Assembly: GCF_001742225.1 (NCBI RefSeq)
Contig: NZ_CP017078.1
Location: forward strand, 124,001 to 188,000
DNA: 64,000 bases
Direction: 5' to 3'
From: Novosphingobium resinovorum
Lineage (GTDB): Bacteria > Pseudomonadota > Alphaproteobacteria > Sphingomonadales > Sphingomonadaceae
In this document: piece by piece, positions 1-64,000 of the stretch
Layout: the number at the start of each line of letters is the position of its first letter
Position numbering within the stretch: the first letter of the stretch is position 1
The notes under the pieces: model-generated
The model's input: only the letters and a program-made list of their open reading frames with translations
Database searches by the model: none
Told to the model about the DNA's origin: nothing
Program-made: the position numbers and the translations under genes

Positions 1-258
1 GAGAAGCCGATCTTCGATCGTCTGACCCCGCTTGGGGCCTGTCGGCCGAATTTTCTTGTAGAAGCGCGCTCGCAGGCGACGGGTGAAATCCGACAGCTTG
101 TGATCCAAGCAATGCCTCTTAACACTGGCATCGGATCGACGCCGGCTACGCAGCGGGCACTCGAGCAGATTGCCCCCGCCCTTCCGATCACCTTGAGGGA
201 TGTTGAGGATGATCAGGTTGCGCGGCTCATCGCCGAAGCGCTGCACCGACTTAACTAA
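1..258 (+). CDS. Hypothetical protein, C-terminal part only
   Basis: An open frame enters from the left edge and ends at TAA 256-258, giving the last 85 residues of a protein whose start lies outside the window. No motif is recognised. The tail is mixed-charge and helical-looking, ending in EALHRLN, with no membrane segment. The frame is open from the first base and its codon use resembles neighbouring GC-rich genes, which is the only support for it being real. The function is unknown. Confidence 0.45.
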   Translation, partial: EKPIFDRLTPLGACRPNFLVEARSQATGEIRQLVIQAMPLNTGIGSTPATQRALEQIAPALPITLRDVEDDQVARLIAEALHRLN

Positions 259-270
259 GACTGCATGGCT

Positions 271-609
271 CTACGTCCACGACAATGTCGTGGCGAAGGC
301 GCCCACAATTCCAAGCGTTACCGGGGTCGAAAGCAGGTAGAGCTTCTGCCATCGCCACCAGGTACTAGGAATGAAAAGGAGAAGGCCGCGCCCTGTAGTG
401 AGCGTTGCCCACGCCTGCTCGCGGTAAAGTTGGACGAGAATGAGCCCCAGGGACATGATCATCGCGAGCGCGCAGCAGACCCCTGCCGCCGCATAGAGCG
501 CGATCCAGTTGTGAAGTTCCACGGCCGAAAGATGTGCCACGATCCACAAATCTCCACCCGCTTTGCTGGTAACAATCGACGGAAAGGTCTCGTTCCCACC
601 ATCTTCCAT
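271..609 (-). CDS. Small membrane protein, unknown function
   Basis: The 112-residue product has two clear hydrophobic stretches, at about residues 34-62 (WIALYAAAGVCCALAMI) and 88-110 (LYLLSTPVTLGIVGAFATTL), so it is probably an inner-membrane protein with two or three helices. It runs convergently with the partial gene at the left edge and is separated from it by about 12 bases. No family is recognised. The hydrophobic pattern makes it much more likely to be coding than the overlapping frames on the other strand. Confidence 0.5.
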   Translation of the reverse strand: MEDGGNETFPSIVTSKAGGDLWIVAHLSAVELHNWIALYAAAGVCCALAMIMSLGLILVQLYREQAWATLTTGRGLLLFIPSTWWRWQKLYLLSTPVTLGIVGAFATTLSWT

Positions 610-771
610 CGCTCACAATCACCCTTCCCTTCACGAGGGGAAGCGACCGATGATGCAGCATCGCTCCAAATTGGAGACGATTTTCGGCGATCTCGGCCTG
701 TACTCGGCCTACCACGGTCAGGAGCCTGAGGACCGTGCCAAGCCGTCGACCACACACATCGTAAAGGTATC

Positions 772-1032
772 ATGCAGGTATCAGTGCTCGTTATCCTATT
801 TCGTGGCCGGGAACGCATCACGATTCACGACGACAGTATCAAGGCATGGTCTGAGCTTGTTCAGTTTGTCGATGCTTCCTGGAGTGACAGTCACGCTACG
901 GCGCAAATCTGCCCGCCCACCGCAGAGGAAGAGCGCATACAACTATTCTTTTCCGAAACGGGCGCCTCCTACATTCTGGGGGAAGCCGATATTTCAGCGC
1001 TTGCAGCGCGCGTTCTGCCCATGAAAGACTGA
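772..1032 (+). CDS. Hypothetical protein, 86 residues
   Basis: This is a short frame starting MQVSVLVILFRGRERITIHD, preceded by a purine-rich AAAGG a few bases upstream of the ATG. The protein looks soluble and acidic, with a hydrophobic N-terminal strand followed by alternating strand and helix. No family is recognised. A longer frame overlaps it in another register but has a composition rich in Ser, Arg and Pro typical of out-of-frame translation. The next gene follows after about 75 bases in the same direction. Confidence 0.45.
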   Translation: MQVSVLVILFRGRERITIHDDSIKAWSELVQFVDASWSDSHATAQICPPTAEEERIQLFFSETGASYILGEADISALAARVLPMKD

Positions 1033-1108
1033 GAGCACTGGCTCGCTTGCACGGTCGATGACGGGCGAGGCCGGTGGCAGTGAAACCGGTCTTTATTGAG
1101 GATGTTCG

Positions 1109-1513
1109 ATGTTCGCGTGCCTTATCATTGGCGATAGCATTGGTGTCGGAATGTCACGGGCGATCAGTGACCGATATGCCGGGCAATGTGATAAGCTGGT
1201 CGAGGAGCGGGCGACGGCCAGCCAGATATTGTCCTGGCGATCCCCGAACAAGTTCTACGGGACCACCCTGCTCGCTGTCGGGTCCAATGATGAGCCGAGC
1301 CGGCTGCTGGCACTCAAACTGACCAAACTTCGCCAAAATATTCCCACCCAACGAGCGATCTGGATCCTGCCATATTCACGGACGCGCGCCTATCTCATAA
1401 ACTCGATCGCGGTGAGGTTTGGCGATGAAACCCTGGACCTTGCGCGCTTCCAATCAAAAGACCGCATCCACCCTGTCGATTATCGCGAGGTTGCGGCGGT
1501 CCTTCTCCCCTAG
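1109..1513 (+). CDS. Small SGNH/GDSL-like hydrolase
   Basis: The 134-residue product opens with LIIGDSIGVGM, the block I nucleophile motif (GDS) of SGNH hydrolases. It carries AVGSNDEP (block III-like G-x-N-D) near residue 57 and ends with DRIHPVDY, the D-x-x-H block V that supplies the catalytic Asp and His. The Ser-Asp-His set is therefore complete although the protein is shorter than the usual 180-230 residues. There is no signal peptide. A TGAGGATG ribosome-binding sequence precedes the ATG. Family membership is fairly secure; the substrate (ester, acyl chain or polysaccharide acetyl group) cannot be told. Confidence 0.7.
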   Translation: MFACLIIGDSIGVGMSRAISDRYAGQCDKLVEERATASQILSWRSPNKFYGTTLLAVGSNDEPSRLLALKLTKLRQNIPTQRAIWILPYSRTRAYLINSIAVRFGDETLDLARFQSKDRIHPVDYREVAAVLLP

Positions 1514-1586
1514 CGCTGAGTGACCGGCGGCAAGCATTCCGCAGGCGCGGCAATCGTCTCCGATCCATGATGGAATCATCGGAAGT

Positions 1587-1934
1587 CTAGGTCTTGCCGA
1601 ATACACCGAGCTGTAATCTCCATTGCTCCAGATGTTGCAGCGCCGGCCGCAATCCATGTGCCAACGGCCCCAGTCCGTAAAGTTGATAGGAATCCGGTGG
1701 CGGCGACGTCGTCCTCGAGACCAGACATGCCGCTTCCAGTTCCCTCAGGCGGACGGTAAGCACGTTGGCGCTGATCCTCGGTATCTCTCGGCGAAGGCGC
1801 GTGAAGCGAAGATCGTCTTTGCTCAGTGCTACCAGGATGTGCAGCACCCAACGTGCGCTCAGGGTTTGAAATATCGCGTCGGCTGCAGCGGGGTCTATCG
1901 ATCGATGAACTTGGCTCTGTGACTCGATACCCAT
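1587..1934 (-). CDS. HxlR-family transcriptional regulator
   Basis: The 115-residue protein fits the compact winged-helix HxlR family. It has the core segment LSARWVLHILVALSKDDLRF (family pattern: W-x-x-x-I-L-x-x-L, then R-F), then RLRREIPRISANVLTVRLREL (recognition helix), and finally the wing with YQLYGLGPLAH. It would bind DNA as a dimer, and many members respond to reactive electrophiles or metabolites. No obvious target gene lies divergently next to it, because the upstream 430 bases are largely non-coding. The family call is secure; the regulated gene is unknown. Confidence 0.8.
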   Translation of the reverse strand: MGIESQSQVHRSIDPAAADAIFQTLSARWVLHILVALSKDDLRFTRLRREIPRISANVLTVRLRELEAACLVSRTTSPPPDSYQLYGLGPLAHGLRPALQHLEQWRLQLGVFGKT

Positions 1935-2367
1935 CCAATTGCTCTCTTAACAATCAAGGACGCGGCGGGACTGCGCCAGCTCTTTCGCGGAAGCCGATCC
2001 TGGTGCGGCAGGGCGGCTGGTTATCGGCTACGGAAAAAGTGCTGAGACGCGAGTGCGAGCCGCGAGAACCTTAGTTCCAACCGGGGGTTACGGGCGCCTC
2101 GGCATGTGTTCATCCGGCTGAAGGGGGACTGTTTCGGGGCGCGGGCGCACCTCTCGACGGCTGGCGCAACCCGGGTTTTGATGAACAACGTCGCATCGAA
2201 AGGCATAATAGATTTCCCTCCGTGCGTTCCGCCGAAACAAGCGTGGACCGCATCCCAAATCAACGTGCCGAGATGCGATGGCCATCGGCGTAAGTTTCAT
2301 CGCTCGAATGTAATACGCACCCCGACGCCCAACCCCTCAGCCTCGGCGCGGCCAATCGTGCTTTTGG
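1935..2367. other. Intergenic stretch with one putative ECF promoter and no convincing gene
   Basis: No convincing gene is visible between the HxlR gene and the ICMT-family gene. A 60-codon minus-strand frame starts at about 2203 behind a GGAGGG sequence (start motif MPFDATLFIKTR), but its product becomes Arg/Ser-rich and matches nothing I know. It may be a decayed gene. The stretch contains the promoter-like motif at 2312-2338 pointing towards it. Confidence 0.4.
2312..2338 (-). promoter_or_regulatory. Putative CnrH-type ECF promoter, no clear downstream gene
   Basis: Read on the minus strand the site is GAGGGG (2338-2333), 14 bases, then GCGTATT (2318-2312). It is identical in both blocks and in spacing to the sites before copC and copA. 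It points left into a region with no recognisable gene, so the gene it served may have been lost or may be the small decayed frame below it. Confidence 0.5.
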
Positions 2368-3078
2368 CTAAAGCCTGTTCCGCCCCCGATCGAGCCGCGC
2401 CTTGCCTCTCCATGGGCGTGCATGAACGGAAGTACGCGCTGTCCGAGACGTTAGCCGGGGAACGAAGGCTGGCACTCGCGCCATATAGTCGCGATACTCA
2501 CACCCGAATTTTGCGAGCGCCGCCTTCTCCTCATGCCGGGCTAGCCGGATGTACATCACGACCAGCACGGGGAACATGGCGAGCGTCAGTAACGTCGGCC
2601 ATTGCAGCAACAAACCGAGCATCACGAGGATGAACCCGATATATTGCGGATGGCGGACCCTGGCATAGATTCCCGTCGTCGCGAGCTTGTGAACTCGCTG
2701 GGCTGCGTGAAGCGGTGCCCATCCGGCCGAGATCAGCCAGAAGCCCGCGCCGATCAGCACGAAGCTGGCAAGATGGAACGGGCCAAAATGCGGGTTGACC
2801 CTCCAGCCGAACATCATCTCCAAGAGGTGGCCGGCATCGTGGCTCCACCAAGCGACGCCGGGGAAATGCGACTGGAGCCACCCCGACAGCAGGAAGATGG
2901 TGAGCGGGAAGCCATACATTTCGGCGAAGAGCGCGACGATGAACGCACTGAACGCGCCGAAGCTGCGCCAGTCGCGCCGCGTTGCCGGCTTGAAGAAGCT
3001 GAACGCAAAGAGGATGAAAACGGCGGCGTTGACCAGCGCGAGCCCCCACAGACCATAGCCATAGTCGGCGTGCGTCAT
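2368..3078 (-). CDS. Isoprenylcysteine carboxyl methyltransferase (ICMT/PEMT)-family membrane protein
   Basis: The 236-residue product has at least five hydrophobic helices and the family signature RVRHPQYIGFILVMLGLLL near residues 141-160, where the H-P-x-Y region forms the S-adenosylmethionine pocket. Bacterial members are membrane methyltransferases of unknown substrate and often sit in metal-resistance clusters. Its start overlaps the stop of the DUF2933 gene (ATGA at 3078-3075), so the two were an operon before IS66 split the upstream gene. The last 25 residues are Arg-rich and look like a non-native extension. Confidence 0.75.
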   Translation of the reverse strand: MTHADYGYGLWGLALVNAAVFILFAFSFFKPATRRDWRSFGAFSAFIVALFAEMYGFPLTIFLLSGWLQSHFPGVAWWSHDAGHLLEMMFGWRVNPHFGPFHLASFVLIGAGFWLISAGWAPLHAAQRVHKLATTGIYARVRHPQYIGFILVMLGLLLQWPTLLTLAMFPVLVVMYIRLARHEEKAALAKFGCEYRDYMARVPAFVPRLTSRTARTSVHARPWRGKARLDRGRNRL

Positions 3079-3186
3079 CGCGACTCTCCTTCGATGCGGC
3101 CGTTGGGATTGGCCGGCAAGCCGAGAGGTGCCTGACCGGGCTCAGGGCCATGCTGATGCCCACCATGGCCGTGGTGCATGAACAGG
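3075..3186 (-). pseudogene. DUF2933 protein, 3' part, split by IS66
   Basis: This is the downstream fragment of a DUF2933 gene. It encodes FMHHGHGGHQHGPEPG and a short tail, then a stop that overlaps the start of the ICMT gene. It joins in frame to the fragment at 6263-6422 when the IS66 element and one copy of the 8-bp duplication are removed, restoring LMHLFMHHGHGGHQHG, the His-rich end typical of the family. DUF2933 proteins are small, His-rich membrane proteins of copper and silver clusters with no proven role. Confidence 0.85.
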
Positions 3187-3226
3187 GTAACCGCTGCTTC
3201 GAGCCCACGTGGGATGTGGAGAGGCT

Positions 3227-3808
3227 TCAGTGTACGGTCAGGGTTCTTGCAAAGGCACACTGGTCATGGATGAAGGAGATGATCTGGGGGATCATCCGCC
3301 AGGTATCTGCAAGAGCCTGATTTGCGAGGGGATCCTGGAGTTGGTCGATCCATGATGTGCCGTCGATGATCGTGCTTTGGCCAAGGATAGCTGCAAGCGG
3401 CAAGCCGAACTCTCGGTCAGACACGAAGGGCTTCCATGCGTCCATGTCCAGATGCATTGCAGTGAAGAAGCCATTGGCGAAGTCTTCCAGCAGGACCTCG
3501 CCGTCCTCGGTCCGCATATAGATCGGCGCATAGACCTCAGGGCACTCGGCAAGCTCGATGCAGATCTGGTTGTAGCGCTTGAGGATCGTTCGGCGTGCGG
3601 GCGCCGATCGGGCGCTTTGGACGTGTTCGCGCAGGATGCTCTTGAGCCATATGTCCGGATTGATGATGGACGGGCCGGCAGCCAACGCCGCGAGGAAGCC
3701 ATCGATCGAGGAGACACCGGCGACCGGCGGATCAAGCGTATCGAGCCAGATTTCGAGCTGCTCTAATGAGAGCGTTCTGCCGGATGCGGTTTGACGTTTG
3801 AAGCTCAT
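3227..3808 (-). CDS. UPF0149/YecA-like passenger protein of the IS66 element
   Basis: The 193-residue product has the UPF0149 pattern: an N-terminal helix LSLEQLEIWLDTLDPP, then the hallmark SIDGFLAALAAGPSIINP (D-G-F-L-A-A-x-x-x-G-P) near residues 35-52, and a helical remainder. No C-terminal SEC-C Cys cluster of the YecA type is present. Its ATG overlaps the stop of the IS66 transposase (ATGA), so it is translationally coupled to tnpC and lies inside the inverted repeats. It is an integral part of the element. Its role is unknown; regulation of transposition is a guess. Confidence 0.8.
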   Translation of the reverse strand: MSFKRQTASGRTLSLEQLEIWLDTLDPPVAGVSSIDGFLAALAAGPSIINPDIWLKSILREHVQSARSAPARRTILKRYNQICIELAECPEVYAPIYMRTEDGEVLLEDFANGFFTAMHLDMDAWKPFVSDREFGLPLAAILGQSTIIDGTSWIDQLQDPLANQALADTWRMIPQIISFIHDQCAFARTLTVH

Positions 3809-5358
3809 GCTGCCAGCGCTTCTAGCCGATCAGTCGCAGGGCGCCAGTTCCATGCCAACAGGCTGTGCAGATCGTTGATCATTACCTCTTCATTCACGAT
3901 CCGTTCAAGCACATCGTTGAGCCAGGTGTAGGGATCGAGGCCATTGAGGCGAGCAGTCTGGAGAAGCGAGGCAAGCACCGCCCAGGTCCGGGCTCCTTCC
4001 TCGCTCCCCGCAAAAAGGCTCGACTTTCTGCCCTGGGCAACATTTCTCATCCCACGCTCGACGGTGTTGGTATCGACCTCGACACGCCCGTCTTCCAGGA
4101 ATAGCGTCAGGCCCTTCCAGTGGTTGAGGGTGTAGCGCATCGCCTTTGCCAGATCGGATTTGGGTGAGAGCCTGGGCAGCATGTCGTCGATCTGCGTTTT
4201 GATCGTAGCCATCACCTTACAGGTTTCCGCCTGGCGGGCCGCTAACCGATCTGCGGCATTGCTGGCGCGCACCCGGGCCTCGATCGCGTAGACCTCGCCG
4301 ATCAGGCCGATGATCGCGGCGGCCACCGGCGACGGGGATTTACGGTAGGCGTCCACGAACTTGCGACGGGCATGGGCAAGACAAAAGACCAGCACGATCC
4401 CTTCCGCCCCCTTGCGGACCAGCGCCTTGTAGGCGCCATAGCCGTCGACCTGGAGGATGCCCCGATAGCCGGCTAGCTGCTGGCGCGCTTCGGCATGCCC
4501 GCGGCCGCGCGCGTGAATGTATGCCACCGCCGGTCGCGCCGGGCCTGACCAGGGACCATCATCGCAGGCATGTGCCCAGAACTGCGTGATCCGGGTTCGT
4601 TTTCTTCCTTTCTCAAGGACCGGCATTCGCGTCCCGTCACAGAAAATCCGCGATTGCGCGTGGATGTACGCGAGTTGCAATTCATACAGAGATCTCAGCC
4701 ACCATGCGATCTTGCGCATCCAGCGGCTTGGTAGGGCGCGATCGAGGATGGCGCCCTGTCCGGCCAGCATCTGAAGCTGCCGGTTGAGAGGGATTGACCA
4801 TGCAAATCGCGCTGTGGCCATCCAGGCCAGCGTCGAGGTGGTAACCATCGAGCCCGGGATCGCACGCCGGGGCGCTGGTGCCTGAATAACCCCCTCACGG
4901 CAATTGCGGCAGGCATAGCGAGGGCGAACGGTACGAATGACGCGTACGATGGCCGGAACCCAGTCGAGGGCCTCACTGGCATCCTCTCCGATTTTGTGGA
5001 GTTTGCCTGCGCAGCAAGGGCAATCCAATGTCTGCGGATCGATCACCTGCTCTACCCGCTCAAGATGGGCGGGCAGCGCCATTATGCCGCGCTTCGCGCG
5101 CGGGCGCTTGATCACAGGCTTGTCTTCTGGCGCTTCATCGTCATTGGCCGCGACCGTCGGCGTGCTCACAAGATCGCCCAGATCCAGTTGCCCCTGATCT
5201 CCCAGAATGACGCTGGCGCGTTCCGATCGATTGCCGAATGCTTGTTGGGCCATGCCTTTGAGGAGCGAGCGCAGTTGAGCGTTTTCAGCCCGGAGTTCCC
5301 GCACAAGGGCGGCCATCTGTTCGAGATCTTCGGGAAGGTCATCGGCTCGCGAGGGCAT
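3805..5358 (-). CDS. tnpC: IS66 transposase TnpC
   Basis: The 517-residue DDE transposase starts with a leucine-zipper-like helix (LVRELRAENAQLRSLLKG) and a helix-turn-helix region. A zinc-ribbon Cys pair set follows (CPCCAGKLHKIGED, then CRNCREGV). The catalytic domain contains FCDGTRMPVLE, LQVDGYGAYKAL and FCLAHARRKFVDA, and the ending VERGMRNVAQGRKSSLFAGS supplies the last acidic residue. Length and motif order match full-length IS66 TnpC. It is downstream of tnpA and tnpB in the element. Confidence 0.93.
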   Translation of the reverse strand: MPSRADDLPEDLEQMAALVRELRAENAQLRSLLKGMAQQAFGNRSERASVILGDQGQLDLGDLVSTPTVAANDDEAPEDKPVIKRPRAKRGIMALPAHLERVEQVIDPQTLDCPCCAGKLHKIGEDASEALDWVPAIVRVIRTVRPRYACRNCREGVIQAPAPRRAIPGSMVTTSTLAWMATARFAWSIPLNRQLQMLAGQGAILDRALPSRWMRKIAWWLRSLYELQLAYIHAQSRIFCDGTRMPVLEKGRKRTRITQFWAHACDDGPWSGPARPAVAYIHARGRGHAEARQQLAGYRGILQVDGYGAYKALVRKGAEGIVLVFCLAHARRKFVDAYRKSPSPVAAAIIGLIGEVYAIEARVRASNAADRLAARQAETCKVMATIKTQIDDMLPRLSPKSDLAKAMRYTLNHWKGLTLFLEDGRVEVDTNTVERGMRNVAQGRKSSLFAGSEEGARTWAVLASLLQTARLNGLDPYTWLNDVLERIVNEEVMINDLHSLLAWNWRPATDRLEALAA

Positions 5359-5407
5359 GGCGGATTATACCACACCACCCTTGTGCCGCCACTCAAAACC
5401 GCAGATT

Positions 5408-5761
5408 TCAGCCAAAAACCTTAGGGCGCCTTTCCTCCTGGAACGGCAGCCTGCGCCAGTCCAGGCCCGATAGAAGTGCCACACATTGCGCCCCCGTCAG
5501 GGCAAGCGTCCCTCCTTGCAATGGGGGCCAGTGGAACCTCCCACGGTCGAGCCATTTTGTCGCCATAACCGCGCCGGATCCATCATGACGGACCAACTTG
5601 ACCTTGTCAGCCGCCTTGTTGCGGAAGACAAACACATCACCGGCACAGGCATCATGGCCCAGAACATGTGTCACCAGTCCCATCAGCCGGTTGATCCCGG
5701 CCCTGAAGTCGATGGGCTGCGTCGCCACATAGATCCGCACGCTTCCATCGATCGGGATCAT
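5408..5761 (-). CDS. tnpB: IS66 accessory protein TnpB (orf2)
   Basis: The 117-residue product begins MIPIDGSVRIYVATQPIDFR and contains GINRLMGLV, VFVFRNKAADKVKLV and WLDRGRFHWPP. These are the signatures of the IS66 Orf2-like family that is needed for transposition together with TnpA and TnpC. I chose the ATG at 5761 because it overlaps the TGA of tnpA (ATGA), the usual IS66 arrangement; a longer upstream frame exists but would run back into tnpA. Confidence 0.93.
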   Translation of the reverse strand: MIPIDGSVRIYVATQPIDFRAGINRLMGLVTHVLGHDACAGDVFVFRNKAADKVKLVRHDGSGAVMATKWLDRGRFHWPPLQGGTLALTGAQCVALLSGLDWRRLPFQEERRPKVFG

Positions 5762-6183
5762 TCCCGGATCGCCGCCAGAACGGTGCGCAAGTGCTCCGCC
5801 TCGACGGCGCCGCAAATACGAACTGTCACATCGCGCACCACCAATTCCATGCTGGGCGGCGATGCCGGGACGGCCGGCATTTGCGCGTGCTCCTCGCCAA
5901 CCACCGTCACTGGCACAAGCCGTAGTTCTTCAACGGTCCCCGCCGCTCGCGCCTGCCGGCGCCAATAATGCAGCAGGCCAAGGCCGACGCCGTTATCCCG
6001 CGAAACCTGCGCTACCGTTTTTCCGGAAGTGAAGCTTTCCGCAAGAATACGATCGCGCTCATCATCCGGCCATCGCTCGTGCCGACGCCGGACTGGCTCC
6101 AAACTAACAGTCAAACGCGAACTTGCACTGTGCGACGCACACGTCAAACCAACGTTTGGCACCGCATCAATTTCGTCAACCAC
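5758..6183 (-). CDS. tnpA: IS66 accessory protein TnpA (orf1)
   Basis: The 141-residue protein has a helix-turn-helix of the IS3/IS66 orfA type in its first half (RHERWPDDERDRILAESF, then TVAQVSRDNGVGLGLLHYW) and ends with the short VRDVTVRICGAVEAEHL segment seen in IS66 Orf1 proteins. It is the first gene of the element and couples to tnpB by ATGA overlap. Its start lies about 80 bases inside the right inverted repeat. Confidence 0.9.
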   Translation of the reverse strand: MVDEIDAVPNVGLTCASHSASSRLTVSLEPVRRRHERWPDDERDRILAESFTSGKTVAQVSRDNGVGLGLLHYWRRQARAAGTVEELRLVPVTVVGEEHAQMPAVPASPPSMELVVRDVTVRICGAVEAEHLRTVLAAIRE

Positions 6184-6262
6184 TGCTCGAGCTCCTCAAC
6201 GTCTCGCGCAGATCTACCCCTCAAAAACCAACCAGAATACGTGGGGTCGGGGCAGCGGTTAC

Positions 6263-6422
6263 TGAACAGGTGCATGAGCGGGCAGGCGAGCAGGATGAGA
6301 TAGGGCAGCACGCCCAGGAAGTGCGCGGTATGCTCGGTGAGGAGGAAGAAGCTGGCGACGAGCAGGAAGCCGATCAGAACGATCTTGCCGCGCTTGCGCA
6401 TGCGATGGTCATGTTCGCCCAT
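6263..6422 (-). pseudogene. DUF2933 protein, 5' part, split by IS66
   Basis: The fragment starts with MGEHDHRMRKRGK, followed by a hydrophobic helix (IVLIGFLLVASFFLLTEHTA) and VLPYLILLACPLMHLF, the core of DUF2933, and then runs into the IS66 terminal repeat. An AGAGGACGGGA sequence precedes the ATG at 6422. The remaining His-rich tail is at 3075-3186. Together they would make a protein of about 87 residues, so the gene is disrupted in this strain. Confidence 0.85.
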
Positions 6423-6673
6423 ATCCCGTCCTCTTCTGGTCAACGTCCAGCCAGCATAGGCTCGAGTCCAAGGAGCAAGATATAAGTAGAGACCGAAGTC
6501 CGAAGGGCATCGCGCAAGCATGGGTAAGGTGATCGATCGGATCGGCCACCGGCGTTCGCGCGACGCAGCTGTCGGGGAGCAGCGGTCGTGCTGCGGCTTT
6601 TGCGTATAGGCGTGCGGCGTCTGCGAACCAATGCTGCGCTCACGAACTAATCGTGAGAGGCAGGCCCGCGTCC

Positions 6674-8134
6674 ATGCACAAGAGAAAGAAACGGCACCAT
6701 TCCCGCAACCAGTCCGGAGTGACCGTCCTCGAGCGTGAAGCAAGGATCGATCTGGCCAAGCGCCCGGCCGATGGTCTCGGCGTTGCCTTTCTCGGCGCAT
6801 CGGGAACGGTCACAGGGTCGCGTTATCTGGTGGACGATGGTGAAACTCAGATCGTGGTCGATTCCGGCCTGTTTCAGGGACCCAGGGATCTGCGCCGCCT
6901 TAATTGGGCATCGATCCCACCCGAAGTCGCGGATGTCGGCCAGGTGCTGCTGACCCACGCCCATCTCGATCACTCGGGCGCACTACCGCGCATGGCGCGC
7001 CTGGGCTGGGACGGGACCGTCCTTGCCACGCGGGCGACCGCGGCCCTGTGCGAGCTCCTTCTTCCCGACAGCGGCCATCTGCAGGAAAAGGATGCGGAGT
7101 TCGCCAACCAGCACGGCTTCTCCAGGCACCAGCCGGCGCTGCCCCTCTACACCCAGGCCGACGCGCGTCTGGCATTGCAGCTCTTCCGCCCGATCGAGTT
7201 CGGAGCGTGGCATGCAGTCACGGACGGCATCAGGGTGCGCTACCATCGCGCCGGCCACATCCTCGGCGCGGCGTCGATCGAGATCGACTGGAAGGGGCGG
7301 ACAATCCTCTTCTCAGGCGACATCGGCCGTTACGGCGATGCGGTGATGAAGGATCCCGAGCCGCCCGCGCGCGCCGACTATGTCCTGGTGGAATCGACCT
7401 ATGGCGATCGGCGCCACGAGCAGGTCGATCCGACAAAGACGCTTGGAGATCATGTCGAACGATGCGTCGAGAGAGGCGGGACGGTGGTGATTCCGGCCTT
7501 CGCCGTGGGACGGGTTCAGTCGCTTCTCTATCATTTCTCGCGTCTGCGCGCGCAGGGACGCCTCCGCGACATCCCGATCTTCCTCGACAGCCCGATGGCG
7601 ATCAACGCGAGCGGGCTGATGTGCGATTTCATGGACGAGCATCGCCTGGCCCGCGCCGAGTGCGAAGCGGCGTGCAGCGTCGCGCACTATGTGCGCGAAG
7701 TGGAGGAATCCAAGGAACTCACCGCCAACCCCGCTCCCAAGGTCATCATCTCGGCCAGTGGAATGGCAACGGGCGGCCGCGTGCTCCACCATCTCAAGCG
7801 CTTCGCGCCGGATGGGAAGAACCTCATCCTCTTCTCAGGCTTCCAGGCGGCGGGCACCCGCGGCGCCGCCATGATCGGGGGCGCCCGGACGATCAAGATC
7901 CACGGCGAGTATATCCCGGTCGAAGCCGATGTCGCCAACCTGACGATGCTTTCGGCGCATGCCGACAGCGACGAGCTCATGCGCTGGCTCGGGTCGCTGC
8001 AAGAGCCCCCGCGCCATGTCTATGTCACGCATGGCGAGCCGACCGGCGCCCAGGTCCTGGCGAAGCGAGTCTCGGAGGATCTGGGCTGGGCATGCAGCGT
8101 ACCGGCGCTGGGTAGCTGGGGCATGCTCGCGTGA
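6674..8134 (+). CDS. MBL-fold beta-CASP nuclease (YSH1-type RNA-processing exonuclease)
   Basis: The product is a zinc-dependent nuclease. It has GASGTVTGSRYLV at the N-terminus, the metal-binding LTHAHLDHSGALP near residue 95, HILGAASIEI, FSGDIG and the beta-CASP segment STYGDR...VIPAFAVGR. The C-terminal motifs are ISASGMATGG and LSAHAD, followed by a conserved HG. This matches bacterial homologues of CPSF73/YSH1 that cut RNA. ATG 6674 is preferred to the in-frame GTG at 6653, which would add only basic residues. It overlaps the next gene (GTGA at 8131) and heads a three-gene operon. Confidence 0.88.
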   Translation: MHKRKKRHHSRNQSGVTVLEREARIDLAKRPADGLGVAFLGASGTVTGSRYLVDDGETQIVVDSGLFQGPRDLRRLNWASIPPEVADVGQVLLTHAHLDHSGALPRMARLGWDGTVLATRATAALCELLLPDSGHLQEKDAEFANQHGFSRHQPALPLYTQADARLALQLFRPIEFGAWHAVTDGIRVRYHRAGHILGAASIEIDWKGRTILFSGDIGRYGDAVMKDPEPPARADYVLVESTYGDRRHEQVDPTKTLGDHVERCVERGGTVVIPAFAVGRVQSLLYHFSRLRAQGRLRDIPIFLDSPMAINASGLMCDFMDEHRLARAECEAACSVAHYVREVEESKELTANPAPKVIISASGMATGGRVLHHLKRFAPDGKNLILFSGFQAAGTRGAAMIGGARTIKIHGEYIPVEADVANLTMLSAHADSDELMRWLGSLQEPPRHVYVTHGEPTGAQVLAKRVSEDLGWACSVPALGSWGMLA

Positions 8135-9669
8135 AGCCCGGGATCATCGAGGACGCCGAAGTAGAGCCTGTCGCGACGACGCTGCGGGCACACCGCCTCG
8201 GCCTGTCCGCTGCCGGAGGTGATCTGATCGCGGTCATGCGCCAAGACTGTCCCGTCTGCCGCTCGGAAGGTCTCGCGTCGCGCGCGCAGGTCGCGCTGCA
8301 CGCCGGCGGGCGGGAAATCGTCGTCTCGCTGCTGCACAGTTCCGCGGAGGCTCCAGCGCCCGGCGAGATCGGCCTGTCCGAATCCGCATGGCGGCGGCTC
8401 GGCGTCAGCGAGGGCGATCCGGTCGAGATCGCGCACGCCCAGCCTCTCGCCTCGCTCGCCGAAGTGCGTCGGCGCATCTATGGCAATCGTCTCAGTGAAG
8501 GGGCTTTTTCAGCGATCATGACCGACATCGCCGAGCGACGCTATAGCGATGTCCATCTCTCGGCGTTCATCACGGCATGCTCAGCGGTCCCGCTCGATAC
8601 GGACGAAACGATCAGCCTGACCAGGGCGATGGTCGATGTCGGCGAGCGATTGCAGTGGTCCGGAGCGGTCATCGTCGACAAGCATAGCGTCGGTGGATTG
8701 CCGGGCAATCGCACCACGCCGATCATCGTCTCGATCATGGCCGCGGAGGGCCTGATCATGCCCAAGACATCGTCGCGGGCGATCACCTCGCCGGCCGGCA
8801 CGGCGGACACGATGGAGGTGCTTGCACCTGTCGACCTCGACGTTTCCGCCATCCGCAAGGTGGTCGAGCGCGAAGGCGGCTGCATCGCCTGGGGCGGCGC
8901 CGTCAATCTCAGCCCGGCCGACGATGTGATCATCGGCGTTGAACGAGTGCTCGATATCGATGCCGTAGGGCAGATGGTCGCCTCGGTGCTGTCCAAGAAA
9001 ATCGCGGCCGGTGCGACCCATCTGGTCATCGATATCCCGGTCGGGCCGACCGCCAAGGTACGCGGAACCGATGCCGCCGATACGCTCGAGCGCGCGCTGA
9101 GCTCGGTCGCCCAAGCCTTCGGGCTTCGCACGCGCGTGATGCGCGGCCCCGGCGCGGAGCCGATCGGACGGGGCATCGGCCCGGCGCTTGAGGCGCAGGA
9201 TATCCTTGCCGTCCTCCAGGGGCAGCCGGGCGCCGAGGATCTCGCCCACCGGGCCTGCGAGCTGGCGGGAGGACTGCTTGAGCTCGCTGACGCGGCCCCG
9301 GCCGGCGAAGGCTATGCGCGTGCGCGGGCGTGTCTCGAAAGCGGCGGGGCCTGGGCCAAGTTCCAACGTATCTGCGAAGCGCAGGGCGGCATGCGGGCTC
9401 CACCGGTCGCCCGGTTTCAGCAGGATATGATCGCTCCCTATAGCGGCCGCCTGGTGAGTATCGACAATCGCAAGCTCGCGACGGTCGCGAAGCTCGCCGG
9501 CGCGCCGGTGGCCAAGGCCGCTGGCGTCGCACTGCAGTGTCGGCTGAACCAGATGGTGGATGCCGGGGCTCCCTTGTGTAGCATTCATGCCGAGAGCCCG
9601 GGCGAGCTCGACTATGCGGCGGCCTATGCCGTGAGCGACGGGCCGATCTTCGGGATTGAAGCGCTATGA
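8131..9669 (+). CDS. AMP phosphorylase / thymidine phosphorylase family protein
   Basis: The 512-residue protein has an N-terminal domain of about 90 residues before the phosphorylase core, as in archaeal AMP phosphorylases. The phosphate-binding loop DKHSVGGLPGNRTTP lies near residue 184 and TSSRAITSPAGTADTMEV near 212, and a C-terminal domain with APYSGRLVSIDNRKL follows. The PGNR variant of the loop and the long N-terminus favour nucleoside-5'-monophosphate phosphorolysis to ribose 1,5-bisphosphate over DeoA-type thymidine phosphorolysis, but this is inferred from family features. GTG start overlaps the nuclease stop; the stop overlaps the next ATG. Confidence 0.82.
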   Translation: MKPGIIEDAEVEPVATTLRAHRLGLSAAGGDLIAVMRQDCPVCRSEGLASRAQVALHAGGREIVVSLLHSSAEAPAPGEIGLSESAWRRLGVSEGDPVEIAHAQPLASLAEVRRRIYGNRLSEGAFSAIMTDIAERRYSDVHLSAFITACSAVPLDTDETISLTRAMVDVGERLQWSGAVIVDKHSVGGLPGNRTTPIIVSIMAAEGLIMPKTSSRAITSPAGTADTMEVLAPVDLDVSAIRKVVEREGGCIAWGGAVNLSPADDVIIGVERVLDIDAVGQMVASVLSKKIAAGATHLVIDIPVGPTAKVRGTDAADTLERALSSVAQAFGLRTRVMRGPGAEPIGRGIGPALEAQDILAVLQGQPGAEDLAHRACELAGGLLELADAAPAGEGYARARACLESGGAWAKFQRICEAQGGMRAPPVARFQQDMIAPYSGRLVSIDNRKLATVAKLAGAPVAKAAGVALQCRLNQMVDAGAPLCSIHAESPGELDYAAAYAVSDGPIFGIEAL

Positions 9670-10574
9670 ACCGTCCCGTCCTGTTCGCGCTGCCTGGCAG
9701 CGAGGCCCTGGCACAGCCGCTATCCGCCGCGCTCGATGCAGAGGTCGGCACGATCGAGCATCGTCAGTTTCCTGACGGGGAAACCTATCTCAGGGTCGGA
9801 AACGACGTCAGCGACCGCGAGGTCATCCTGCTGTCCAGTCTCGATCATCCGGACGCCAAGCTGTTGCCGCTGCTGTTCGCAGCCGACACCGCGCGCGATC
9901 TTGGCGCTCGCAGGATCGGGCTCGTCGCCCCTTACCTCGCTTACATGCGCCAGGACATACGCTTCCATGCCGGCGAGGCGGTGACGTCGCGAACCTTTGC
10001 TGCGATCCTGTCTCGCCATCTCGACTGGCTGGTGACGGTCGATCCGCATCTCCATCGCTACCATGAATTGTCGGAAATCTACCGCATCCCAACCCAGGTT
10101 GTTCATGCCGCGCCGTTTTTGGCCTCGTGGATCAAGCGCAATGTCGCTCGCCCGCTGATCATCGGTCCGGACCTGGAAAGCGAACAGTGGGTCTCGCAGG
10201 TGGCGGCCGATGCCGATGCTCCGTTTCTCGTGTGCGAGAAAATCCGATCCGGCGACCGTCACGTCACCATCTCGATTCCGAATGCCCCAGCGTTTCTCGA
10301 TCGCCAGCCGGTGCTGGTCGACGATATCGCCTCATCCGGTCGGACCCTCACCGAGGCGGCGCGCCAACTGGTCGGCATGGGGTTCGCGCGACCGGATTGC
10401 GTGGTCGTGCATCCGCTTTTTGCCGGCGATGCAGCGCAGGTTCTGGGTGGGCTTGTCGAAAGGATCGTCAGCACGAACGCGGTTGCACATGCGTCGAATG
10501 ATATAGACGTCATGCCAGCGATCGCGGAGGCCGTTCGCCACCGGATTGAATGGCGTGCTGCGCGTCAGTTCTAA
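9666..10574 (+). CDS. prs: Ribose-phosphate pyrophosphokinase (PRPP synthetase)
   Basis: The 302-residue protein has the Prs architecture of two phosphoribosyltransferase folds. It shows FPDGETYLRV near residue 37, LVAPYLAYMRQDIRF (ATP/ribose-5-phosphate region), LVTVDPHLHRYHEL, and the PRPP loop VLVDDIASSGRTL near residue 216. It makes PRPP from ribose phosphate and ATP. It is slightly shorter than housekeeping Prs and is the third gene of the overlapping operon with the nuclease and the phosphorylase, which suggests a dedicated role in recycling ribose from nucleotides. Confidence 0.88.
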   Translation: MNRPVLFALPGSEALAQPLSAALDAEVGTIEHRQFPDGETYLRVGNDVSDREVILLSSLDHPDAKLLPLLFAADTARDLGARRIGLVAPYLAYMRQDIRFHAGEAVTSRTFAAILSRHLDWLVTVDPHLHRYHELSEIYRIPTQVVHAAPFLASWIKRNVARPLIIGPDLESEQWVSQVAADADAPFLVCEKIRSGDRHVTISIPNAPAFLDRQPVLVDDIASSGRTLTEAARQLVGMGFARPDCVVVHPLFAGDAAQVLGGLVERIVSTNAVAHASNDIDVMPAIAEAVRHRIEWRAARQF

Positions 10575-10696
10575 GACGGAAATGAACGCCCGGCAAACGC
10601 TGTGCGCGTCCTCATCCATTGACCCTAAACGAGTCCGAACCAATCTCCTGAGATCTCCCTTTCGGAGAAAATCGCGGCAGGGAAGGAGGATATGTC

Positions 10697-10956
10697 GTGT
10701 CGCACACACGCTCGTTCATCGATCCCCTCGACGTTGCTGGGCACCTGAAGCTTGAGCCCGAAGTAAAGCGCGCCACCCTGCTATCCTGGGCGTCCGATCG
10801 CGCAGCCGTCAAGGGCCAACCCGCCCCCCTCGCCCGCCGGGCGCCAGTAACCCGCTGCCGGTCGACGATGTGATGGAAGCGTAGCGATGGCTCGATCGCG
10901 CCGAGGGCGGCGCGGGCAACTCGCATGCATCGTCCGGAGCAGAGACCCGGCAATGA
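10697..10956 (+). pseudogene. Small conserved protein of alphaproteobacteria, decayed
   Basis: A GTG at 10697 follows AAGGAGGA by six bases and starts SHTRSFIDPLDVAGHLKLEP and KRATLLSWASDRAAVKGQP, recognisable as a small alphaproteobacterial family with the K-R-x-x-L-x-S-W-A-S-D core. The frame ends early at 10871. The expected continuation NPLPVDDVMEA-RWLDRAEGG is present downstream in another frame, with a TAG where a Leu codon is expected. One frameshift near 10840 and one nonsense change have therefore inactivated the gene. It sits between prs and the FixJ-like regulator. Confidence 0.6.
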
Positions 10957-11136
10957 GCCGCAGCGACCGCGGCATTGGTGTGAGCGGAGTAGCCGAACCC
11001 TCACAGTTTCGCTGTCCTTCGCCGTTTTGCCTCGCCAAATTTTTACTCTTGACCTGGGACCATAGTCCAACGTGCAGAGAAGTATCCCTTGAAGCGCTGC
11101 CCTCGCGGCACTGCGTATTGATCGATCTCGGGGGCT

Positions 11137-11772
11137 ATGGGGAACAAGCGCGTCGTGCATATCGTCGATGACGAAGAGACAATACGAAAAGCACTAAGTT
11201 TCACGTTGCGGACCGCAGGGTTTGCCGTAGAAGCCTACGCTTCGGGGCCGGAGTTTCTGTTGAGCGCAGAGGACGCCGAGAAAGGCTGCGTGGTTCTCGA
11301 CATGCACATGCCCGACATGGACGGCCTGCAGGTTCAGGCGGAGCTGACGCGACGCGGTATCGACATGCCCGTCGTGGTGCTGACGGGCAATGGCGATCCT
11401 ACGCTCGCCGTACAGGCGATGAAGGCGGGCGCTGCCGACTTTCTCGCCAAACCGGTCGAGAAGGCCGCATTGCTCGGCGCGATCGACCGCGGCTTCAGCT
11501 GGCTTGAGAGTATAGCCCGTCGTGCCTCCGAACAGGCCGACGCTCTTTCGAAAGCCGCGAGACTGACGCAGCGCGAACGGGCCGTTCTGAGAGGAATTTC
11601 GCGAGGCTATCCAAATAGCCTTATCGCAGATGAACTCGGCGTCACGTCGCGCACGGTCGAGCTGCATCGGGCCAGTCTGATGATCAAACTCAACGCGCAA
11701 AGCCTGCCCGACCTGTTGCGGATCGCTTTCGCCGTCGACCTGCACGAATCGACCGAAAACGGGCACCCCTAA
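11137..11772 (+). CDS. FixJ-like two-domain response regulator
   Basis: The 211-residue protein has an N-terminal receiver domain (VVHIVDDEETIRKAL; phospho-acceptor Asp in VVLDMHMPDMDG; switch residues in VVLTGN and LAKPVEKAAL) and a C-terminal LuxR/GerE helix-turn-helix (LTQRERAVLRGISRGYPNSL, SRTVELHRASLMIKL). It is a clear paralogue of the FixJ at 23033, but no kinase gene is adjacent, so it may share the FixL at 21478. It faces the convergent cueR gene, 26 bases away. Confidence 0.88.
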   Translation: MGNKRVVHIVDDEETIRKALSFTLRTAGFAVEAYASGPEFLLSAEDAEKGCVVLDMHMPDMDGLQVQAELTRRGIDMPVVVLTGNGDPTLAVQAMKAGAADFLAKPVEKAALLGAIDRGFSWLESIARRASEQADALSKAARLTQRERAVLRGISRGYPNSLIADELGVTSRTVELHRASLMIKLNAQSLPDLLRIAFAVDLHESTENGHP

Positions 11773-11798
11773 AATTCTCGGCCGTGCGATGCCGGATG

Positions 11799-12197
11799 CT
11801 ATGCGGATCGGGCCGCGGCCAGTTCGGCGATGATCGGACAATCCGGCCGCTCGTCGCCTTGGCAGCGCTCGGCCAGGTCGATTAGCGTGTCGCGCAGCGC
11901 CGTCAACGCCTCGGCTTTGCGCTGAAACTCATCGGCGCGGGCAAGGGCAAGCCGCTTCACCTCCGCGCTGGCACGGCCGGTATTGGCCCAAAGGCTGAGC
12001 AACGTGCGGATCTCCTCGATCGGGAAGCCGAGATCGCGGGCATTGGCGATAAACCGGAGGCGATGGAGGTCGCGCTCGCCATAGTCACGATAGCCAGCAC
12101 CCCGACGCGCCGGCGCCGGGATGAGGCCGATCTTTTCATAATGGCGGATCATCCGCTCAGAGACGCCGCTCTGCCGTGACGTCTCGCCGATGTTCAC
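11799..12197 (-). CDS. cueR: CueR-type MerR-family copper-responsive regulator
   Basis: The 132-residue protein starts with the MerR winged helix ([40 protein letters not shown]) followed by the dimerisation helix and the metal loop [12 protein letters not shown], the two-Cys C-x7-C pattern of Cu(I)/Ag(I) sensors. I place the GTG start at 12197 because it overlaps the stop of the ATPase gene (GTGA). It is the second gene of the operon whose promoter, with a 19-bp spacer, lies at 14577-14607; it should both repress and activate that promoter. Confidence 0.88.
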
Positions 12198-14551
12198 AGT
12201 GCTTTCCGGTTGAGGCGCAGCGCGTTGGTGACCACGCTCACCGAAGAGAGCGCCATCGCCGCCGCCGCGATAATGGGCGAGAGCAGAATACCGAACAGCG
12301 GATAGAGCGCACCCGCCGCTACGGGCACGCCCGCGACATTGTAGATGAAGGCGAAGACGAGATTCTGGCGGATGTTCGACATGGTCGCTTGGCTGAGCCG
12401 CCGCGCCCGGACGATGCCAGTCAGGTCGCCCTTGAGCAGCGTGACGCCAGCGCTCTCGATCGCGACGTCGGTGCCGGAACCCATGGCGATGCCGACGTCG
12501 GCGGCGGCCAACGCGGGGGCGTCGTTGACACCGTCGCCGGCCATGGCGACGACCCGCCCCTCGCGCTTGAACCTGGCGACCACGGCGCTCTTCTGATCGG
12601 GCAGCACCTCGGCTTCGACCTCGTCGATGCCCAGGCGTCGGGCGACCGCTTCCGCGGTCGTGCGGTTGTCGCCGGTCAGCATGACCACGCGAATGCCCTC
12701 CGCCTTGAGCGCGGCGAGCGCTTCTGGTGTCGTGGCCTTCACCGGATCGGCGATCGCGAAGGCGCCGCCGACTGTGCCGTCGACCCCGATGAAGATCGCG
12801 GTGGCGCCATCCCGGCGCAGCGCGTCGGCCTGGCTGGCGAGCGCATCGGTCGCAACCCCTTCGTCGGCAAGGAACTGCGCATTGCCGAGGACGATGCGCC
12901 GCCCTTCGACCGTGCCGAGCGCGCCGCGCCCGGTCGGCGAGTCGAAGTCGATGACGTCGCTCGTGACGATGCCGCGATCCTTCGCGGCCTCGACGATTGC
13001 CAACGCGAGCGGATGCTCGGACGCCCGCTCGACCGAGGCGGCAAGACACAGCAGCTCGGCTTCGTCGAAGCCGGGCGCCGGCACGACCTGGGTGACGGCA
13101 GGCCGGCCTTCGGTCAGCGTGCCTGTCTTGTCGACGACGAGAGTGTCGACCTTCTCCATATGCTCGAGTGCTTCGGCATTTTTGATGAGAACACCGAGCC
13201 CGGCGCCGCGGCCGACCCCGACCATGATCGACATCGGCGTTGCCAGCCCCAGTGCGCAGGGACAGGCGATGATCAGCACGGCGACCGCCGCCACCAGCCC
13301 ATAGGCGAAGCGCGGCTCGGGACCCCAGATGCCCCAGGCGATGAACGCGACGGCCGCGACCGCGATGACCACGGGCACAAACCAGCCCGACACCTGATCG
13401 GCCATGCGCTGGATCGGCGCGCGCGAGCGCTGCGCCTCAGCGACCATCTGGACGATGCGTGCGAGCATGGTATCGCGGCCGACCTTGTCGGCGACGATCA
13501 CCAGCGCACCGGTCTGGTTGAGCGTGCCGCCGATCACTGTGTCGGCCTTTGCCTTGGTGACGGGCATGGATTCGCCGGTGACCATCGACTCGTCGAGCGA
13601 GGAGCGGCCGTCCTCGACTACGCCGTCGACCGGCACCTTCTCGCCCGGCCGCACCCGCAGGCGGTCGCCCACCGCAACCAGATCAAGGCTGATTTCCTCT
13701 TCGTTCCCATCAGAACCGATCCGGCGCGCGGTCTTTGGTGCAAGGTTGAGCAGCGCCTTGATCGCGCCCGAGGTGCGTTCCCGCGCGCGCAGTTCGAGCA
13801 TCTGGCCGAGCAGCACGAGGACGGTGATCACCGCGGCCGCCTCGAAATAGACGGCAACCATGCCGTCCTCGCCGCGGAAGGCCGGCGGGAACAGCTGAGG
13901 CGCGAGCGTCGCGATGACGCTGTAGATCCAGGCGACCCCGGTCCCCATCGCGATCAGGGTGAACATGTTGAGGTTGCGGGTCTTGAGCGAGGCCCAGCCA
14001 CGCTCGAAGAACGGCCAGCCCGCCCAGAGCACGACAGGCGTCGCCAGCACGAACTGGATCCATACCGAGGTCGACATCGGCACGAGGCGATGGATCGCGG
14101 GAAAGACATGCGCGCCCATCTCGAGGATCAGCACCGGGAGAGCCAGCACGAGGCCGACCCAGAAGCGCCGCGTGAAATCGACTAGCTCGTGGCTGGGGCC
14201 GCTGTCGGCGGTCACGGTCGCGGGTTCGAGCGCCATGCCGCAGATCGGACAGGACCCGGGATGGTCCTGGCGGATCTCGGGATGCATCGGGCAGGTCCAG
14301 ATCGTGCCTTCGGGCGCCGCGACCGGCGGCGTCGGCGGGCCGAGATAGCGCTCGGGATCGGCGATGAATTTGGTCCGGCAGCCCGCGCTGCAGAAATGAT
14401 AGCTTTCACCGCTATGCTCGGCGTGATGCGCCGTGGTCGCCGGGTCGACGGTCATGCCGCAGACCGGGTCCTTGACGCCGGTCGCCGCTTTAGCGGTGCC
14501 GTGGCCGCCGCAGCAACCGCCGCCATGCGCCGCTCCATGTGTCTCGTTCAT
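12194..14551 (-). CDS. copA: Cu(I)/Ag(I)-exporting P1B-type ATPase
   Basis: This 785-residue inner-membrane pump opens with a Gly/His/Cys-rich segment and a YHS domain ([20 protein letters not shown]). A heavy-metal-binding domain follows ([20 protein letters not shown]) instead of classical CxxC HMA domains. The core has ACPCAL near residue 430 (CPC, copper/silver selectivity), DKTGTLTEG near 475, SEHPLA and [10 protein letters not shown] near 674. It exports cytoplasmic Cu(I) at the cost of ATP. It is cotranscribed with cueR. The gene symbol is shared by convention with the unrelated multicopper oxidase. Confidence 0.92.
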
Positions 14552-14576
14552 CGCCTCGCTCCTTTCGACGCCTGAC

Positions 14577-14607
14577 GATCTAGGGTCTGACACCGTGTCA
14601 GGGTCAA
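14577..14607 (-). promoter_or_regulatory. MerR-family (CueR) promoter of the ATPase-cueR operon
   Basis: On the minus strand TTGACC (14607-14602) and TAGATC (14582-14577) are separated by exactly 19 bases. The spacer contains the dyad CTGACAC-GTGTCAG. An over-long 19-bp spacer with a central dyad is the hallmark of promoters untwisted by MerR-family activators. The site is 25 bases upstream of the ATPase start, and the only MerR-family gene in the window is the downstream cueR. Confidence 0.85.
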
Positions 14608-14618
14608 TACGTAATCGC

Positions 14619-14909
14619 CTAAGCGGCCAAATCGGCGGGCCCGTTCGCTTGGCCGCCATCAGGCCGGGGAGCACGCCGTCGGCATTGGGCTGGGTATCGT
14701 CGATGCCATCGAGCCGCTGCACGGTCAGGCGGAAGGCGAGCCGCATGAGACCCGTGCTGTCGGCCATAATCGGCGATTACCAGGCGCCAATCCGGGCGCA
14801 GCATGGCAAGCATGGCGGCACGCCACCGCTTCTCCCGCGCCCACAGGCGGATCGCGCGATCATAGTCTTTCGTCGATCCAGTCCCGCGCGGCGGGGTGTA
14901 CGATTGCAT
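14619..14909 (-). pseudogene. Class I SAM-dependent methyltransferase remnant with internal deletion
   Basis: An ATG at 14909 behind GGGAG starts a sequence with the family opening DYDRAIRLWAREKRWRAAML. It passes directly into LVIADYG, and in another frame to [17 protein letters not shown] and [13 protein letters not shown], the usual C-terminal part of small copper-cluster methyltransferases. The SAM-binding motif I region is missing and the frame is shifted, so about half of the gene has been deleted. It follows copD by 37 bases on the same strand, so it may once have been the last gene of the copC-copD operon. Confidence 0.6.
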
Positions 14910-14945
14910 TGGCTTCTCCCAACGCGAGGCGTTCGAAACGATAAA

Positions 14946-15890
14946 CTACATCGACATGGGTGGCGACAGTGTCCCCAGCCAGGCGACCAGCCCGAGAATG
15001 ACGATCGCAAGACCGCCTTCGACGACGAGGCTCGCGCGCAGCAGCGCCTGCGCCCGTGGCGCGTCCTCTTCCTCGATCGCCTGCGCAAGTGCCGGGGTCA
15101 GGCGATAACGGTTGAGCGCGGCCAGGCCCAGCATGCCGGCGAAGAGCAGCAGCTTGGCGATGAGCAGCAGGCCGTAGGTCGACTGACCGAGCGAGGCGAT
15201 GTTGCCCGGGCCGACCAGAAACCAGCCGTTCACCGTCCCGGTCAGGATCAGCAGGGCGACGATGATCGTGCCGACGAGGGAGAAACCCCGCAGGGCTTCC
15301 TCGGCCAGTGTGACCTGGTCCATGTCTTCAGCGGCGACATCATCGGTTGCGAGCCTGGGAAGAACCAGCGCGAGGAAGGCGGCAAGCGCGCCGACCCAGG
15401 CGCCGGCGGCGAGCAGATGGATGAGATCGGCCCCCAGTTGCAGCCAGCCCGCCTCGCCTTCGCCGGCCGCGCCATGCCCGCTCCAGGCGAGGGTCGCGAG
15501 TGCGACCGCGCCTGCCAGAGTGGAGGCGATGAAGGCAGGACGGGATTGCCGGCGATAGAAGGGGATGGAGAGCAGAAGAACGAGGAGCGCGACGAGGCGC
15601 GCCTTCAGCGCCGTTCCCATGGACGTGCCGTTGAACAGCTCTGCGACCATGGAAAGATCAGGCTGGGTGAGCGGCAGCCCGGTCATGGCCGCTGCCTGCA
15701 ACGCGAACCCCAGCGCCGACAGCAGGAGGGCGAGACAGGCGAGACCGGCCACCATTGCTACCATCGGCAGATGCCGCTGTACCGTCCGGCCGCCGCCGGG
15801 CGCATAGAGCGCGAACAGCGGCAGGCCGAACAACAGGCCGAGATCGACGTAGAGCGCCCAGCGGACGGCGACGAGTGCCACGTCGTTCAT
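14946..15890 (-). CDS. copD: Copper homeostasis membrane protein CopD
   Basis: The 314-residue integral membrane protein has about eight hydrophobic helices and the CopD-family segments WSGHGAAGEG and LIHLLAAGAWVGALAAFL, with conserved His residues thought to handle copper, and LILTGTVNGW. CopD works with periplasmic CopC in copper delivery or uptake across the inner membrane. Its start lies 5 bases after the copC stop, so the two form one operon on the minus strand, driven by the ECF-like site at 16303-16329. Confidence 0.88.
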   Translation of the reverse strand: MNDVALVAVRWALYVDLGLLFGLPLFALYAPGGGRTVQRHLPMVAMVAGLACLALLLSALGFALQAAAMTGLPLTQPDLSMVAELFNGTSMGTALKARLVALLVLLLSIPFYRRQSRPAFIASTLAGAVALATLAWSGHGAAGEGEAGWLQLGADLIHLLAAGAWVGALAAFLALVLPRLATDDVAAEDMDQVTLAEEALRGFSLVGTIIVALLILTGTVNGWFLVGPGNIASLGQSTYGLLLIAKLLLFAGMLGLAALNRYRLTPALAQAIEEEDAPRAQALLRASLVVEGGLAIVILGLVAWLGTLSPPMSM

Positions 15891-15894
15891 GGCG

Positions 15895-16272
15895 TCACTT
15901 GACGGTAAAGGCGAGATTGCCCTGGATGCGGTGCGTGTCGGTCGAGACGACGTGCCAGGCGACCTGATAGCTGCCCGCCATGAGCGGCTTGGCGAGCGTC
16001 AGCACGAGCGTCTTGTCGCCTTCGACGGACGTCTTGAAGCCGGTTACCGCCATGCGGTGGTTGGGCATGCCGGGCATGCCGGTCATCACGATCTCGGCGC
16101 CCGACAGCTTCGGCATCAGACCTTCACTGAAGGTGAGCGTGATACGCGAAGGCGCCGAGACGCTGGCGTTCGCGGCGGGCGTCGAGGACACAAGCTTGGG
16201 ATGCGCGTAGGCCGGAGCAGAAACACTCAGGCCGACGGCGGCGATAACTGCGAGAGGCGAAAAGAAACGCAT
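15895..16272 (-). CDS. copC: Periplasmic copper-binding protein CopC
   Basis: The 125-residue precursor has a Sec signal peptide ending in PAYA, so the mature protein begins with the Cu(II)-ligand His (HPKLVSSTPAANA). Other CopC features are ITLTFSEGLMP, a Met-rich MTGMPGMPNHRM stretch typical of Cu(I) sites, and the ending HVVSTDTHRIQGNLAFTV. Length and order match the single-domain CopC family. It is the first gene of the copC-copD operon and is transcribed divergently from the CnrYXH-like genes. Confidence 0.92.
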   Translation of the reverse strand: MRFFSPLAVIAAVGLSVSAPAYAHPKLVSSTPAANASVSAPSRITLTFSEGLMPKLSGAEIVMTGMPGMPNHRMAVTGFKTSVEGDKTLVLTLAKPLMAGSYQVAWHVVSTDTHRIQGNLAFTVK

Positions 16273-16302
16273 TGGAACATTCTCCTGTAGATCCCATGAG
16301 AC

Positions 16303-16329
16303 AATACGCAGCCCGAGCCCCCACCCCTC
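16303..16329 (-). promoter_or_regulatory. Putative CnrH-type ECF promoter of copC-copD
   Basis: On the minus strand: GAGGGG (16329-16324), 14 bases, GCGTATT (16309-16303), with the copC start 31 bases further on. The same blocks at the same spacing precede copA-copB. The two regulons' promoters share even the flanking GGGCT before GCGTATT. Confidence 0.65.
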
Positions 16330-16354
16330 GCAATTATTCTTTTCAATCTACAGC

Positions 16355-16381
16355 AAGGGTTCCTGGACCATCGTGCGTATT
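16355..16381 (+). promoter_or_regulatory. Putative autogenous ECF promoter of the CnrYXH-like operon
   Basis: AAGGGT (16355-16360), 14 bases, GCGTATT (16375-16381), 24 bases before the ATG of the first gene. It lies back to back with the copC site, so a single sigma factor could fire both directions from the 133-base divergent region. Confidence 0.65.
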
Positions 16382-16405
16382 GAAGGATGAAGACGGAGAA
16401 GCACC

Positions 16406-16678
16406 ATGGATGAACTTGACCACCTGCTCTCGCGGTTGCGCGATGCGCCTCTCGATCCCAGGCTCGGCGGCCTGGAAAGCCGGGTCATGGCGGAAATAGC
16501 GCGCATCCGGGCCATACCAAGCCTTGGCGCTATGACGTTCGGCATCGCGGCCGCAACCGCGCTGTTCATCGGAATTGCCGGCTCGGCAGTTCCGACACGG
16601 TCTGCTGATGCCAAACCGCTATCGCCCTTCGATGCTCGGCTCGCGCTTGCGCCCTCGACGCTGCTGAGCTCGCAGTGA
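16406..16678 (+). CDS. CnrY-like membrane anti-sigma factor
   Basis: The 90-residue protein has a charged cytoplasmic helix (MDELDHLLSRLRDAP), one transmembrane helix at about 42-62 (GAMTFGIAAATALFIGIAGS) and a short periplasmic tail with SPF near the end. This is the size and topology of CnrY of Cupriavidus, which holds the sigma factor CnrH at the membrane. Similarity is too weak to prove homology. The identification rests on gene order: it is followed with overlap by a CnrX-like sensor and a CnrH-like sigma factor. Confidence 0.65.
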   Translation: MDELDHLLSRLRDAPLDPRLGGLESRVMAEIARIRAIPSLGAMTFGIAAATALFIGIAGSAVPTRSADAKPLSPFDARLALAPSTLLSSQ

Positions 16679-17118
16679 TGCGCGACCGCCGCCGGCTCCT
16701 GCTCCTCGTCCTGGTGACCTTCGCCGCGGCGATCGCTGGCGTTGTCATTGGCCGCGTCTATGTGGTTCCAGTGCGCCCGGTCGAAAATGAGCTGCACGAG
16801 CTGCTCCATCGCGATCTGAAGCTGAATTCAGCGCAACACAGCCGACTCGAGACAATCGAGAAGAACTACGCGATCCGGCGTCAAGCGCTGGAGGCCGAAT
16901 TGCGCGCCGACAATGCGCGTCTCGCGGAAGCGATCGAAGCGGAGCATGGCTATGGCCCGCAAGTCGCAACTGCGGTGGATCGCTCGCACCAGGCCATGGG
17001 CGCGCTGCAGAAAGAAACACTTGAGCATATCTTCGCGATGCGGGCCGTGCTGCGCCCGGATCAGACGGACAAATTCGACGACGCCGTGGTGAAAGCGCTG
17101 ACGGCCAAATCCGAATGA
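16675..17118 (+). CDS. CnrX/ZraP-like periplasmic metal sensor
   Basis: The 147-residue protein has an N-terminal signal anchor (LLLLVLVTFAAAIAGVVIG) and a helical periplasmic domain. The metal ligands of CnrX (His42, His46, Glu63, His119, Met123) have counterparts at His41 and His45 (LHELLHRDLKL), Glu62 (ETIEKNY), His118 and Met122 (LEHIFAMRAVL), all with the same spacing and one residue offset. It should bind a divalent or monovalent metal and release the anti-sigma factor. Overlaps both neighbours (ATGA). Confidence 0.82.
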   Translation: MMRDRRRLLLLVLVTFAAAIAGVVIGRVYVVPVRPVENELHELLHRDLKLNSAQHSRLETIEKNYAIRRQALEAELRADNARLAEAIEAEHGYGPQVATAVDRSHQAMGALQKETLEHIFAMRAVLRPDQTDKFDDAVVKALTAKSE

Positions 17119-17681
17119 CCGCGTGCCTCCCCGACTGCTCGGACGGGGAGCTCGCGGCTCTGGCGCTTGGAGGCCGGCAAGCGGCCTATGGCGAGCTGGT
17201 CCGCCGGCATCAAGGTTGGGTTCACCGGCTCGTGCGCAGCCATGTCGGATCTATGGATGAGGCATTGGATGTCACCCAGGCGAGCTTCGTCGCGGCCTTT
17301 GCCGCACTCAACCGCTATGACGTAACCCGACCCTTCCAGGTCTGGATGTCCCGGATTGTCATCAACAAATGCCATGACTGGCGGCGTCGGCGAGCGGTTC
17401 GAAATTTCTTTGCCCTAGCCCTACCGCTCGGCGAGGCGGACGGCGTCGCCGACGACGCACCGCTGCCCGATCAGGCGATCGGGGCCGAACAGCAGCTCGC
17501 GCAAGCAATGAAAGCGATTGCTGCCCTGCCGTCTTCCCTCAAGGACACGCTTATTTTGCGGACGATCGACGAGAAATCGGAAGCCGAAACCGCCGAGATC
17601 CTCGGCATCTCCCAGAAGGCCGTCGAGACCCGCCTCTACCGCGCCCGGGCGCGCCTCGCGGAAAGTTTGAAGAAAGTTTGA
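17115..17681 (+). CDS. CnrH-like ECF sigma factor
   Basis: The 188-residue protein has sigma region 2 (YGELVRRHQGWVHRLVRSHV, DEALDVTQASFVAAFAALNR, then RPFQVWMSRIVINKCHDWRR) and region 4 (ALPSSLKDTLILRTIDEKSEAETAEILGI with VETRLYRARARLAESL). It directs RNA polymerase to stress promoters when its anti-sigma partner is relieved. It is the last gene of the three-gene unit, and the promoter motif for copA starts on its stop codon. I infer that it recognises the six-copy motif described in the findings. Confidence 0.87.
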   Translation: MTACLPDCSDGELAALALGGRQAAYGELVRRHQGWVHRLVRSHVGSMDEALDVTQASFVAAFAALNRYDVTRPFQVWMSRIVINKCHDWRRRRAVRNFFALALPLGEADGVADDAPLPDQAIGAEQQLAQAMKAIAALPSSLKDTLILRTIDEKSEAETAEILGISQKAVETRLYRARARLAESLKKV

Positions 17682-17706
17682 GGGGCAGGCGGGTGGGCTG
17701 CGTATT
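17680..17706 (+). promoter_or_regulatory. Putative CnrH-type ECF promoter of copA-copB
   Basis: GAGGGG (17680-17685) overlaps the sigma-factor stop codon; after 14 bases comes GCGTATT (17700-17706), 42 bases before the copA ATG. Blocks and spacing are identical to the copC site. The position allows copA-copB to be induced independently of read-through from the sigma operon. Confidence 0.65.
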
Positions 17707-17748
17707 TCCAATAGGTCCGCCCTCTTTCCGCAAGCTGAGACAAACCGA

Positions 17749-19701
17749 ATGATTTCTGCCCTCGACCGCCGCCAGTTCCTTCGCGGCGCGGCCCTCGCCG
17801 GTGGTGGCGCCGCATTATCAGCCTGGCTGCCTGCCTGGGCGCAGACCATCTCGCCGGGGATGCGACCGACGCTACCGACCGTGTCGGGCGAAGACATCAC
17901 GCTGACCATCGCCCGGCAGTCGATGAGCATCGACGGGCGCCAGTTCCGCGCAATCGGTCTCAACGGCACGGTCCCCGCCCCGCTGATCCGGCTGCGCGAA
18001 GGCCAGCGCGTGCGGCTCAACGTCGTCAATCAACTCGAGGAGGACAGCTCGATCCACTGGCACGGGCTGATCCTGCCGGCCAATATGGACGGCGTGCCGG
18101 GCGTGTCTTTTCCGGGCATCAAGCCGGGATCGAACTACCTCTACCAGTTCCCCGTCGTGCAAAGCGGCACCTACTGGTATCACAGCCATTCGGGCCTGCA
18201 GGAGCAGGAAGGCCATTACGGCCCGATCATCATCGACCCCGCCGGTGCCGATCCGGTCGCCTATGACCGCGAGCATGTCATCGTGCTCGCCGATCACAGC
18301 GCACTCTCGCCGCAGGCGATCTTCCGGCGTCTCAAGGTCAACCCCGGCCATTTCAACTTCCAGCGCCAGACGCTGGCCGGGCTGCTCTCGGGCAAGGACC
18401 AGCCACTCAAGGACCGGCTCGACTGGGGCCAGATGCGGATGGACCCCGCCGACATCTCCGATGTCACCGGATCGACCTACACCTATCTCGTCAATGGCCA
18501 TGGTCCGATGGACAACTGGACCGCGCTCTTCACCCCGGGCGAGCGGGTGCGGCTGCGCGTCATCAATGCGTCGGCGATGACCACCTTCAACGTCCGCGTA
18601 CCCGGCCTGCCGCTCAGCATCGTCCAGGCCGACGGGCAGAATGTGGTGCCCGTCACCGTCGACGAGTTCCAGATCGGTGTCGCCGAGACCTACGACGTCG
18701 TTGTCAACCCAGGCGAGGACAAGGCCTATACTCTTGTCGGCGAGGCCATCGACCGCTCGGGTATGGCGCGTGCCACGCTCGCGCCGCGCGCCGGCATGGC
18801 TGGCGAGGTGCCTCCCTTACGCAAACGGCCGCTCGCCGACATGAAGGACATGGGCATGGACATGTCCTCGATGCCGGGCATGGAAGGCATGGACATGTCG
18901 GGCGGCGCTATGCGGGGCGTCGATCCGACGGCCGAGAAGAACGCGTCCGCGCGCCTCGCGACCGGCGCGGCGGCAGCGATGGCGACCATGGACAACAGCG
19001 CCATGGCGGGCATGGACCATTCGGGGATGGATCATTCCGCGATGAGCGGGATGGATCATGGATCGATGGCCGGCATGGACCACGGCGCGATGGGCGCCGA
19101 TGGCCAGATGGCGGGCATGGATCATGGCGGGCACGCGATGGGTTCGATGAAGATGCGCGACTTCTCGAACGCGCCGCAGGTGAAGCGCGATCCGAGCGTC
19201 CAGACCATCTCGCCGATGCCCGTCGACCGCACCGGCGAGCCCGGCCAGGGCCTCACCGACGTCGGCCACAAGGTGCTCGTCTACAAGGATCTGATGGCGC
19301 TCGAGCGCAATCCAGACGTGCGCGCGCCGAGCCGCAGCATCGACATCCACCTCACCGGCAACATGGAGCGGTTCATGTGGTCGTTCGACGGCGAGAAAAT
19401 GTCGGACCATCACGAGCCGATCCCGTTCATCGAAGGCGAGCGGGTGCGCGTCAATCTCATCAACGACACGATGATGGGGCATCCGATCCACATCCACGGC
19501 CATTTCTTCGAGCTGGTGACCGGGCATGGCGACCATGCGCCGCGCAAGCACACCGTCATCGTCCAGCCCGGCGGCAAGGTGAGCTGGGACTTCACCGCCG
19601 ACGCGGTCGGGGACTGGGCCTTCCACTGCCATCTCCTCTACCACATGCATGCAGGGATGATGCGGGTCGTGAGCGTGCGTCCGAAGGGAGACGCGCAATG
19701 A
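17749..19701 (+). CDS. copA: Periplasmic multicopper oxidase CopA (system 1)
   Basis: The 650-residue precursor has a Tat signal (DRRQFLRGAALAGGGAALSA). The copper-site motifs are HWHGLILP and YWYHSHSG in the first domain, and HPIHIHGHFF and HCHLLYHMHAGMM in the last, so types 1, 2 and 3 copper are all complete. Between them, about residues 365-470 form a Met/His-rich insert with repeated MDHSGM-like units that should store Cu(I). It oxidises Cu(I) to the less toxic Cu(II) in the periplasm. It is followed with overlap by copB. Confidence 0.94.
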   Translation: MISALDRRQFLRGAALAGGGAALSAWLPAWAQTISPGMRPTLPTVSGEDITLTIARQSMSIDGRQFRAIGLNGTVPAPLIRLREGQRVRLNVVNQLEEDSSIHWHGLILPANMDGVPGVSFPGIKPGSNYLYQFPVVQSGTYWYHSHSGLQEQEGHYGPIIIDPAGADPVAYDREHVIVLADHSALSPQAIFRRLKVNPGHFNFQRQTLAGLLSGKDQPLKDRLDWGQMRMDPADISDVTGSTYTYLVNGHGPMDNWTALFTPGERVRLRVINASAMTTFNVRVPGLPLSIVQADGQNVVPVTVDEFQIGVAETYDVVVNPGEDKAYTLVGEAIDRSGMARATLAPRAGMAGEVPPLRKRPLADMKDMGMDMSSMPGMEGMDMSGGAMRGVDPTAEKNASARLATGAAAAMATMDNSAMAGMDHSGMDHSAMSGMDHGSMAGMDHGAMGADGQMAGMDHGGHAMGSMKMRDFSNAPQVKRDPSVQTISPMPVDRTGEPGQGLTDVGHKVLVYKDLMALERNPDVRAPSRSIDIHLTGNMERFMWSFDGEKMSDHHEPIPFIEGERVRVNLINDTMMGHPIHIHGHFFELVTGHGDHAPRKHTVIVQPGGKVSWDFTADAVGDWAFHCHLLYHMHAGMMRVVSVRPKGDAQ

Positions 19702-20885
19702 CCCGCATCCTCACGCCGCTGGTGAGCGCGATCGCCCTTCTCGCCGCCGCACCCGCCTTTGCCCAGGATCATTCGATGCACGACATGCCCGGCATGGCGC
19801 CGCCGGGCGGGGCGCGGCCGGCGCAGGAGAAAAAGAAGGACAAGGCCGCCGCGCCGCGCCCCAAGCCCACTGCCAGGCCGCGCGCTCAGAAGCCAGCGCC
19901 GGACACCATGCCGGCAATGGACCATTCGCAGCACCAGACCACTCCCGCGGCGCAAGCAAATGCGGCCGGTCAGCCGCAATCCACGTCTCCCGCAATGCCG
20001 GAGATGCCGGGCATGGACCACTCCCAGCATCAGGACGGCGCGATGCCCGACATGCCCGGGATGGACCATGCGCAGCATGGCCAGACAGCGACGCCGGGAA
20101 CGCCCGCCATGCCCGGCATGCAAATGACCGGCACCGCACTTCCGGCCGGCAATGCGCCCCCGCCGCCGCCCCCAGGCGACCACTTCGCCGATCGGGATTT
20201 TCCCGGCGGCGAGATGGCGCGCTCGCGCGACATCATGATGAAGGACAGCGGCGGCAACAATTTCGGGCAGGTGCTGCTCAACCTGTTCGAGTATCAGGCG
20301 CATAGCGGCCGCGATGGCTATCGCTGGGATGGCGAAGGCTTTTACGGCGGCGACATCAACCGCCTCTGGCTCAAGAGCGAGGGCGAAGGCGAGTTCGGCC
20401 GCGGCATCGACAGCGCCGAGGTGCAGGTGCTCTACAGCCGGGCCATCGACCCCTATTTCAATCTTCAGGGCGGTATCCGCCAGGACTTCGGCCGCGGGCC
20501 CGACCGCACCTACGCGACGATCGGCGTCGAGGGCCTGGCTCCTGGCATGTTCGAGGTCGAAGGCGCGCTGTTCCTCTCGACCAAGGGCGATGTTCTGGGC
20601 CGGGTCGAGGGCTATTACGACCAGCGCATCACCCAGCGCCTGATCTTGCAGCCGCGCGCCGAGGTCAATTTCGCCGCGCAGGATATTCCGGAGAACGACA
20701 TCGGTTCGGGGCTGGTCAACATAGAGCTCGGCGCGCGCCTGCGCTACGAATTCAGCCGCCAGTTCGCACCTTACATCGGCGTTTCCTATCTGCGCAAAGC
20801 CGGAGACACGGCGCGGCTGTCGAGGCTTGCGGGCGAGGACGTCCATGCCACCAGCTTCGTCGCCGGCGTTCGCTTCTGGTTTTAG
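19698..20885 (+). CDS. copB: Outer-membrane copper resistance protein CopB (system 1)
   Basis: The 395-residue protein has a Sec signal (LLAAAPAFAQ). A long N-terminal Met/His/Pro-rich arm follows with several MPGMDHSQH-type units that bind copper. The C-terminal CopB beta-barrel domain starts around DRDFPGGEMARSRDI, includes LWLKSEGEGEF, YATIGVEGLAPG and YEFSRQFAPYIGVSY, and ends in Phe as barrel proteins do. Its ATG overlaps the copA stop (ATGA). Confidence 0.92.
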   Translation: MTRILTPLVSAIALLAAAPAFAQDHSMHDMPGMAPPGGARPAQEKKKDKAAAPRPKPTARPRAQKPAPDTMPAMDHSQHQTTPAAQANAAGQPQSTSPAMPEMPGMDHSQHQDGAMPDMPGMDHAQHGQTATPGTPAMPGMQMTGTALPAGNAPPPPPPGDHFADRDFPGGEMARSRDIMMKDSGGNNFGQVLLNLFEYQAHSGRDGYRWDGEGFYGGDINRLWLKSEGEGEFGRGIDSAEVQVLYSRAIDPYFNLQGGIRQDFGRGPDRTYATIGVEGLAPGMFEVEGALFLSTKGDVLGRVEGYYDQRITQRLILQPRAEVNFAAQDIPENDIGSGLVNIELGARLRYEFSRQFAPYIGVSYLRKAGDTARLSRLAGEDVHATSFVAGVRFWF

Positions 20886-20975
20886 CATCAGGACGGCTGA
20901 TGGCGGGGGCGAACAAGAGAGCGGGGCGTTACACTCATACCCAGGTCGGCCGGCGCCGAGCGAAGGAGATACGCC

Positions 20976-21449
20976 ATGGACCATTCGTCCCACATGAACA
21001 CCCGGAAGATGGGTGCCTATTGGAGCCTTGCCGTTCAGACCGTCATCAGCGGCGTCATCATGTATCTGGTGATGTTCGTCATGATCGACGGGCTCGACAG
21101 CTTCTACAACAACCTCAACATGCTCTACATGACGCTGATGATGGTCGCACCGATGGTGGTGCTGATGATCCTCGCCATGCGACACATGTTCGTGTCGAAG
21201 GCCGCCAACATCGCGCTGATCGCCGCGTCGCTGGTCGCCTTCTTCGGCAGCTTTGCACTCATCCGCACCCAGACCACGATCGGCGACACGGCCTTTCTGC
21301 GCTCGATGATCCCGCATCATTCCGGGGCGATCCTGATGTGCCAGGAAGCAAAGCTCAGCGATCCGGAAGTCATCCGGCTTTGCGAAGCGATCAAGCGCTC
21401 GCAGCGGCAGGAAATCGACGAGATGAAGGCCATACTCGCGCGGCGCTGA
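20976..21449 (+). CDS. DUF305-domain membrane protein
   Basis: The 157-residue protein has four hydrophobic helices and then the DUF305 signature FLRSMIPHHSGAILMCQEAK near residues 107-126, with a conserved M-I-P-H-H. It starts with the metal-ligand-rich MDHSSHMNTRKM. DUF305 proteins are common in copper and silver clusters, and the His/Met residues suggest metal binding on the periplasmic side; no activity is proven. It lies 90 bases after copB, with GAAGGAGA as ribosome-binding site. Confidence 0.85.
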   Translation: MDHSSHMNTRKMGAYWSLAVQTVISGVIMYLVMFVMIDGLDSFYNNLNMLYMTLMMVAPMVVLMILAMRHMFVSKAANIALIAASLVAFFGSFALIRTQTTIGDTAFLRSMIPHHSGAILMCQEAKLSDPEVIRLCEAIKRSQRQEIDEMKAILARR

Positions 21450-21477
21450 GTGGCACGGTCGGGCTACGCCCGGATAC

Positions 21478-23043
21478 GTGCGCCCGGCCAGGTATGTGAG
21501 CCGGCCGATGGTCGACACGAGGCGCGGGGCGGACGAGATTGCCAGGGAGGTGGTGCGGCTTGCGCCGTTGTTCCTGCGACAGGCTGGCGGCCATGTCCTG
21601 ACGCTGCTCGATCCTGCCGGGATCGTGCTGAGCTATAATGAAGAAGGCGAGCGTGCCGAATGCTGGCCCCTCGATCGCGTCCTGGGACAGCCCCATGACC
21701 TGTTCTACCCGCCCGACGAGATTGCGGCCGGCCGCCCGTGCGCAGACCTGGCGGCCGCCCTTCACGAAGGCACGCTGGAGCGCGAAGCGTGGCGGGTCTG
21801 CGAGAACGGAGCGGAGTATCTCGCGCGCCTGACGATCAGCGCCCTGTTCGAAGGCGACGCACATCGAGGCTTTGCCTGCATCAGTCGCGATGTCACCGAC
21901 GAGGCGGCGGTCCGGGCGTCAATCGAGACCCGCGAGCAGCATCTCCAGTCGATCCTGGCGACCGTCCCCGATGCGATGATCATCATCGACGAGACCGGCG
22001 ACATCACGTCGTTCAGCGCGGCCGCCCAACGCCTGTTCGGCTATTCGGAAACCGAGCTCGTCGGCCGCAACGTCTCCTGCCTGATGCCCCAGCCCGATCG
22101 CGACCGGCATGACGAATATATCGCGCATTATCTCCAGACCGGCGAGCGCCGGATCATCGGCCTCGGCCGCGTCGTGGTCGGCCAGCGCCGCGACGGCTCG
22201 ACCTTCCCGATGCAGCTGTCGGTTGGCGAGGCCGGTGAAGACGGGCAGCGGTTGTTCACCGGCTTCATCCGGGATCTCACCGCCAAGGAGCAGGATGAGC
22301 TCAGGCTCAAGGAACTGCAGGCAGAGCTGGTCCATGTCTCCCGGCTGAGCGCGATGGGCACGATGGCCTCGACCCTCGCGCATGAGCTCAACCAGCCGCT
22401 TGCCGCGGTCGCGCTCTATCTCGAGACGATCCGCGACATGCTCGACGAGCGGGACGACGAACCCTTCGTGTCGCTACGGTCGGTGATGGATGATGCGGCA
22501 CAGGAAACGCTGCGGGCCGGCCATATCGTCCGGCGCCTGCGCGATTTCGTCGCCCGCGGCGAGGTCGACAAGAGCCTCCACGATCTGCCGCAGGTTGTCG
22601 CCGAGGCGAGCGAGCTCGCGCTGGTCGGTGCACGCGAGCGCGGCATCCGCAGCTTCTTCGCGGTCGATCCCGCCGCGACGCCGGTTCTCGTCGACAGGGT
22701 GCAGATCCAGCAGGTGCTGGTCAACCTGATGCGCAACGCCATCGAGGCGATGGCGGCGTGTCCTGTTCGCGACCTCAAGGTAGCGACCAGGTTGCGCCCT
22801 GACGGGCTGATCGAGGTGACCGTGGAGGATACCGGCCCCGGCATCGCCGACGAGGTCCGGGAGCAGCTCTTCACGGCGTTCAAGTCGACAAAGGCCGACG
22901 GCATGGGCCTCGGCCTTTCGATCTGCCGGACCATCATCGAAGCGCATGGGGGCCGTATCTGGATGGAGCGCCCCGACCGCGGCGGCGCGCGCTTTCATTT
23001 TACCTTGATCCATGCGCGGGCGGAGGAGGAACATGGGGGATAG
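21478..23043 (+). CDS. fixL: FixL-like PAS-heme sensor histidine kinase
   Basis: The 521-residue protein has two PAS domains and a kinase core. The second PAS, about residues 150-275, carries FSAAAQRLFGYSETELVGRN, MPQPDRDRHDEYIAHY and RIIGLGRVVVGQRRDG. The RHDEYI His (about residue 211) and the following Arg align with the heme-ligand His and distal Arg of rhizobial FixL, so oxygen sensing is likely. The H-box is STLAHELNQPLAAVALYLET (His302), and N, D and G boxes follow (VNLMRNAIEAM, EDTGPGIAD, GLGLSICRTIIEAHGG). It has no membrane segments, so it is cytoplasmic. Its stop overlaps fixJ. Confidence 0.87.
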   Translation: MRPARYVSRPMVDTRRGADEIAREVVRLAPLFLRQAGGHVLTLLDPAGIVLSYNEEGERAECWPLDRVLGQPHDLFYPPDEIAAGRPCADLAAALHEGTLEREAWRVCENGAEYLARLTISALFEGDAHRGFACISRDVTDEAAVRASIETREQHLQSILATVPDAMIIIDETGDITSFSAAAQRLFGYSETELVGRNVSCLMPQPDRDRHDEYIAHYLQTGERRIIGLGRVVVGQRRDGSTFPMQLSVGEAGEDGQRLFTGFIRDLTAKEQDELRLKELQAELVHVSRLSAMGTMASTLAHELNQPLAAVALYLETIRDMLDERDDEPFVSLRSVMDDAAQETLRAGHIVRRLRDFVARGEVDKSLHDLPQVVAEASELALVGARERGIRSFFAVDPAATPVLVDRVQIQQVLVNLMRNAIEAMAACPVRDLKVATRLRPDGLIEVTVEDTGPGIADEVREQLFTAFKSTKADGMGLGLSICRTIIEAHGGRIWMERPDRGGARFHFTLIHARAEEEHGG

Positions 23044-23656
23044 ACGCGTCATCCATCTGGTCGACGACGAGGAGAGCATCCGCAAGGCGGCGAGCTTTGC
23101 GCTCAAGACCGCGGGCTACGACGTCGTGACCTATGCCTCGGGCGTGGAGTTTCTCAAGGAGGCGAAGTCGGCGGCCGTCGGCTGCGTCATCCTCGACGTG
23201 CGCATGCCCGAGATGGACGGTCTCGAGATTCAGGCCGCCATGGCAGCACGCGGGGTCAATATGCCGGTCATCGTCCTGACCGGCCATGGCGACGTGTCGG
23301 TTGCGGTGCAGGCCATGAAAGGCGGCGCGGTCGACTTTCTCGAGAAGCCCTTCGAGAAAGCCGCCCTGCTCGGCGCCGTCAGCCGCGCGTTCGCGCGTCT
23401 CGACGATGTCGACCTTCGCACTCTGGAAACCTCTGAAGCCGGCGTGCGGGTCGCTGCACTGACGCCCCGGGAGCGTGAAGTGCTGGAAGGGCTGGCGAAC
23501 GGCCTGCCCAATAAGACGATCGCCTATGACCTGGGCTGTTCATCGCGAACGGTCGAGGTCCATCGCGCGAGCCTGATGGCCAAGCTCGAGGTCCGCAATT
23601 TGTCCGAAGCCCTGCGGATCGCCTTTGCCGCGGGCATGGGCCGCAAGCCGAAGTGA
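23033..23656 (+). CDS. fixJ: FixJ-like response regulator
   Basis: The receiver domain carries VIHLVDDEESIRKAASF with the phospho-Asp in VILDVRMPEMDG, and VLTGHGDVSVAVQAMK. A LuxR-type DNA-binding domain follows (LTPREREVLEGLANGLPNKT, SRTVEVHRASLMAKL). The ATG at 23033 follows GGAGGAGGA and overlaps the end of fixL, so this is the cognate pair. It is strongly similar throughout to the orphan regulator at 11137. Targets are unknown; no FixK gene is visible here. Confidence 0.9.
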   Translation: MGDRRVIHLVDDEESIRKAASFALKTAGYDVVTYASGVEFLKEAKSAAVGCVILDVRMPEMDGLEIQAAMAARGVNMPVIVLTGHGDVSVAVQAMKGGAVDFLEKPFEKAALLGAVSRAFARLDDVDLRTLETSEAGVRVAALTPREREVLEGLANGLPNKTIAYDLGCSSRTVEVHRASLMAKLEVRNLSEALRIAFAAGMGRKPK

Positions 23657-23692
23657 CTGCGACCTCTACGTAGCGACGGGACGAGGCGCGAT

Positions 23693-24145
23693 ATGCGATC
23701 GATGGTGCAATCGTCACACGGGTGTCCGCTTCTCGCAATGCCATCGGTCCGTTCCACTCAGCATGATGGCAGATACACCATCCTCGTCTCCGACGACGAT
23801 CCCGGCGTGCGGCGTGGCCTCCAGCTGCTGCTGAGATCGCGCGGCTATGCCGTGTGGGGATATACGACCGGCCACGCGCTGTTGGCCGACCCCCGCGCGA
23901 AGGAGGCAGACTGCGTCATCCTCGACTATCGCATGCCCGACATCGACGGATTCGCGATGCTGCGTCACCTTCGCGAGATCGGATGGTCGGGACGCGCGAT
24001 CATGATCTCAGGCTTTCATGACACGCTGCTGGCCTCGCGGGCCGCTGAGGCGGGCTTCGATCATGTTCTCGCAAAGCCGCTGATCGGCAGGGCTTTGCTC
24101 GAAGCGTTGGACCGGCACCGCATCGAGACGCTTCGAAAGCATTGA
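23693..24145 (+). CDS. Single-domain response regulator
   Basis: The product is a receiver domain alone: ILVSDDDPGVRRGLQLLL (acidic pair), the phospho-acceptor in CVILDYRMPDIDGF, MISGFHD (Ser switch residue) and LAKPLIGRALLEAL (Lys). There is no output domain, so it probably acts as a phosphate sink or protein-protein regulator of the FixL pathway. Several in-frame starts exist between 23693 and 23738; the receiver fold begins only after the last. It follows fixJ by 36 bases, with a CTACGTAG palindrome in the gap. Confidence 0.78.
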   Translation: MRSMVQSSHGCPLLAMPSVRSTQHDGRYTILVSDDDPGVRRGLQLLLRSRGYAVWGYTTGHALLADPRAKEADCVILDYRMPDIDGFAMLRHLREIGWSGRAIMISGFHDTLLASRAAEAGFDHVLAKPLIGRALLEALDRHRIETLRKH

Positions 24146-24207
24146 ATTGTGGCGGCCGGCCCCCGGCAGCCTCAGCCCGGCGCGATGTGGAAAGCCGATC
24201 TGCGCCG

Positions 24208-24742
24208 TCAAAGCCAGTGGCTACGTTTGAACCGGATGTAGAGCCCAATGCAGACCGCAGCGATGACGCCGAGGATGACGAAATATCCCCATTGCGTCTT
24301 CAGTTCGGGCATATTCTCGAAATTCATGCCGTAGATTCCGGCAATCGCGGTAGGCACCGCGAGGATCGCAGCCCGGGCGGCAAGCTAACGGGTGATCGCA
24401 CCTTGGCGCTGCTGTTCGAGCAGGTGACTCGCCTCGAACACCGAGATCAGGATGTCGCGGATGCCGGTGATGGCGCTCTCAACCCTGAGCATGTGATCGT
24501 CGAGCTTCGAAATCTGGTGGCCGTTGTCGGCACCTTCCATGGCAAGCGGGTGAAGGCCGTAATTCCCGGCGATGTCGGCAAGTTCTGTTTCGCTGGGCTG
24601 GGACATTTTGATCCACACGAAGTCATCCTTGCCGACGTGCTCGCACGCCGGATCGATCAGGGTCGCCGGCCGTAGCCGTTTGCCATTGTGACAAAGAACG
24701 GCGGCGGCGACCGGAAGCCGTGTGCCTCGCCTATTGAGACGC
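24208..24742 (-). pseudogene. corA: CorA-type Mg2+/Co2+ channel, inactivated
   Basis: The N-terminal part (FVWIKMSQPSETELADIAGN, LHPLAMEGADNGHQISKL) joins directly to RDILISVFEASHLLEQQRQG, so about 150 residues of the cytoplasmic domain normally between them are missing. An in-frame TAG then replaces the expected Gln codon before LAARAAILAVPTAIAGIYGM. The last two helices with the GMN signature and the ending YIRFKRSHWL are intact. The deletion plus nonsense codon make it a clear pseudogene. The 5' boundary is approximate. Confidence 0.8.
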
Positions 24743-25121
24743 GCGCACAAACACTCGTCATTCTTCAAGCCCAATCGCAGGAAGAAGAAGGCGGCGCGCA
24801 GCAATTCGAGCGAGAGCTTATAGAAAATGCGGCGGAGCGTTGGGTTTCGCAGAAGGCCGCTCCCGTTCATGACGCGCGTGGCTGGGCGGCGCGCTGCCAC
24901 ATCAAGGGCACGCAGACTGCGAAGGTCTGCGCACCCTTGATTGGCGACCGCGAGGGTTTTCCTCTCTTGCGATGGTACCAAGCGATTGCCCGTGTGGCGC
25001 CTCTGCAATCGTGTCGGATGACTATACCTAAGTATCGGATAACGGCGCTGACGACAGGGTTGCCGGGCCCCGGTGAGGCGCGTCGCACCGCGCGGAGACG
25101 AAAGCTGGAAGACGGAAAAGC
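24743..25121. other. Stretch without a recognised gene
   Basis: Upstream of the corA remnant I see no convincing coding sequence. A minus-strand frame runs through but has out-of-frame composition apart from a short IFYKLSLELLRAAFFFL segment that I cannot place. A near-palindrome TATACCTAAGTATC lies at 25023-25036 and resembles the perfect one at 26998-27011. Confidence 0.3.
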
Positions 25122-25952
25122 TCAACTGTCGAAAGCGACCGAGCGCGCGAGCGCTTCCTGGGACTGCAGAAAGGCGAGCCGCGATTGCAGCGCCGCCTGG
25201 ACAACGCCGAAAGCGTCACCCCCCAGAGTCACGCGCAGCGGCGGATGGTCGCTGGTTGCGACATCAACGATCCCTTGCGCGATCTTTTGCGGGTCGAGCG
25301 TGTAGAGCTCGTTTCCGGCGGTCTCGAACATCTTGCGGATATGGCCGGCGGGCGTATCGCGATACGCGGCGATCTCGCTGGCGAATTGCAGATTGTGGCT
25401 GAAGCTGGTGCGCGCCCCGCCCGGCTCGATCAGTGTCACGAACAGGTTGAAGGGTTCAAGCTCCTGGCGGAGGCATTCGCTGAAGCCCTCCAGGCCCCAT
25501 TTGGCCACATGATAGAGACTGCTCGTCGGAAGCGAGCCCTGACCACTAGCGCTGGAGATCTGGATGATCCGGCCGCTCCCGCGCAGCCGCATGGCGGGGA
25601 CAAAGGCGCGGGTGATGTGGATGGGCGCCATGAGATTGAGCGCGATCTGGCCTTCGACCTCGGCGTCCGACATCTCTTCGGTGGCGCCGATCACGCCGCC
25701 GCCGGCGTTGTTGACCAGAATATCGACGGGTCGACGCGCCTGCGCCCGGGCCACGACCGCAGCAATATCGTCCTTGACCGTGACGTCGAGCGCTTCGACG
25801 CGCAGCTGGCTCGGATATTTCGCCGCGAGATCATCGAGGCTTTCGGGCTTGCGGGCCGTCGCGGTAAGGTCGTCGCCAGCGGCCAGGATCAGTTCGGCCA
25901 GATGGCGGCCGATGCCGCTGGACGCGCCCGTGAGAAACCAGTGATTGGACAT
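25122..25952 (-). CDS. Short-chain dehydrogenase/reductase
   Basis: The 276-residue protein is a classical SDR. The nucleotide-binding TGASSGIGRHLAEL is at residues 8-21, NNAGGG near 83, the catalytic Ser in ISSASGQGSL, and YHVAK (Tyr-x-x-x-Lys) near residue 155. Early residues TARKPES after the second strand suggest NADP preference. The substrate is unknown. It is divergent from a TetR-type gene, with a shared operator-like dyad just upstream of both starts, so it is probably that regulator's target. Confidence 0.87.
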   Translation of the reverse strand: MSNHWFLTGASSGIGRHLAELILAAGDDLTATARKPESLDDLAAKYPSQLRVEALDVTVKDDIAAVVARAQARRPVDILVNNAGGGVIGATEEMSDAEVEGQIALNLMAPIHITRAFVPAMRLRGSGRIIQISSASGQGSLPTSSLYHVAKWGLEGFSECLRQELEPFNLFVTLIEPGGARTSFSHNLQFASEIAAYRDTPAGHIRKMFETAGNELYTLDPQKIAQGIVDVATSDHPPLRVTLGGDAFGVVQAALQSRLAFLQSQEALARSVAFDS

Positions 25953-25967
25953 ATGTTACTCCATATA

Positions 25968-25985
25968 TTACCAACTGGTAGGTAA
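25968..25985. promoter_or_regulatory. Operator-like dyad between SDR and TetR genes
   Basis: TTACCAACTGGTAGGTAA contains two nested inverted repeats (TACCA/TGGTA inside TTACC/GGTAA). It lies 15 bases upstream of the SDR start and 36 bases upstream of the TetR start, the usual place for a TetR-family operator controlling both directions. Confidence 0.6.
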
Positions 25986-26021
25986 CTTGAAACCTGGAAT
26001 GCGTCAATGCTTGGAGGTGTG

Positions 26022-26588
26022 ATGAAGCAACGAACCCGGCGGAATGCCGCACAGAGCCGCGAGACGCTCCTGGCTGCAGCGACCGAGGAGTTCGCGTCCC
26101 ATGGGCTGGCGGGCGCGCGGATCGACCGGATTGCGCAGGCGGCGGGTATCAGCAAGCCGATGCTCTACACCTATTTCGGGGACAAGGAGGCGCTCTTCGA
26201 TGCCGCGCTGACGCAGGAAGTGATGGACGCGGCGCAGGCCGATCGCTTCGATCCCAATGATCTTGAGGGTTATGCGGGGCGCACCTATGACTTGCTGGTC
26301 GAACGCCCGCGCCTGTGGAGGCTGCTGACCTGGCATCATTTGGAGCGTGGCCAGGATGTTCTGATGCTCCCGGCCGGCGAGGTCCTTCTCGGGGAGAAGC
26401 TGGACGGGATCGCAGCGGCGCAGGCCGAGGGGCGGATCGTCGCCGACTTCACGCCCCTGGAGGTCGTCCGGCTTGTCGCCGCCCTCACCCAGCTCTGGTG
26501 CATGACCGGAGCTGCACGCGACGCTGCCGAGCACGCGGCGCGCCGGGCGACGATCATGCGGGCGGTGGGGCGACTGCTGCGCGTGTGA
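26022..26588 (+). CDS. TetR-family transcriptional repressor
   Basis: The product has an N-terminal helix-turn-helix SRETLLAAATEEFASHGLAG followed by RIDRIAQAAGISKPMLYTYF and GDKEALFDAAL, the standard TetR signature, then a helical ligand-binding domain with a C-terminal part resembling the TetR_C-type of YcdC/AcrR-like proteins. ATG 26022 is chosen because GGAGG lies five bases upstream; an in-frame ATG exists at 26007. The divergent SDR gene is the likely target. Confidence 0.86.
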   Translation: MKQRTRRNAAQSRETLLAAATEEFASHGLAGARIDRIAQAAGISKPMLYTYFGDKEALFDAALTQEVMDAAQADRFDPNDLEGYAGRTYDLLVERPRLWRLLTWHHLERGQDVLMLPAGEVLLGEKLDGIAAAQAEGRIVADFTPLEVVRLVAALTQLWCMTGAARDAAEHAARRATIMRAVGRLLRV

Positions 26589-27176
26589 TCGTGCGAGGCG
26601 CGAGCTGCACGCCCGCGCGCCGACCGGGACACAGCAAGCATTTTTCGCAACCTGCCGTACTGCCCAGCGGCAAAATCAGGGCGGCTCATGCACAAGCCGG
26701 CCCGTCGGCTCCGCGGATGCGATCGACGTTCGAGGACTGCGCCGCCACTGCCGAACCGGATTGGATCATCGCCAAGTGACCCAGTGGCTGCGCGACGATC
26801 TCAGGTCGCCGGACTCGTCGCACGACGTTTCGTCAGGAGTCGTTTCATCTGCCTCAAAAGGCGAACCTGCGGCTCAATCCGGAAGAAGGCGCGACACATC
26901 CAGGAAACGAGGATCAAATGCGGTCCGCATCGGTATTACTTTCCCTGGCGCGTGCAAGCTCAGCAAAGGACTAATGTTCCCGGAGCATCTCTAGCGCTAT
27001 ACCTAGGTATATCACGCCGACACCAATAACATGTGATCATGCCGCTTCGCATTCTTGCCGGCCAAATGTCCCGATCATCAAATCGAAGCGTGCGAGGCTG
27101 TATTACGATATGATATTCTATCTCCTATCTCAGCAGCTTTGCAAATGAGCGCTCGCAAAAATATCTCTTCAGTCAT
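26589..27176. other. Long intergenic region without a recognised gene
   Basis: The first part is GC-rich and holds a short frame ending STFEDCAATAEPDWIIAK that may be a gene remnant, but I cannot name it. From about 26990 on, the sequence becomes AT-rich and contains the palindrome at 26998-27011; it then leads into the promoter region of the TonB receptor. Confidence 0.35.
26998..27011. promoter_or_regulatory. Perfect 14-bp palindrome TATACCTAGGTATA
   Basis: This is a fully self-complementary 14-mer in AT-rich non-coding DNA. A close relative (TATACCTAAGTATC) lies at 25023. Both are outside genes, so they may be binding sites of a dimeric regulator; which one is not known. Confidence 0.4.
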
Positions 27177-27203
27177 GAGGGTTCGACGTCTGGCGTGCGT
27201 ATT
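27177..27203 (+). promoter_or_regulatory. Putative CnrH-type ECF promoter of the TonB-receptor operon
   Basis: GAGGGT (27177-27182), 14 bases, GCGTATT (27197-27203), with the receptor ATG 123 bases downstream. The blocks and spacing match the sites before the CnrYXH-like operon and copA. It lies in AT-rich DNA where chance occurrence of such a GC-containing pair is unlikely. Confidence 0.55.
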
Positions 27204-27265
27204 ATAGCTATATCTATATCTAAATTTCACGAGAATAAGGTATTGGAAAAACAGGAAAAATACTG

Positions 27266-27281
27266 TTGACCTGTATATACA
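27266..27281 (+). promoter_or_regulatory. TTGACC box and HutC-type operator TGTATATACA
   Basis: A -35-like TTGACC (27266-27271) is directly followed by the perfect palindrome TGTATATACA (27272-27281), the type of site bound by HutC-subfamily GntR repressors. A related CTGTATA sequence lies just upstream of the HutC-like gene itself (minus strand, about 32296-32288). Binding here would block transcription of the receptor operon, including any coming from the ECF-type site upstream. Confidence 0.6.
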
Positions 27282-27326
27282 ACTGATGTTGTCTGTGGCT
27301 GTTCTAAAACGTCAGGGGGATTGCAC

Positions 27327-30029
27327 ATGACCATCAGGATGGCCCTGCTCGGCAGCGCCGCCATCGTCGCGGGCTACGCCGCGCCGGCTCTCGCTCAGGC
27401 CGATCCGACACCGCAGCCAAAAGCACAAGTCCTGGGGGATGACAGCGACATCGTCGTTACCGGCTCACGAATCCGTCGGCAGGATCTGGCCGGGGTTGGA
27501 CCGGCCACCGTGGTCACCGCCGAGCAGATCCAAAATACCGGCATCGTCAATATCGAAACCGCCTTGCAGCGTTTGCCGGCCAATGCCGGCTTCGCGGGCA
27601 ACCAGACATCGGCCTACTGGACCAACAACGGTTATGGCACTGCTCAGGTCAATCTGCGCGGCCTCGGCATCAAGCGCACACTCGTGCTCCTCAACGGCCG
27701 ACGCCTCGTCGCGGGCGGCACCGGCGCCAATTCCTCACCCGATCTCAACATGATCCCGGTCGTGGCGCTGGCACGCACCGATGTCCTCAAGGATGGCGCG
27801 TCCGCTATCTACGGGGCCGATGCCATGGCCGGCGTGGTCAACCTTGTCACGCGCACCGATTATGAAGGCCTGGGTCTCAGCGTCCGACAAGGCATTACCG
27901 AGCGCGGCGACGGCTCCGATCTCACCGCGGACCTACTTTGGGGCATTCGCAACGATCGTGGCGGGTTCATGGCAGCAGTCACCTACCAGAAGACCAGCGC
28001 CGTCAACATGGCCTCGCGTGCGCCCTGCTCGCTCGCTGAAACGACGCCGGGCTCGCTGAGCTGCGTCAACAGCGCCTCGACGATCGGCGGACGCGCGGTG
28101 CTGCCCAACGGCCAACAGATCAACTTCAACCAGGTACCCGGAGGGAACGGGAACTTCTACGAGCCTTACAGTCCCGCCAAGCACAACTTCAACTCGAACC
28201 CGTTTCTCAATGCGGTCAGCCCAGTCGAGCGCGTCAGCACGGCCTTCTTCGCGGACTATGCGCTGACCGACGGTATCCAGGCGTTCGGCGAGTTCCTCTA
28301 TACGTTCCGCAAGTCGAATCAGATCGCGACACCCGGCACGCTGCGCAATCTCTCGATACCAGCCAGCAATCCGACCAATCCGACCGGCCAGAACCTGGTC
28401 CTGGCCCAGCGCCGCCTCGCCGAACCCGGCGCGCGCCACTTCTTCCAGGAGACCGATACCTGGCAAGGCACCTTCGGGCTGCGCGGCAAGCTGGCGAACG
28501 ACTGGGCCTGGGAAGTCGCGGGCAGCTTCGGGCGTAACACGGCCGTCGACGGCTCGACCAACATCGCCAATCTCGAGCGCGTCGCGAACACGCTCGACAG
28601 GAGCAAATGCTCCAGCACGGCGGGCGCGGCCATCCCCTGCGGTGACTATCTTGGGTTCGGAGACCTGACACCTCAGGTTCTGGATTATATTCTGTTCACC
28701 TCGCGCGATCGCGGAGGCAACGAACTCGGCACGGTCACGGCTGACCTCAACGGCGATCTCTTCTCCCTTCCAGCCGGCGCGGTGTCCTTCGCCACCGGCG
28801 TGGTCTATCGGCGCGAAAAAGGCTGGCGCGATCCCGACCCGTTGACGGTGCTCGGCGTGGCGAACGTCAATCAGCAGGATCCTATTTCGGGCTCGAGCAC
28901 CGCCAAGGAAGCCTATCTCGAGCTATCGGTGCCGGTGCTTGCCAACACAGCTTTCGCCAAGGCGCTCACGCTCGATGGCGCAGTCCGCTACTCAGACTAT
29001 AATCTCTTCGGGAGCGACTGGAATTACAAGCTCAGTGCCGACTGGGTAGTCAATGACAGCATCCGTCTGCGCGGCACTTATGGGACGGGCTTTCGCATTC
29101 CCAACGTGCCGGAGCTTTTCGGCGGCGTCTCGGAAGGCAATCTGACCACGACCGATCCCTGCTCGCGCTACACCTCCAGCGGCAACGTGACCTTGATCGC
29201 CAATTGTCAGGCGTCCGGTGTGCCGGCCAACTATACGCAGCTCGGCACCACGATCCTCACCACAGTGGGCGGTAACCAGAGCCTTCGGCCCGAAAGCTCC
29301 ACGACCTGGACCGTTGGTACGGTGATATCGCCGCGCGGCATCATCCCAGGGTTGTCGCTGACGGCAGACTGGTTCGACATCAAGATCAAGGACGCGATCC
29401 GGGCCATTCCCGGCTCGACCAAGCTCGCAGTCTGCTATGCGAGCCAGAACCTGTCGCACCCGTTCTGCAGCGACTTTACGCGCAGCGCGCTGACCGGCGA
29501 GGTCACTTACCTCTCCGCCCAGCCCATCAACACCGGCCGCGAGGAGATGAATGGTCTCGATCTGGGTCTGGTGTACAGTGGTGCGGTGGGCGAGGTGAAG
29601 ATCTCCTTGGATCTCAACATGACCTATCTCAACAAATATGTCGTAAACCCCTTCCCCGGCGGCGCGCCGATCTATTTCGACGGGTTTATCGGGGGCGGCA
29701 ATGGCGGCTATCCGAAATGGCGTGGTTATGGCGTGCTGACGGCGGAAAAGGACGGCATCAGCGCGACCTGGTCGACACAATGGATCGGCAAGGCGACCGA
29801 CTTCAACGCATCGGCCGGCGACATCGGCTACCGCACGCCGAACGTCTTCTACCACAATCTTCAGCTTGCCTTCGCGATCGACGAGAAGACACGTTTCCAG
29901 ATCGGGGCCGATAATCTGTTCGACCGCAAGGCGCCCTATATCCAGAGCTTCACCGATGCCAACACCGACACGATGACCTATGATCTGCTCGGACGGCGCT
30001 TCTACGCCGGCTTCCGAACCGCGTTCTGA
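27327..30029 (+). CDS. TonB-dependent outer-membrane receptor
   Basis: The 900-residue precursor has a signal peptide (AIVAGYAAPALAQ). A TonB-box-like DDSDIVVTGSRI follows, then the plug domain (TVVTAEQIQNTGIVNIETAL, VNLRGLGIKRTLVLLNGRR, LKDGASAIYGADAMAGVVNL) and a large 22-strand barrel ending in aromatic-rich LLGRRFYAGFRTAF. This is the large sphingomonad receptor type with a GSRI motif. ATG 27327 follows CAGGGGGA. It heads an operon with two PepSY proteins. The substrate is unknown; control by a HutC-like repressor and an ECF-type promoter suggests a metal-chelate or imidazole-type ligand (inference). Confidence 0.9.
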   Translation: MTIRMALLGSAAIVAGYAAPALAQADPTPQPKAQVLGDDSDIVVTGSRIRRQDLAGVGPATVVTAEQIQNTGIVNIETALQRLPANAGFAGNQTSAYWTNNGYGTAQVNLRGLGIKRTLVLLNGRRLVAGGTGANSSPDLNMIPVVALARTDVLKDGASAIYGADAMAGVVNLVTRTDYEGLGLSVRQGITERGDGSDLTADLLWGIRNDRGGFMAAVTYQKTSAVNMASRAPCSLAETTPGSLSCVNSASTIGGRAVLPNGQQINFNQVPGGNGNFYEPYSPAKHNFNSNPFLNAVSPVERVSTAFFADYALTDGIQAFGEFLYTFRKSNQIATPGTLRNLSIPASNPTNPTGQNLVLAQRRLAEPGARHFFQETDTWQGTFGLRGKLANDWAWEVAGSFGRNTAVDGSTNIANLERVANTLDRSKCSSTAGAAIPCGDYLGFGDLTPQVLDYILFTSRDRGGNELGTVTADLNGDLFSLPAGAVSFATGVVYRREKGWRDPDPLTVLGVANVNQQDPISGSSTAKEAYLELSVPVLANTAFAKALTLDGAVRYSDYNLFGSDWNYKLSADWVVNDSIRLRGTYGTGFRIPNVPELFGGVSEGNLTTTDPCSRYTSSGNVTLIANCQASGVPANYTQLGTTILTTVGGNQSLRPESSTTWTVGTVISPRGIIPGLSLTADWFDIKIKDAIRAIPGSTKLAVCYASQNLSHPFCSDFTRSALTGEVTYLSAQPINTGREEMNGLDLGLVYSGAVGEVKISLDLNMTYLNKYVVNPFPGGAPIYFDGFIGGGNGGYPKWRGYGVLTAEKDGISATWSTQWIGKATDFNASAGDIGYRTPNVFYHNLQLAFAIDEKTRFQIGADNLFDRKAPYIQSFTDANTDTMTYDLLGRRFYAGFRTAF

Positions 30030-30039
30030 AGGGCAGCAC

Positions 30040-30744
30040 ATGGCAATTCGCTGGCCTTTGGTCATCCGCCGGACGCACAAGTGGCTGGCCCTGATCGTCG
30101 GCGTCCAGGTTCTGCTCTGGACGCTGACCGGCTTCTATATGGTGGCCGTCCATATCGACATCATCCATGGCGACGATCTGGTCCGCCCACCGGTCGTCGC
30201 CCCCATCGACCTTGCGAGCTTCGTCCCGCCGGCGCGGATTGTTCAATCGGCTCCCGACGCGTCCGAGATCCGCCTGCAACGGTTCATGGATCAGCCCGTC
30301 TGGCGCGCGCAGACCCCGGCTGGTCCAAGACTCTTCGATGCAGGTTCGGGACAGCCCATCCCCGATTTGAGCGAGGCACAAATCCGCGCCGCCGCTCGGC
30401 GCATCTACAGCGGCACCGGGGACATCGTCGCAGCCCGGCTGCTGACGACGGCGCCACTGGAAATGCAGGCGCGCAAGCCTCCCTATTGGCAGGTCGAATT
30501 CGATGCCTGGAACCGGCCAACCCTGTATCTCTCTCCGCAGACCGGTGAGCTGATCTCGCGCCGCCATGCGCTGTGGCGCGTGTTCGATTTCGCGTGGATG
30601 CTGCACATCATGGACTATGACGATCGCTCCGACGTCAACAATCCGCTGCTGCGCGTGGCGACCTGGAGTGCCCTTGCCATGGCGCTGGCCGGGGCTTGGC
30701 TGCTGCTTTGGTCGTTCCCGCGGCGCAGGAAGAAGAAGGCATGA
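30040..30744 (+). CDS. PepSY-associated membrane protein (first)
   Basis: The 234-residue protein has a transmembrane helix near the N-terminus (HKWLALIVGVQVLLWTLTGF) and one near the C-terminus (TWSALAMALAGAWLLLWSF), with a periplasmic domain between them. That domain contains WQVEFDAWNRPTLYLSPQTGEL, the PepSY-like strand-turn pattern. WMLHIMDYDDR supplies conserved His residues of the family. Such proteins often accompany siderophore receptors and may act in reduction or release of the imported metal. It starts 10 bases after the receptor gene. Confidence 0.8.
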   Translation: MAIRWPLVIRRTHKWLALIVGVQVLLWTLTGFYMVAVHIDIIHGDDLVRPPVVAPIDLASFVPPARIVQSAPDASEIRLQRFMDQPVWRAQTPAGPRLFDAGSGQPIPDLSEAQIRAAARRIYSGTGDIVAARLLTTAPLEMQARKPPYWQVEFDAWNRPTLYLSPQTGELISRRHALWRVFDFAWMLHIMDYDDRSDVNNPLLRVATWSALAMALAGAWLLLWSFPRRRKKKA

Positions 30745-31475
30745 AGAAAATCCGGTTCACCCCGCTCTTTTTTCGGCGCATCCACAAATGGGTCGGCCTG
30801 ATCCTGGGCGTGCAGTTTCTCCTTTGGGCTCTGAGCGGCTCGATGATGGCCTTGCTCGATCAGGAGAAGGTCGGCGGACACAGTGCGCAGGCCAGCCATC
30901 AGCACGCCCTACCTGCCGGTGACTATATTGCGCCGGCAAAGCTCGCTCTTGATGGTCCCGTGCTCGGCATCGCCTTGCGGTCCCTTGCCACACGCCGCGT
31001 CTACGAGCTTCGATCCACCACGGGCACGCGGCTAATCGACGCGACGAGCGGCGCCCCGGTTCGGGTCGACGAGCAGGTCGCGCGCGACGTCGCGACGATG
31101 GTGAATGAAGCACCGATCCGCAAGGCAACGTTGCTCGCCGAACCGAATGTGGAAGCGCGCGAGCACGAAGGCACCATGTGGCGACTGGATTTCGCGGACG
31201 CAGAGAACAGCAGCGCCTACATCTCCGCCGACACCGGCCGATTCCTGGTCATGCGCGGCGACACATGGCGCACCTGGGATTTCTTCTGGATGCTCCACAA
31301 TATGGACTATGTGAACCGCACCAGCTTCAATCACCCGCTGATCGTCTTCGTTGCGTTCGGTACTTTGTGGCTGTCGGGGACGGGCTTCTACCTGCTGTTT
31401 AAGAGCTTCAGTCGCGCCGACGTGCGATGGTTGCGGCGCAGGCGCAAATCGGCCGTCAAGTTGGGCGCGGGCTGA
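30741..31475 (+). CDS. PepSY-associated membrane protein (second)
   Basis: The 244-residue protein is a paralogue of the preceding one, with the same layout: HKWVGLILGVQFLLWALSGS at the N-terminus, RLDFADAENSSAYISADTGR in the periplasmic domain, and FWMLHNMDYVNRTSFNHPLI followed by a C-terminal helix. It overlaps the preceding gene by ATGA, so the two are translationally coupled and probably form a heterodimer in the inner membrane serving the receptor. Confidence 0.8.
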   Translation: MKKIRFTPLFFRRIHKWVGLILGVQFLLWALSGSMMALLDQEKVGGHSAQASHQHALPAGDYIAPAKLALDGPVLGIALRSLATRRVYELRSTTGTRLIDATSGAPVRVDEQVARDVATMVNEAPIRKATLLAEPNVEAREHEGTMWRLDFADAENSSAYISADTGRFLVMRGDTWRTWDFFWMLHNMDYVNRTSFNHPLIVFVAFGTLWLSGTGFYLLFKSFSRADVRWLRRRRKSAVKLGAG

Positions 31476-31478
31476 TCG

Positions 31479-32279
31479 CTAGGTCCCAACAGAAAAAGCC
31501 GCCGATAGCTCGAACCGATTGCCCGGGTGCGTGAGCCAAGCGTGCGATACGAGACGTCCGCGACTCCAGGTTCTGCGCGTCATCATTAGCACTGGTTCTC
31601 CTTCAGCGAGGCCCAGCATTGTTCGCATGGCTGTATCCGGCATCGCCGCGCACACCCGGTGCTCTACTCGCTCGAGCGGGGCAACACGTGTCAGATATTC
31701 ATTCGGCGTCGAGGCGCTGAAATCCCTCTCTCCGTAGCGTGGCGCAGCAGATGCCAGCACAAAGCGCTCCTCGACCTGAATTGGGAATTCGGTCTCGTGA
31801 TGGACGATAAGCGAATGGAAGAGGCGCGTGCCCAAGCCGACTTCCAGCAGAGCTGCCCTTTCCGCATCAGCCCGTATCTCGATATTATAAATGACGCGCG
31901 CGCGATAGGCGTGGCCCCTGCCGCGCACCTCCTCCGCGATGTTGCGGATCTCGATCAGCTGCCCGATCGGCCGGGGCTCGGCGACAAAGCTGCCCCGCCC
32001 CGCCCGCCGTACCACGACACCGGCCGATTGCAGTTCCCGCAACGCCCGGTTTGCGGTCATGCGCGAGACTTTGAACGTCTCGACGAGCTCGGCCTCTGAC
32101 GGCGTCTGGTCGCCGGGCTTCAGGCGACCTTCCCGGATGTCCTCGAAAATGCTGTCTTTGATCGCCACATAGCGAGGTTGCTTCTCCGCACCGGCAGCGT
32201 CGACCGCGGGTTCGCCCACAGAAGCAGCTTTCGTCCGGGGAGCGGATGCGCGGCTATGGGGGCGAGCGGGAGCATGCAT
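31479..32279 (-). CDS. HutC-like GntR-family repressor
   Basis: The 266-residue protein has a GntR winged helix (YVAIKDSIFEDIREGRLKPG, then PSEAELVETFKVSRMTANRA) and a UTRA effector domain typical of the HutC subfamily (RGRGHAYRARVI, LFHSLIVHHETEFPIQVEER, EYLTRVAPLERVEHRVCAAM, MMTRRTWSRGRLVSHAWLTH). HutC proteins bind urocanate or related ligands. It is convergent with the PepSY genes, and no hut catabolic gene is present, so it probably controls the receptor operon through TGTATATACA at 27272. ATG 32279 is used; a TTG lies one codon earlier. Confidence 0.85.
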   Translation of the reverse strand: MHAPARPHSRASAPRTKAASVGEPAVDAAGAEKQPRYVAIKDSIFEDIREGRLKPGDQTPSEAELVETFKVSRMTANRALRELQSAGVVVRRAGRGSFVAEPRPIGQLIEIRNIAEEVRGRGHAYRARVIYNIEIRADAERAALLEVGLGTRLFHSLIVHHETEFPIQVEERFVLASAAPRYGERDFSASTPNEYLTRVAPLERVEHRVCAAMPDTAMRTMLGLAEGEPVLMMTRRTWSRGRLVSHAWLTHPGNRFELSAAFSVGT

Positions 32280-32359
32280 CAAATGACTATACAGGTGGGG
32301 GCGAGCAAGTCCCAGTCATTCAAACAGGAAATCACCAGCGAGAGCCGAGGCGTGCGTGA

Positions 32360-32797
32360 TCAATGCCGCGCGAAGACCTTCTGGCCCGAACTGCCGAACG
32401 ACACCACCGCATAGGGTTGGCGGGCGGCGCCTGCCACTTCCATGCCCTCCGAGCCGATCGGCATCCCCGCCACCGCAATGCCTCTGACGCCTACGGGACG
32501 GGTTGCCAGCAGGCGCTTGATATCGGCGACCGGGACATGGCCCTCGATCAGATAGCCATCAACCATCGCGCTGTGGCAGGATGCCAGCGTGCCCGGCATG
32601 CCGGCCCTCCGCTGAAGCGCCCCGCGCGACGCATCGTCGCGCATGACGACCGTGCGGCCCAGCTTCGCGCGAAGCGCCTGGGCCCACTTCTCACAGCATC
32701 CACAACCCGGGTCCCGGTGGACGACGACATCATTCGCCGCAAGCGCTGCGCCGGGCAGGGCGAGGAACAGCAAGGCGGCAGAAAGACGGGTCTTCAT
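32360..32797 (-). CDS. DUF411 periplasmic copper-associated protein
   Basis: The 145-residue precursor has a signal peptide (LLFLALPGAALA) and the DUF411 signature VVHRDPGCGCCEKWAQAL, where the C-G-C-C motif is thought to bind copper. Conserved LASCHSAMVDGYLIEGHVP and IAVAGMPIGSEGME (Met-rich) follow. Proteins of this family are frequent in copper-resistance clusters. It has its own ECF-like promoter motif at 32838-32864, 41 bases upstream, directly after the stop of the MFS gene. Confidence 0.88.
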   Translation of the reverse strand: MKTRLSAALLFLALPGAALAANDVVVHRDPGCGCCEKWAQALRAKLGRTVVMRDDASRGALQRRAGMPGTLASCHSAMVDGYLIEGHVPVADIKRLLATRPVGVRGIAVAGMPIGSEGMEVAGAARQPYAVVSFGSSGQKVFARH

Positions 32798-32837
32798 GAA
32801 CGGCTCCCGGAAGCATGCGATAGGGTTCCTAATGATC

Positions 32838-32864
32838 TATACGCATTGATGCCCCCTACCCCTC
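32838..32864 (-). promoter_or_regulatory. Putative CnrH-type ECF promoter of the DUF411 gene
   Basis: On the minus strand: GAGGGG (32864-32859), 14 bases, GCGTATA (32844-32838), 41 bases before the DUF411 start. The last base of the -10 block differs (A instead of T); everything else, including spacing, is identical to the copC and copA sites. Confidence 0.58.
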
Positions 32865-32865
32865 A

Positions 32866-34107
32866 TCACGCTGAAGATTTCACGATGGCGCGCGGCCTCC
32901 AGGCGAGCGGCAAGGACACAAGCAGCGCCAGCGACAGACCACCAATCCCCCACAAGACTAAGTGCTGCGCCCCGGGAGCGACGACGGCGATCGCCAGCGG
33001 CGCGAGCGCCTGCCCGATGCTGGCGGCGGAATGCTGGAGACCGAGCTTCAGACCCGAAGGGGCTGCCGCACCGCTGATCCAGAAGCTGGTGACCAATCGA
33101 AGGGTTGCCGAGCTCCAGCCGGCAGCAACGATGATCCCACTGAGTTCGGCCATGCTCGCGGCGACAGGGAACAGGAAGAGCGCCGCAGCCAGCAGGCCGA
33201 GCGTCAGCCCCGCAAGCCGCCTCGGCATGGTCACCAGCCAATCGAGCCTCGCATGGAAGATCTGTGCTGCCAGCATGCCCAATCCGCAGAGACTGAGCAT
33301 CCAGGCGATCTCTTCGCGGCTCAGCGAAATGACGCTCCGCGTCACCAGGAGATTGACATGCATCGCCGCCAGCCCGCCGCCCGCGACGATCGTGACGAAA
33401 AGCAGGATGAGCGTCGCGCCGAGCGTCGGCGCGGGCAGGTCTCCGCCATCGATGCAAGGTGCACACCAGCGCGGCAGACGCACGGCGCAAAGCGCCGCCC
33501 CGACGGCACCGATGCCGAAAGCGAGGATCATGAGGGGAGCGCGGGGCAGGATCGCGGCCGAGACCTCCGCCACCAGCGGACCGGCGAGATCGCCCAGAAA
33601 CAAGAAGGCGGTCAGCCAGGTGAAGCGCCGCGCCTGGTCCGCGCGCTCGTTTGCGGCAAAGCTCGCGCAGAGCAAGCCCAACGGTATGATGGCGGCCGAC
33701 GCCATCCCCGCCACCAGGCGCAATGCATAAAGCTCAGGCAGCCCGACGAGGCCGATCGGCGCGGTCACCAGGGCGAGGATGACCAGCGCTGCGCGCAACA
33801 TCGCCCGATAGTCGACCCGGTCCGCGATCCAGCCCCAGAGCGGCGCCGCCAGCAAGGCTGCCAGGGGATGGACCGCGGTCAGGCTCGCGACATGAAAATC
33901 ATGAGCGCTTGACGATAGCGCGCCACGAGCCGGGTCGACCAGTGCCGGAAGGAAGGCGAGAATGGCCGTCTGTCCCGCCGACGCCGCAGCCGCCGCGAGC
34001 AACAAGACGAAAAAGGAGGCCGGCCAGCGACCGTTGGCTTGCGATCCAGCCTTGTCACGCGGCGCGTTCGCGGTCGACCCCTCGAGTGGCCATCCGCGGA
34101 TCACCAC
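32866..34107 (-). CDS. Major facilitator superfamily transporter
   Basis: The 413-residue protein has twelve hydrophobic segments and the MFS loop signature LWGWIADRVDYRAMLRAAL (G-x-x-x-D-R) between helices 2 and 3. Its first codons (GTG 34107 or 34104) overlap the stop of the second copB, so it is the third gene of the copA-copB-MFS operon on the minus strand. A role in export of metal chelates or siderophores is plausible from position only. Confidence 0.83.
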   Translation of the reverse strand: MVIRGWPLEGSTANAPRDKAGSQANGRWPASFFVLLLAAAAASAGQTAILAFLPALVDPARGALSSSAHDFHVASLTAVHPLAALLAAPLWGWIADRVDYRAMLRAALVILALVTAPIGLVGLPELYALRLVAGMASAAIIPLGLLCASFAANERADQARRFTWLTAFLFLGDLAGPLVAEVSAAILPRAPLMILAFGIGAVGAALCAVRLPRWCAPCIDGGDLPAPTLGATLILLFVTIVAGGGLAAMHVNLLVTRSVISLSREEIAWMLSLCGLGMLAAQIFHARLDWLVTMPRRLAGLTLGLLAAALFLFPVAASMAELSGIIVAAGWSSATLRLVTSFWISGAAAPSGLKLGLQHSAASIGQALAPLAIAVVAPGAQHLVLWGIGGLSLALLVSLPLAWRPRAIVKSSA

Positions 34108-35087
34108 CAGGCGCGCAAGCCGATCACCAGCCTGTGTTCGGAAGGCCCTTCCCCGCGCAGGCGACGGAAATCGGCCGTGCCGTCAAATGCGCGCTCCCAG
34201 ACGAAGCCGATATAGGGCGCGAACTTGCGCGACACCTCGTAGCGCAACCGTCCGCTCAGCTCGACATTGCTGAAGCCGCTGCCGAGCTGCCGATCGCTCG
34301 ACCGCTTCGAATAGATATTGGTCTCCACCTGCGGCGTAAGGATCAACCGATTGGTGAACAAGACCTCATAGGACGCCTTGGCGCGCGCCGCGAGACGCCC
34401 ATCGGTTCCTACATAGCCGGTGAGCTGGACGTCGAACCAATAGGGCGCCAGTCCCTCGACGCCGGCGGCCAGCCAGGTGGTCGCACCCTTGCCGAGATCC
34501 TGCCTGACCCCGAGCAGCGTGCCCCAGAACGGGTTCTTGCTGTGCCACCACAGCGCCTCGACGCTGCTCTCCGGATCGAGACGTTGGTCGCGGGAGTTCT
34601 TGAGCCCCTGGCTGCGCAGCCAGAGCTTGTCATTGTCCTGACCCTTGGTGACGAGCACGGTCCAGCCCACGCCCTGACCCTCGTTGCCGCTGGTGAACTC
34701 AAGCTCATCGACAAGTATCTTGGGGATTGAGAGCTTGTCGGCCATCTCATAGCCCGGCAGCGTCGAGTTGCGGTAGCCGTCGGCATAATCGTCCGAGTTG
34801 CGCGCGTCCGGCGGGGCCTGGCCGCCCTGCATCGAGCCCATGTCCATCGTGGCGCCGTTACCGGACGCCTTCGTGTCGGTCATATCCATGCCCGGCATGT
34901 CCATGCCCGCATGGTCCTGAGAGCCTTGCGCGGAAGGGGTGTGCTGAGCGGGAGTGGCCGTTTGGGCAGGGGTGGCGGCGGGCGACGGGGGCGAGGCATC
35001 CTGCGCGAGGGCGGGAGCCGTGATCGCCGGCGCCAGGAAGAGGGCAGCGCCAAGAGCGATGCCGCGCGAGGGGAAAATCCGGATCAT
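34101..35087 (-). CDS. copB: Outer-membrane copper resistance protein CopB (system 2)
   Basis: The 328-residue protein has a signal peptide (ITAPALAQ), a short Met/His arm (DHAGMDMPGMDMTDTK) and the CopB barrel (LPGYEMADKLSIPKILVDEL, LWLRSQGLKNS, WLAAGVEGLAPYWFDVQL, LRYEVSRKFAPYIGFVWERA, ending AWW). It is clearly diverged from system 1: the Met/His arm is much shorter and the strands differ. Its ATG overlaps the stop of copA (system 2). Confidence 0.9.
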   Translation of the reverse strand: MIRIFPSRGIALGAALFLAPAITAPALAQDASPPSPAATPAQTATPAQHTPSAQGSQDHAGMDMPGMDMTDTKASGNGATMDMGSMQGGQAPPDARNSDDYADGYRNSTLPGYEMADKLSIPKILVDELEFTSGNEGQGVGWTVLVTKGQDNDKLWLRSQGLKNSRDQRLDPESSVEALWWHSKNPFWGTLLGVRQDLGKGATTWLAAGVEGLAPYWFDVQLTGYVGTDGRLAARAKASYEVLFTNRLILTPQVETNIYSKRSSDRQLGSGFSNVELSGRLRYEVSRKFAPYIGFVWERAFDGTADFRRLRGEGPSEHRLVIGLRAWW

Positions 35088-36790
35088 GCGACCACCACCT
35101 CCCGGAACATGCCGGCCGCCATGTGATAGAGCAGATGGCAGTGGAAGGCCCATCGGCCCATGGCGTCGGCGGTGACGCGGAAGCTCACCCGCTGGGCGGG
35201 CTGGACCACGACCGTATGCTTGCGGACCTGGAAGGCGCCGTCCGGGCCTTCGACATCGCTCCACATGCCGTGCAGATGCATCGGATGCGCCATCATCGTG
35301 TCGTTGACGAAGGTGACGCGCAGCCGCTCGTTTGGCTTGAAATGAAGCGGCCTGGAATCGTTGAGCTTGATGCCGTCGAGCGACCAGATGAACCGTTCCA
35401 TATTGCCCGTCAGATGCAGCTCGATGTCGCGCTCGGGCTCGCGCGGGTCGGGATCGCCGCCCGGCGTGCGCAGATCGGCCAGCGTCAGCACGCGCCAGCC
35501 GCGCCCGCGCAGCCCGGCGCCGGGATCGTCGAGATTGGTGCGCGGATAGTCGACGCGCATGTCGGTATTGGCGCCATATTCGGTGCGGGCGTGCCGTGCC
35601 CTGGCCGGCATCTCGGTCATGCCGTGCCCGGCATGCGCGTCGCCTCCCATTGCGCCCATCGTCGCCATCGCGCCCATCATGTCGACCGGCTCGAGCCAGG
35701 TCCGGGCATCGAGCGGCGGCACGGCTGCCGCCATGCCCGGGGCCGGTGCGATCGTGCCACGCGCATAGCCGCTCCGATCGATCGCCTGCGCGAAGATGGT
35801 GCGGGCGCCGCCCTCGGGCATGGTGAACTCGACGTCGTAGGTCTCGCCCGGGCCGATCCGGAATTCCTCGACCGTGACCGGCTCGACCGGCTGCCCGTCG
35901 GTCGATACGACCGTCAGCTCGACCCCGGGGATCCGCACGTCGAAGAACGTCGCCGTCCCCGCGCCGACGAAGCGCAGGCGCACGCGCTCGCCGGGCGCGG
36001 CGATACCGGTCCAGTTGCCGGCGGGCGGCGCGCCGTTCATCAGATAGGTGTAGGTCGCGGCAGAGACATCGCTGTAGTCGGTCGGGTTCATCCGCGAGCT
36101 GTTCCACATCCGCCGCCGCTCGAGCGCCTTGCCCAAGCCCATGGTGCCGACATCCTTGAGGAAATCGCCGGCGGTCGGCTGCGCAAAATTATAGTAGCTG
36201 CTCTGCTTCTTGAGATTGAGGAAGATCTGCAGCGGCGGCTCGTCCGACCAGTCGCTGAGCACGATGCAATAGTCGCGATCGGGCGCCCGCGCCGTCGGCA
36301 CCTGTTTTGGCTCCACGATGATCGCTCCATAGAGTCCCGTCTGCTCGGCGAGCGTGTGAGCGTGATACCAGTAGGTTCCGCTCTGGCGGACCTCGAAGCG
36401 ATAGGTGAAGGTCTCGCCCGGCGCGATGCCGGCAAAGCTGATGCCGGGCACGCCGTCCATCTCCGCCGGCACGATGATGCCGTGCCAATGGATGCTCGAC
36501 ATCTCCTTGAGGCCGTTGCGTACGCGCAGCGTGACCGTGTCGCCTTCGCGCAGGCGCAGGACCGGCGCGGGCACGCTGCCGTTCACGGCGGTCGCGATAC
36601 GGCGTTTGCCGGTGAAGTTGACCGGCAGCTCGGCGATCTCGAGGTCGAACTCGGTCCCGCTCAGCTCAGCGGGCAAGGTTGGTGCGGATCGCGCGAGAAG
36701 CGCCGGGGCGAAACCGGCGACCGCGCCGCCGATCGCCAGCCCCTGGACGAAACGGCGCCGCGCGATCGGCCGGATATGTAAGGGAGACAT
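35084..36790 (-). CDS. copA: Periplasmic multicopper oxidase CopA (system 2)
   Basis: The 568-residue precursor has a Tat signal (ARRRFVQGLAIGGAVAG) and all copper motifs: HWHGIIVPAEMDG, YWYHAHT, HPMHLHGMW and HCHLLYHMAAGMF. The Met-rich insert is short (MMGAMATMGAMGGDAHAGHG), unlike the long repeat in system 1, so the two oxidases are different lineages and not a recent duplication. ATG 36790 is the start that places the twin arginines correctly; upstream in-frame codons run into the adhP region. Confidence 0.92.
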   Translation of the reverse strand: MSPLHIRPIARRRFVQGLAIGGAVAGFAPALLARSAPTLPAELSGTEFDLEIAELPVNFTGKRRIATAVNGSVPAPVLRLREGDTVTLRVRNGLKEMSSIHWHGIIVPAEMDGVPGISFAGIAPGETFTYRFEVRQSGTYWYHAHTLAEQTGLYGAIIVEPKQVPTARAPDRDYCIVLSDWSDEPPLQIFLNLKKQSSYYNFAQPTAGDFLKDVGTMGLGKALERRRMWNSSRMNPTDYSDVSAATYTYLMNGAPPAGNWTGIAAPGERVRLRFVGAGTATFFDVRIPGVELTVVSTDGQPVEPVTVEEFRIGPGETYDVEFTMPEGGARTIFAQAIDRSGYARGTIAPAPGMAAAVPPLDARTWLEPVDMMGAMATMGAMGGDAHAGHGMTEMPARARHARTEYGANTDMRVDYPRTNLDDPGAGLRGRGWRVLTLADLRTPGGDPDPREPERDIELHLTGNMERFIWSLDGIKLNDSRPLHFKPNERLRVTFVNDTMMAHPMHLHGMWSDVEGPDGAFQVRKHTVVVQPAQRVSFRVTADAMGRWAFHCHLLYHMAAGMFREVVVA

Positions 36791-36815
36791 GAACTGTACT
36801 TTCGCGAAGTCGGCT

Positions 36816-37841
36816 TCAGGCGAGGTCGAGGACGATCCGGCCCTCGATGTCGCCATGATGCATGCGGGAGAAGACGTCGTTGATGTTCTCCAGCTTGTCT
36901 GCATGGACCGTGGCCTTGACCTTGCCCTCGCCGGCGAACGCCAGTGCCTCGAGCAGATCGAGCCGCGTGCCGACGATCGAGCCGCGCACGGTAATGCCGT
37001 TCAGCACGGTGTCGAAGATCGACAACGGGAAGTCGCCCGGCGGCAGGCCGTTGAGCGCGACCGTGCCGCCGCGCCGGACCATGCCGAGCGCCTGCTGGAA
37101 CGCCTTGGGCGAAACGGCGGTCACCAGCGCCCCGTGCGCGCCGCCAATGGCTTTCTTGAGCGCTGCCGAAGGGTCCTCGTTGCGCGCGTTGACCGTCAGT
37201 GTGGCGCCAAGGCGTGTAGCGAGGTCGAGCTTGCTATCGTCGATGTCGACCGCGGCCACATTGAGACCCATGGCTCGGGCATATTGCACCGCCATGTGGC
37301 CGAGCCCGCCAATGCCGGAGACGACCACCCACTCGCCGGGTCGGGCCTCGGTGGCCTTCAATCCCTTGTAGACGGTGACGCCCGCGCAGAGGATCGGCGC
37401 AATGTCGAGGAAGTCGACATTGTCGGGAAGGTGACCAACATAGTTGGGATCGGCGAGGACATATTCGGCAAAGCTGCCATTGACCGAATAGCCGGTGTTC
37501 TGCTGTTCGTGGCAAAGCGTCTCCCAGCCACCCAGGCAATGCACGCAGTGCCCGCAGGCGGTGTAGAGCCAGGGCACACCGACCCGGTCGCCTTCCTTCA
37601 CATGGGTGACGCCGGCACCAACGGCGGCGACATGCCCGACGCCCTCATGGCCAGGAATGAAGGGCGGGTTGGGCTTGACCGGCCAGTCCCCTTCTGCCGC
37701 GTGCAGGTCGGTATGGCACACGCCGGTTGCCGCAATCTTGACCAGGACCTGCCCGGGGCCGACCGTCGGGATCGGCGCGTCCTCGATGACCAGGGGCTTG
37801 CCAAATTCGCGGACGACCGCCGCCTTCATGGTTTTCGCCAT
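36816..37841 (-). CDS. adhP: Zinc-dependent alcohol dehydrogenase AdhP
   Basis: The 341-residue medium-chain dehydrogenase has the catalytic zinc ligands in [14 protein letters not shown] and [12 protein letters not shown], and the structural zinc segment [17 protein letters not shown]. The NAD-binding [17 protein letters not shown] is near residue 173. AdhP oxidises ethanol and other primary alcohols. The remnant of an aldehyde dehydrogenase lies just upstream, so this was an alcohol/aldehyde oxidation pair. copA of system 2 follows after 25 bases on the same strand and may be co-transcribed. Confidence 0.92.
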
Positions 37842-37867
37842 GTCCGTTTCTCCTTTTAAGCGGGGGG

Positions 37868-37946
37868 TCAGAATAGGCCGAGCGCGTGCTCGTCATAGGA
37901 GACGAGCAGATTCTTGGTCTGCTGATAATGATCGAGCATCATCCGG
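37868..37946 (-). pseudogene. NAD-dependent aldehyde dehydrogenase, last 25 residues
   Basis: The minus strand encodes [20 protein letters not shown] followed by LGLF and a stop, which is the characteristic C-terminus of acetaldehyde-type aldehyde dehydrogenases. The rest of the gene is missing because the IS21 element begins at 37947. On the other side of IS21 lies unrelated Tn3 sequence, so the gene was deleted, not merely interrupted. Confidence 0.8.
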
Positions 37947-38006
37947 TTGTCAACGGCGGAGCAAAAGTCGGCCATTCGGCGGCGTAAAACCAGGCCACGG
38001 TGTTAC

Positions 38007-38059
38007 ATGCCGGGGGGAGTGGCGTGAGGGCGTAGCCCGAAGGCCACTCCCCCCGGCAT
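38007..38059 (-). terminator. Strong hairpin downstream of istB
   Basis: A perfect 17-bp inverted repeat (38007-38023 and 38043-38059, arm ATGCCGGGGGGAGTGGC) with a 19-base loop lies 12 bases after the istB stop. There is no run of T after it in the direction of istB, so it could be a transcription barrier or mRNA-stabilising structure within the IS. Confidence 0.5.
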
Positions 38060-38070
38060 TGGCTTGATTT

Positions 38071-38838
38071 TCAGGGTCTGGTTTTGGCCTTTCGGGCCCG
38101 GCTGTGAGCGAGGCGATAGCTTTCGCCGTTCATCTCGAGGATGCTGACGTGATGGGTCAGACGATCGAGGAGCGCGCCTGTGAGGCGCTCGGATCCGAAG
38201 GTTTCAGTCCATTCGTCGAAGGGCAGGTTGCTGGTGATCAAGGTGGAGCCGCGCTCATAGCGCTGGGAGATCAGCTCGAACAACAGTTCGGCACCGGTCT
38301 TGGAGAGCGGTACGAAGCCCAGTTCGTCAATGATGAGCAGCTTGTATCCGGCCATCTGCTTCTGGAAGCGCAGGAGACGCCGCTCGTCGCGCGCCTCCAT
38401 CATCTCGCTGACCAGCGCCGCCGCAGTGGTGAAGCCCACCGACAGTCCTTTCTGGCATGCTGCCAGCCCGAGCCCCAAAGCTACGTGCGTCTTGCCGGTG
38501 CCCGATGGCCCCAGAGCGATGGCGTTCTCACGCCGCTCGATCCACTCGCAGCGCGCCATCTCGAGCACCTGCATCTTGTTGAGCCTGGGGATAGCGGCGA
38601 AGTCGAAGCTGTCGAGGCTTTTGACGGCGGGGAAGCGCGCGGCCTTGATGCGCCGCTCGACCATACGACGCTCCCTGTCGATCATCTCCATCTCGACGAG
38701 ACGGGCGAGGAAGCGGATATGATCGACGCCTTCAGCGGCACATTGCCGGGCGAGCTTGTGATGCTCTCGCAGGCACGTAGGCAGCTTGAGTGCCTTGAGA
38801 TGGTGAGCGAGAAGAATCTCCGGTGCCTGATCGCTCAT
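38071..38838 (-). CDS. istB: IS21 helper ATPase IstB
   Basis: The 255-residue AAA+ protein has Walker A GPSGTGKTHVALGLG, Walker B LLIIDELGFVP and the sensor segment TLITSNLPFDEW. IstB assembles on target DNA and stimulates the IstA transposase. ATG 38838 overlaps the stop of istA (ATGA), the usual IS21 coupling. Confidence 0.93.
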   Translation of the reverse strand: MSDQAPEILLAHHLKALKLPTCLREHHKLARQCAAEGVDHIRFLARLVEMEMIDRERRMVERRIKAARFPAVKSLDSFDFAAIPRLNKMQVLEMARCEWIERRENAIALGPSGTGKTHVALGLGLAACQKGLSVGFTTAAALVSEMMEARDERRLLRFQKQMAGYKLLIIDELGFVPLSKTGAELLFELISQRYERGSTLITSNLPFDEWTETFGSERLTGALLDRLTHHVSILEMNGESYRLAHSRARKAKTRP

Positions 38839-40343
38839 GCGGCCTCCTGCCTGTCGGACAGCAGGCTCATATAGGCTCTGGCAAAGGTCTTCTCGACCGT
38901 CGTGCGTGGCAGGAAGGGATAGACGTCCAGGTCCAGCCTGGGCGGCACGCGTTCGACCCGGCACAGGACCAGGTGCCTGACGGCATCGAAGCCGATGGCG
39001 CCAAGGTCGATGGCCTGTTCCACCGCCGCCTGGAGATCGGCGATGGTGAACGTTTCCAGCAGGCGCAGCACCTGTACATATTCGCGCCTGCCATGTTTGT
39101 GCATGCGCCCTTCCATCAACCGCTGGAGCGTCCCGAACGCTTCGGGCAGGTCCCAGCCCTGCAAAGGGGCCGCCTGGTCGAATGCGTTGATCTTCTGCTC
39201 AATCAGCGGGAGATAATGGAGCGGGTCGAAGATAACCTCCTCGCGGGCATGGCAACGCGGGTGACGGGCGATGACCTCGCTGCGGCATCCGATCACCACC
39301 GCATCGACATAGGCCCTGATCCAGACTTCCTGATGGCCCCAGGCCACCGGAACCGAATAATCGTTGGTCCTGTAGCGCACCAGGGATTGCGAGGAGACCC
39401 GCCCCCCGGTCTGATCGCAGGCCTCGAAGGGTGTAGCGGGCAGAGGCTGCATCGCCGCCAAATCGCGCTGCAAGCGCTCACCGATCGTCTCGCTCTCCCC
39501 GCGCACCTTGTCCTGCTGGCGCCTGCGGCATTGCTCCTCCAGCCACAGGTTGAACGCCTCCCAGGTCGGGAACTTCGGGATCGGCACCATGAAATTGCGG
39601 CGGCAGTAACCAACCAGCCCTTCCACATTGCCTTTCTCGTTCCCCTTGCCCGGGCGGGCATAGCGGTCGCGGATCACGTAATGCGACAGGAAAGCGCTGA
39701 ACAGCGTGGCACGCTTGCGCGTGCCGTCTGGCAGGATCTTCGCCACCAGGCAGCGATCGTTGTCATAGACGATCGAGCGCGGCACCGCGCCGAAGAACGC
39801 GAAGGCATGGACATGTCCGTCCACCCAGGCCTCCGCCACCGCCGCCGGATAGGCTCGCACATAGCAGGCATCACTGTGCGGCAGATCGAGCGCGAAGAAG
39901 TAAGCCTTTTGCTCCACCCCGCCGATCTCCACCAGCGCTTCCCCGAAATCGGCCTGCGCATCTCCCGCCGGGTGCGCCAGCGGCACGAACATCTCCCGGC
40001 TGCGTTGCTCGCGCTCCCGGATGTAATCCTTGATGATCGTATAGCCGCCGGTAAAACCATGTTCGGTGCGCAAACGGTCGAATACCCGCTTCGCCGTATG
40101 GCGCTGCTTGCGCGGGACACCGCGATCCCCCTCAAGCCATCCATCGATGATCCCCACAAACCCGTCCAGCTTCGGGCGCTGCGGTGCAGACTGACGCCGG
40201 TAACCCGGCGGCGATGAAAACGACAGCATCTTGCGCACCGTATCGCGCGACACATTGAAACGCTTCGCCGCCGCCCGTTGGCTCATGCCATCCGCGCAAG
40301 CCAAACGGACCTGAAGATAAAGTTCCACGCTGTAGATCCCCAC
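38835..40343 (-). CDS. istA: IS21 transposase IstA
   Basis: The 502-residue transposase has an N-terminal helix-turn-helix (GMSQRAAAKRFNVSRDTVRK) and a DDE integrase core (DAQADFGEALVEIG, SIVYDNDRC, then GKGNEKGNVEGLVGYCRRNF supplying the Glu). A C-terminal part with the YRTNDYSVPVAWG Mu-type beta-barrel motif follows. It is full length for the family and appears intact. Confidence 0.93.
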   Translation of the reverse strand: MGIYSVELYLQVRLACADGMSQRAAAKRFNVSRDTVRKMLSFSSPPGYRRQSAPQRPKLDGFVGIIDGWLEGDRGVPRKQRHTAKRVFDRLRTEHGFTGGYTIIKDYIREREQRSREMFVPLAHPAGDAQADFGEALVEIGGVEQKAYFFALDLPHSDACYVRAYPAAVAEAWVDGHVHAFAFFGAVPRSIVYDNDRCLVAKILPDGTRKRATLFSAFLSHYVIRDRYARPGKGNEKGNVEGLVGYCRRNFMVPIPKFPTWEAFNLWLEEQCRRRQQDKVRGESETIGERLQRDLAAMQPLPATPFEACDQTGGRVSSQSLVRYRTNDYSVPVAWGHQEVWIRAYVDAVVIGCRSEVIARHPRCHAREEVIFDPLHYLPLIEQKINAFDQAAPLQGWDLPEAFGTLQRLMEGRMHKHGRREYVQVLRLLETFTIADLQAAVEQAIDLGAIGFDAVRHLVLCRVERVPPRLDLDVYPFLPRTTVEKTFARAYMSLLSDRQEAA

Positions 40344-40401
40344 ACCTCCCTGACTTGGCAGAAAGGCTTCAAGGTGGACGACTTTTACGCCGCCCGCAGC
40401 A

Positions 40402-42066
40402 GGACTATCCCGCCGCTAGCGTGGCCGAATATTGCTCCGCCGTTCTCAGCAGCGCTTGAGCTGGGAATATACGGTTCTCGCCGCGCCACAGCAGCCGAAC
40501 CTTGTCGTTCCGGGGAATATTGGCATTGAGGAGCAACAGTTCCTGAGCAAGCTCTTCCCGGATGGCGCTTGAAAATGCACGCGCATCCGCCGTCAGGTTC
40601 AATCCTGTGTAATATGCTTCTCGCCGCGCATCGAAGTCCTTGGGAAGATCGTCATCGGGATTGCGGTATCGGTCCGCCCCGACAACCCAGATTTCCTTAG
40701 AACGGATGCGATCGCGCAGTTGCGCGAGGACACAAAGCTCATAACTGATCCGGTTTACGCGCCCCTCTTCATCAATGACGGAACTGCGCCATCTCGCCGG
40801 AATGACCTCGTCGACCGGCACTGCGTGCGGCGGCACGTAGCGGCATCCATCATCCACTTTGCTTCTGATCCAGTCCAGGGCCGCCAGCACCGGACGCCAC
40901 ACGGCGTTGTTCGACCGGAACTCCAGTGCCGAAAGCAGGCTTGGCAGCATACGGCGATAATGATTGGCCCATGACCTCCGCATCACCTTGTAGATCCGCC
41001 GATCCAAGGCGCCCTTTGCCTGGCTTTCCTTGATGATCGCCGCCAGTTTGTCCTTGCCGGCGATTGGGAAAATGACATCGCAGATGCGCCCGGATGGATC
41101 GTCGATCGAAGCGCTGGCAATCTCGACCAGGAGTCGCTCCTTGCCATAGACCCGCTCGATGTCTTTCGCGATATCGCCCACCACCTTGCGTTTCGAGCGC
41201 GATCCGATCTTATGGACCGTCTCGATCAGCAGGTCGACCATCGCATCCGTAAGCTGAGCTTCCCGCGCCATCAGATAAACGGCATAGAGCCCGAGCTGGC
41301 GCGCCGGTACATGCCGGCGCATCTCCGAGGCTTTCTCGCCGGCAACCCGGCGAACGATCTGATCGACCCATGCCTTGCCCGTGACCGATAGGAAATCTCG
41401 GGGAAGAGCAAGCCGTTGGATAAAGGCGAGTTTGGCGGTCACGCCAAGAATGTTTTCGAGCGTCGCCTGACCTGCATCCCCCTTCATCGTGTTGAAGCCG
41501 GTCGGGCCATCGGGATCGGCGAGCGAGGCTTCCAGCAAGGCGACCGCATCCGGCGCAAGCCGATCGCGGACTCGGGCCAACAGGGCCTCCAGATAGAGGT
41601 GTCGTTGCGAACGGACGAGGCGTTCCAGCTCCTTGCGCGACGGCCCATAGATACGGCGGTCGCGGCACCACAGGAAAACATGCTCGAGCATGGCATTGAT
41701 CGGCTGCCCGCCCGCACAAAGATCGTCGGAAATCCACCTCGACAACGCCCTGCGATCCGTCTGCGTCATACGGCGGAACCCGAGATGCCGCAAAATCTCC
41801 GCGCAATGCCGGCGGGCGGTGCGCCCGGAAAAATCATAGTGGTTCACGGATTTGGCATCGAGACCAAGTTGCTCCGCCAGATACAAGACACCGTCGGAGG
41901 GTATCGACGCATGATCCGGCACAAAGAAGCCATGCCCGGCGAAAAATCTAAGCTGAACCGCCAATCCCAGTCGTGCCGTCTCCGCTTTGCCGGTCACGAA
42001 CGCGATGTCCGAAAAACTCAGGCTCCAGGAGCCGATCAGATCCCCACTCGAAACGCCAAGGCTCAT
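40402..42066 (-). pseudogene. Tn3-family transposase, N-terminal half
   Basis: The 553-residue frame is the N-terminal part of a Tn3-family TnpA with the DUF4158-type beginning (FFAGHGFFVPDHASIPSDGV, HYDFSGRTARRHCAEILRHL). It continues to FPAQALLRTAEQYSATLA, where it stops at the IS21 end. The catalytic C-terminal half with the DDE residues is missing, so it cannot transpose. It runs on the opposite strand to the Tn3 C-terminal fragment at 42197 and need not come from the same element. Confidence 0.8.
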
Positions 42067-42196
42067 AACGCCGCTCCCTTATCGGAGCGGAACGTCGTTC
42101 CTCGCATGGGCGATCGTCAACAACAACCAGCCCGTTCCCGACGTGTTCTCCAAGATGACCAAAATCGCAGCTTCGGGCCGACTGGGCCAACAAGGG

Positions 42197-42533
42197 TGAG
42201 GCCGAAAATGCTCTGAAACGCGCCATCTTCTTCCACCGGATCGGCCGCATCCGTGATCACGCCCTGCAAGCCCAGACCCATCGGGCGAGCGCGCTCAACC
42301 TCGTCGCCGGTGCTATCGTCCTGTGGAACACGACCTACCTGCAAGCCGCCCGCATGCATCTTGCCAGTCTAGGCCGGTCGATCCCGCCGGACCTGCTGCA
42401 ACACCTTTCGCCGCTCGGATGGCAGCACATCAACCTCACCGGCGATTATCTTTGGACCGACCCCGATGCGCCATCGCCGGCCCTCAGGCCGCTTCGCCAG
42501 ATGCACGCTGTCGAAGGCCCGGCGAAACCTTAG
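42197..42533 (+). pseudogene. Tn3-family transposase, C-terminal fragment
   Basis: The plus strand encodes the typical Tn3 TnpA ending: [39 protein letters not shown] and [20 protein letters not shown] 531-533 of the 42,000s lies inside the terminal repeat. The upstream part of the gene is absent. It belongs to a different end from the minus-strand fragment to its left. Confidence 0.8.
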
Positions 42534-42565
42534 CGTATATCTGGGTCCGTTCTATGTACCGCCCC
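42528..42565 (+). repeat. 38-bp terminal inverted repeat of a Tn3-family transposon
   Basis: Read inward from 42565 the sequence begins GGGGCGGTACATAG and ends ACGCTAAGG, the classical Tn3-family pattern of a GGGG outer end and a TAAG inner end. It directly follows the TnpA C-terminal fragment. I found no second copy in the window, so only one end of this transposon remains. Confidence 0.8.
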
Positions 42566-42706
42566 CTAACAACAGCATCTTCTGGACCTGGACCCGATCA
42601 AAATCGTACAAAGTCGAGCTCAGCGCCTGGATCATCTACTACGAGCCCAGCAAGATCCGCGACACACGCGGAGCCTTTGGAACGCCGATTGGCATCGCAG
42701 CTCGGC

Positions 42707-45700
42707 TCAAGCGCCGAGAGGCGCGAACAAATCCTCCAGTGTGGTCTCGTCCAACACTGTATGGGCTGTGTCGCTCTCAGCTTCGAAAAGGGCATCAGCC
42801 AAGGCTTGCTTGCGCTGCTGCATGTCGAGAATTCTCTCTTCCACTGTGCCAGCCGCCACGAGCCGATGGACAAATACGGGCTTGGTTTGGCCGATCCGAT
42901 GGGTCCGGTCCATAGCCTGACGCTCGACGGCCGGATTCCACCAGGGATCATAGAGGATCACGGTGTCGGCTTCGGTAAGCGTCAGTCCAACCCCGCCCGC
43001 CTTGAGGCTCAGGAGGAAGACCGGCGCACCTCCGTTCGCGAATGCATCGAGCACCGATGCGCGGTTCCTCGTCTTTCCGGTCAGCGACAGGTACGCAATT
43101 CCTGCCTCGGTCAGATCGCGCTCGATCAGATGCAGCATCTCCACGAATTGCGAGAAGATCAGCACCCGGCGACCTTCCGCGACAAGTTCGCTGACAAGTT
43201 CGCGCAATCTTGCGCGCTTGGCGCTGTCAGTGACGGACTGTGCGGCCTCGGTCTTGACCAGGGCCGGATCACAGCAGACCTGCCGCAGCTTCAGGAGAGC
43301 GCCGAGCACGGTGATGCGGGAAGCTGCCAACCCCTTCGTTCTGATGGCCTCGCGCACGCGGGCATCCATGACACTACGCACAGTTTCATAGAGTGCCTGC
43401 TGCGGCTTGGGCAGTTCGACCCGCTCGAGTATCTCGGTTTTGGAGGGCAGTTCTGCTGCGACCTGTTCCTTCGTCCGGCGCAGCAGGAACGGGCGCAAGC
43501 GCCGGTTGAGGCGGGCTTGCGCGCTGGCGTCGCCATGTTTTTCAATGGGTGTGCGGAAAAGCGTCTGAAACTGCTTGCGATCCCCGATGAGCCCCGGGTT
43601 GACCCAATCCATGAGTGTCCAAAGATCCTGAAGCGAGTTTTCGAGAGGCGTGCCGGTCAGCGCAAGGCGCCCCTTGGCCGGGATTTCGCGCAAGGTCTTG
43701 GCCATCTGCGAGGCTGGATTCTTGAGGGTCTGGGCCTCATCCAGAATGACCAGAGGCCAATCATGGGCGGCCAGCCATTCACGATCGCGGGCAAGAAGGG
43801 GGTAGGTTGTGACGACGAGATCAGCTTCCAATGCAGCTGCGCGGTAAGCGGCACGATCGTTGCCGTGCAAGACCACGAGACGCAGGCCGGGCGTGAATTG
43901 TTCGGCCTGACTGCGCCAAGTGTGCACGAGGCTGGTGGGTACGATCAGCAGCACCGGGCCTGGTGCTTCAGCCTCTCGCCTCGCCTGCAGGAGTGCAAGT
44001 GCCTGAACCGTCTTGCCTAGCCCCATGTCATCGGCGAGCACGCCGCCGAAGCCAGCCTGAAGCAGCGCTGCCATCCAGGCAGCGCCATAGGCCTGATAAT
44101 CGCGCAGTTGCGCCCTCAGCCCGGCCGGTGATGAATAAGCCTCGACCTCGGTGAGAGCGTGGAGGCTTCGCGCCAGTGGCAGGATTCCGACGATGTCGGA
44201 AAAGCGCACATCGCTACCTGCAAGGGCTTCTTCAGCCAGTTTGACCAGCCCGGCATCCGTAGGGTGCATCGCGCCCAGTTCCACCTGATGCGAAAGGAAC
44301 ATGTGGAGCAATGGTGCAATTGGGCTGAGGTCCACCGCGACATACCCTTGCTTGCCACGATCAAGGTAGACGGGCTGGCTCGCGAGGTGCTGTGCCAGCA
44401 CATCCACGTCCGGCACGTGATCCCACTCTCGGGACTGTTCCAGGAATGCGGCAATCAAGGGCGCGACATCGATGGCCTTGCCCCCAATCTCGGCCTGAAA
44501 GCCAAACGAAAACCAGTCATTTCCCTGAAATGCTGCGCCCGGGGCATTCAGCGTCGAGATCGACAGCGAGGCAGTTTCTCCAGCAAGACGGTAAGGCCAT
44601 TTGCGACCCTCGACTATGTCCCATCCCTCGCGGCGCAATGCCGGGACCACCTCGAATGCGAAATCGATCGCATCATCGAGCCGGGAAACATCCATGAGGG
44701 AAGTGCTCAGCTCGCCATCGGCAAAGACGAGGTCACAGTCCATCATGCGTTCGCCGGACCAATGCGTCTCGAGCTCTTCGACCGGGATCGCACCGGCTTC
44801 CATGAGCCGCGTCAGGCAGGCTTCCTCCCACTCATGGTCGCGCAGCAGGGTGACCACCTCTCCATCATGCATGATACGGGGATCGGGGTCATAAGCGGAA
44901 ACCTCCTGACCCTCGTACACGAACGTCAGGGTGATCGTTGGCAGCTGCAGCGTAGCGCCCCAGCGGCGCGAGTTTTCCCGCGCAGTTTCCGCGCCCAGAA
45001 CCAGGCGGGCATGGCGTGTCTTGGGAGCGCGCGTCATCTGGCGGACGGTGTGCGGGCGCGGCAAGACAAGGTCGGCCATACGATCAGGCAATGCAGCGCC
45101 AATTACCTCTGCGTGTTCGGCTGAAACAAGAGGCGCTGCTTCGATTAGACGTAAGGCCTCCAGCTTCACTGGCTGCGCTAGCGCACCGATGCGGCCTTCG
45201 TTGATATCAATCCAGAATGTAGCCCCTTCGAACCCTCGCAATTGCAGGGGTGCGCCCGACGGGTCCACAAAACCGAGCTGTTGGGTGCCATCCAGTACGA
45301 GACGCCAAGCCAGCCTGACGGCGGGCCGGTCTTCAGACCAGGTGAGGCACGCTTCGGGAGAAGCTTCATGGAGCAGCCTGCCCGTGTCGCAAAGCCGCCG
45401 GATCAGGCTGATTGCCTGTTCGCCCTTGGGGAGCAGAAAGTCCGGCAGACCCGGTCCAAAGCCATAGCCGTAGCCATAGCGTGCGTCCCAGATTCTCGCC
45501 TGCGCCAGCGCAGGGATCAGTTCCAGATCAACCGGACGGATGAAAGCGGGAACAGCATTGCTGCGGATGGCAGTGAGGACATCATAACGGCGCATGCTCT
45601 TGTTCAGCGTATCGCCTGCCGCTGCCATCCGCCCTTTGTAGATATCTACCCGAAGCTGCGCGCCGGTGGGCTCGAGAACATAAAGCAGCCGGTCATTGAT

Positions 45701-46072
45701 ATTGTTCGGATATTCTTCGGGCCGGTCAGGTATTGGTGCGGCCGTGGTGGCATTTTGCCTGACACGTGCGAGCCAGGCTTCAACTGGTGCGGCCAGACTG
45801 ACGGCATTTTTGTGCTGCGCTGCAGCCAGGTAAATCAATGCTGCGGCGACATGTTTGCAATTATGGCCCATCGGGCAAGAGCAGGCACCGAAGACGGCAT
45901 CGCCATGCAAGGCGATGTGCTGATTGTAGGCCTGGCCGCGCCCGTTCGAGATGCGGCTTACAACAGCGCCGCCTCGTTCGGTCTCGACCTTCATGACCAG
46001 CCCGCGATCAACATAATCCTGGGCGCGCTTCAGTGTCGATGAATCGAAATGATCGCTCAACCGGATACGCAT
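42707..46072 (-). CDS. SWIM zinc-finger SNF2-family helicase
   Basis: The 1,121-residue protein has a SWIM zinc finger near residues 62-74 (CSCPMGHNCKH) and a long middle region of unknown fold. A full SNF2 motor follows: motif I DDMGLGKTVQALALL near 684, DEAQTLKNP near 777, LTGTPLENSLQDLW, then helicase C with LIFSQFVEMLHLIE, SLKAGGVGLTLTEADTVILY and DRTHRIGQTKPVFVHRLV. It translocates on double-stranded DNA and remodels bound complexes. SWIM-SNF2 proteins occur on bacterial genomes and islands without a fixed role; antiviral function is possible but unsupported here. Confidence 0.9.
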   Translation of the reverse strand: MRIRLSDHFDSSTLKRAQDYVDRGLVMKVETERGGAVVSRISNGRGQAYNQHIALHGDAVFGACSCPMGHNCKHVAAALIYLAAAQHKNAVSLAAPVEAWLARVRQNATTAAPIPDRPEEYPNNINDRLLYVLEPTGAQLRVDIYKGRMAAAGDTLNKSMRRYDVLTAIRSNAVPAFIRPVDLELIPALAQARIWDARYGYGYGFGPGLPDFLLPKGEQAISLIRRLCDTGRLLHEASPEACLTWSEDRPAVRLAWRLVLDGTQQLGFVDPSGAPLQLRGFEGATFWIDINEGRIGALAQPVKLEALRLIEAAPLVSAEHAEVIGAALPDRMADLVLPRPHTVRQMTRAPKTRHARLVLGAETARENSRRWGATLQLPTITLTFVYEGQEVSAYDPDPRIMHDGEVVTLLRDHEWEEACLTRLMEAGAIPVEELETHWSGERMMDCDLVFADGELSTSLMDVSRLDDAIDFAFEVVPALRREGWDIVEGRKWPYRLAGETASLSISTLNAPGAAFQGNDWFSFGFQAEIGGKAIDVAPLIAAFLEQSREWDHVPDVDVLAQHLASQPVYLDRGKQGYVAVDLSPIAPLLHMFLSHQVELGAMHPTDAGLVKLAEEALAGSDVRFSDIVGILPLARSLHALTEVEAYSSPAGLRAQLRDYQAYGAAWMAALLQAGFGGVLADDMGLGKTVQALALLQARREAEAPGPVLLIVPTSLVHTWRSQAEQFTPGLRLVVLHGNDRAAYRAAALEADLVVTTYPLLARDREWLAAHDWPLVILDEAQTLKNPASQMAKTLREIPAKGRLALTGTPLENSLQDLWTLMDWVNPGLIGDRKQFQTLFRTPIEKHGDASAQARLNRRLRPFLLRRTKEQVAAELPSKTEILERVELPKPQQALYETVRSVMDARVREAIRTKGLAASRITVLGALLKLRQVCCDPALVKTEAAQSVTDSAKRARLRELVSELVAEGRRVLIFSQFVEMLHLIERDLTEAGIAYLSLTGKTRNRASVLDAFANGGAPVFLLSLKAGGVGLTLTEADTVILYDPWWNPAVERQAMDRTHRIGQTKPVFVHRLVAAGTVEERILDMQQRKQALADALFEAESDTAHTVLDETTLEDLFAPLGA

Positions 46073-46182
46073 ACCGTCTCATTAGCCGGACGGTAGCATG
46101 GCGCATAGCCTTGGCTGGACGATCAGGAGTGGTCGCCGGCGCATGTTGACATGAGCAGGGCGCTCGCTGTTATATACATGAC

Positions 46183-46224
46183 ATATCATGTTAAATTGAC
46201 ATTTTTTACATGATATGGCATATG
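46183..46224 (+). promoter_or_regulatory. hipBA promoter with operator dyad
   Basis: TTGACA (46196-46201) and CATATG (46219-46224) are 17 bases apart. ATATCATGT (46183-46191) and ACATGATAT (46208-46216) form a 9-bp inverted repeat spanning the -35 box and spacer, as expected for autorepression by HipB. The hipB ATG at 46231 lies seven bases after the -10 box, so the transcript is probably leaderless. Confidence 0.7.
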
Positions 46225-46230
46225 CTCTGT

Positions 46231-46572
46231 ATGTCCCGCGCTTCCAAAGCCGCCAGCAGTCTCCCGCCCCAAAGCCAGCGCGCCATCGCGCAGCTGGGCA
46301 AGGGCATTTCAATTGCTCGCCGTCGTCGCAAGCTACCGCAGCGACTGATGGCCGAGCGTATGCTGGTATCAGTGCAGACACTTCAGCGTCTCGAAGCTGG
46401 CGATCCGACGGTGGGCCTGGCCGTACTCGCCAGTGCCCTTCATGTGCTCGGAATGACCCAGCGCCTCGGCGAACTGGTCGCACCTGATACGGACCGAGCG
46501 GGGATCAGCGAAGACCTCGCGCGGCTGCCCAAGACGACCCACGCCGTCAGCAGCGACGATCTGGATTTCTGA
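46231..46572 (+). CDS. hipB: HipB-like XRE antitoxin
   Basis: The product has a Cro/C1-type helix-turn-helix (IAQLGKGISIARRRRKLPQR, LMAERMLVSVQTLQRLEAGD) and a C-terminal tail ending in hydrophobic and acidic residues (SSDDLDF), as HipB tails do. ATG 46231 is used because the in-frame ATG at 46210 lies inside the operator repeat. The gene is six bases upstream of hipA, so the pair is one operon. It should bind and neutralise HipA and repress the promoter. Confidence 0.82.
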   Translation: MSRASKAASSLPPQSQRAIAQLGKGISIARRRRKLPQRLMAERMLVSVQTLQRLEAGDPTVGLAVLASALHVLGMTQRLGELVAPDTDRAGISEDLARLPKTTHAVSSDDLDF

Positions 46573-46577
46573 GGCCG

Positions 46578-47828
46578 ATGCCTACGGTCCGCAGCTATGT
46601 CTTCGTGTATCTCGCTGGCGAGCCCGTTCCAGCGGGGCTGCTGACAATGACTGACGAGCCGCGCAACAAGTTTGCGACCTTTGCCTATGGTCGCCGCTAC
46701 CTCGCGCGCCCTGACCGCATCCCTGTCGATCCGGTGGCGCTGCCGTTGCATGATCCCGGCACTGAGGTGACATTCCGGACCGAAGAGGGCTTTGCTGTGT
46801 TCGGCGGGATCCGCGACGCGGCTCCCGATGGCTGGGGGCAGTACCTCATGTACAAGGCGATGGGTGACCGTCTGCCGAGCGAGATCGATCTGATCCTTGC
46901 CTCGGGCGATTACAGAGTGGGGGCACTCGCGTTCGGCCCCACGCCTGAGCGACCCGAGCGTATCACGCCGTGGGGCACAGGCGATGCGCCAGGCGAGCGC
47001 TTTACCTTGGAGGAACTAGCGGAAGCCGCTGAGCGCGCGCAGCACGTCGATGAGCTCGACGAGAACCTGCGCCGCCTGTTAACCGCCGGATCGTCGCTCG
47101 GCGGCGCGCGCCCCAAAGCGGCAACCGATATCGACGGACAGCCGTGGATCGCAAAGTTTCAGGCACGCAACGACACCTTCCCGGAATGCCGGGTTGAGCT
47201 GGCGACCATGCGTCTGGCGGCAGCATGCGGCCTCGACGTTCCTGCACTCGATTTCCAGCGCGTTCTTGAGCGCGACATCTACCTGATCGAGCGGTTCGAC
47301 AGAGTGTCGCACGACAATTGGCTGGATCGACGGCCGTTCGCATCAGGCTTGACCATGCTCGGCGCGCACGAAAGCGAAGTCAGCCGATACAGCTATGCCG
47401 ATCTTGCCGCCGTTCTGCGCCAGCACGGCACGCAGGTTCGCCGCGATCTCCATGAGCTGTTCCGCCGCATGGTGTTCAATATCCTCGTGACGAATGACGA
47501 CGATCATTTGCGCAACCACGGCTTCCTGTTCGACGGCACAGGCTGGCGGCTTTCGCCCCTCTATGATGTCGTACCCAAACCACAGGTGGGACTTGATCGG
47601 CGTCTGGTTCTGGGTGTCGGGCCGCAAGGCAGGGACGCCACCATTCCCAATGCACTCGCAGGCGCAGCCGCTTTCGCGCTGAGCGCTGAGGAAGCCTTAG
47701 CCATCGTCGAGGACATGCGCGCACGGGTTGCTGCAGGTTGGGAGCAGCAGTTCAAGAACGCCATGGTCAGCGCGGCTGACCGCGGACGCTTTGCCACGTG
47801 CTTCCGCCTCGCCACCGAGGGCCGCTGA
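46578..47828 (+). CDS. hipA: HipA-family toxin kinase
   Basis: The 416-residue protein has the HipA N-terminal domain (VYLAGEPVPAGLLTM, FRTEEGFAVFGGIRDAAPDGWG), the phosphate-binding SSLGGARPKA and catalytic Lys in WIAKFQ. The kinase loop is FNILVTNDDDHLRNHGF (N-x-D-x-H), followed by LSPLYDVVPKP with the metal-binding Asp. All catalytic residues are present. HipA toxins phosphorylate aminoacyl-tRNA synthetases and cause dormancy; here it may stabilise the mobile region. Confidence 0.9.
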   Translation: MPTVRSYVFVYLAGEPVPAGLLTMTDEPRNKFATFAYGRRYLARPDRIPVDPVALPLHDPGTEVTFRTEEGFAVFGGIRDAAPDGWGQYLMYKAMGDRLPSEIDLILASGDYRVGALAFGPTPERPERITPWGTGDAPGERFTLEELAEAAERAQHVDELDENLRRLLTAGSSLGGARPKAATDIDGQPWIAKFQARNDTFPECRVELATMRLAAACGLDVPALDFQRVLERDIYLIERFDRVSHDNWLDRRPFASGLTMLGAHESEVSRYSYADLAAVLRQHGTQVRRDLHELFRRMVFNILVTNDDDHLRNHGFLFDGTGWRLSPLYDVVPKPQVGLDRRLVLGVGPQGRDATIPNALAGAAAFALSAEEALAIVEDMRARVAAGWEQQFKNAMVSAADRGRFATCFRLATEGR

Positions 47829-47934
47829 CGGATCAAACCAGCCGCTTGCGGACCCCAAAGGTGAACGAAACGATCGGCGACTTCCAAATACATCTTTCGC
47901 TTAGACTTGCAATCTCGAGAAACATTGCGCTACA

Positions 47935-50826
47935 GGGTTCCCGTACCACTTTTACAAATAGTAACGGTAAGGATTATCGCCCCGTTGCAATGGTTTGCCG
48001 CTTTGCACAAAGTTGCGCCTCGTTGCGAAACAACAGCTTAAGCCGAATTTCAGGTTTTCAGAGACTCGCACGGCCAATTTCCTTACCCTTCCCTCGTTGG
48101 TGGGAGCGTGGCGATGGAGAGCTGGCGGGAGCGATATCTCGGGATCGAGGCGATCCCCGACGCGCTGACCGAGGCGGAGATCGAATTCTTCTTCCGCCTG
48201 GATGCAGCCGGCCGCCGTCTCGTCGCGAGCCGCCGCCGGCCCATGACGCGCCTCGGACTGGTCCTGCACATCGGCTTTCTCCGGATGAGCGGCCGGCACC
48301 TGCCCGCTCTCGAACGGGTGCCGTCATCGGTCCTGGCCTATGCCGCTGCCCAGGTTGGCGGAACGGCCCCGCAGCTGGCGACGCTGCGCGCCATCTACCG
48401 CCGGCGCCCGACCTTGTTCGCGCATCAGCGCCTTGCCGAGTCGGCGACCGGCTTCCGCGCCGCCGGCGAGGCGCAGCTGAGAATGCTGACGGCCTATCTC
48501 CGCCGGCAGGCCGAGACCGAGTTCGTTCGCGAGCAACTGGTCCTGGCGGCGCGCCGCTGGCTCTACGACCGCTCGTTCCTGATCCCCGGGGATCGCAGTC
48601 TCGAGCAGATAGCCGCCCGGGCGCAGGATCATGTCCTCGGCGAGCTGAAGACAGCGGTCGAGGCTTGCGCCGGCAAAGATACAGCCGCAGGATGGGCAGC
48701 TAGGCTGAGCGGCAACGGTCCGAACGCCGGTGAGGCCCTGCTCGACTGGCTGCGCGTGCCGGCGAAGGGCTTCGGCACACGCGCGTTGCGTGACATGCAG
48801 AACCGGATCGCCGAGCTTCGCAACCTGGGCGCCGAGCGCATCGTCCTGCCCGCAGTGCCGATCGAACGCATGCGCCAACACGCGGTGCGTATCGCCCGTC
48901 GCAAGGCAGCGACGCTGCCGCGGCTTGGCGAGCCGCGGCGCACGGTCGAGATCGGCTGCTGGCTGCGGCTCCAATTGCTCGAGGCGACCGACGCGGTCCT
49001 GATGCAGACGAGCCGGCGGATCGGCCAGCTGTGGAGTCAGGCTCGCCGCGCTGTCGAGGACCGGGCGCTCGAGCAACTCAGGCAATACCGCACCGGTGTC
49101 GGCGAGATCATCGGCGCGCTCGACGATCCCGCTCTGTCCGATCGCGAGTTCCGGCAGAAAGTCTCGGTCGCGGTGCAGCCGCTTCGCGCGGCGCCTGCGA
49201 GCCAAGGCAAGGTCCAGGCGATCCGCACCCAGATGGCCGCGACAACCGGACCGTTGCGCCTGCTGCTCAAGCAGGTCAGCATGCTCGACCTTCAGATCCC
49301 GGCCGATCACCCGCTCAAGCTCGCGCTAACAACGCTGGAGGAAGCCTACGACGAGCGTGAGCCAGGGTTGATGTCCTGGGAGGCTGTCCCGTTCCCGCAG
49401 GCACAAACCGGGGTCTTGCAGGCGGCGAGGACGCCGGCGGAGCGCCTTGCGGCCTACGAGGTCGCCACCGCCATGCTGCTGAAGCGCTCGCTCCGCAATG
49501 GCTCGATCAGCGCGCCGCACAGCGTTCACCACCGCAGCGTCGCCGCCAGCTGATGCCGAGCGCGCAATGGCACAAGGCGCGGCCGCAGGCGATGCGGGAT
49601 AACCGCTGGACCAATTCCATCGAGGGTTACCTCGGGCGGTTTCGGGGAAGCGCTGTCGCTGCGGGCGACGATGCTCGATGAGGCGATCGGCGCCGGCGAG
49701 GTGAGCATCGTCAACGGACGGTTCCGCACCCGGTTCTCATCGCTCCTGCTGGGACGGGACGCCACCGGCGCCGAGGAGCTGGAGGCGCTTTATGCCGCCG
49801 TCCTTGCGATGGGCACCGAGAAGAATGCGGCCGAGATGGCGCGCATGGTCGACGGGGTCAGCGACGATCGGATCGAACTGGCCATGCGGGCTGTCGAGGA
49901 GAACGGCCACCTTCGCACCGCCAGCGACGCCGCGGCCGCGGCGATGCTCGCTCACCCGATCGCCGCGCAGTGGGGCTCGGGCGTCGCCGCCTCGGCCGAC
50001 ATGATGAGCCTCGATGCGACCCGCAAACTGTGGCTTGCGCGGATTGAACCCAGGCGGCGCGGGCCTGCGGTCGGCACCTACACCCATGTCAGCGACCAAT
50101 GGGCGGTGATCTACGATCAGCCCGTGCTGCTCAACGAGCGGCAGGCCGGGGTCGCCATCGAGGGCGCGCTCAAGCAGAAGCTCTGCGAGCTGCAGCGCCT
50201 GGCCGTCGACACCCACGGGTTCACCTATTTTCGCGATGGCTGCGGCCAAGCTCCTCGGCTTCGATCTCGCACCGCGCCTCGCGGATATCGCGAGCCGCAA
50301 GCTGCATCTCCCGCACGGCGTCCTCGTTCCTCCAAGCCTTGAACCGATGGTCGAGCGTATCAGGATCAGTCGGGCTGCCCGGCAGGGTTGGGACGGGCTC
50401 CTCCATCTGGTCCTGTCGCTCAAGGCGGGTGATGGCTCGGCCGCGACGATCATCGAGCGCCATGGCAGCGCCGCCAGGGGCATGCCGGTCTACGAAGCTG
50501 GAACCCTGCTCGGCAAAGTGCTGCGCAGCCTGTTCCTGCTCGACTACCTGGTCAAGCCGGCGTTCCGCAGGGAAGTGCACCGCAACCTCGCGCAGGGCGA
50601 GTCCATGCACCAGCTGCAGCGCGCCATCTTTGCCGGCCGGATCGAGGCCAAGCATGGGCGCAGTCTGCGCGAGGTGGCGGCGATCTCCGGCGCCCTGACG
50701 CTGCTGACCAACATCATCATGGCCTGGAATACCGCGGCAATGCAGCAAGTCGTGACTCGCGACGGCGCGGATAGCTTCCCGCCGACGCACCTGGCCCGCA
50801 TCGCGCCGGTCGCTTTCGGGCACATC
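47935..50826 (+). pseudogene. Tn3-family transposon remnant with frameshifted transposase
   Basis: A 38-bp Tn3-type left repeat (47935-47972, outer GGG, inner GGTAAGG) is followed by a transposase gene from 48114. The N-terminal half is open to 49553 (ESWRERYLGIEAIPDALTEA, LLKQVSMLDLQIPADHPLKL). A stop and shifts follow; the middle resumes at 49671 (GEVSIVNGRFRTRFSSLLLG, MMSLDATRKLWLARIEPRRR, YTHVSDQWAVIYDQPVLLNE), and a further frame change near 50236 leads to the C-terminal part (LHLVLSLKAGDGSAATIIER). IS3 sequence truncates the end at 50827. It is non-functional. Confidence 0.85.
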
Positions 50827-51623
50827 TGAAGTGGACCCCGAATTTGGGACCGGTTGACTAATTGGATTTCGGGCCGTTCCGTTGCAACAAACGGAGCGGA
50901 GAATGACCCAGAGAACGAGACGTAAGATCGATGCGGCGCTGAAGGCGAAGATCGCGCTGGAGGCGTTGCGGGAACAGGCGACCGTTGCGGATTTGGCGCA
51001 ACGCTACGAGGTCCATCCCAAGCAGATTTACGCGTGGAAGAAGCAGCTGCAGGAGCAGGCTGCCCGCGCGTTCGATCCGGGCATTGGCCGGGACGACGAG
51101 AGCGCACGCGAGCGCGAGATCGAGAAGCTTCATGCCAAGATCGGCCAGCTCACCGTGGAGCGCGATTTTTTAGCCAGGAGGTCCGGCAGATGAGCGCCCC
51201 GGACCGCAGAGCGTTGCTCGACCGGGACAACGACGATCTGTCGATCCGGAAACAGTGCAAGCTGTTGAGCGTGGCGCGCTCGGGCGTGTATCGGGCGCCG
51301 CGGCCGACCGATGACGACGACCTGGCGCTGATGCGGAGCATCGACGAGCTGTTTATGGCATGGCCGTTCCTGGGCTGGCGGCGGATGGGACGATGCTGCG
51401 CGCCGACGGCTGGCGGGTGAACCGCAAGCGGGTGCAGCGGCTGATGCGTACGATGGGGATCGTCGCGCTGGGGCCGAAGCCCAGGACGACCAAGCCCGCG
51501 CCGGGCCACAAGGTCTTCCCCTATCTGCTGCGTGGCCTGGCGATCGAGCGGCCGAACCAGGTGTGGTGCGCCGACATCACCTACATCCCGATCGGGCGCG
51601 GGTTCCTCTACCTGGCCCCGTGA
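50827..51623 (+). pseudogene. IS3-family element, 3'-truncated and frameshifted
   Basis: The left end TGAAGTGGACCCCG at 50827 interrupts the Tn3 transposase gene. orfA (50903-51193, [20 protein letters not shown], with [13 protein letters not shown] leucine-zipper region) is intact. orfB starts at 51190 ([20 protein letters not shown]) but loses one base near 51390. It resumes in another frame (RADGWRVNRKRVQRLMR, RPNQVWCADITYIP), showing only the first catalytic Asp before it breaks off at GFLYLAP. The right end is absent. Confidence 0.83.
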
Positions 51624-52117
51624 CCGCGAAGCTGTGCGGATTGGCGATTTGGGATTTCAGCGCCACAGCCCTTCGAACCGGCGGCCGGCGGTGCGGGTGT
51701 AGCGGGTCGCCGGTGAAGAACGCTGAAGCCGGCAGGAAAGCGTAGGTTTTGTCGAAGTCCAAGTAATCGGAATCACAAGGTTGTGTGGGGATTTGTGGCA
51801 AAAGCGATGCCGCGACCTCCCGGACGACACGCCCGTCATCCTCACCGATCTGGCCAGCTTCGACGCCCTGCTGGAGGGCTGCGCATGACCGCCCCCGCCA
51901 TCTCCCCCACCGTCACCCATTTTCCAGCATAGCTCCCGACCGCATCTGCAATTACGCTCGTATCGGGAACGCTCGGAGTAGAGGTTGTGCGCTAATCTCC
52001 ACCCCCACTCATTCCGACAATCCCCCTAGGGCTTATCAATATTGGAATGAAAAACCGTCGTAGGTTACTGTAATTGCTGGGGCAGAATAGCTTCCCATGC
52101 TTACGACGAGGGTTCTA
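51624..52117. other. Stretch without an intact gene
   Basis: I see only fragments. A short end DDTPVILTDLASFDALLEGC overlaps by ATGA with a start MTAPAISPTVTHFP, which resembles junctions between tandem tyrosine-recombinase genes, but each piece is too short to prove. From about 51930 the DNA is less GC-rich and leads to the end of the convergent methyltransferase gene. Confidence 0.3.
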
Positions 52118-52876
52118 TTAATCGACCCGATCCGGCGCTTCTCGCTCAAGCGCCTTCGCCACCTGATCGCGCGTCCAAACGTTGAGATATTCGGGAGGAT
52201 TGGGCGGGTTCGAGTTTGCGATGCGGGTCATCGGCTTCGGAAGATTAAACGGAGCCGCCCGCAAGTTCGCAAGCCTGAACCCTCCTGATTGGATGTCGGC
52301 CACGTTCTTCAGGCCATCGACGTTATCAACGATCAGGTATTGAATATCGGACTTGGCGAAGTTGTGCAGCGCCTTCGTGATGTCTGCAAAAGACAGGTGG
52401 AATAGAACGTGCCGGCACAGCCACACGTCGGCTTTCGGTAGCACATCGTCCACAAAGTCGATCACTTGGAACTGGCGGGCGTCCGTACCGTGTTCCGACT
52501 GTAATTTGCTGATGAGATCCGGCACGATGTCTGCGCCGATGTAGTGCATCCCGTCGGGGAGCTTCAGGTGCCGCATCCAGTTTAAATCGCCACAGGGTGC
52601 ATCGAGCAGCGTGCCGACCTTCAAGTCACGCAACAAGTTGGGCAGCGCCGTGGTCAGCATATTCGTGGCAGACACCTCGCTTCCTGACCCGCTAACCGAC
52701 TCTCCGCTTTGCCAGCGGTTCTCGGCGAATATGGTTGCAAAAGCTGTCTTGCGATCGGCGTATTCGCTGCCAGACAGATAGACGGTCTTACGCAGCAACG
52801 GGTACATCGCCCGCCAAGCGGGACGCACCAGCGCCGGATGTTTTGCCGCGAATCGCTTGATTGCCGATTTAAACAT
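52118..52876 (-). CDS. Class I SAM-dependent methyltransferase
   Basis: The 252-residue protein has the SAM-binding motif I LLDAPCGDLNWMRHL near residues 89-103, the acidic end of strand 2 in YIGADIVPDLISKL and a motif IV-like WLCRHVLFHLSFADI. The N-terminal 40 residues are basic and amphipathic. The sequence is complete, and its base composition is less GC-rich than its neighbours. Flanked on both sides by transposon debris, it is probably acquired cargo. The substrate is unknown; a sugar or small-molecule methyltransferase is possible. Confidence 0.75.
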   Translation of the reverse strand: MFKSAIKRFAAKHPALVRPAWRAMYPLLRKTVYLSGSEYADRKTAFATIFAENRWQSGESVSGSGSEVSATNMLTTALPNLLRDLKVGTLLDAPCGDLNWMRHLKLPDGMHYIGADIVPDLISKLQSEHGTDARQFQVIDFVDDVLPKADVWLCRHVLFHLSFADITKALHNFAKSDIQYLIVDNVDGLKNVADIQSGGFRLANLRAAPFNLPKPMTRIANSNPPNPPEYLNVWTRDQVAKALEREAPDRVD

Positions 52877-53325
52877 GATTGCCCCCGGAGGAAGATCTTA
52901 CACAGCGCCACCCCTGCCACCTAACGAGATATTCACCGTCATCACTCCGGCCCCTGGTCCTGATCGTGGCCAACCTCGATCTGCATGTGCCGCCGCTCGA
53001 ACGTCTGTCAATGGGCACCGAAGGTAACTGCGTATATGAGGGGTGATTGAGTCAAGGGGATTTACGTTATAGCGCACCTTATGGGCTGGACGGATATCGG
53101 GTCTGGGCTCGTTGCATGATCAGGCGCCATTCTGACGCCGGCTCCAACTTATATTCGGTCAGTGCACGAGGCGACTGAACCATCATCCCGCATGCTGCGG
53201 ACGAGAGCCCAGGGGGGCGGAACCATTCTCACGGATCGGCATGGATTGCCCGGCAGTTACGCGGTCCGCCTTCCCGGCATCCGGCAGGGTCTGCAGACCC
53301 TGCGAGGATTTGCGGTTTCTCCTGA
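52877..53325. other. Stretch without a recognised gene, next to IS110 remnant
   Basis: No convincing gene. The part from about 53160 to 53325 is probably the 3' non-coding end of the IS110-family element whose transposase end lies at 53326-53737. The rest is unassigned. Confidence 0.35.
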
Positions 53326-53737
53326 CTATGCGGTTTTTGTGATGGCTCCCTCGATTATGACGCCTGAGCTGATGAACTTCCAGAACGCGACGATGAGCTT
53401 GCGCGCCAAGGCGACGATGGTTGACTTTTTCATGCGACCTCCATTTTCCTGGACGCGAGCCTTGAACCATTTGGTCAACCCGGACGCCGGTTGATGATGG
53501 ATCCAAAGCCAGGCGATCTGGATCAGGGCTGTCCGAAGGCGCGGATTGCCCGCTTTGGAGACGCCTTGCTCTCGATTGATCTGGCCGCTTTGCCATGGCG
53601 TCGGCGCTAACCCTGCATAAGCTGCGACCTGGCGGCGATTGTCAAAATGCCGGCATAGCCCTTCTGTCCACAAAACAGGTGCGGCCTCTGACCCGATGCC
53701 TTTCAATGAGAGCAACAGGTCTGGTCCGGATGGGCGT
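53326..53737 (-). pseudogene. IS110-family transposase, C-terminal fragment
   Basis: The minus strand encodes DLLLSLKGIGSEAAPVLWTE, RQVAAYAGLAPTPWQSGQIN, GNPRLRTALIQIAWLWIHHQ and a basic C-terminus. This is the Transposase_20 domain of IS110/IS1111 elements with its conserved G-I-G and the Ser/Gly region. The DEDD catalytic N-terminal half is missing: the right end of an IS3 element abuts at 53738. Confidence 0.82.
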
Positions 53738-53875
53738 TGAAGCGTCCCGGGTTTTCCGGAGGCGGTTTCAATTGAGTCATGCGACCATATCGAGGTTGTC
53801 TCTGGCCGCATAGTAGTTGGCTTCGGCTTCGGCGGGCGGGACATGCCCGATGGGGCCGAACAGACGACGGTGGTT
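53738..53875 (-). pseudogene. IS3-family element, right-end fragment
   Basis: The terminal sequence TGAAGCGTCCCGGG starts at 53738. The minus strand upstream of it encodes the end of an orfB, NHRRLFGPIGHVPPAEAEAN then YYAARDNLDMVA and stop at 53777. It is cut at 53876 by the IS6100 end. This orfB type (ending PIGHVPPAEAE) differs from the IS3 element at 50827, so two IS3 lineages are present. Confidence 0.78.
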
Positions 53876-54755
53876 GGCTCTGTTGCAAAGATTGGCGGCA
53901 GTCAGAGGTAGGCTGTCGCTCTGCGCCGATCAGGCGGCTGCTGCGAAATGGTGGTTGAGCATGCCCATGGCCTCCGTCAGCGCCGAGGGCCCAATGCCAA
54001 AAGCTCTCTCCACAAGGCGCACCTCGCCCCTGATGCCGGGCTGCAGGCACCAGGGGCGAGCCTGTCCTTTGCGCAGGGCTCGCATGACTTCGAATCCCTT
54101 GATCGTGGCATAGGCCGTGGGGATCGATTTGAAACCGCGCACCGGCTTGATCAGTATCTTGAGCTTTCCGTGATCGGCCTCGATCACGTTATTGAGATAC
54201 TTCACCTGCCGGTGGGCCGTCTCCCGGTCCAGCTTTCCTTCGCGCTTCAATTCGGTGATCGCTGCACCATAGCTCGGCGCTTTGTCGGTATTGAGCGTGG
54301 CAGGCTTTTCCCAGTGCTTCAGGCCTCGCAGGGCCTTGCCCAGGAACCGCTTCGCTGCCTTGGCGCTGCGGGTCGGCGACAGGTAGAAATCGATCGTGTC
54401 GCCCCGCTTGTCGACTGCCCGGTACAGGTAGGTCCACTTGCCCCGCACCTTGACGTAGGTTTCATCCAGGCGCCAGCTCGGATCAAAGCCACGCCGCCAG
54501 AACCAGCGCAGCCGCTTCTCCATCTCCGGGGCGTAGCACTGGACCCAGCGATAGATCGTCGTATGGTCGACCGAAATGCCGCGTTCCGCCAGCATTTCCT
54601 CAAGGTCGCGATAGCTGATCGGATAGCGACAATACCAGCGCACCGCCCACAGGATCACATCACCCTGGAAATGGCGCCACTTGAAATCCGTCATCGTTCC
54701 GTCCGTCCAATCTCCGCCAAGCATGCTCAAGCTTCACGATTTTTGCAACAGAGCC
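53876..54755 (-). mobile_element. IS6100 (IS6 family), complete
   Basis: The element is exactly 880 bp with perfect 14-bp terminal repeats GGCTCTGTTGCAAA / TTTGCAACAGAGCC, as known for IS6100. Its flanks belong to two different truncated elements (IS3 on the left, ISL3 on the right) and show no 8-bp duplication, the usual outcome of an IS6-mediated deletion or cointegrate resolution. IS6100 is a common shuttle of resistance and catabolic genes. Confidence 0.95.
53930..54724 (-). CDS. tnp6100: IS6100 transposase
   Basis: The 264-residue DDE transposase has FKWRHFQGDVILWAVRWYCR, the helix-turn-helix ERGISVDHTTIYRWVQCYAP, the first Asp in SWRLDETYVKVRGKWTYLYR, the second in LNTDKAPSYGAAI and the Glu in YLNNVIEADHGKLK. 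Sequence and length agree with IS6100 as I know it. ATG 54724 is the first ATG inside the terminal repeat. Confidence 0.95.
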   Translation of the reverse strand: MLGGDWTDGTMTDFKWRHFQGDVILWAVRWYCRYPISYRDLEEMLAERGISVDHTTIYRWVQCYAPEMEKRLRWFWRRGFDPSWRLDETYVKVRGKWTYLYRAVDKRGDTIDFYLSPTRSAKAAKRFLGKALRGLKHWEKPATLNTDKAPSYGAAITELKREGKLDRETAHRQVKYLNNVIEADHGKLKILIKPVRGFKSIPTAYATIKGFEVMRALRKGQARPWCLQPGIRGEVRLVERAFGIGPSALTEAMGMLNHHFAAAA

Positions 54756-56208
54756 CTCGGACCCGATCCCGGATATTGCCTCGCCCTACGCCCGCAGGAC
54801 AAAGAGGGTCGCCAACATAGTCGGCCTTCTGGGGCACGGCACAGGCGGACGCCCGGGAGAGCGCTTGATGAACCAGCTCGGGATGCCGGTCAGCGACGAC
54901 ACCATCCTTCGGCACTTGAAGCGCATGGCTTTACAGATCGACGACGAGCCCCCCGCTCGGATCATCGGTATCGATGACTGGAGTTGGAGGAAATCGTGGC
55001 GCTACGGCACGATCATCGTTGATCTCGAGCGCCGAAAGGTCATGGACATTCTCGAGGACCGGAGCGTGGCGAGCGTTGCACAATGGTTGAAGCGGCATCC
55101 CTCCATTGAGGTGGTCAGTCGAGATCGATGCGGGCTATACGCGCAGGCTGCTCGTGAAGGTGCCCCGCAAGCGTCTCAGGTGGCTGACCGCTTTCATCTC
55201 TTCCAGAACCTGCGTCTTGCGATCGAGGAACAGATGAGCCTCTCCGGCCGAGCTACAGGCAGGGCACTGCTGCCAGACGAGGACATCGAGACTGATCATG
55301 ACGATCGAGCTTTGCATGAGGAGGCGCCTGGAATGCGGTTGCGCAATCAGCTTCGACGGACACATAGGCAGTCCCGGAAGGAGGTGTTCGAGACGGTGCA
55401 CGCCTTGAGCAAAGAAGGCCTGACCTGCTCGGAGATTGCGCGTCGCACTGGATATGGCCGCCGCAGCATCGCGAAATGGCTGACGTTTGAAACGCCACCC
55501 GACCGACGCAGGGGAGCGTTGCAGCCGACATCTCCCCTGTATTTCGAAGCCTTTCTCACCCAATGTTGGAAGGACGGCAACCGCCGTGGGCGGCATCTGT
55601 TTCATGACATCAAGCATCGCGGGTACACCGGCAGCTTTTCCAATCTTGAACGCCTCCTGGCAACCTGGCGCCGCGCCGAGAGACCGGAATCGGATAAGGA
55701 TAAGGATAAGGATGATGCGGCGCCGGCTCGGGTTGGCGTCGTCGACAGTACATACGATAATGCGCCTGTGCGTGATCCGCACACTGGCCACTGGATCTCG
55801 CCGGTTGTCGCCGCTGCTCTCTGCATCAAGCCGCGCGGCGCGCTGACCGTCAATCAAGAGCGGAAAGTGGACGCCCTCAAGCAGGGATCAGATACCTTTG
55901 CGACTTTGCGCAGCTTATCCATGCGGTTTCGCGGAATATTTCATAGCCGAAATTCGGCAAGGCTCGAAGATTGGATTGATGATGCCATTCATTCTGGCCT
56001 GGTTTTCCTGGCCCGTTTTGCCCGCGTCCTTCGCCGCGATATCGACGCCGTCTGTAACGCCATCGACCTGCCTTGGAGCAATGGTCAAGCGGAAGGTCAG
56101 ATCAACCGACTGAAGACGATCAAGCGCGCTATGTATGGCCGAGCGGGTGCAGAGCTTCTCAGAGCGCGGATGATGCCCATCCAATTGTCCGATCTCCACA
56201 CAAAGTGA
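54756..56208 (+). pseudogene. ISL3-family transposase, N-terminus removed by IS6100
   Basis: The frame is open from the IS6100 junction (54757) and contains the ISL3 DDE domain: IIGIDDWSWRKSWRYGTIIV (first Asp), VVSRDRCGLYAQAAREGAPQ, FHLFQNLRLAIEEQ, a second HTH (TCSEIARRTGYGRRSIAKWL) and the final VCNAIDLPWSNGQAEGQINR with the catalytic Glu. The zinc-finger N-terminal domain of about 120-150 residues and the left end are lost. An apparent ATG at 54865 is only an internal Met. A KDKDKDD stretch is a low-complexity linker. Confidence 0.85.
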
Positions 56209-56544
56209 GGCAGACCCTTTTATCGTCCCTCCGAATGTTCGATATACGAACACTTGTTCGATACGGATAGAATATGCTATTCAGTTCATTCGTCAAGGCC
56301 GACGCAAGCCAACCAAACGAGACAGACGCTCGATGCGTTGGAACCGGGACTGAAATGCGCGCACCAAGGAGCGCGAACACTTGCGACTTGAGTGGAAGAA
56401 TCGAAGAACTCGGTGGGAACGACACAAACGTGCGGTCGTCGACAGCTTCACCGAGGTGCTTCACCAAGACAGTGGCCTTCCGCCTGAGGGCTAAGAATCG
56501 CGCCATCTGAATTAGAACGCCACGATGTGGCCGGGAGCCGATTG
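56209..56544. other. Upstream region of the sul-like gene
   Basis: The right end of the ISL3 element should lie in the first 20 bases. The rest is less GC-rich non-coding DNA with an IclR-type operator cluster at 56236-56260 and weak short frames in both directions that I do not accept as genes. It is the presumed promoter region of the dihydropteroate synthase. Confidence 0.4.
56236..56260. promoter_or_regulatory. IclR-type operator: inverted repeat plus third half-site
   Basis: TGTTCG-ATATA-CGAACA (56236-56252) is a perfect 6-bp inverted repeat, followed after two bases by a third TGTTCG (56255-56260) in direct orientation. Three half-sites of this type (compare the GTTCGATAATCGCAC box of PcaR) are typical of IclR-family regulators of aromatic catabolism. 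No IclR-family gene is in the window. Confidence 0.5.
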
Positions 56545-57375
56545 ATGCAAGATATCCCTCAGATCCTTGGGATCGTGAACATGACCAGCGACTCCTTTTC
56601 TGACGGAGGCTTGTTCTTGGATGAGCAGTCCGCGATCGCGCACGCGAATGGATTATGGAAGCATGGCGCCAACATCATTGACCTAGGACCAGCCGCCAGT
56701 AATCCAAACGCTGAGTTGGTGGATTCTAAAGAGGAAATTCGGCGACTAAGTCCAGTTATCACCGTGCTTCATAAAGCTAAGATTCCCGTCTCGGTCGATA
56801 GCTTTCGAGCAGAAACCCAGCGCTATGCAATTTCGAGAGGAGTAGAATTTCTGAACGACATCACGGGGTTTTCCGAGCCTAGCATTTACGCCGATCTTGC
56901 AGTGGCCAAATGCAAACTCATCGTCATGCATTCGATGCAAGCTGGCAACCGTGCAACAGAATCTGACTTTTCGCCACACGAGGTGTGGCTGCATTCGTTT
57001 CGGTTTTTTGAAGAGCGTATCGCTACCCTAATTAACGCTGGTATTGCGCCAGAGCGGCTCATTTTGGACCCAGGCATGGGATTCTTTTTAAGTGCCAATC
57101 CCGAAGCGTCTCTTCGTATCCTCGCTAATCTAGAGGACTTTTCACATAGGTTCTGCTTACCGCTCTTAATATCCGCTTCTAGAAAGTCCTTCTTAAGGAA
57201 GGTAACAGGCAAAGCTGTTGAGAAAATCGGGTCAGCGACGCTTGCAGCGGAGCTGCTCGCTGCTATGGCGGGAGTTAGTTATATTCGTACTCACGACGCT
57301 GGAGCATTGGCTGACGGCCTAGCGGTGTTATCGGCTGTGAACTCGAACAAGGGTCACTTCAGCAGCAAAGGCTGA
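56545..57375 (+). CDS. Sul-type dihydropteroate synthase, probable sulfonamide resistance
   Basis: The 276-residue enzyme has the DHPS signatures ILGIVNMTSDSFSDGGLFL at the start, IIDLGPAASNPNAE, and SVDSFRAETQRYAISRGVEF. LNDITGFSEPSIYADLA, LIVMHSMQ, LILDPGMGFFLSANPEASL, LLISASRKSFLRKVTG and YIRTHD follow. LNDI-GF, LVVMHS-Q and DPGMGFFL are shared with Sul1, Sul2 and Sul3 rather than chromosomal FolP, so a sulfonamide-insensitive enzyme is expected. It does not look identical to any of them. ATG 56545 has GGGAG upstream; a GTG at 56527 is in frame. It is less GC-rich than its surroundings and flanked by transposons. Confidence 0.82.
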   Translation: MQDIPQILGIVNMTSDSFSDGGLFLDEQSAIAHANGLWKHGANIIDLGPAASNPNAELVDSKEEIRRLSPVITVLHKAKIPVSVDSFRAETQRYAISRGVEFLNDITGFSEPSIYADLAVAKCKLIVMHSMQAGNRATESDFSPHEVWLHSFRFFEERIATLINAGIAPERLILDPGMGFFLSANPEASLRILANLEDFSHRFCLPLLISASRKSFLRKVTGKAVEKIGSATLAAELLAAMAGVSYIRTHDAGALADGLAVLSAVNSNKGHFSSKG

Positions 57376-57437
57376 CCGCCGGAACGGTCTCATCCCCCAA
57401 TGGCCGCAAGCACGAGCGGTACAAGAAACCACGATCA

Positions 57438-57735
57438 ATGCATCGGATATTTCAGAATTTTATTGATTGCCTTTCGAGCGCGTCGAATTCAGATGCTCTT
57501 CGCGATGCCATGTCGCAGGCAGCAGCGGCGTTCGATCTGTCCTGTTTCGCGTACCTCTCCATGCCGGATAAAACAGGAGGCCAGGCCGGGTTAATATCAA
57601 ACTATCCATTAGCTTGGACAACCCATTATTTGCAAAGGCATTATGAGCGCTTTGACCCCGTGATCGTTCAGGCACTCGGCCAACCCGAGCCTTTTGAATG
57701 GGGTCTCGGAATCGGATCGTTGGCGCCCTCAAAAT
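57438..57735 (+). pseudogene. LuxR-type quorum-sensing regulator, N-terminal fragment
   Basis: The fragment encodes an autoinducer-binding domain: AAAAFDLSCFAYLSMPDKTG, NYPLAWTTHYLQRHYERFDP and VIVQALGQPEPFEWG, with the family's conserved Trp, Tyr, Asp-Pro and Trp in order. It is cut at residue 99 by the Tn3 terminal repeat at 57736, and the DNA-binding domain is lost. It starts 62 bases after the sul-like gene on the same strand. The fragment is not functional as a regulator. Confidence 0.8.
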
Positions 57736-57788
57736 GGGTCGTGCGGCTGAGCGGAACAGGAAAGTGTCGTAAGGGGCATTATTTTCTT

Positions 57789-60700
57789 TCAAAAGTCCCA
57801 TTTGGAATTAGGTTGACGTAGCGGTCTGAGGCCGCCGTTTGCGACGGCGTCGGGCACGGAGAAATCGTAGCGCCCGAGGAAATTGATGTGACGCCAGGAT
57901 ATCGGCGAGAGTCGAGCGATATCGGCGGGCAGTGGCGGCGTCCCGGCCTCACTGAGTTGGCGCACGGTTTCTTGCATGTAGACAGCGTTCCAGTGGACGA
58001 TGGAGTTGAGGGCGAGACCAAGGACGCCAAGCTGCTCCTCCTGGCCCTGGCGCAGAGGGCTTCTGATTTCGCCCCGATCGCCGTGATGGACGCGCCGACC
58101 GAGCTTGTGGCGCAATTCCTGCCGGTTGAGCTGAACCAATATCCGCCGGCGGAACGGTCGATCGTCGATGTATCGCAGGATGTGCAGCGTCTTGATGATG
58201 CGCCCCAGTTCAGACAGCGCCTTGGCCAGGGTCGTTGGGCGGTCTTTGACCTGCAGCATGCGCATGACGCCTGCGGCCTTGAGGTGGCCGAGCTTGAGCG
58301 ATCCGGCCAAACGGATCAGGTCGGACCAGTTTTCCCTGATCAGATTGATTTTGATCCTGCCCCAGGCAATCTCATCGAATTGTCCGTAGCTCGCCTGGCG
58401 GTCGATGCGCCACAGCTTCGCGCCGCCGATGTCCGCCAGACGGGGGCTGAACCGGTAGCCCAAGAGCCAGAACAGCCCGAAAATCGCGTCGGAATAGGCG
58501 GCTGTGTCGGTCATGATCTCCAGAGGTTCGAGCTCGGTTTCCTGTTCCAGCAGGAGAGCCAGGACGACCAGGCTGTCGCGCAGCGTTCCAGGGATGACCG
58601 CTCCGGCCAGACCACTGAACTGGTTGGAAATCATGTTGTACCAAGTGACGCCGCGCTCCTGGCCGTAATATTTGGGGTTGGGGCCGGCGTGTATGGCGCT
58701 CGACGGAACGACAAACCGCATGCCGTCGGCGCTGGCCACCTCGCCTGCGCCCCAATGTTGGACGATATCCAGGCGACTGTGAGCGGCAACGATCGCGGCG
58801 TTGGCCGCGGCTATGGTCTCGGGCCGAATGAAATTCTGACCGACCCAGGAAAGCCGGTCGCGACGCAGAGCCGCAAATTCCGGGCGCACAACCGGCTCAA
58901 GGCCGATGTTACAGGCGCCGCCGACCAGGGTCGCGCAAAGGCTTATCTCGAAGTGCTCGACGGTGGCCTGACGCTCGCTCAGATGGGTAAAGGACTTAGC
59001 AAATCCGGTTCGCGCCATGACTTCAAGCAAGATGTCGGGCATCCCCGCCTTCGGCATGCGCGTTTGGACGGCGGCGCGAAGCGCACGAAGGCGCTCGGGT
59101 TCATCAAGCTTGTCGAGGGGCGTGACCACAATCTGGGTCTTGTCGGCGACCGTCTCGAAACGCAGGTCCAGATTGTCGCCCGCGCGCCCGGCGACATGAC
59201 GATATGCCTCATCGAGAAGGCGGGAGAGACCGTCGATCTCAGTGTCGGCTTCCAGAGATCGGCCCAGGGCGCGTGCTACCATCAATCTGGAATTGTGCCA
59301 GGACTCGCCCTCGAGCATCCCGCGCCGGGGATCCCCGTATCGGATGCCGGGCTTGGCGAACACGTCGCGACGCTTGATCGCGAGACGCCATGCATCGATG
59401 ATCGCGAAGACATAGGCTTTCGGGTCTCTCACCCTGCCTTCATGATCGAGGGCATGTTGCCTCCACGCCTTTGGGATCGCAGCGGTCGGTGCGCCGCGCA
59501 TCTTGGCGAGAGACGACCAGTCGTCCACGCCCTTGAGGTAGCTGATCGCGGCCTTGACGTTTTTGCCGCCCGGGGCGGCGTCGATCTCGATGCGGGTGGT
59601 GATTTCAAAGAACAATCGCCGGGCGCCCCGCCATTTTGTTCGCAGTTGATCATATGGCTTGGTCTCTGCGGGCTTGGCGATTGCCTCCACCTTGGACATG
59701 GCGGCCTCGATGTCGGGACGGGGCAACCGCTCGAAGAGCACGTTTCGCCATTCATTGAGGGGCAGCCCGTCGTCGGTCAAAACCAAGAGACCCATCGCGT
59801 GGAGCAGCATCGCTGCGCCATCGAGATCGCGCAGGCTACGCAGGCGGGCCTGCTTGTCGGCGGCTTCAGCCCCCTTCACCAAGTCGGCAAGCAGAGCCTC
59901 GGCCAGCTCGGCAGCGTCGTCCTGGGCCGCCGCTTCGAGCGTATGGAAGAGCGCGGCTACGGTCGCGGTTCGACGAGGCTCCTGAAGGACAGCGATAGCC
60001 GAAGGCTTGCTGACGCGCGCCACCCGCGCGAGGCGCTCAAGGGTTGTGGCTGGAACACCGCGTGGTGGCGCCGGTCGCAGATTGAACGCCCGGACCGCAT
60101 CGAGCCGATCAAGATGGCGGAAAAGCTCGGTCGGCATGCGCTTGGAGGGAATGGTCCGCAGCGCGTCCAAGGCGGCGAACGTGGATGTGTCGCCATCGTC
60201 AAACAGAGCGGCGATGCGCGCGCGCTGGTCATCGCTCAAGCTGGTGACCAGATGACACCAAAGCCTGGTCCGCGCACGATCGCGGATTCTGCCGACCAAT
60301 CGCTCGACGACCGTGACGCCCGGCAGCAGCACCTTGTTGGCGATCAGCCAGGCCGCAGCTCGATCAATAAGGGGGCCGGGCCGATCGTCGCCGCTCCAGC
60401 AAAGGGCGTAGAGCCATCGGGTCAATCGGAACCGCGCCACCGCGTTGTCGCCAAAGTCCGTGAAGCCGCAGTGCGTCCGGATGAGCGCGAGGTGCCGGAT
60501 GCGCCGGCTTCCCGCAAAATAGGCTTCCACGTCCGTGCCGGGTTCAAGAGCGAGTTGTTCGATCACGGCCGCCAGGACCGACGCGGGGATTTCGGCGGGC
60601 GAGACTGGAAATGCGCCCAGAAACCGGGCGCTGGTCAGCATCACCGCAAAGCCGAGCCGATTGTGGTCGCCGCGCAGAGTTCCAATGAGGTCGCGATCAG

Positions 60701-60803
60701 TTTGGTCAAAATGGAAATATCGCGCGAGCTGGTCGGCCGACGGTTCGCCGTCGAAGCGGGCAAAGCCCTGACGCTGGGCGTCAGTGAGGTGACGGGTGGG
60801 CAT
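57789..60803 (-). CDS. tnpA: Tn3-family transposase
   Basis: The 1,004-residue DDE transposase begins MPTRHLTDAQRQGFARFDGE (DUF4158 domain). The catalytic part has PGTLRDSLVVLALLLEQETE with the acidic residues around EIMTDTAAYSDAIFGLFWLL, the R-x-x-D segment WRIDRQASYGQFDEIAWG, and the ending LGLALNSIVHWNAVYMQETV and RLSPISWRHINFLGRY. It is full length. ATG 60803 is preferred over an in-frame start at 60878, which would extend it across the res site. Confidence 0.93.
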   Translation of the reverse strand: MPTRHLTDAQRQGFARFDGEPSADQLARYFHFDQTDRDLIGTLRGDHNRLGFAVMLTSARFLGAFPVSPAEIPASVLAAVIEQLALEPGTDVEAYFAGSRRIRHLALIRTHCGFTDFGDNAVARFRLTRWLYALCWSGDDRPGPLIDRAAAWLIANKVLLPGVTVVERLVGRIRDRARTRLWCHLVTSLSDDQRARIAALFDDGDTSTFAALDALRTIPSKRMPTELFRHLDRLDAVRAFNLRPAPPRGVPATTLERLARVARVSKPSAIAVLQEPRRTATVAALFHTLEAAAQDDAAELAEALLADLVKGAEAADKQARLRSLRDLDGAAMLLHAMGLLVLTDDGLPLNEWRNVLFERLPRPDIEAAMSKVEAIAKPAETKPYDQLRTKWRGARRLFFEITTRIEIDAAPGGKNVKAAISYLKGVDDWSSLAKMRGAPTAAIPKAWRQHALDHEGRVRDPKAYVFAIIDAWRLAIKRRDVFAKPGIRYGDPRRGMLEGESWHNSRLMVARALGRSLEADTEIDGLSRLLDEAYRHVAGRAGDNLDLRFETVADKTQIVVTPLDKLDEPERLRALRAAVQTRMPKAGMPDILLEVMARTGFAKSFTHLSERQATVEHFEISLCATLVGGACNIGLEPVVRPEFAALRRDRLSWVGQNFIRPETIAAANAAIVAAHSRLDIVQHWGAGEVASADGMRFVVPSSAIHAGPNPKYYGQERGVTWYNMISNQFSGLAGAVIPGTLRDSLVVLALLLEQETELEPLEIMTDTAAYSDAIFGLFWLLGYRFSPRLADIGGAKLWRIDRQASYGQFDEIAWGRIKINLIRENWSDLIRLAGSLKLGHLKAAGVMRMLQVKDRPTTLAKALSELGRIIKTLHILRYIDDRPFRRRILVQLNRQELRHKLGRRVHHGDRGEIRSPLRQGQEEQLGVLGLALNSIVHWNAVYMQETVRQLSEAGTPPLPADIARLSPISWRHINFLGRYDFSVPDAVANGGLRPLRQPNSKWDF

Positions 60804-60807
60804 ACCG

Positions 60808-60917
60808 TGCGAAACTTTCAACTTTTGCGAAGGCGGAGGCTTGTGCCGAAAAGTAAGGCTAATTTCTTCGCAAAACATATGTGCGAAATGAAATCATTTT
60901 GCAGTAACTTTCGCACG
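60808..60917. other. Resolvase res site
   Basis: The region between tnpA and tnpR contains repeated TGCGAA half-sites in both orientations: 60808-60813 with 60826-60831, TTCGCA 60867-60872 with TGCGAA 60882-60887, and TTTTGCA 60897-60903 with TTCGCA 60910-60915. The three paired arrays fit the three subsites of a res site, where TnpR binds and recombines cointegrates and also represses both promoters. Confidence 0.6.
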
Positions 60918-60934
60918 TCCCTTGGAGCCGCCGC

Positions 60935-61495
60935 ATGAAGCTCGGCTATGCACGCGTTTCCACCGAGGATCAGAACCTGGAAATCCAGCGCGGTCGTCTC
61001 TCGGAGGCTGGCTGTGAGTTGATGTTCGAGGAGAAAATATCCGGAGCCGCTCGCGGCCGACCAGAGCTCGAAAAGCTCATGGGACACCTGCGCAAAGGCG
61101 ACGTCCTGGTGGTCGCTCGCCTCGATCGTTTGGCGCGATCAACCATTGAACTTCTGCACATCGCGGAACGCATCAAGGAAAAGCAGGCAGGTTTACAATC
61201 GCTTGATGAACCTTGGGCCGATACCACGTCCCCGTCCGGCGTGATGATCATGACCGTGTTCGCTGGGATCGCCCAGTTCGAGCGGGCCCTCATATTGAGC
61301 CGAACCGACGAAGGTCGAAAGGCTGCGAGGGCGCGCGGCGTGGCTTTCGGCCGCCCAAAGAAAATGCGACCCGATCAAGCTGAGCTCGCTCGCCAACTCG
61401 TGCTCGAGGGCAAGTCCATCAGCGCCGTCGCAAGGACTTTCAACGTTCACCCGGCGACCATCTATCGCTGTATCGAGCCAAGCGGTTCCTTATGA
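60935..61495 (+). CDS. tnpR: Serine resolvase TnpR
   Basis: The 186-residue serine recombinase has the catalytic Ser in LGYARVSTEDQNLEIQ, the motifs DVLVVARLDRLARSTIEL and IAQFERALILSRTDEGRKAA, and a C-terminal helix-turn-helix (SISAVARTFNVHPATIYRCI). Length is normal for the family. It resolves transposon cointegrates at the adjacent res site. Its last codons lie in the right terminal repeat. Confidence 0.94.
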   Translation: MKLGYARVSTEDQNLEIQRGRLSEAGCELMFEEKISGAARGRPELEKLMGHLRKGDVLVVARLDRLARSTIELLHIAERIKEKQAGLQSLDEPWADTTSPSGVMIMTVFAGIAQFERALILSRTDEGRKAARARGVAFGRPKKMRPDQAELARQLVLEGKSISAVARTFNVHPATIYRCIEPSGSL

Positions 61496-62536
61496 CACTT
61501 TTCTGTTCCGCTCAGCCGCACAACCCATAAAGGCAGTCATCGTCGCTGCTAGAATAGGCAGCAGCGGACGCCATCCAGTGCCGAGTAGTTTTTGCATCGG
61601 CGACTGTATCCCGGTAGCGGTCACGGCCAAGGCGAGAAGGGCAGGGGCGACGAGACCTCCCGCGTCGGCGGCTAGCGCTGGAACGAAGCCGATTGAGTTG
61701 ATCGTCGCGACAACGAAGAAGCCTGCAACGAACCACGGAATACCGATGCCCTTGGTCCGCTCCCCTTCTTGAGGGGGAAGGAAGTATGCGACCAGAACGA
61801 GCACCGGCGCCAGCAAAGCAACGCGCGTGAGCTTGACGACCGTGGCGGTCTCTCCCGCCGCCGGGGAATAGGAGTAACCGGCGCCCAGCACTTGAGCAAC
61901 ATCGTGAATCGAGGCTCCGAGCAGGAAGCCCGCCTGCCTGTCGGTAAGTCCAAGAAGGTGGGCGGCGATCGGGTATAAGATCATGGCCAGCGAACTCATC
62001 GCCGATATTCCGACCAGCACAAGTGTGAGCTGTGCCTGAGACACCCGCCGCTCGCCAAGGACCGCATAGACGGCAAGCGCCGCCGAGGCGCCGCAAATCG
62101 CAACGGCGCCGCCGGCAAGGACTCCGAAGGCCGTCCCGGAACGAAGCCAACGGGCGGTCAGCATCGCGGCGATCATCGTCGCTACGACCACCAGCGTGAG
62201 CGAGGCGAGCGCGGAATATCCCAGGTCTGCTATTTCCCCGAGGGTGACGCGGGTGCCCAGGAGCACGATCGCGACGCGAAGCAACGTACGCGATGCAAGC
62301 CCGAGGCCGGCGGTGAGGCGTTTGTCGGCGCGAAGAAAGTTCAGCGCCAAGCCGACGAGCAGCGACATCAGGACGACGGGCGCACCGTAACGATCGGACA
62401 GATAGACGGCAGCAAGCGTCGCCAGACCCGTTACTATGAGGCCCGGCGCATAGTCGCGCGGCTTCGTCGCCGGATCCGGGGCGGCGTCGCCGTACAGGTC
62501 GGCGGCAAAAAGTGCGGCATCGGGGGATCGTTTCAT
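61490..62536 (-). CDS. YeiH-family membrane transporter, C-terminus altered by Tn3
   Basis: The protein is of the YeiH/putative sulfate-exporter family: RDYAPGLIVTGLATLAAVYL, LGLASRTLLRVAIVLLGTRV, AICGASAALAVYAVLGER and DRQAGFLLGASIHDVAQVLG are characteristic, within about ten hydrophobic helices. ATG 62536 follows GGAAAAGG. The last ten residues (CAAERNRKVS) are encoded by the transposon repeat, so the native end is lost; whether the protein still works is uncertain. A role in sulfite or organosulfur export is only family knowledge. Confidence 0.75.
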   Translation of the reverse strand: MKRSPDAALFAADLYGDAAPDPATKPRDYAPGLIVTGLATLAAVYLSDRYGAPVVLMSLLVGLALNFLRADKRLTAGLGLASRTLLRVAIVLLGTRVTLGEIADLGYSALASLTLVVVATMIAAMLTARWLRSGTAFGVLAGGAVAICGASAALAVYAVLGERRVSQAQLTLVLVGISAMSSLAMILYPIAAHLLGLTDRQAGFLLGASIHDVAQVLGAGYSYSPAAGETATVVKLTRVALLAPVLVLVAYFLPPQEGERTKGIGIPWFVAGFFVVATINSIGFVPALAADAGGLVAPALLALAVTATGIQSPMQKLLGTGWRPLLPILAATMTAFMGCAAERNRKVS

Positions 62537-62596
62537 CAGCCTTTTCCACCGTGGTTCGGCAAGCTCATTACTCCTAATGTGGCACGTAGCTTTCAC

Positions 62597-63057
62597 TCAG
62601 CCGGATTAAACCCGGGTGATCCACGAGCAGCGATGGCGGACTTGTGAAGAGACCGTGGATCCCCTGTTGTCTATATCGAGGGCTACGATAATCGGCGACG
62701 CATCCATTTGCCATCGGTTATACGGCTCCGAAACAGCCGAACTACGAAGGGTGAAAACCCGGGTCGATCAAAACGCGGCAACATCATCATAAAACTGTGG
62801 AAGCGGTCCCTTGGGGCAACCTCTTCTTCAAGAGCTGATGTCGCATGTCCAGCCAAAGGGGCCGCTGCAATCAGGGCCGCGCAAGATTGGAGGCCGAATT
62901 CATAACACGAAGGCGCCTGATTGCTTCGGACAGCTCGAAAATCCTCTGGTGGTGATGATGTGAACTTATTCATTGGCTGGGCGATCTGGCGGAGACGGTG
63001 ATCGTGGAACAGCCTCGTTTCTTGCTTGTGGAATCGTTTTGCGGCGCTGAGCGCGCG
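62597..63057. other. Non-coding stretch with an IS3-family orfB scrap
   Basis: At about 62667-62755 the plus strand encodes VYIEGYDNRRRIH and, after a one-base loss, AIGYTTPKQ-like sequence, the end of an IS3-family orfB. The remaining sequence up to 63057 shows no recognisable gene in either direction. Confidence 0.5.
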
Positions 63058-63345
63058 GGCGATATCGCCTATCGCTCAAAGAAAGACGAGGCCTTCCTTG
63101 CCGCCGGCATGTTCACCAGCAACAGCCAATACAAGAAGCCGCTGAGGCGGCCGATGCGGAGCACTTCGCCAGAGACAATGCGAAACGATCCGATATGCTC
63201 GACGTCGAGCACGTGTTCGTGGGCCAGAAACCTCGGCGTGGGACTGCTCACCCGGACCATCAGCATGGCCGCGCCCGCATCAAGATCGGCATGGCCAAAC
63301 TGACCGATAACTTCCATGCGTCAAAGCGCGAACTGCGCCCGCTTG
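63058..63345 (+). pseudogene. IS5-family transposase, 3' remnant with frameshifts
   Basis: Pieces of the IS5 transposase C-terminus appear in order but in different frames: IAYRSKKDEAFLAAGMFTSN, then SDMLDVEHVFVGQKPRRG (V-E-H-V-F-x-x-Q-K core with the catalytic Glu), LLTRTISMA, and RARIKIGMAKLTDNF. At least two frameshifts are needed. The 5' part is absent. Confidence 0.7.
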
Positions 63346-63730
63346 ATCGCAAACTGCAGCAGGGGCCCGCCAGCGGAAATTTGCTACTCAGCACCCCCGA
63401 ACGGCCTCCAAATCACGCCGCTTCCCAGCCTGACGTGCTCAACAGGGCCGGCGGAAGCCATCGGTTTTGAAGCGTCCAGCTTGAACGGTAGCATAGCCTG
63501 TGCTACGTGCACCGCACGCTCAGATCTCGAACGCGTTCGACATTCCCGCGGAAAAGCCCGCCAGCGGCACGGTGTCTTCCGTCATTCGAAATGCAAAACG
63601 CTAAAAAAATGGACAATGGGTTTGATCGTAAGAACGAGCGACCCGATCTAAGAGTACTGTTCTAATTAAATAATTGCAAGGATCAATTTCCCTGGATACA
63701 GGAAAATAAAGTCACCTTTCGGGGGGAATT
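63346..63730. other. Upstream region of the dioxygenase gene
   Basis: No gene is recognised. The last 130 bases are clearly AT-rich (around TTCTAATTAAATAATTGC) and end with GGGGGGAATT as ribosome-binding site, so the promoter of the ring-hydroxylating dioxygenase gene should lie here. Confidence 0.4.
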
Positions 63731-64000
63731 ATGGATACCATAGAGCTTCTCGAAAACTGCATCGATGAACGGATTGGAGAAGGAGTTCTTCGAGTTGACC
63801 GCCGAGCCTACACAAATCCGGATCTGTTAGAGTGGGAATTCGAACATATCTTCGAAGGAAACTGGGTATATCTCTGCCATGAAAGTCAAGTTTATCGACC
63901 GCGAGACTTTCTGTCGTTGACCGTGGGTCGCCAGCCGGTGTTGGTAACACGTAACAAAGAGGGCGAGCTACGGGCCTTCATCAATTCCTGTGCTCATAGA
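63731..64000 (+). CDS. Rieske ring-hydroxylating dioxygenase alpha subunit, N-terminal part
   Basis: The first 90 residues are inside the window. They match the start of benzoate/anthranilate-type dioxygenase large subunits: VDRRAYTNPDLLEWEFEHIF, EGNWVYLCHESQV, VGRQPVLVTRNKEGELRAF and INSCAHR, where the last Cys and His are the first ligand pair of the Rieske [2Fe-2S] centre. The gene runs off the right edge. The substrate class (benzoate, anthranilate or related aromatic acid) is inferred from the family resemblance only. Confidence 0.85.
   Translation, partial: MDTIELLENCIDERIGEGVLRVDRRAYTNPDLLEWEFEHIFEGNWVYLCHESQVYRPRDFLSLTVGRQPVLVTRNKEGELRAFINSCAHR

Follow-up and report, generated by a model that had tools for sequence, protein, structure and literature searches.

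A probable CnrH-type promoter motif ahead of copper genes in Novosphingobium resinovorum

Which regulator reads a two-block motif that recurs ahead of copper genes in Novosphingobium resinovorum? The window analysed here comprises 64,000 nt of NZ_CP017078.1 (positions 124,001-188,000; coordinates below are window positions), and a preliminary description had listed six copies of the motif in it as a candidate regulon of the ECF sigma factor encoded there. We conclude, with a probability of about 0.92, that the copies are -35 and -10 promoter elements recognized by RNA polymerase with a CnrH-family ECF sigma factor, as part of the circuit proposed below.

Motif copies and the genes behind them

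Scanning both strands of the window with the pattern [GA]AGGG[GT]N14GCGTAT[TA] returned exactly six matches, identical in coordinates and strand to the copies described before, whereas 100 dinucleotide shuffles of the window yielded a mean of 0.00 and a largest count of 0. Five copies precede genes, and all five are oriented toward their gene. The candidate promoter P_C (GAGGGG-N14-GCGTATT, 16303-16329, minus strand), found by the pattern scan and kept in position in relatives, lies 31 bases upstream of copC (15895-16272, minus strand; PF04234), which is followed by copD (14946-15890, minus strand; PF05425). Judged from gene order only, a gene for a heavy-metal P-type ATPase with YHS and HMBD domains, recognized by domain search (12194-14767, minus strand), is possibly carried on the same transcript. 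P_Y (AAGGGT-N14-GCGTATT, 16355-16381, plus strand) has the same blocks as cnrYp and stands 25 bases before the gene here called Y, as the putative autogenous promoter of a Y-X-sigma operon whose transcription start is predicted near 16388. P_A (GAGGGG-N14-GCGTATT, 17680-17706, plus strand), placed like cnrCp, overlaps the stop codon of the sigma gene and precedes by 43 bases copA, encoding a multicopper oxidase with a Tat signal (17749-19701, plus strand; TIGR01480, E 1.4e-244, TIGR01409 and PF07732/07731/00394); copB follows (19377-20885, plus strand, the coordinates of its open frame, so that the start may differ; PF05275 at residues 296-502 of the frame).

Farther along, the pattern scan placed a copy (GAGGGT-N14-GCGTATT, 27177-27203, plus strand) 124 bases before the ATG at 27327 of a TonB-dependent receptor gene (27321-30029, plus strand; PF00593, PF07715), which leads an operon with two PepSY_TM-type genes (29980-31475, plus strand, at 29980-30744 and 30696-31475; PF03929, with the score of the first below the curated cut-off). 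Another (GAGGGG-N14-GCGTATA, 32838-32864, minus strand; pattern scan) lies 41 bases before a DUF411 gene (32360-32797, minus strand; PF04214). The five measured gaps agree with the 24 to 123 bases given earlier.

The sixth copy (2312-2338, minus strand; pattern scan) is flanked by genes for a methyltransferase and an HxlR protein, and is kept at 95% identity in one other plasmid, that of N. capsulatum (NZ_CP140002.1). A search for a target of this copy returned only a possible 61-codon frame near 2206 and the HxlR gene about 380 bases off, neither of them convincing. An IS66 transposase gene is encoded near one end of the 31-kb stretch that holds the copies. The proximity of the copies and of this transposase gene would suit a recent duplication of one upstream segment, which would make the copies alike and functionless. 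Such an origin is extremely improbable, as spacer and flanking bases vary among the six copies, and also between relatives while both blocks stay, and as the footprint of the motif over diverged clusters (see below) contradicts it.

In the 6.9-Mb genome as a whole, RAGGGK-N14-GCGTAT matched eight times, six of them in the window, against one match of the reversed-pattern control. GAGGG-N15-GCGTAT gave 11 matches (reversed control, one), distributed as five in the window, five at two other CnrH-like loci and one inside an open frame; the match C1:1829751, inside a 486-codon open frame, was dropped as a further target. When any spacer was allowed (GAGGG-N8-26-GCGTAT), the 37 matches compared with 27 of the reversed control, yet 11 of the 37 shared one single spacer and 26 were spread over 18 others (Poisson P ~4e-7). 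Random occurrence inside genes at similar frequency, which the preliminary description had named as the outcome speaking against its reading, was therefore not what the full motif displayed. The loose form RAGGG-N16-CGTAW matched 32 times against 18 in the control, and since 12 matches belonged to the window or the two further CnrH-like loci and 20, barely more than the control count, fell elsewhere, the loose form alone cannot identify promoters. A spacer of 17 was not enriched in this genome (GAGGG-N17-CGTAT, one match versus seven of the reversed control).

A CnrYXH-type operon and its presumed circuit

By its sequence, the operon next to the motif is of the CnrYXH type. Its three genes overlap in the order anti-sigma factor, sensor, sigma factor: Y, a putative membrane anti-sigma factor of 90 aa by its CnrY-like position and size (16406-16678, plus strand); X, a putative periplasmic metal sensor related to CnrX/NccX (16675-17118, plus strand; PF13801); and an ECF sigma factor of 188 aa related to CnrH (17115-17681, plus strand; PF04542, PF08281). 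The sigma factor is of the sigma2-sigma4 type, with CnrH (4CXF) as its best PDB match (E 2.4e-31) and 40% identity to CnrH, and NccX/CnrX are the closest PDB entries to X. The metal ligands of CnrX, which we take to be H42, H46, E63, H119 and M123 (residues present in the CnrX sequence), are all kept in the window X; among 43 aligned X rows, window and CnrX included, four of them occur in 43/43 and E63 in 42/43. The size and place of Y would suit a class II anti-sigma factor that wraps the sigma factor, but Y had no match in Pfam, NCBIfam or PDB searches, and none of significance to CnrY. A profile of the Y proteins of relatives matched the window Y strongly and two CnrY-side Y proteins weakly (E 0.0026 for L166 and 0.0072 for L184), the latter in a search of four sequences in which the Y of CH34 was present as a wrong frame.

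The likeness to CnrYXH of Cupriavidus metallidurans CH34 (pMOL28) extends from the order Y-X-sigma to the promoter blocks and their placement, with a promoter ahead of Y and another directly behind the sigma gene. The mapped pMOL28 CnrH promoters cnrYp and cnrCp read AAGGGG/GAGGGG-N16-CGTAT, with +1 eight bases downstream; passages of PMC9045368 and PMC4803752 credit the mapping to Grass et al. 2000. PMC9045368 lists the cnrY start under RpoD in Table 4, yet its text has cnrYp as CnrH-dependent, and the part of PMC11647585 that was covered also marks the cnrY start site as RpoD, so that cnrCp is the cleaner reference. The preliminary description knew of no account of this consensus for a copper-linked CnrH relative in sphingomonads; the motif itself held up, but with its match to cnrYp and cnrCp of C. 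metallidurans it is not peculiar to that group. From GAGGG to CGTA, the window copies measure 16 bases and the CnrYXH promoters 17, and hence the promoters before Y and after sigma are of the cnrYp/cnrCp type with a spacer one base shorter. Unlike CnrYXH, whose target is the CnrCBA pump, the window has a third, divergent promoter at copC, and its targets are copA-copB, copC-copD, the DUF411 gene and the TonB-receptor operon; no nickel/cobalt RND efflux pump is among the genes behind these promoters.

What the sequences show is the motif itself, where it lies, how well it is kept and how it matches the C. metallidurans CnrH promoters. In the circuit that we infer, from the inducing metal and the release mechanism to binding by the window sigma factor and the start sites, Y, as a small membrane anti-sigma factor, would hold the sigma factor, and X would bind a divalent metal at its CnrX-like site and so loosen Y. 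The freed sigma factor would turn on its own operon from P_Y, the divergent copC-copD from P_C and copA-copB, just behind, from P_A; further copies of this promoter would bring in the TonB-receptor/PepSY operon and the DUF411 gene.

Conservation of the motif and of its spacer

The loci that we compared (107) were picked by similarity of the sigma factor, not by the motif, and fell into 62 clusters, which were scored for (G/A)AGGG-N16/17-CGTA before copC (P_C), before Y (P_Y) and after the sigma gene (P_A). The motif was present at P_Y in 53 clusters, at P_C in 45 and at P_A in 47; at least one position carried it in 57 clusters and all three did in 35. It was absent from the three positions in the remaining five (L175, L180, L181, L183 and L185), of which L185 has a copy with spacer 17 ahead of a gene for CusF and one annotated as a P-type ATPase. 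At the named close loci the counts were 49/49 for P_C, 46/49 for P_Y and 47/49 for P_A. Copies with other spacer bases also precede a TonB receptor gene in L087 and DUF411 genes in L044 and L152.

When [GA]AGGG-N8-26-CGTA[AT] was run over the 62 representatives, spacer 16 gave 126 matches, spacer 17 gave 15 and the remaining 17 spacers gave 15 together, while six scrambled patterns at spacer 16 gave 1-3 matches. At positions not set by the search, 133 distinct sites had T/C before GAGGG in 96% and, ahead of CGTA, T/C in 94% and G in 95%; elsewhere the spacer was weakly conserved. The motif also accompanied the sigma gene across 98 genomes, grouped by cut-offs chosen after the list had been seen (close sigma, E <= 1e-45; none, E > 1e-25): motif and reversed-control matches numbered 113 versus 19 in the 29 genomes with a close sigma, our own included, 12 versus 7 in the 6 in between by sigma E, and 30 versus 19 in the 63 without. 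A chance origin of the motif was rejected on the results of the shuffles, the scan over spacer lengths and the scrambled patterns, and because the motif and the sigma gene occur together.

Genes for response regulators and for a PAS histidine kinase lie nearby, and a separate DNA-binding copper regulator, such as a response regulator or a MerR-type protein, might own the motif, with the CnrH-like operon as one target among others. We regard this as very unlikely: the motif lacks symmetry, its two blocks standing 16 or 17 bases apart, points at the gene at five window genes, accompanies a CnrH-like sigma factor in 57/62 clusters and fits the mapped cnrC and cnrY start sites. A repressor or activator site was rejected mainly by the asymmetry, the orientation and the fit to the mapped CnrH starts. 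The reading as CnrH-like ECF promoters draws on those 57 clusters, the spacing, the co-occurrence over 98 genomes and the match to the mapped CnrH promoters.

Which CnrH-like sigma factor serves these promoters is a narrower question. Two other CnrH-like loci of the genome (C1 and C2) also carry GAGGG-N16-CGTAT at the copC, Y and copA positions, and their sigma factors are 55 and 49% identical to the window sigma factor (C4). With the same motif at the loci of three CnrH-like sigma factors, any of the three could use the window sites; the earlier proposal of a promoter of that sigma factor is thus retained as a CnrH-type promoter and not as an assignment to this one protein. That C1 or C2 mainly serves the window promoters, leaving C4 redundant, agrees with the promoter reading and is favoured by the shared motif, but we consider it rather unlikely, because P_Y adjoins the sigma gene of its own operon and 32 plasmid records carry a sigma gene with at least 80% identity to that one. 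Among phage records, the ECF genes found were all distant (19 records, each <60% identity).

Spacer length was rejected as a clean lineage trait, as a sigma tree of 61 of the 62 clusters needs five changes for the eight rows labelled 17, a set that includes L164 (mixed) and L180 (only a CAGGGG variant); shuffled labels needed 7.6 on average, and 3/500 shuffles were as low. Spacers are mixed within two of the 62 clusters (L164 and L169), the L031 locus (L146) mixes them once a copy before a copA-like gene is counted, and in Cupriavidus sp. EM10 (L187) the copy ahead of Y has spacer 16 and the one behind the sigma gene 17. The spacers thus do not always switch in step: all promoters changed together at some loci and only some at others.

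Other metal-responsive systems and a shared promoter code

Passages of PMC10141476 describe another ECF factor, the copper-dependent CorE of Myxococcus xanthus, as controlling a multicopper oxidase and a copper ATPase. CorE is regulated by its own cysteine-rich C-terminal extension, with no anti-sigma factor according to the parts of PMC10141476 and PMC3107203 covered, whereas the window encodes a Y/X pair, and its 188-aa sigma factor ends shortly after region 4 (residues 130-181), with no CorE-type cysteine-rich C-terminal domain. SigAb of Acinetobacter, an ECF factor induced by copper, resembles the window system in having a small anti-sigma factor, one for which a CnrY-like model has been made, but differs in its promoter (GTCAAC/CGTT, 17-bp spacer) and in that its metal-resistance genes are mostly indirect targets (PMC12153292, in part).

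Within the passages of the literature searched, we found no description of this consensus or of a copper-linked CnrH relative in sphingomonads. By that measure four things look new: a code common to the family, the link of that code to copper genes, the repeated one-base spacer changes, and the presence of three CnrH-like systems that share a promoter code within a single genome. Tentatively, and at slightly worse than even odds, we suggest that a near-invariant (T/C)GAGGG-N16/17-CGTAT is common to CnrH-family sigma factors of alpha- and betaproteobacteria and differs in what it drives, nickel/cobalt efflux in Cupriavidus and envelope copper defence in sphingomonads, the spacer having changed by one base several times. 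As the sensor kept a nickel/cobalt-type site, nickel or cobalt may induce the copper genes gratuitously; as three systems share one code in this genome, insulation, if any, would come from Y and X and not from the promoters.

The finding offers a precise, testable promoter code for a metal-sensing sigma family whose known role is mainly in nickel resistance. The one-base spacer variants found in nature form a ready series for asking which spacer lengths an ECF factor tolerates or imposes. In Sphingobium sp. ba1, 10 mM nickel raised CopA, CopB, CopC and a three-gene TonB-receptor operon, according to passages of PMC5557971, and the code could explain the rise of the three Cop proteins. The code predicts that many sphingomonads would drive copper resistance by a CnrH-type code.

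Copies of the motif in the window and the genome

The preliminary description had placed six copies of a two-block motif, [GA]AGGG[GT]-N14-GCGTAT[TA], in the window, and a pattern scan found all six at those positions, whereas 100 dinucleotide shuffles of the window contained none. Behind copies of the motif lie copC-copD (31 bases from motif to copC), the operon Y-X-sigma, which encodes a putative membrane anti-sigma protein (Y), a periplasmic sensor (X) and a CnrH-like ECF sigma factor (25 bases to Y), copA-copB (43 bases to copA), a TonB receptor gene with two PepSY-type genes (124 bases to the receptor gene), and a DUF411 gene (41 bases). The sixth copy (2338-2312, minus strand) lies behind a methyltransferase gene, and in a scan for genes and domains the sole feature identified beyond it was an HxlR gene at a distance of about 380 bases. 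One Novosphingobium capsulatum plasmid retains this copy, at 95% identity, and in 24 other plasmids among the matches listed (25 of 27) the alignment stops short of the site. A possible 61-codon frame near 2206, within 2000-2340, looks open in N. capsulatum too.

The genome comprises five contigs (6.92 Mb). From its size (354,886 bases), and because named sphingomonad plasmids carry near-identical sigma genes, we infer that C4, the contig that carries the window at 124001-188000, is a plasmid. Genome-wide, GAGGG-N15-GCGTAT had 11 matches vs. one for the reversed control: five in the window (its sixth copy starts with AAGGG and falls outside this count), three at a sigma locus on contig C1, two at one on C2, and an intragenic one within a 486-codon open frame, so that ten of the 11 lay in the window or at CnrH-like loci. 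C1:1409453-1410871 and C2:787097-788535 hold two more CnrH-like systems, with three motif copies each, arranged like the window. With any spacer of 8 to 26 bases, GAGGG and GCGTAT gave 37 matches (27 in the reversed control), 11 of them at the motif's own spacer and 26 across 18 other spacers. The loose pattern RAGGG-N16-CGTAW had 32 matches vs. 18 in the control and 12 of these fell within the window or the C1 and C2 loci, indicating that the signal sits in the full motif and not in the loose form.

Conservation with the sigma gene

Co-occurrence of motif and sigma gene was examined in 98 genomes, using E-value cut-offs chosen after the list had been seen. The 29 genomes with a close sigma (E ≤ 1e-45, our own included) had 113 motif matches vs. 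19 control matches, with at least one motif match in every genome. The 63 genomes without it (E > 1e-25) had 30 vs. 19, in 24 genomes, and the six with intermediate values 12 vs. 7, in five.

Relatives for upstream comparison were picked by sigma similarity from these 98 genomes (30 loci taken), from 63 named loci, and from the 20 genomes, among 397 in the phylum, that match at E ≤ 1e-35 (28 loci). This set was supplemented with pMOL28, the Cupriavidus metallidurans plasmid with CnrYXH, and with four plasmid records chosen among 60 matches listed. With the window's own locus, four near-identical ones and 14 distant ECF loci left out, 107 loci were analysed (25 of 30, 49 of 63, 28 and five). 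Grouped at 93% identity of their sigma proteins, as estimated by crude counting without gaps, they make up 62 clusters. [GA]AGGG-N16/17-CGTA preceded Y in 53 clusters; it preceded copC in 45 and followed sigma, the place of the copA-copB promoter in the window, in 47. At least one of these three positions was occupied in 57 clusters, all three in 35 and none in five. Among the 49 named close loci, counting spacer 16 only, the numbers were 46, 49 and 47, respectively, and the strict motif was absent from the 14 distant ECF loci (L090-L103).

Across the 62 representatives, [GA]AGGG and CGTA[AT] were 16 bases apart in 126 matches and 17 in 15, while the 17 remaining spacers between 8 and 26 yielded 15 altogether. 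Six scrambled patterns gave one to three matches each at spacer 16; two of them peaked, with 17 and 8 matches, at some other spacer, perhaps through overlap with true sites. The spacer is variable among the 133 distinct sites, and at bases not imposed by the search pattern a pyrimidine precedes GAGGG in 96%, and a pyrimidine (94%) and G (95%) precede CGTA.

The cnr promoters and spacer length

The pMOL28 promoter bases were read from the sequence record at the start sites given in PMC9045368. Ahead of these starts stand AAGGGG-N16-CGTAT (cnrY) and GAGGGG-N16-CGTAT (cnrC), each with the start eight bases past CGTAT; both correspond to the window motif, with one extra base in the spacer. As the blocks match, the consensus noted in the window is that of CnrH promoters. 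Table 4 of PMC9045368 assigns the cnrY start to RpoD, whereas its text treats the cnrY promoter as CnrH-dependent; in PMC11647585 this start is likewise marked RpoD. The cnrC start is classed as non-RpoD.

Over the three positions, spacer 16 alone was present in 49 clusters and 17 alone in six; two clusters had both lengths, and five had no motif. The 17-only clusters are the Cupriavidus loci L134 and L184 together with L166, a locus grouping with those two; L031, L170 and L173 complete the set. On the sigma tree, the eight rows labelled 17, a label that includes the mixed L164 and also L180 with only a CAGGGG variant, need five changes. The L031 locus and its relative in genome G048 (L145, L146) have 17 before Y and copC and 16 before a putative copA-like gene, and in Cupriavidus sp. 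EM10 (L187) the spacer is 16 at the Y promoter and 17 at the site following sigma. Since both spacers occur at single loci, one sigma factor probably uses both.

Regulators and a candidate wider regulon

Among solved structures in the PDB, C. metallidurans CnrH is the best match to the window's sigma factor (4CXF, E 2.4e-31), and the two share 40% identity. X, whose nearest solved structures are NccX and CnrX, carries H, H, E, H and M at the residues aligned with CnrX 42, 46, 63, 119 and 123, which we take to be the metal ligands. In an alignment of 43 distinct X rows out of 80 loci, window and CnrX included, four of these positions were kept in all 43 and E63 in 42. Y had no match in Pfam, NCBIfam or PDB and agrees with a CnrY-type anti-sigma in size and place. 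By eye, its C-terminus (16640-16678) carries an APS-LL (APSTLL-like) stretch kept in many relatives. Recognition of the motif by a CnrH-type sigma factor is strongly supported at the sequence level.

Genome-scan copies and fetched loci supplied 27 extra motif sites, and the next gene was scanned at 20. Chance candidates apart, a family was found at 15: PAS histidine kinase (3), P-type ATPase parts (2), cytochrome c (2), DUF411 (2), and one each of outer-membrane efflux protein, CopC, DUF2231, TonB receptor, CusF and, by a weak match, DUF326 (L154:4675, motif 22 bases ahead of the gene). Two further sites, before a transketolase piece and an EamA transporter, are probably chance matches, and three gave no family, the intragenic C1:1829751 among them. 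About seven of the 20 next genes (ATPases, CopC, DUF411, DUF326, CusF) are linked to copper or heavy metals. After copB, the window itself carries a PAS histidine kinase gene and two response-regulator genes (21478-24145); the best NCBIfam match of the kinase is FixL, under the cut-off. In three relatives (L138, L141, L142) a CnrH-type promoter copy precedes a PAS histidine kinase.

The window apparently holds an autoregulated, CnrH-type copper regulon. In Sphingobium sp. ba1 at 10 mM nickel, CopA, CopB and CopC and a three-gene operon headed by a TonB receptor were raised, according to PMC5557971. Together with the CnrX-type site in X, this response suggests that nickel may induce such a copper regulon.
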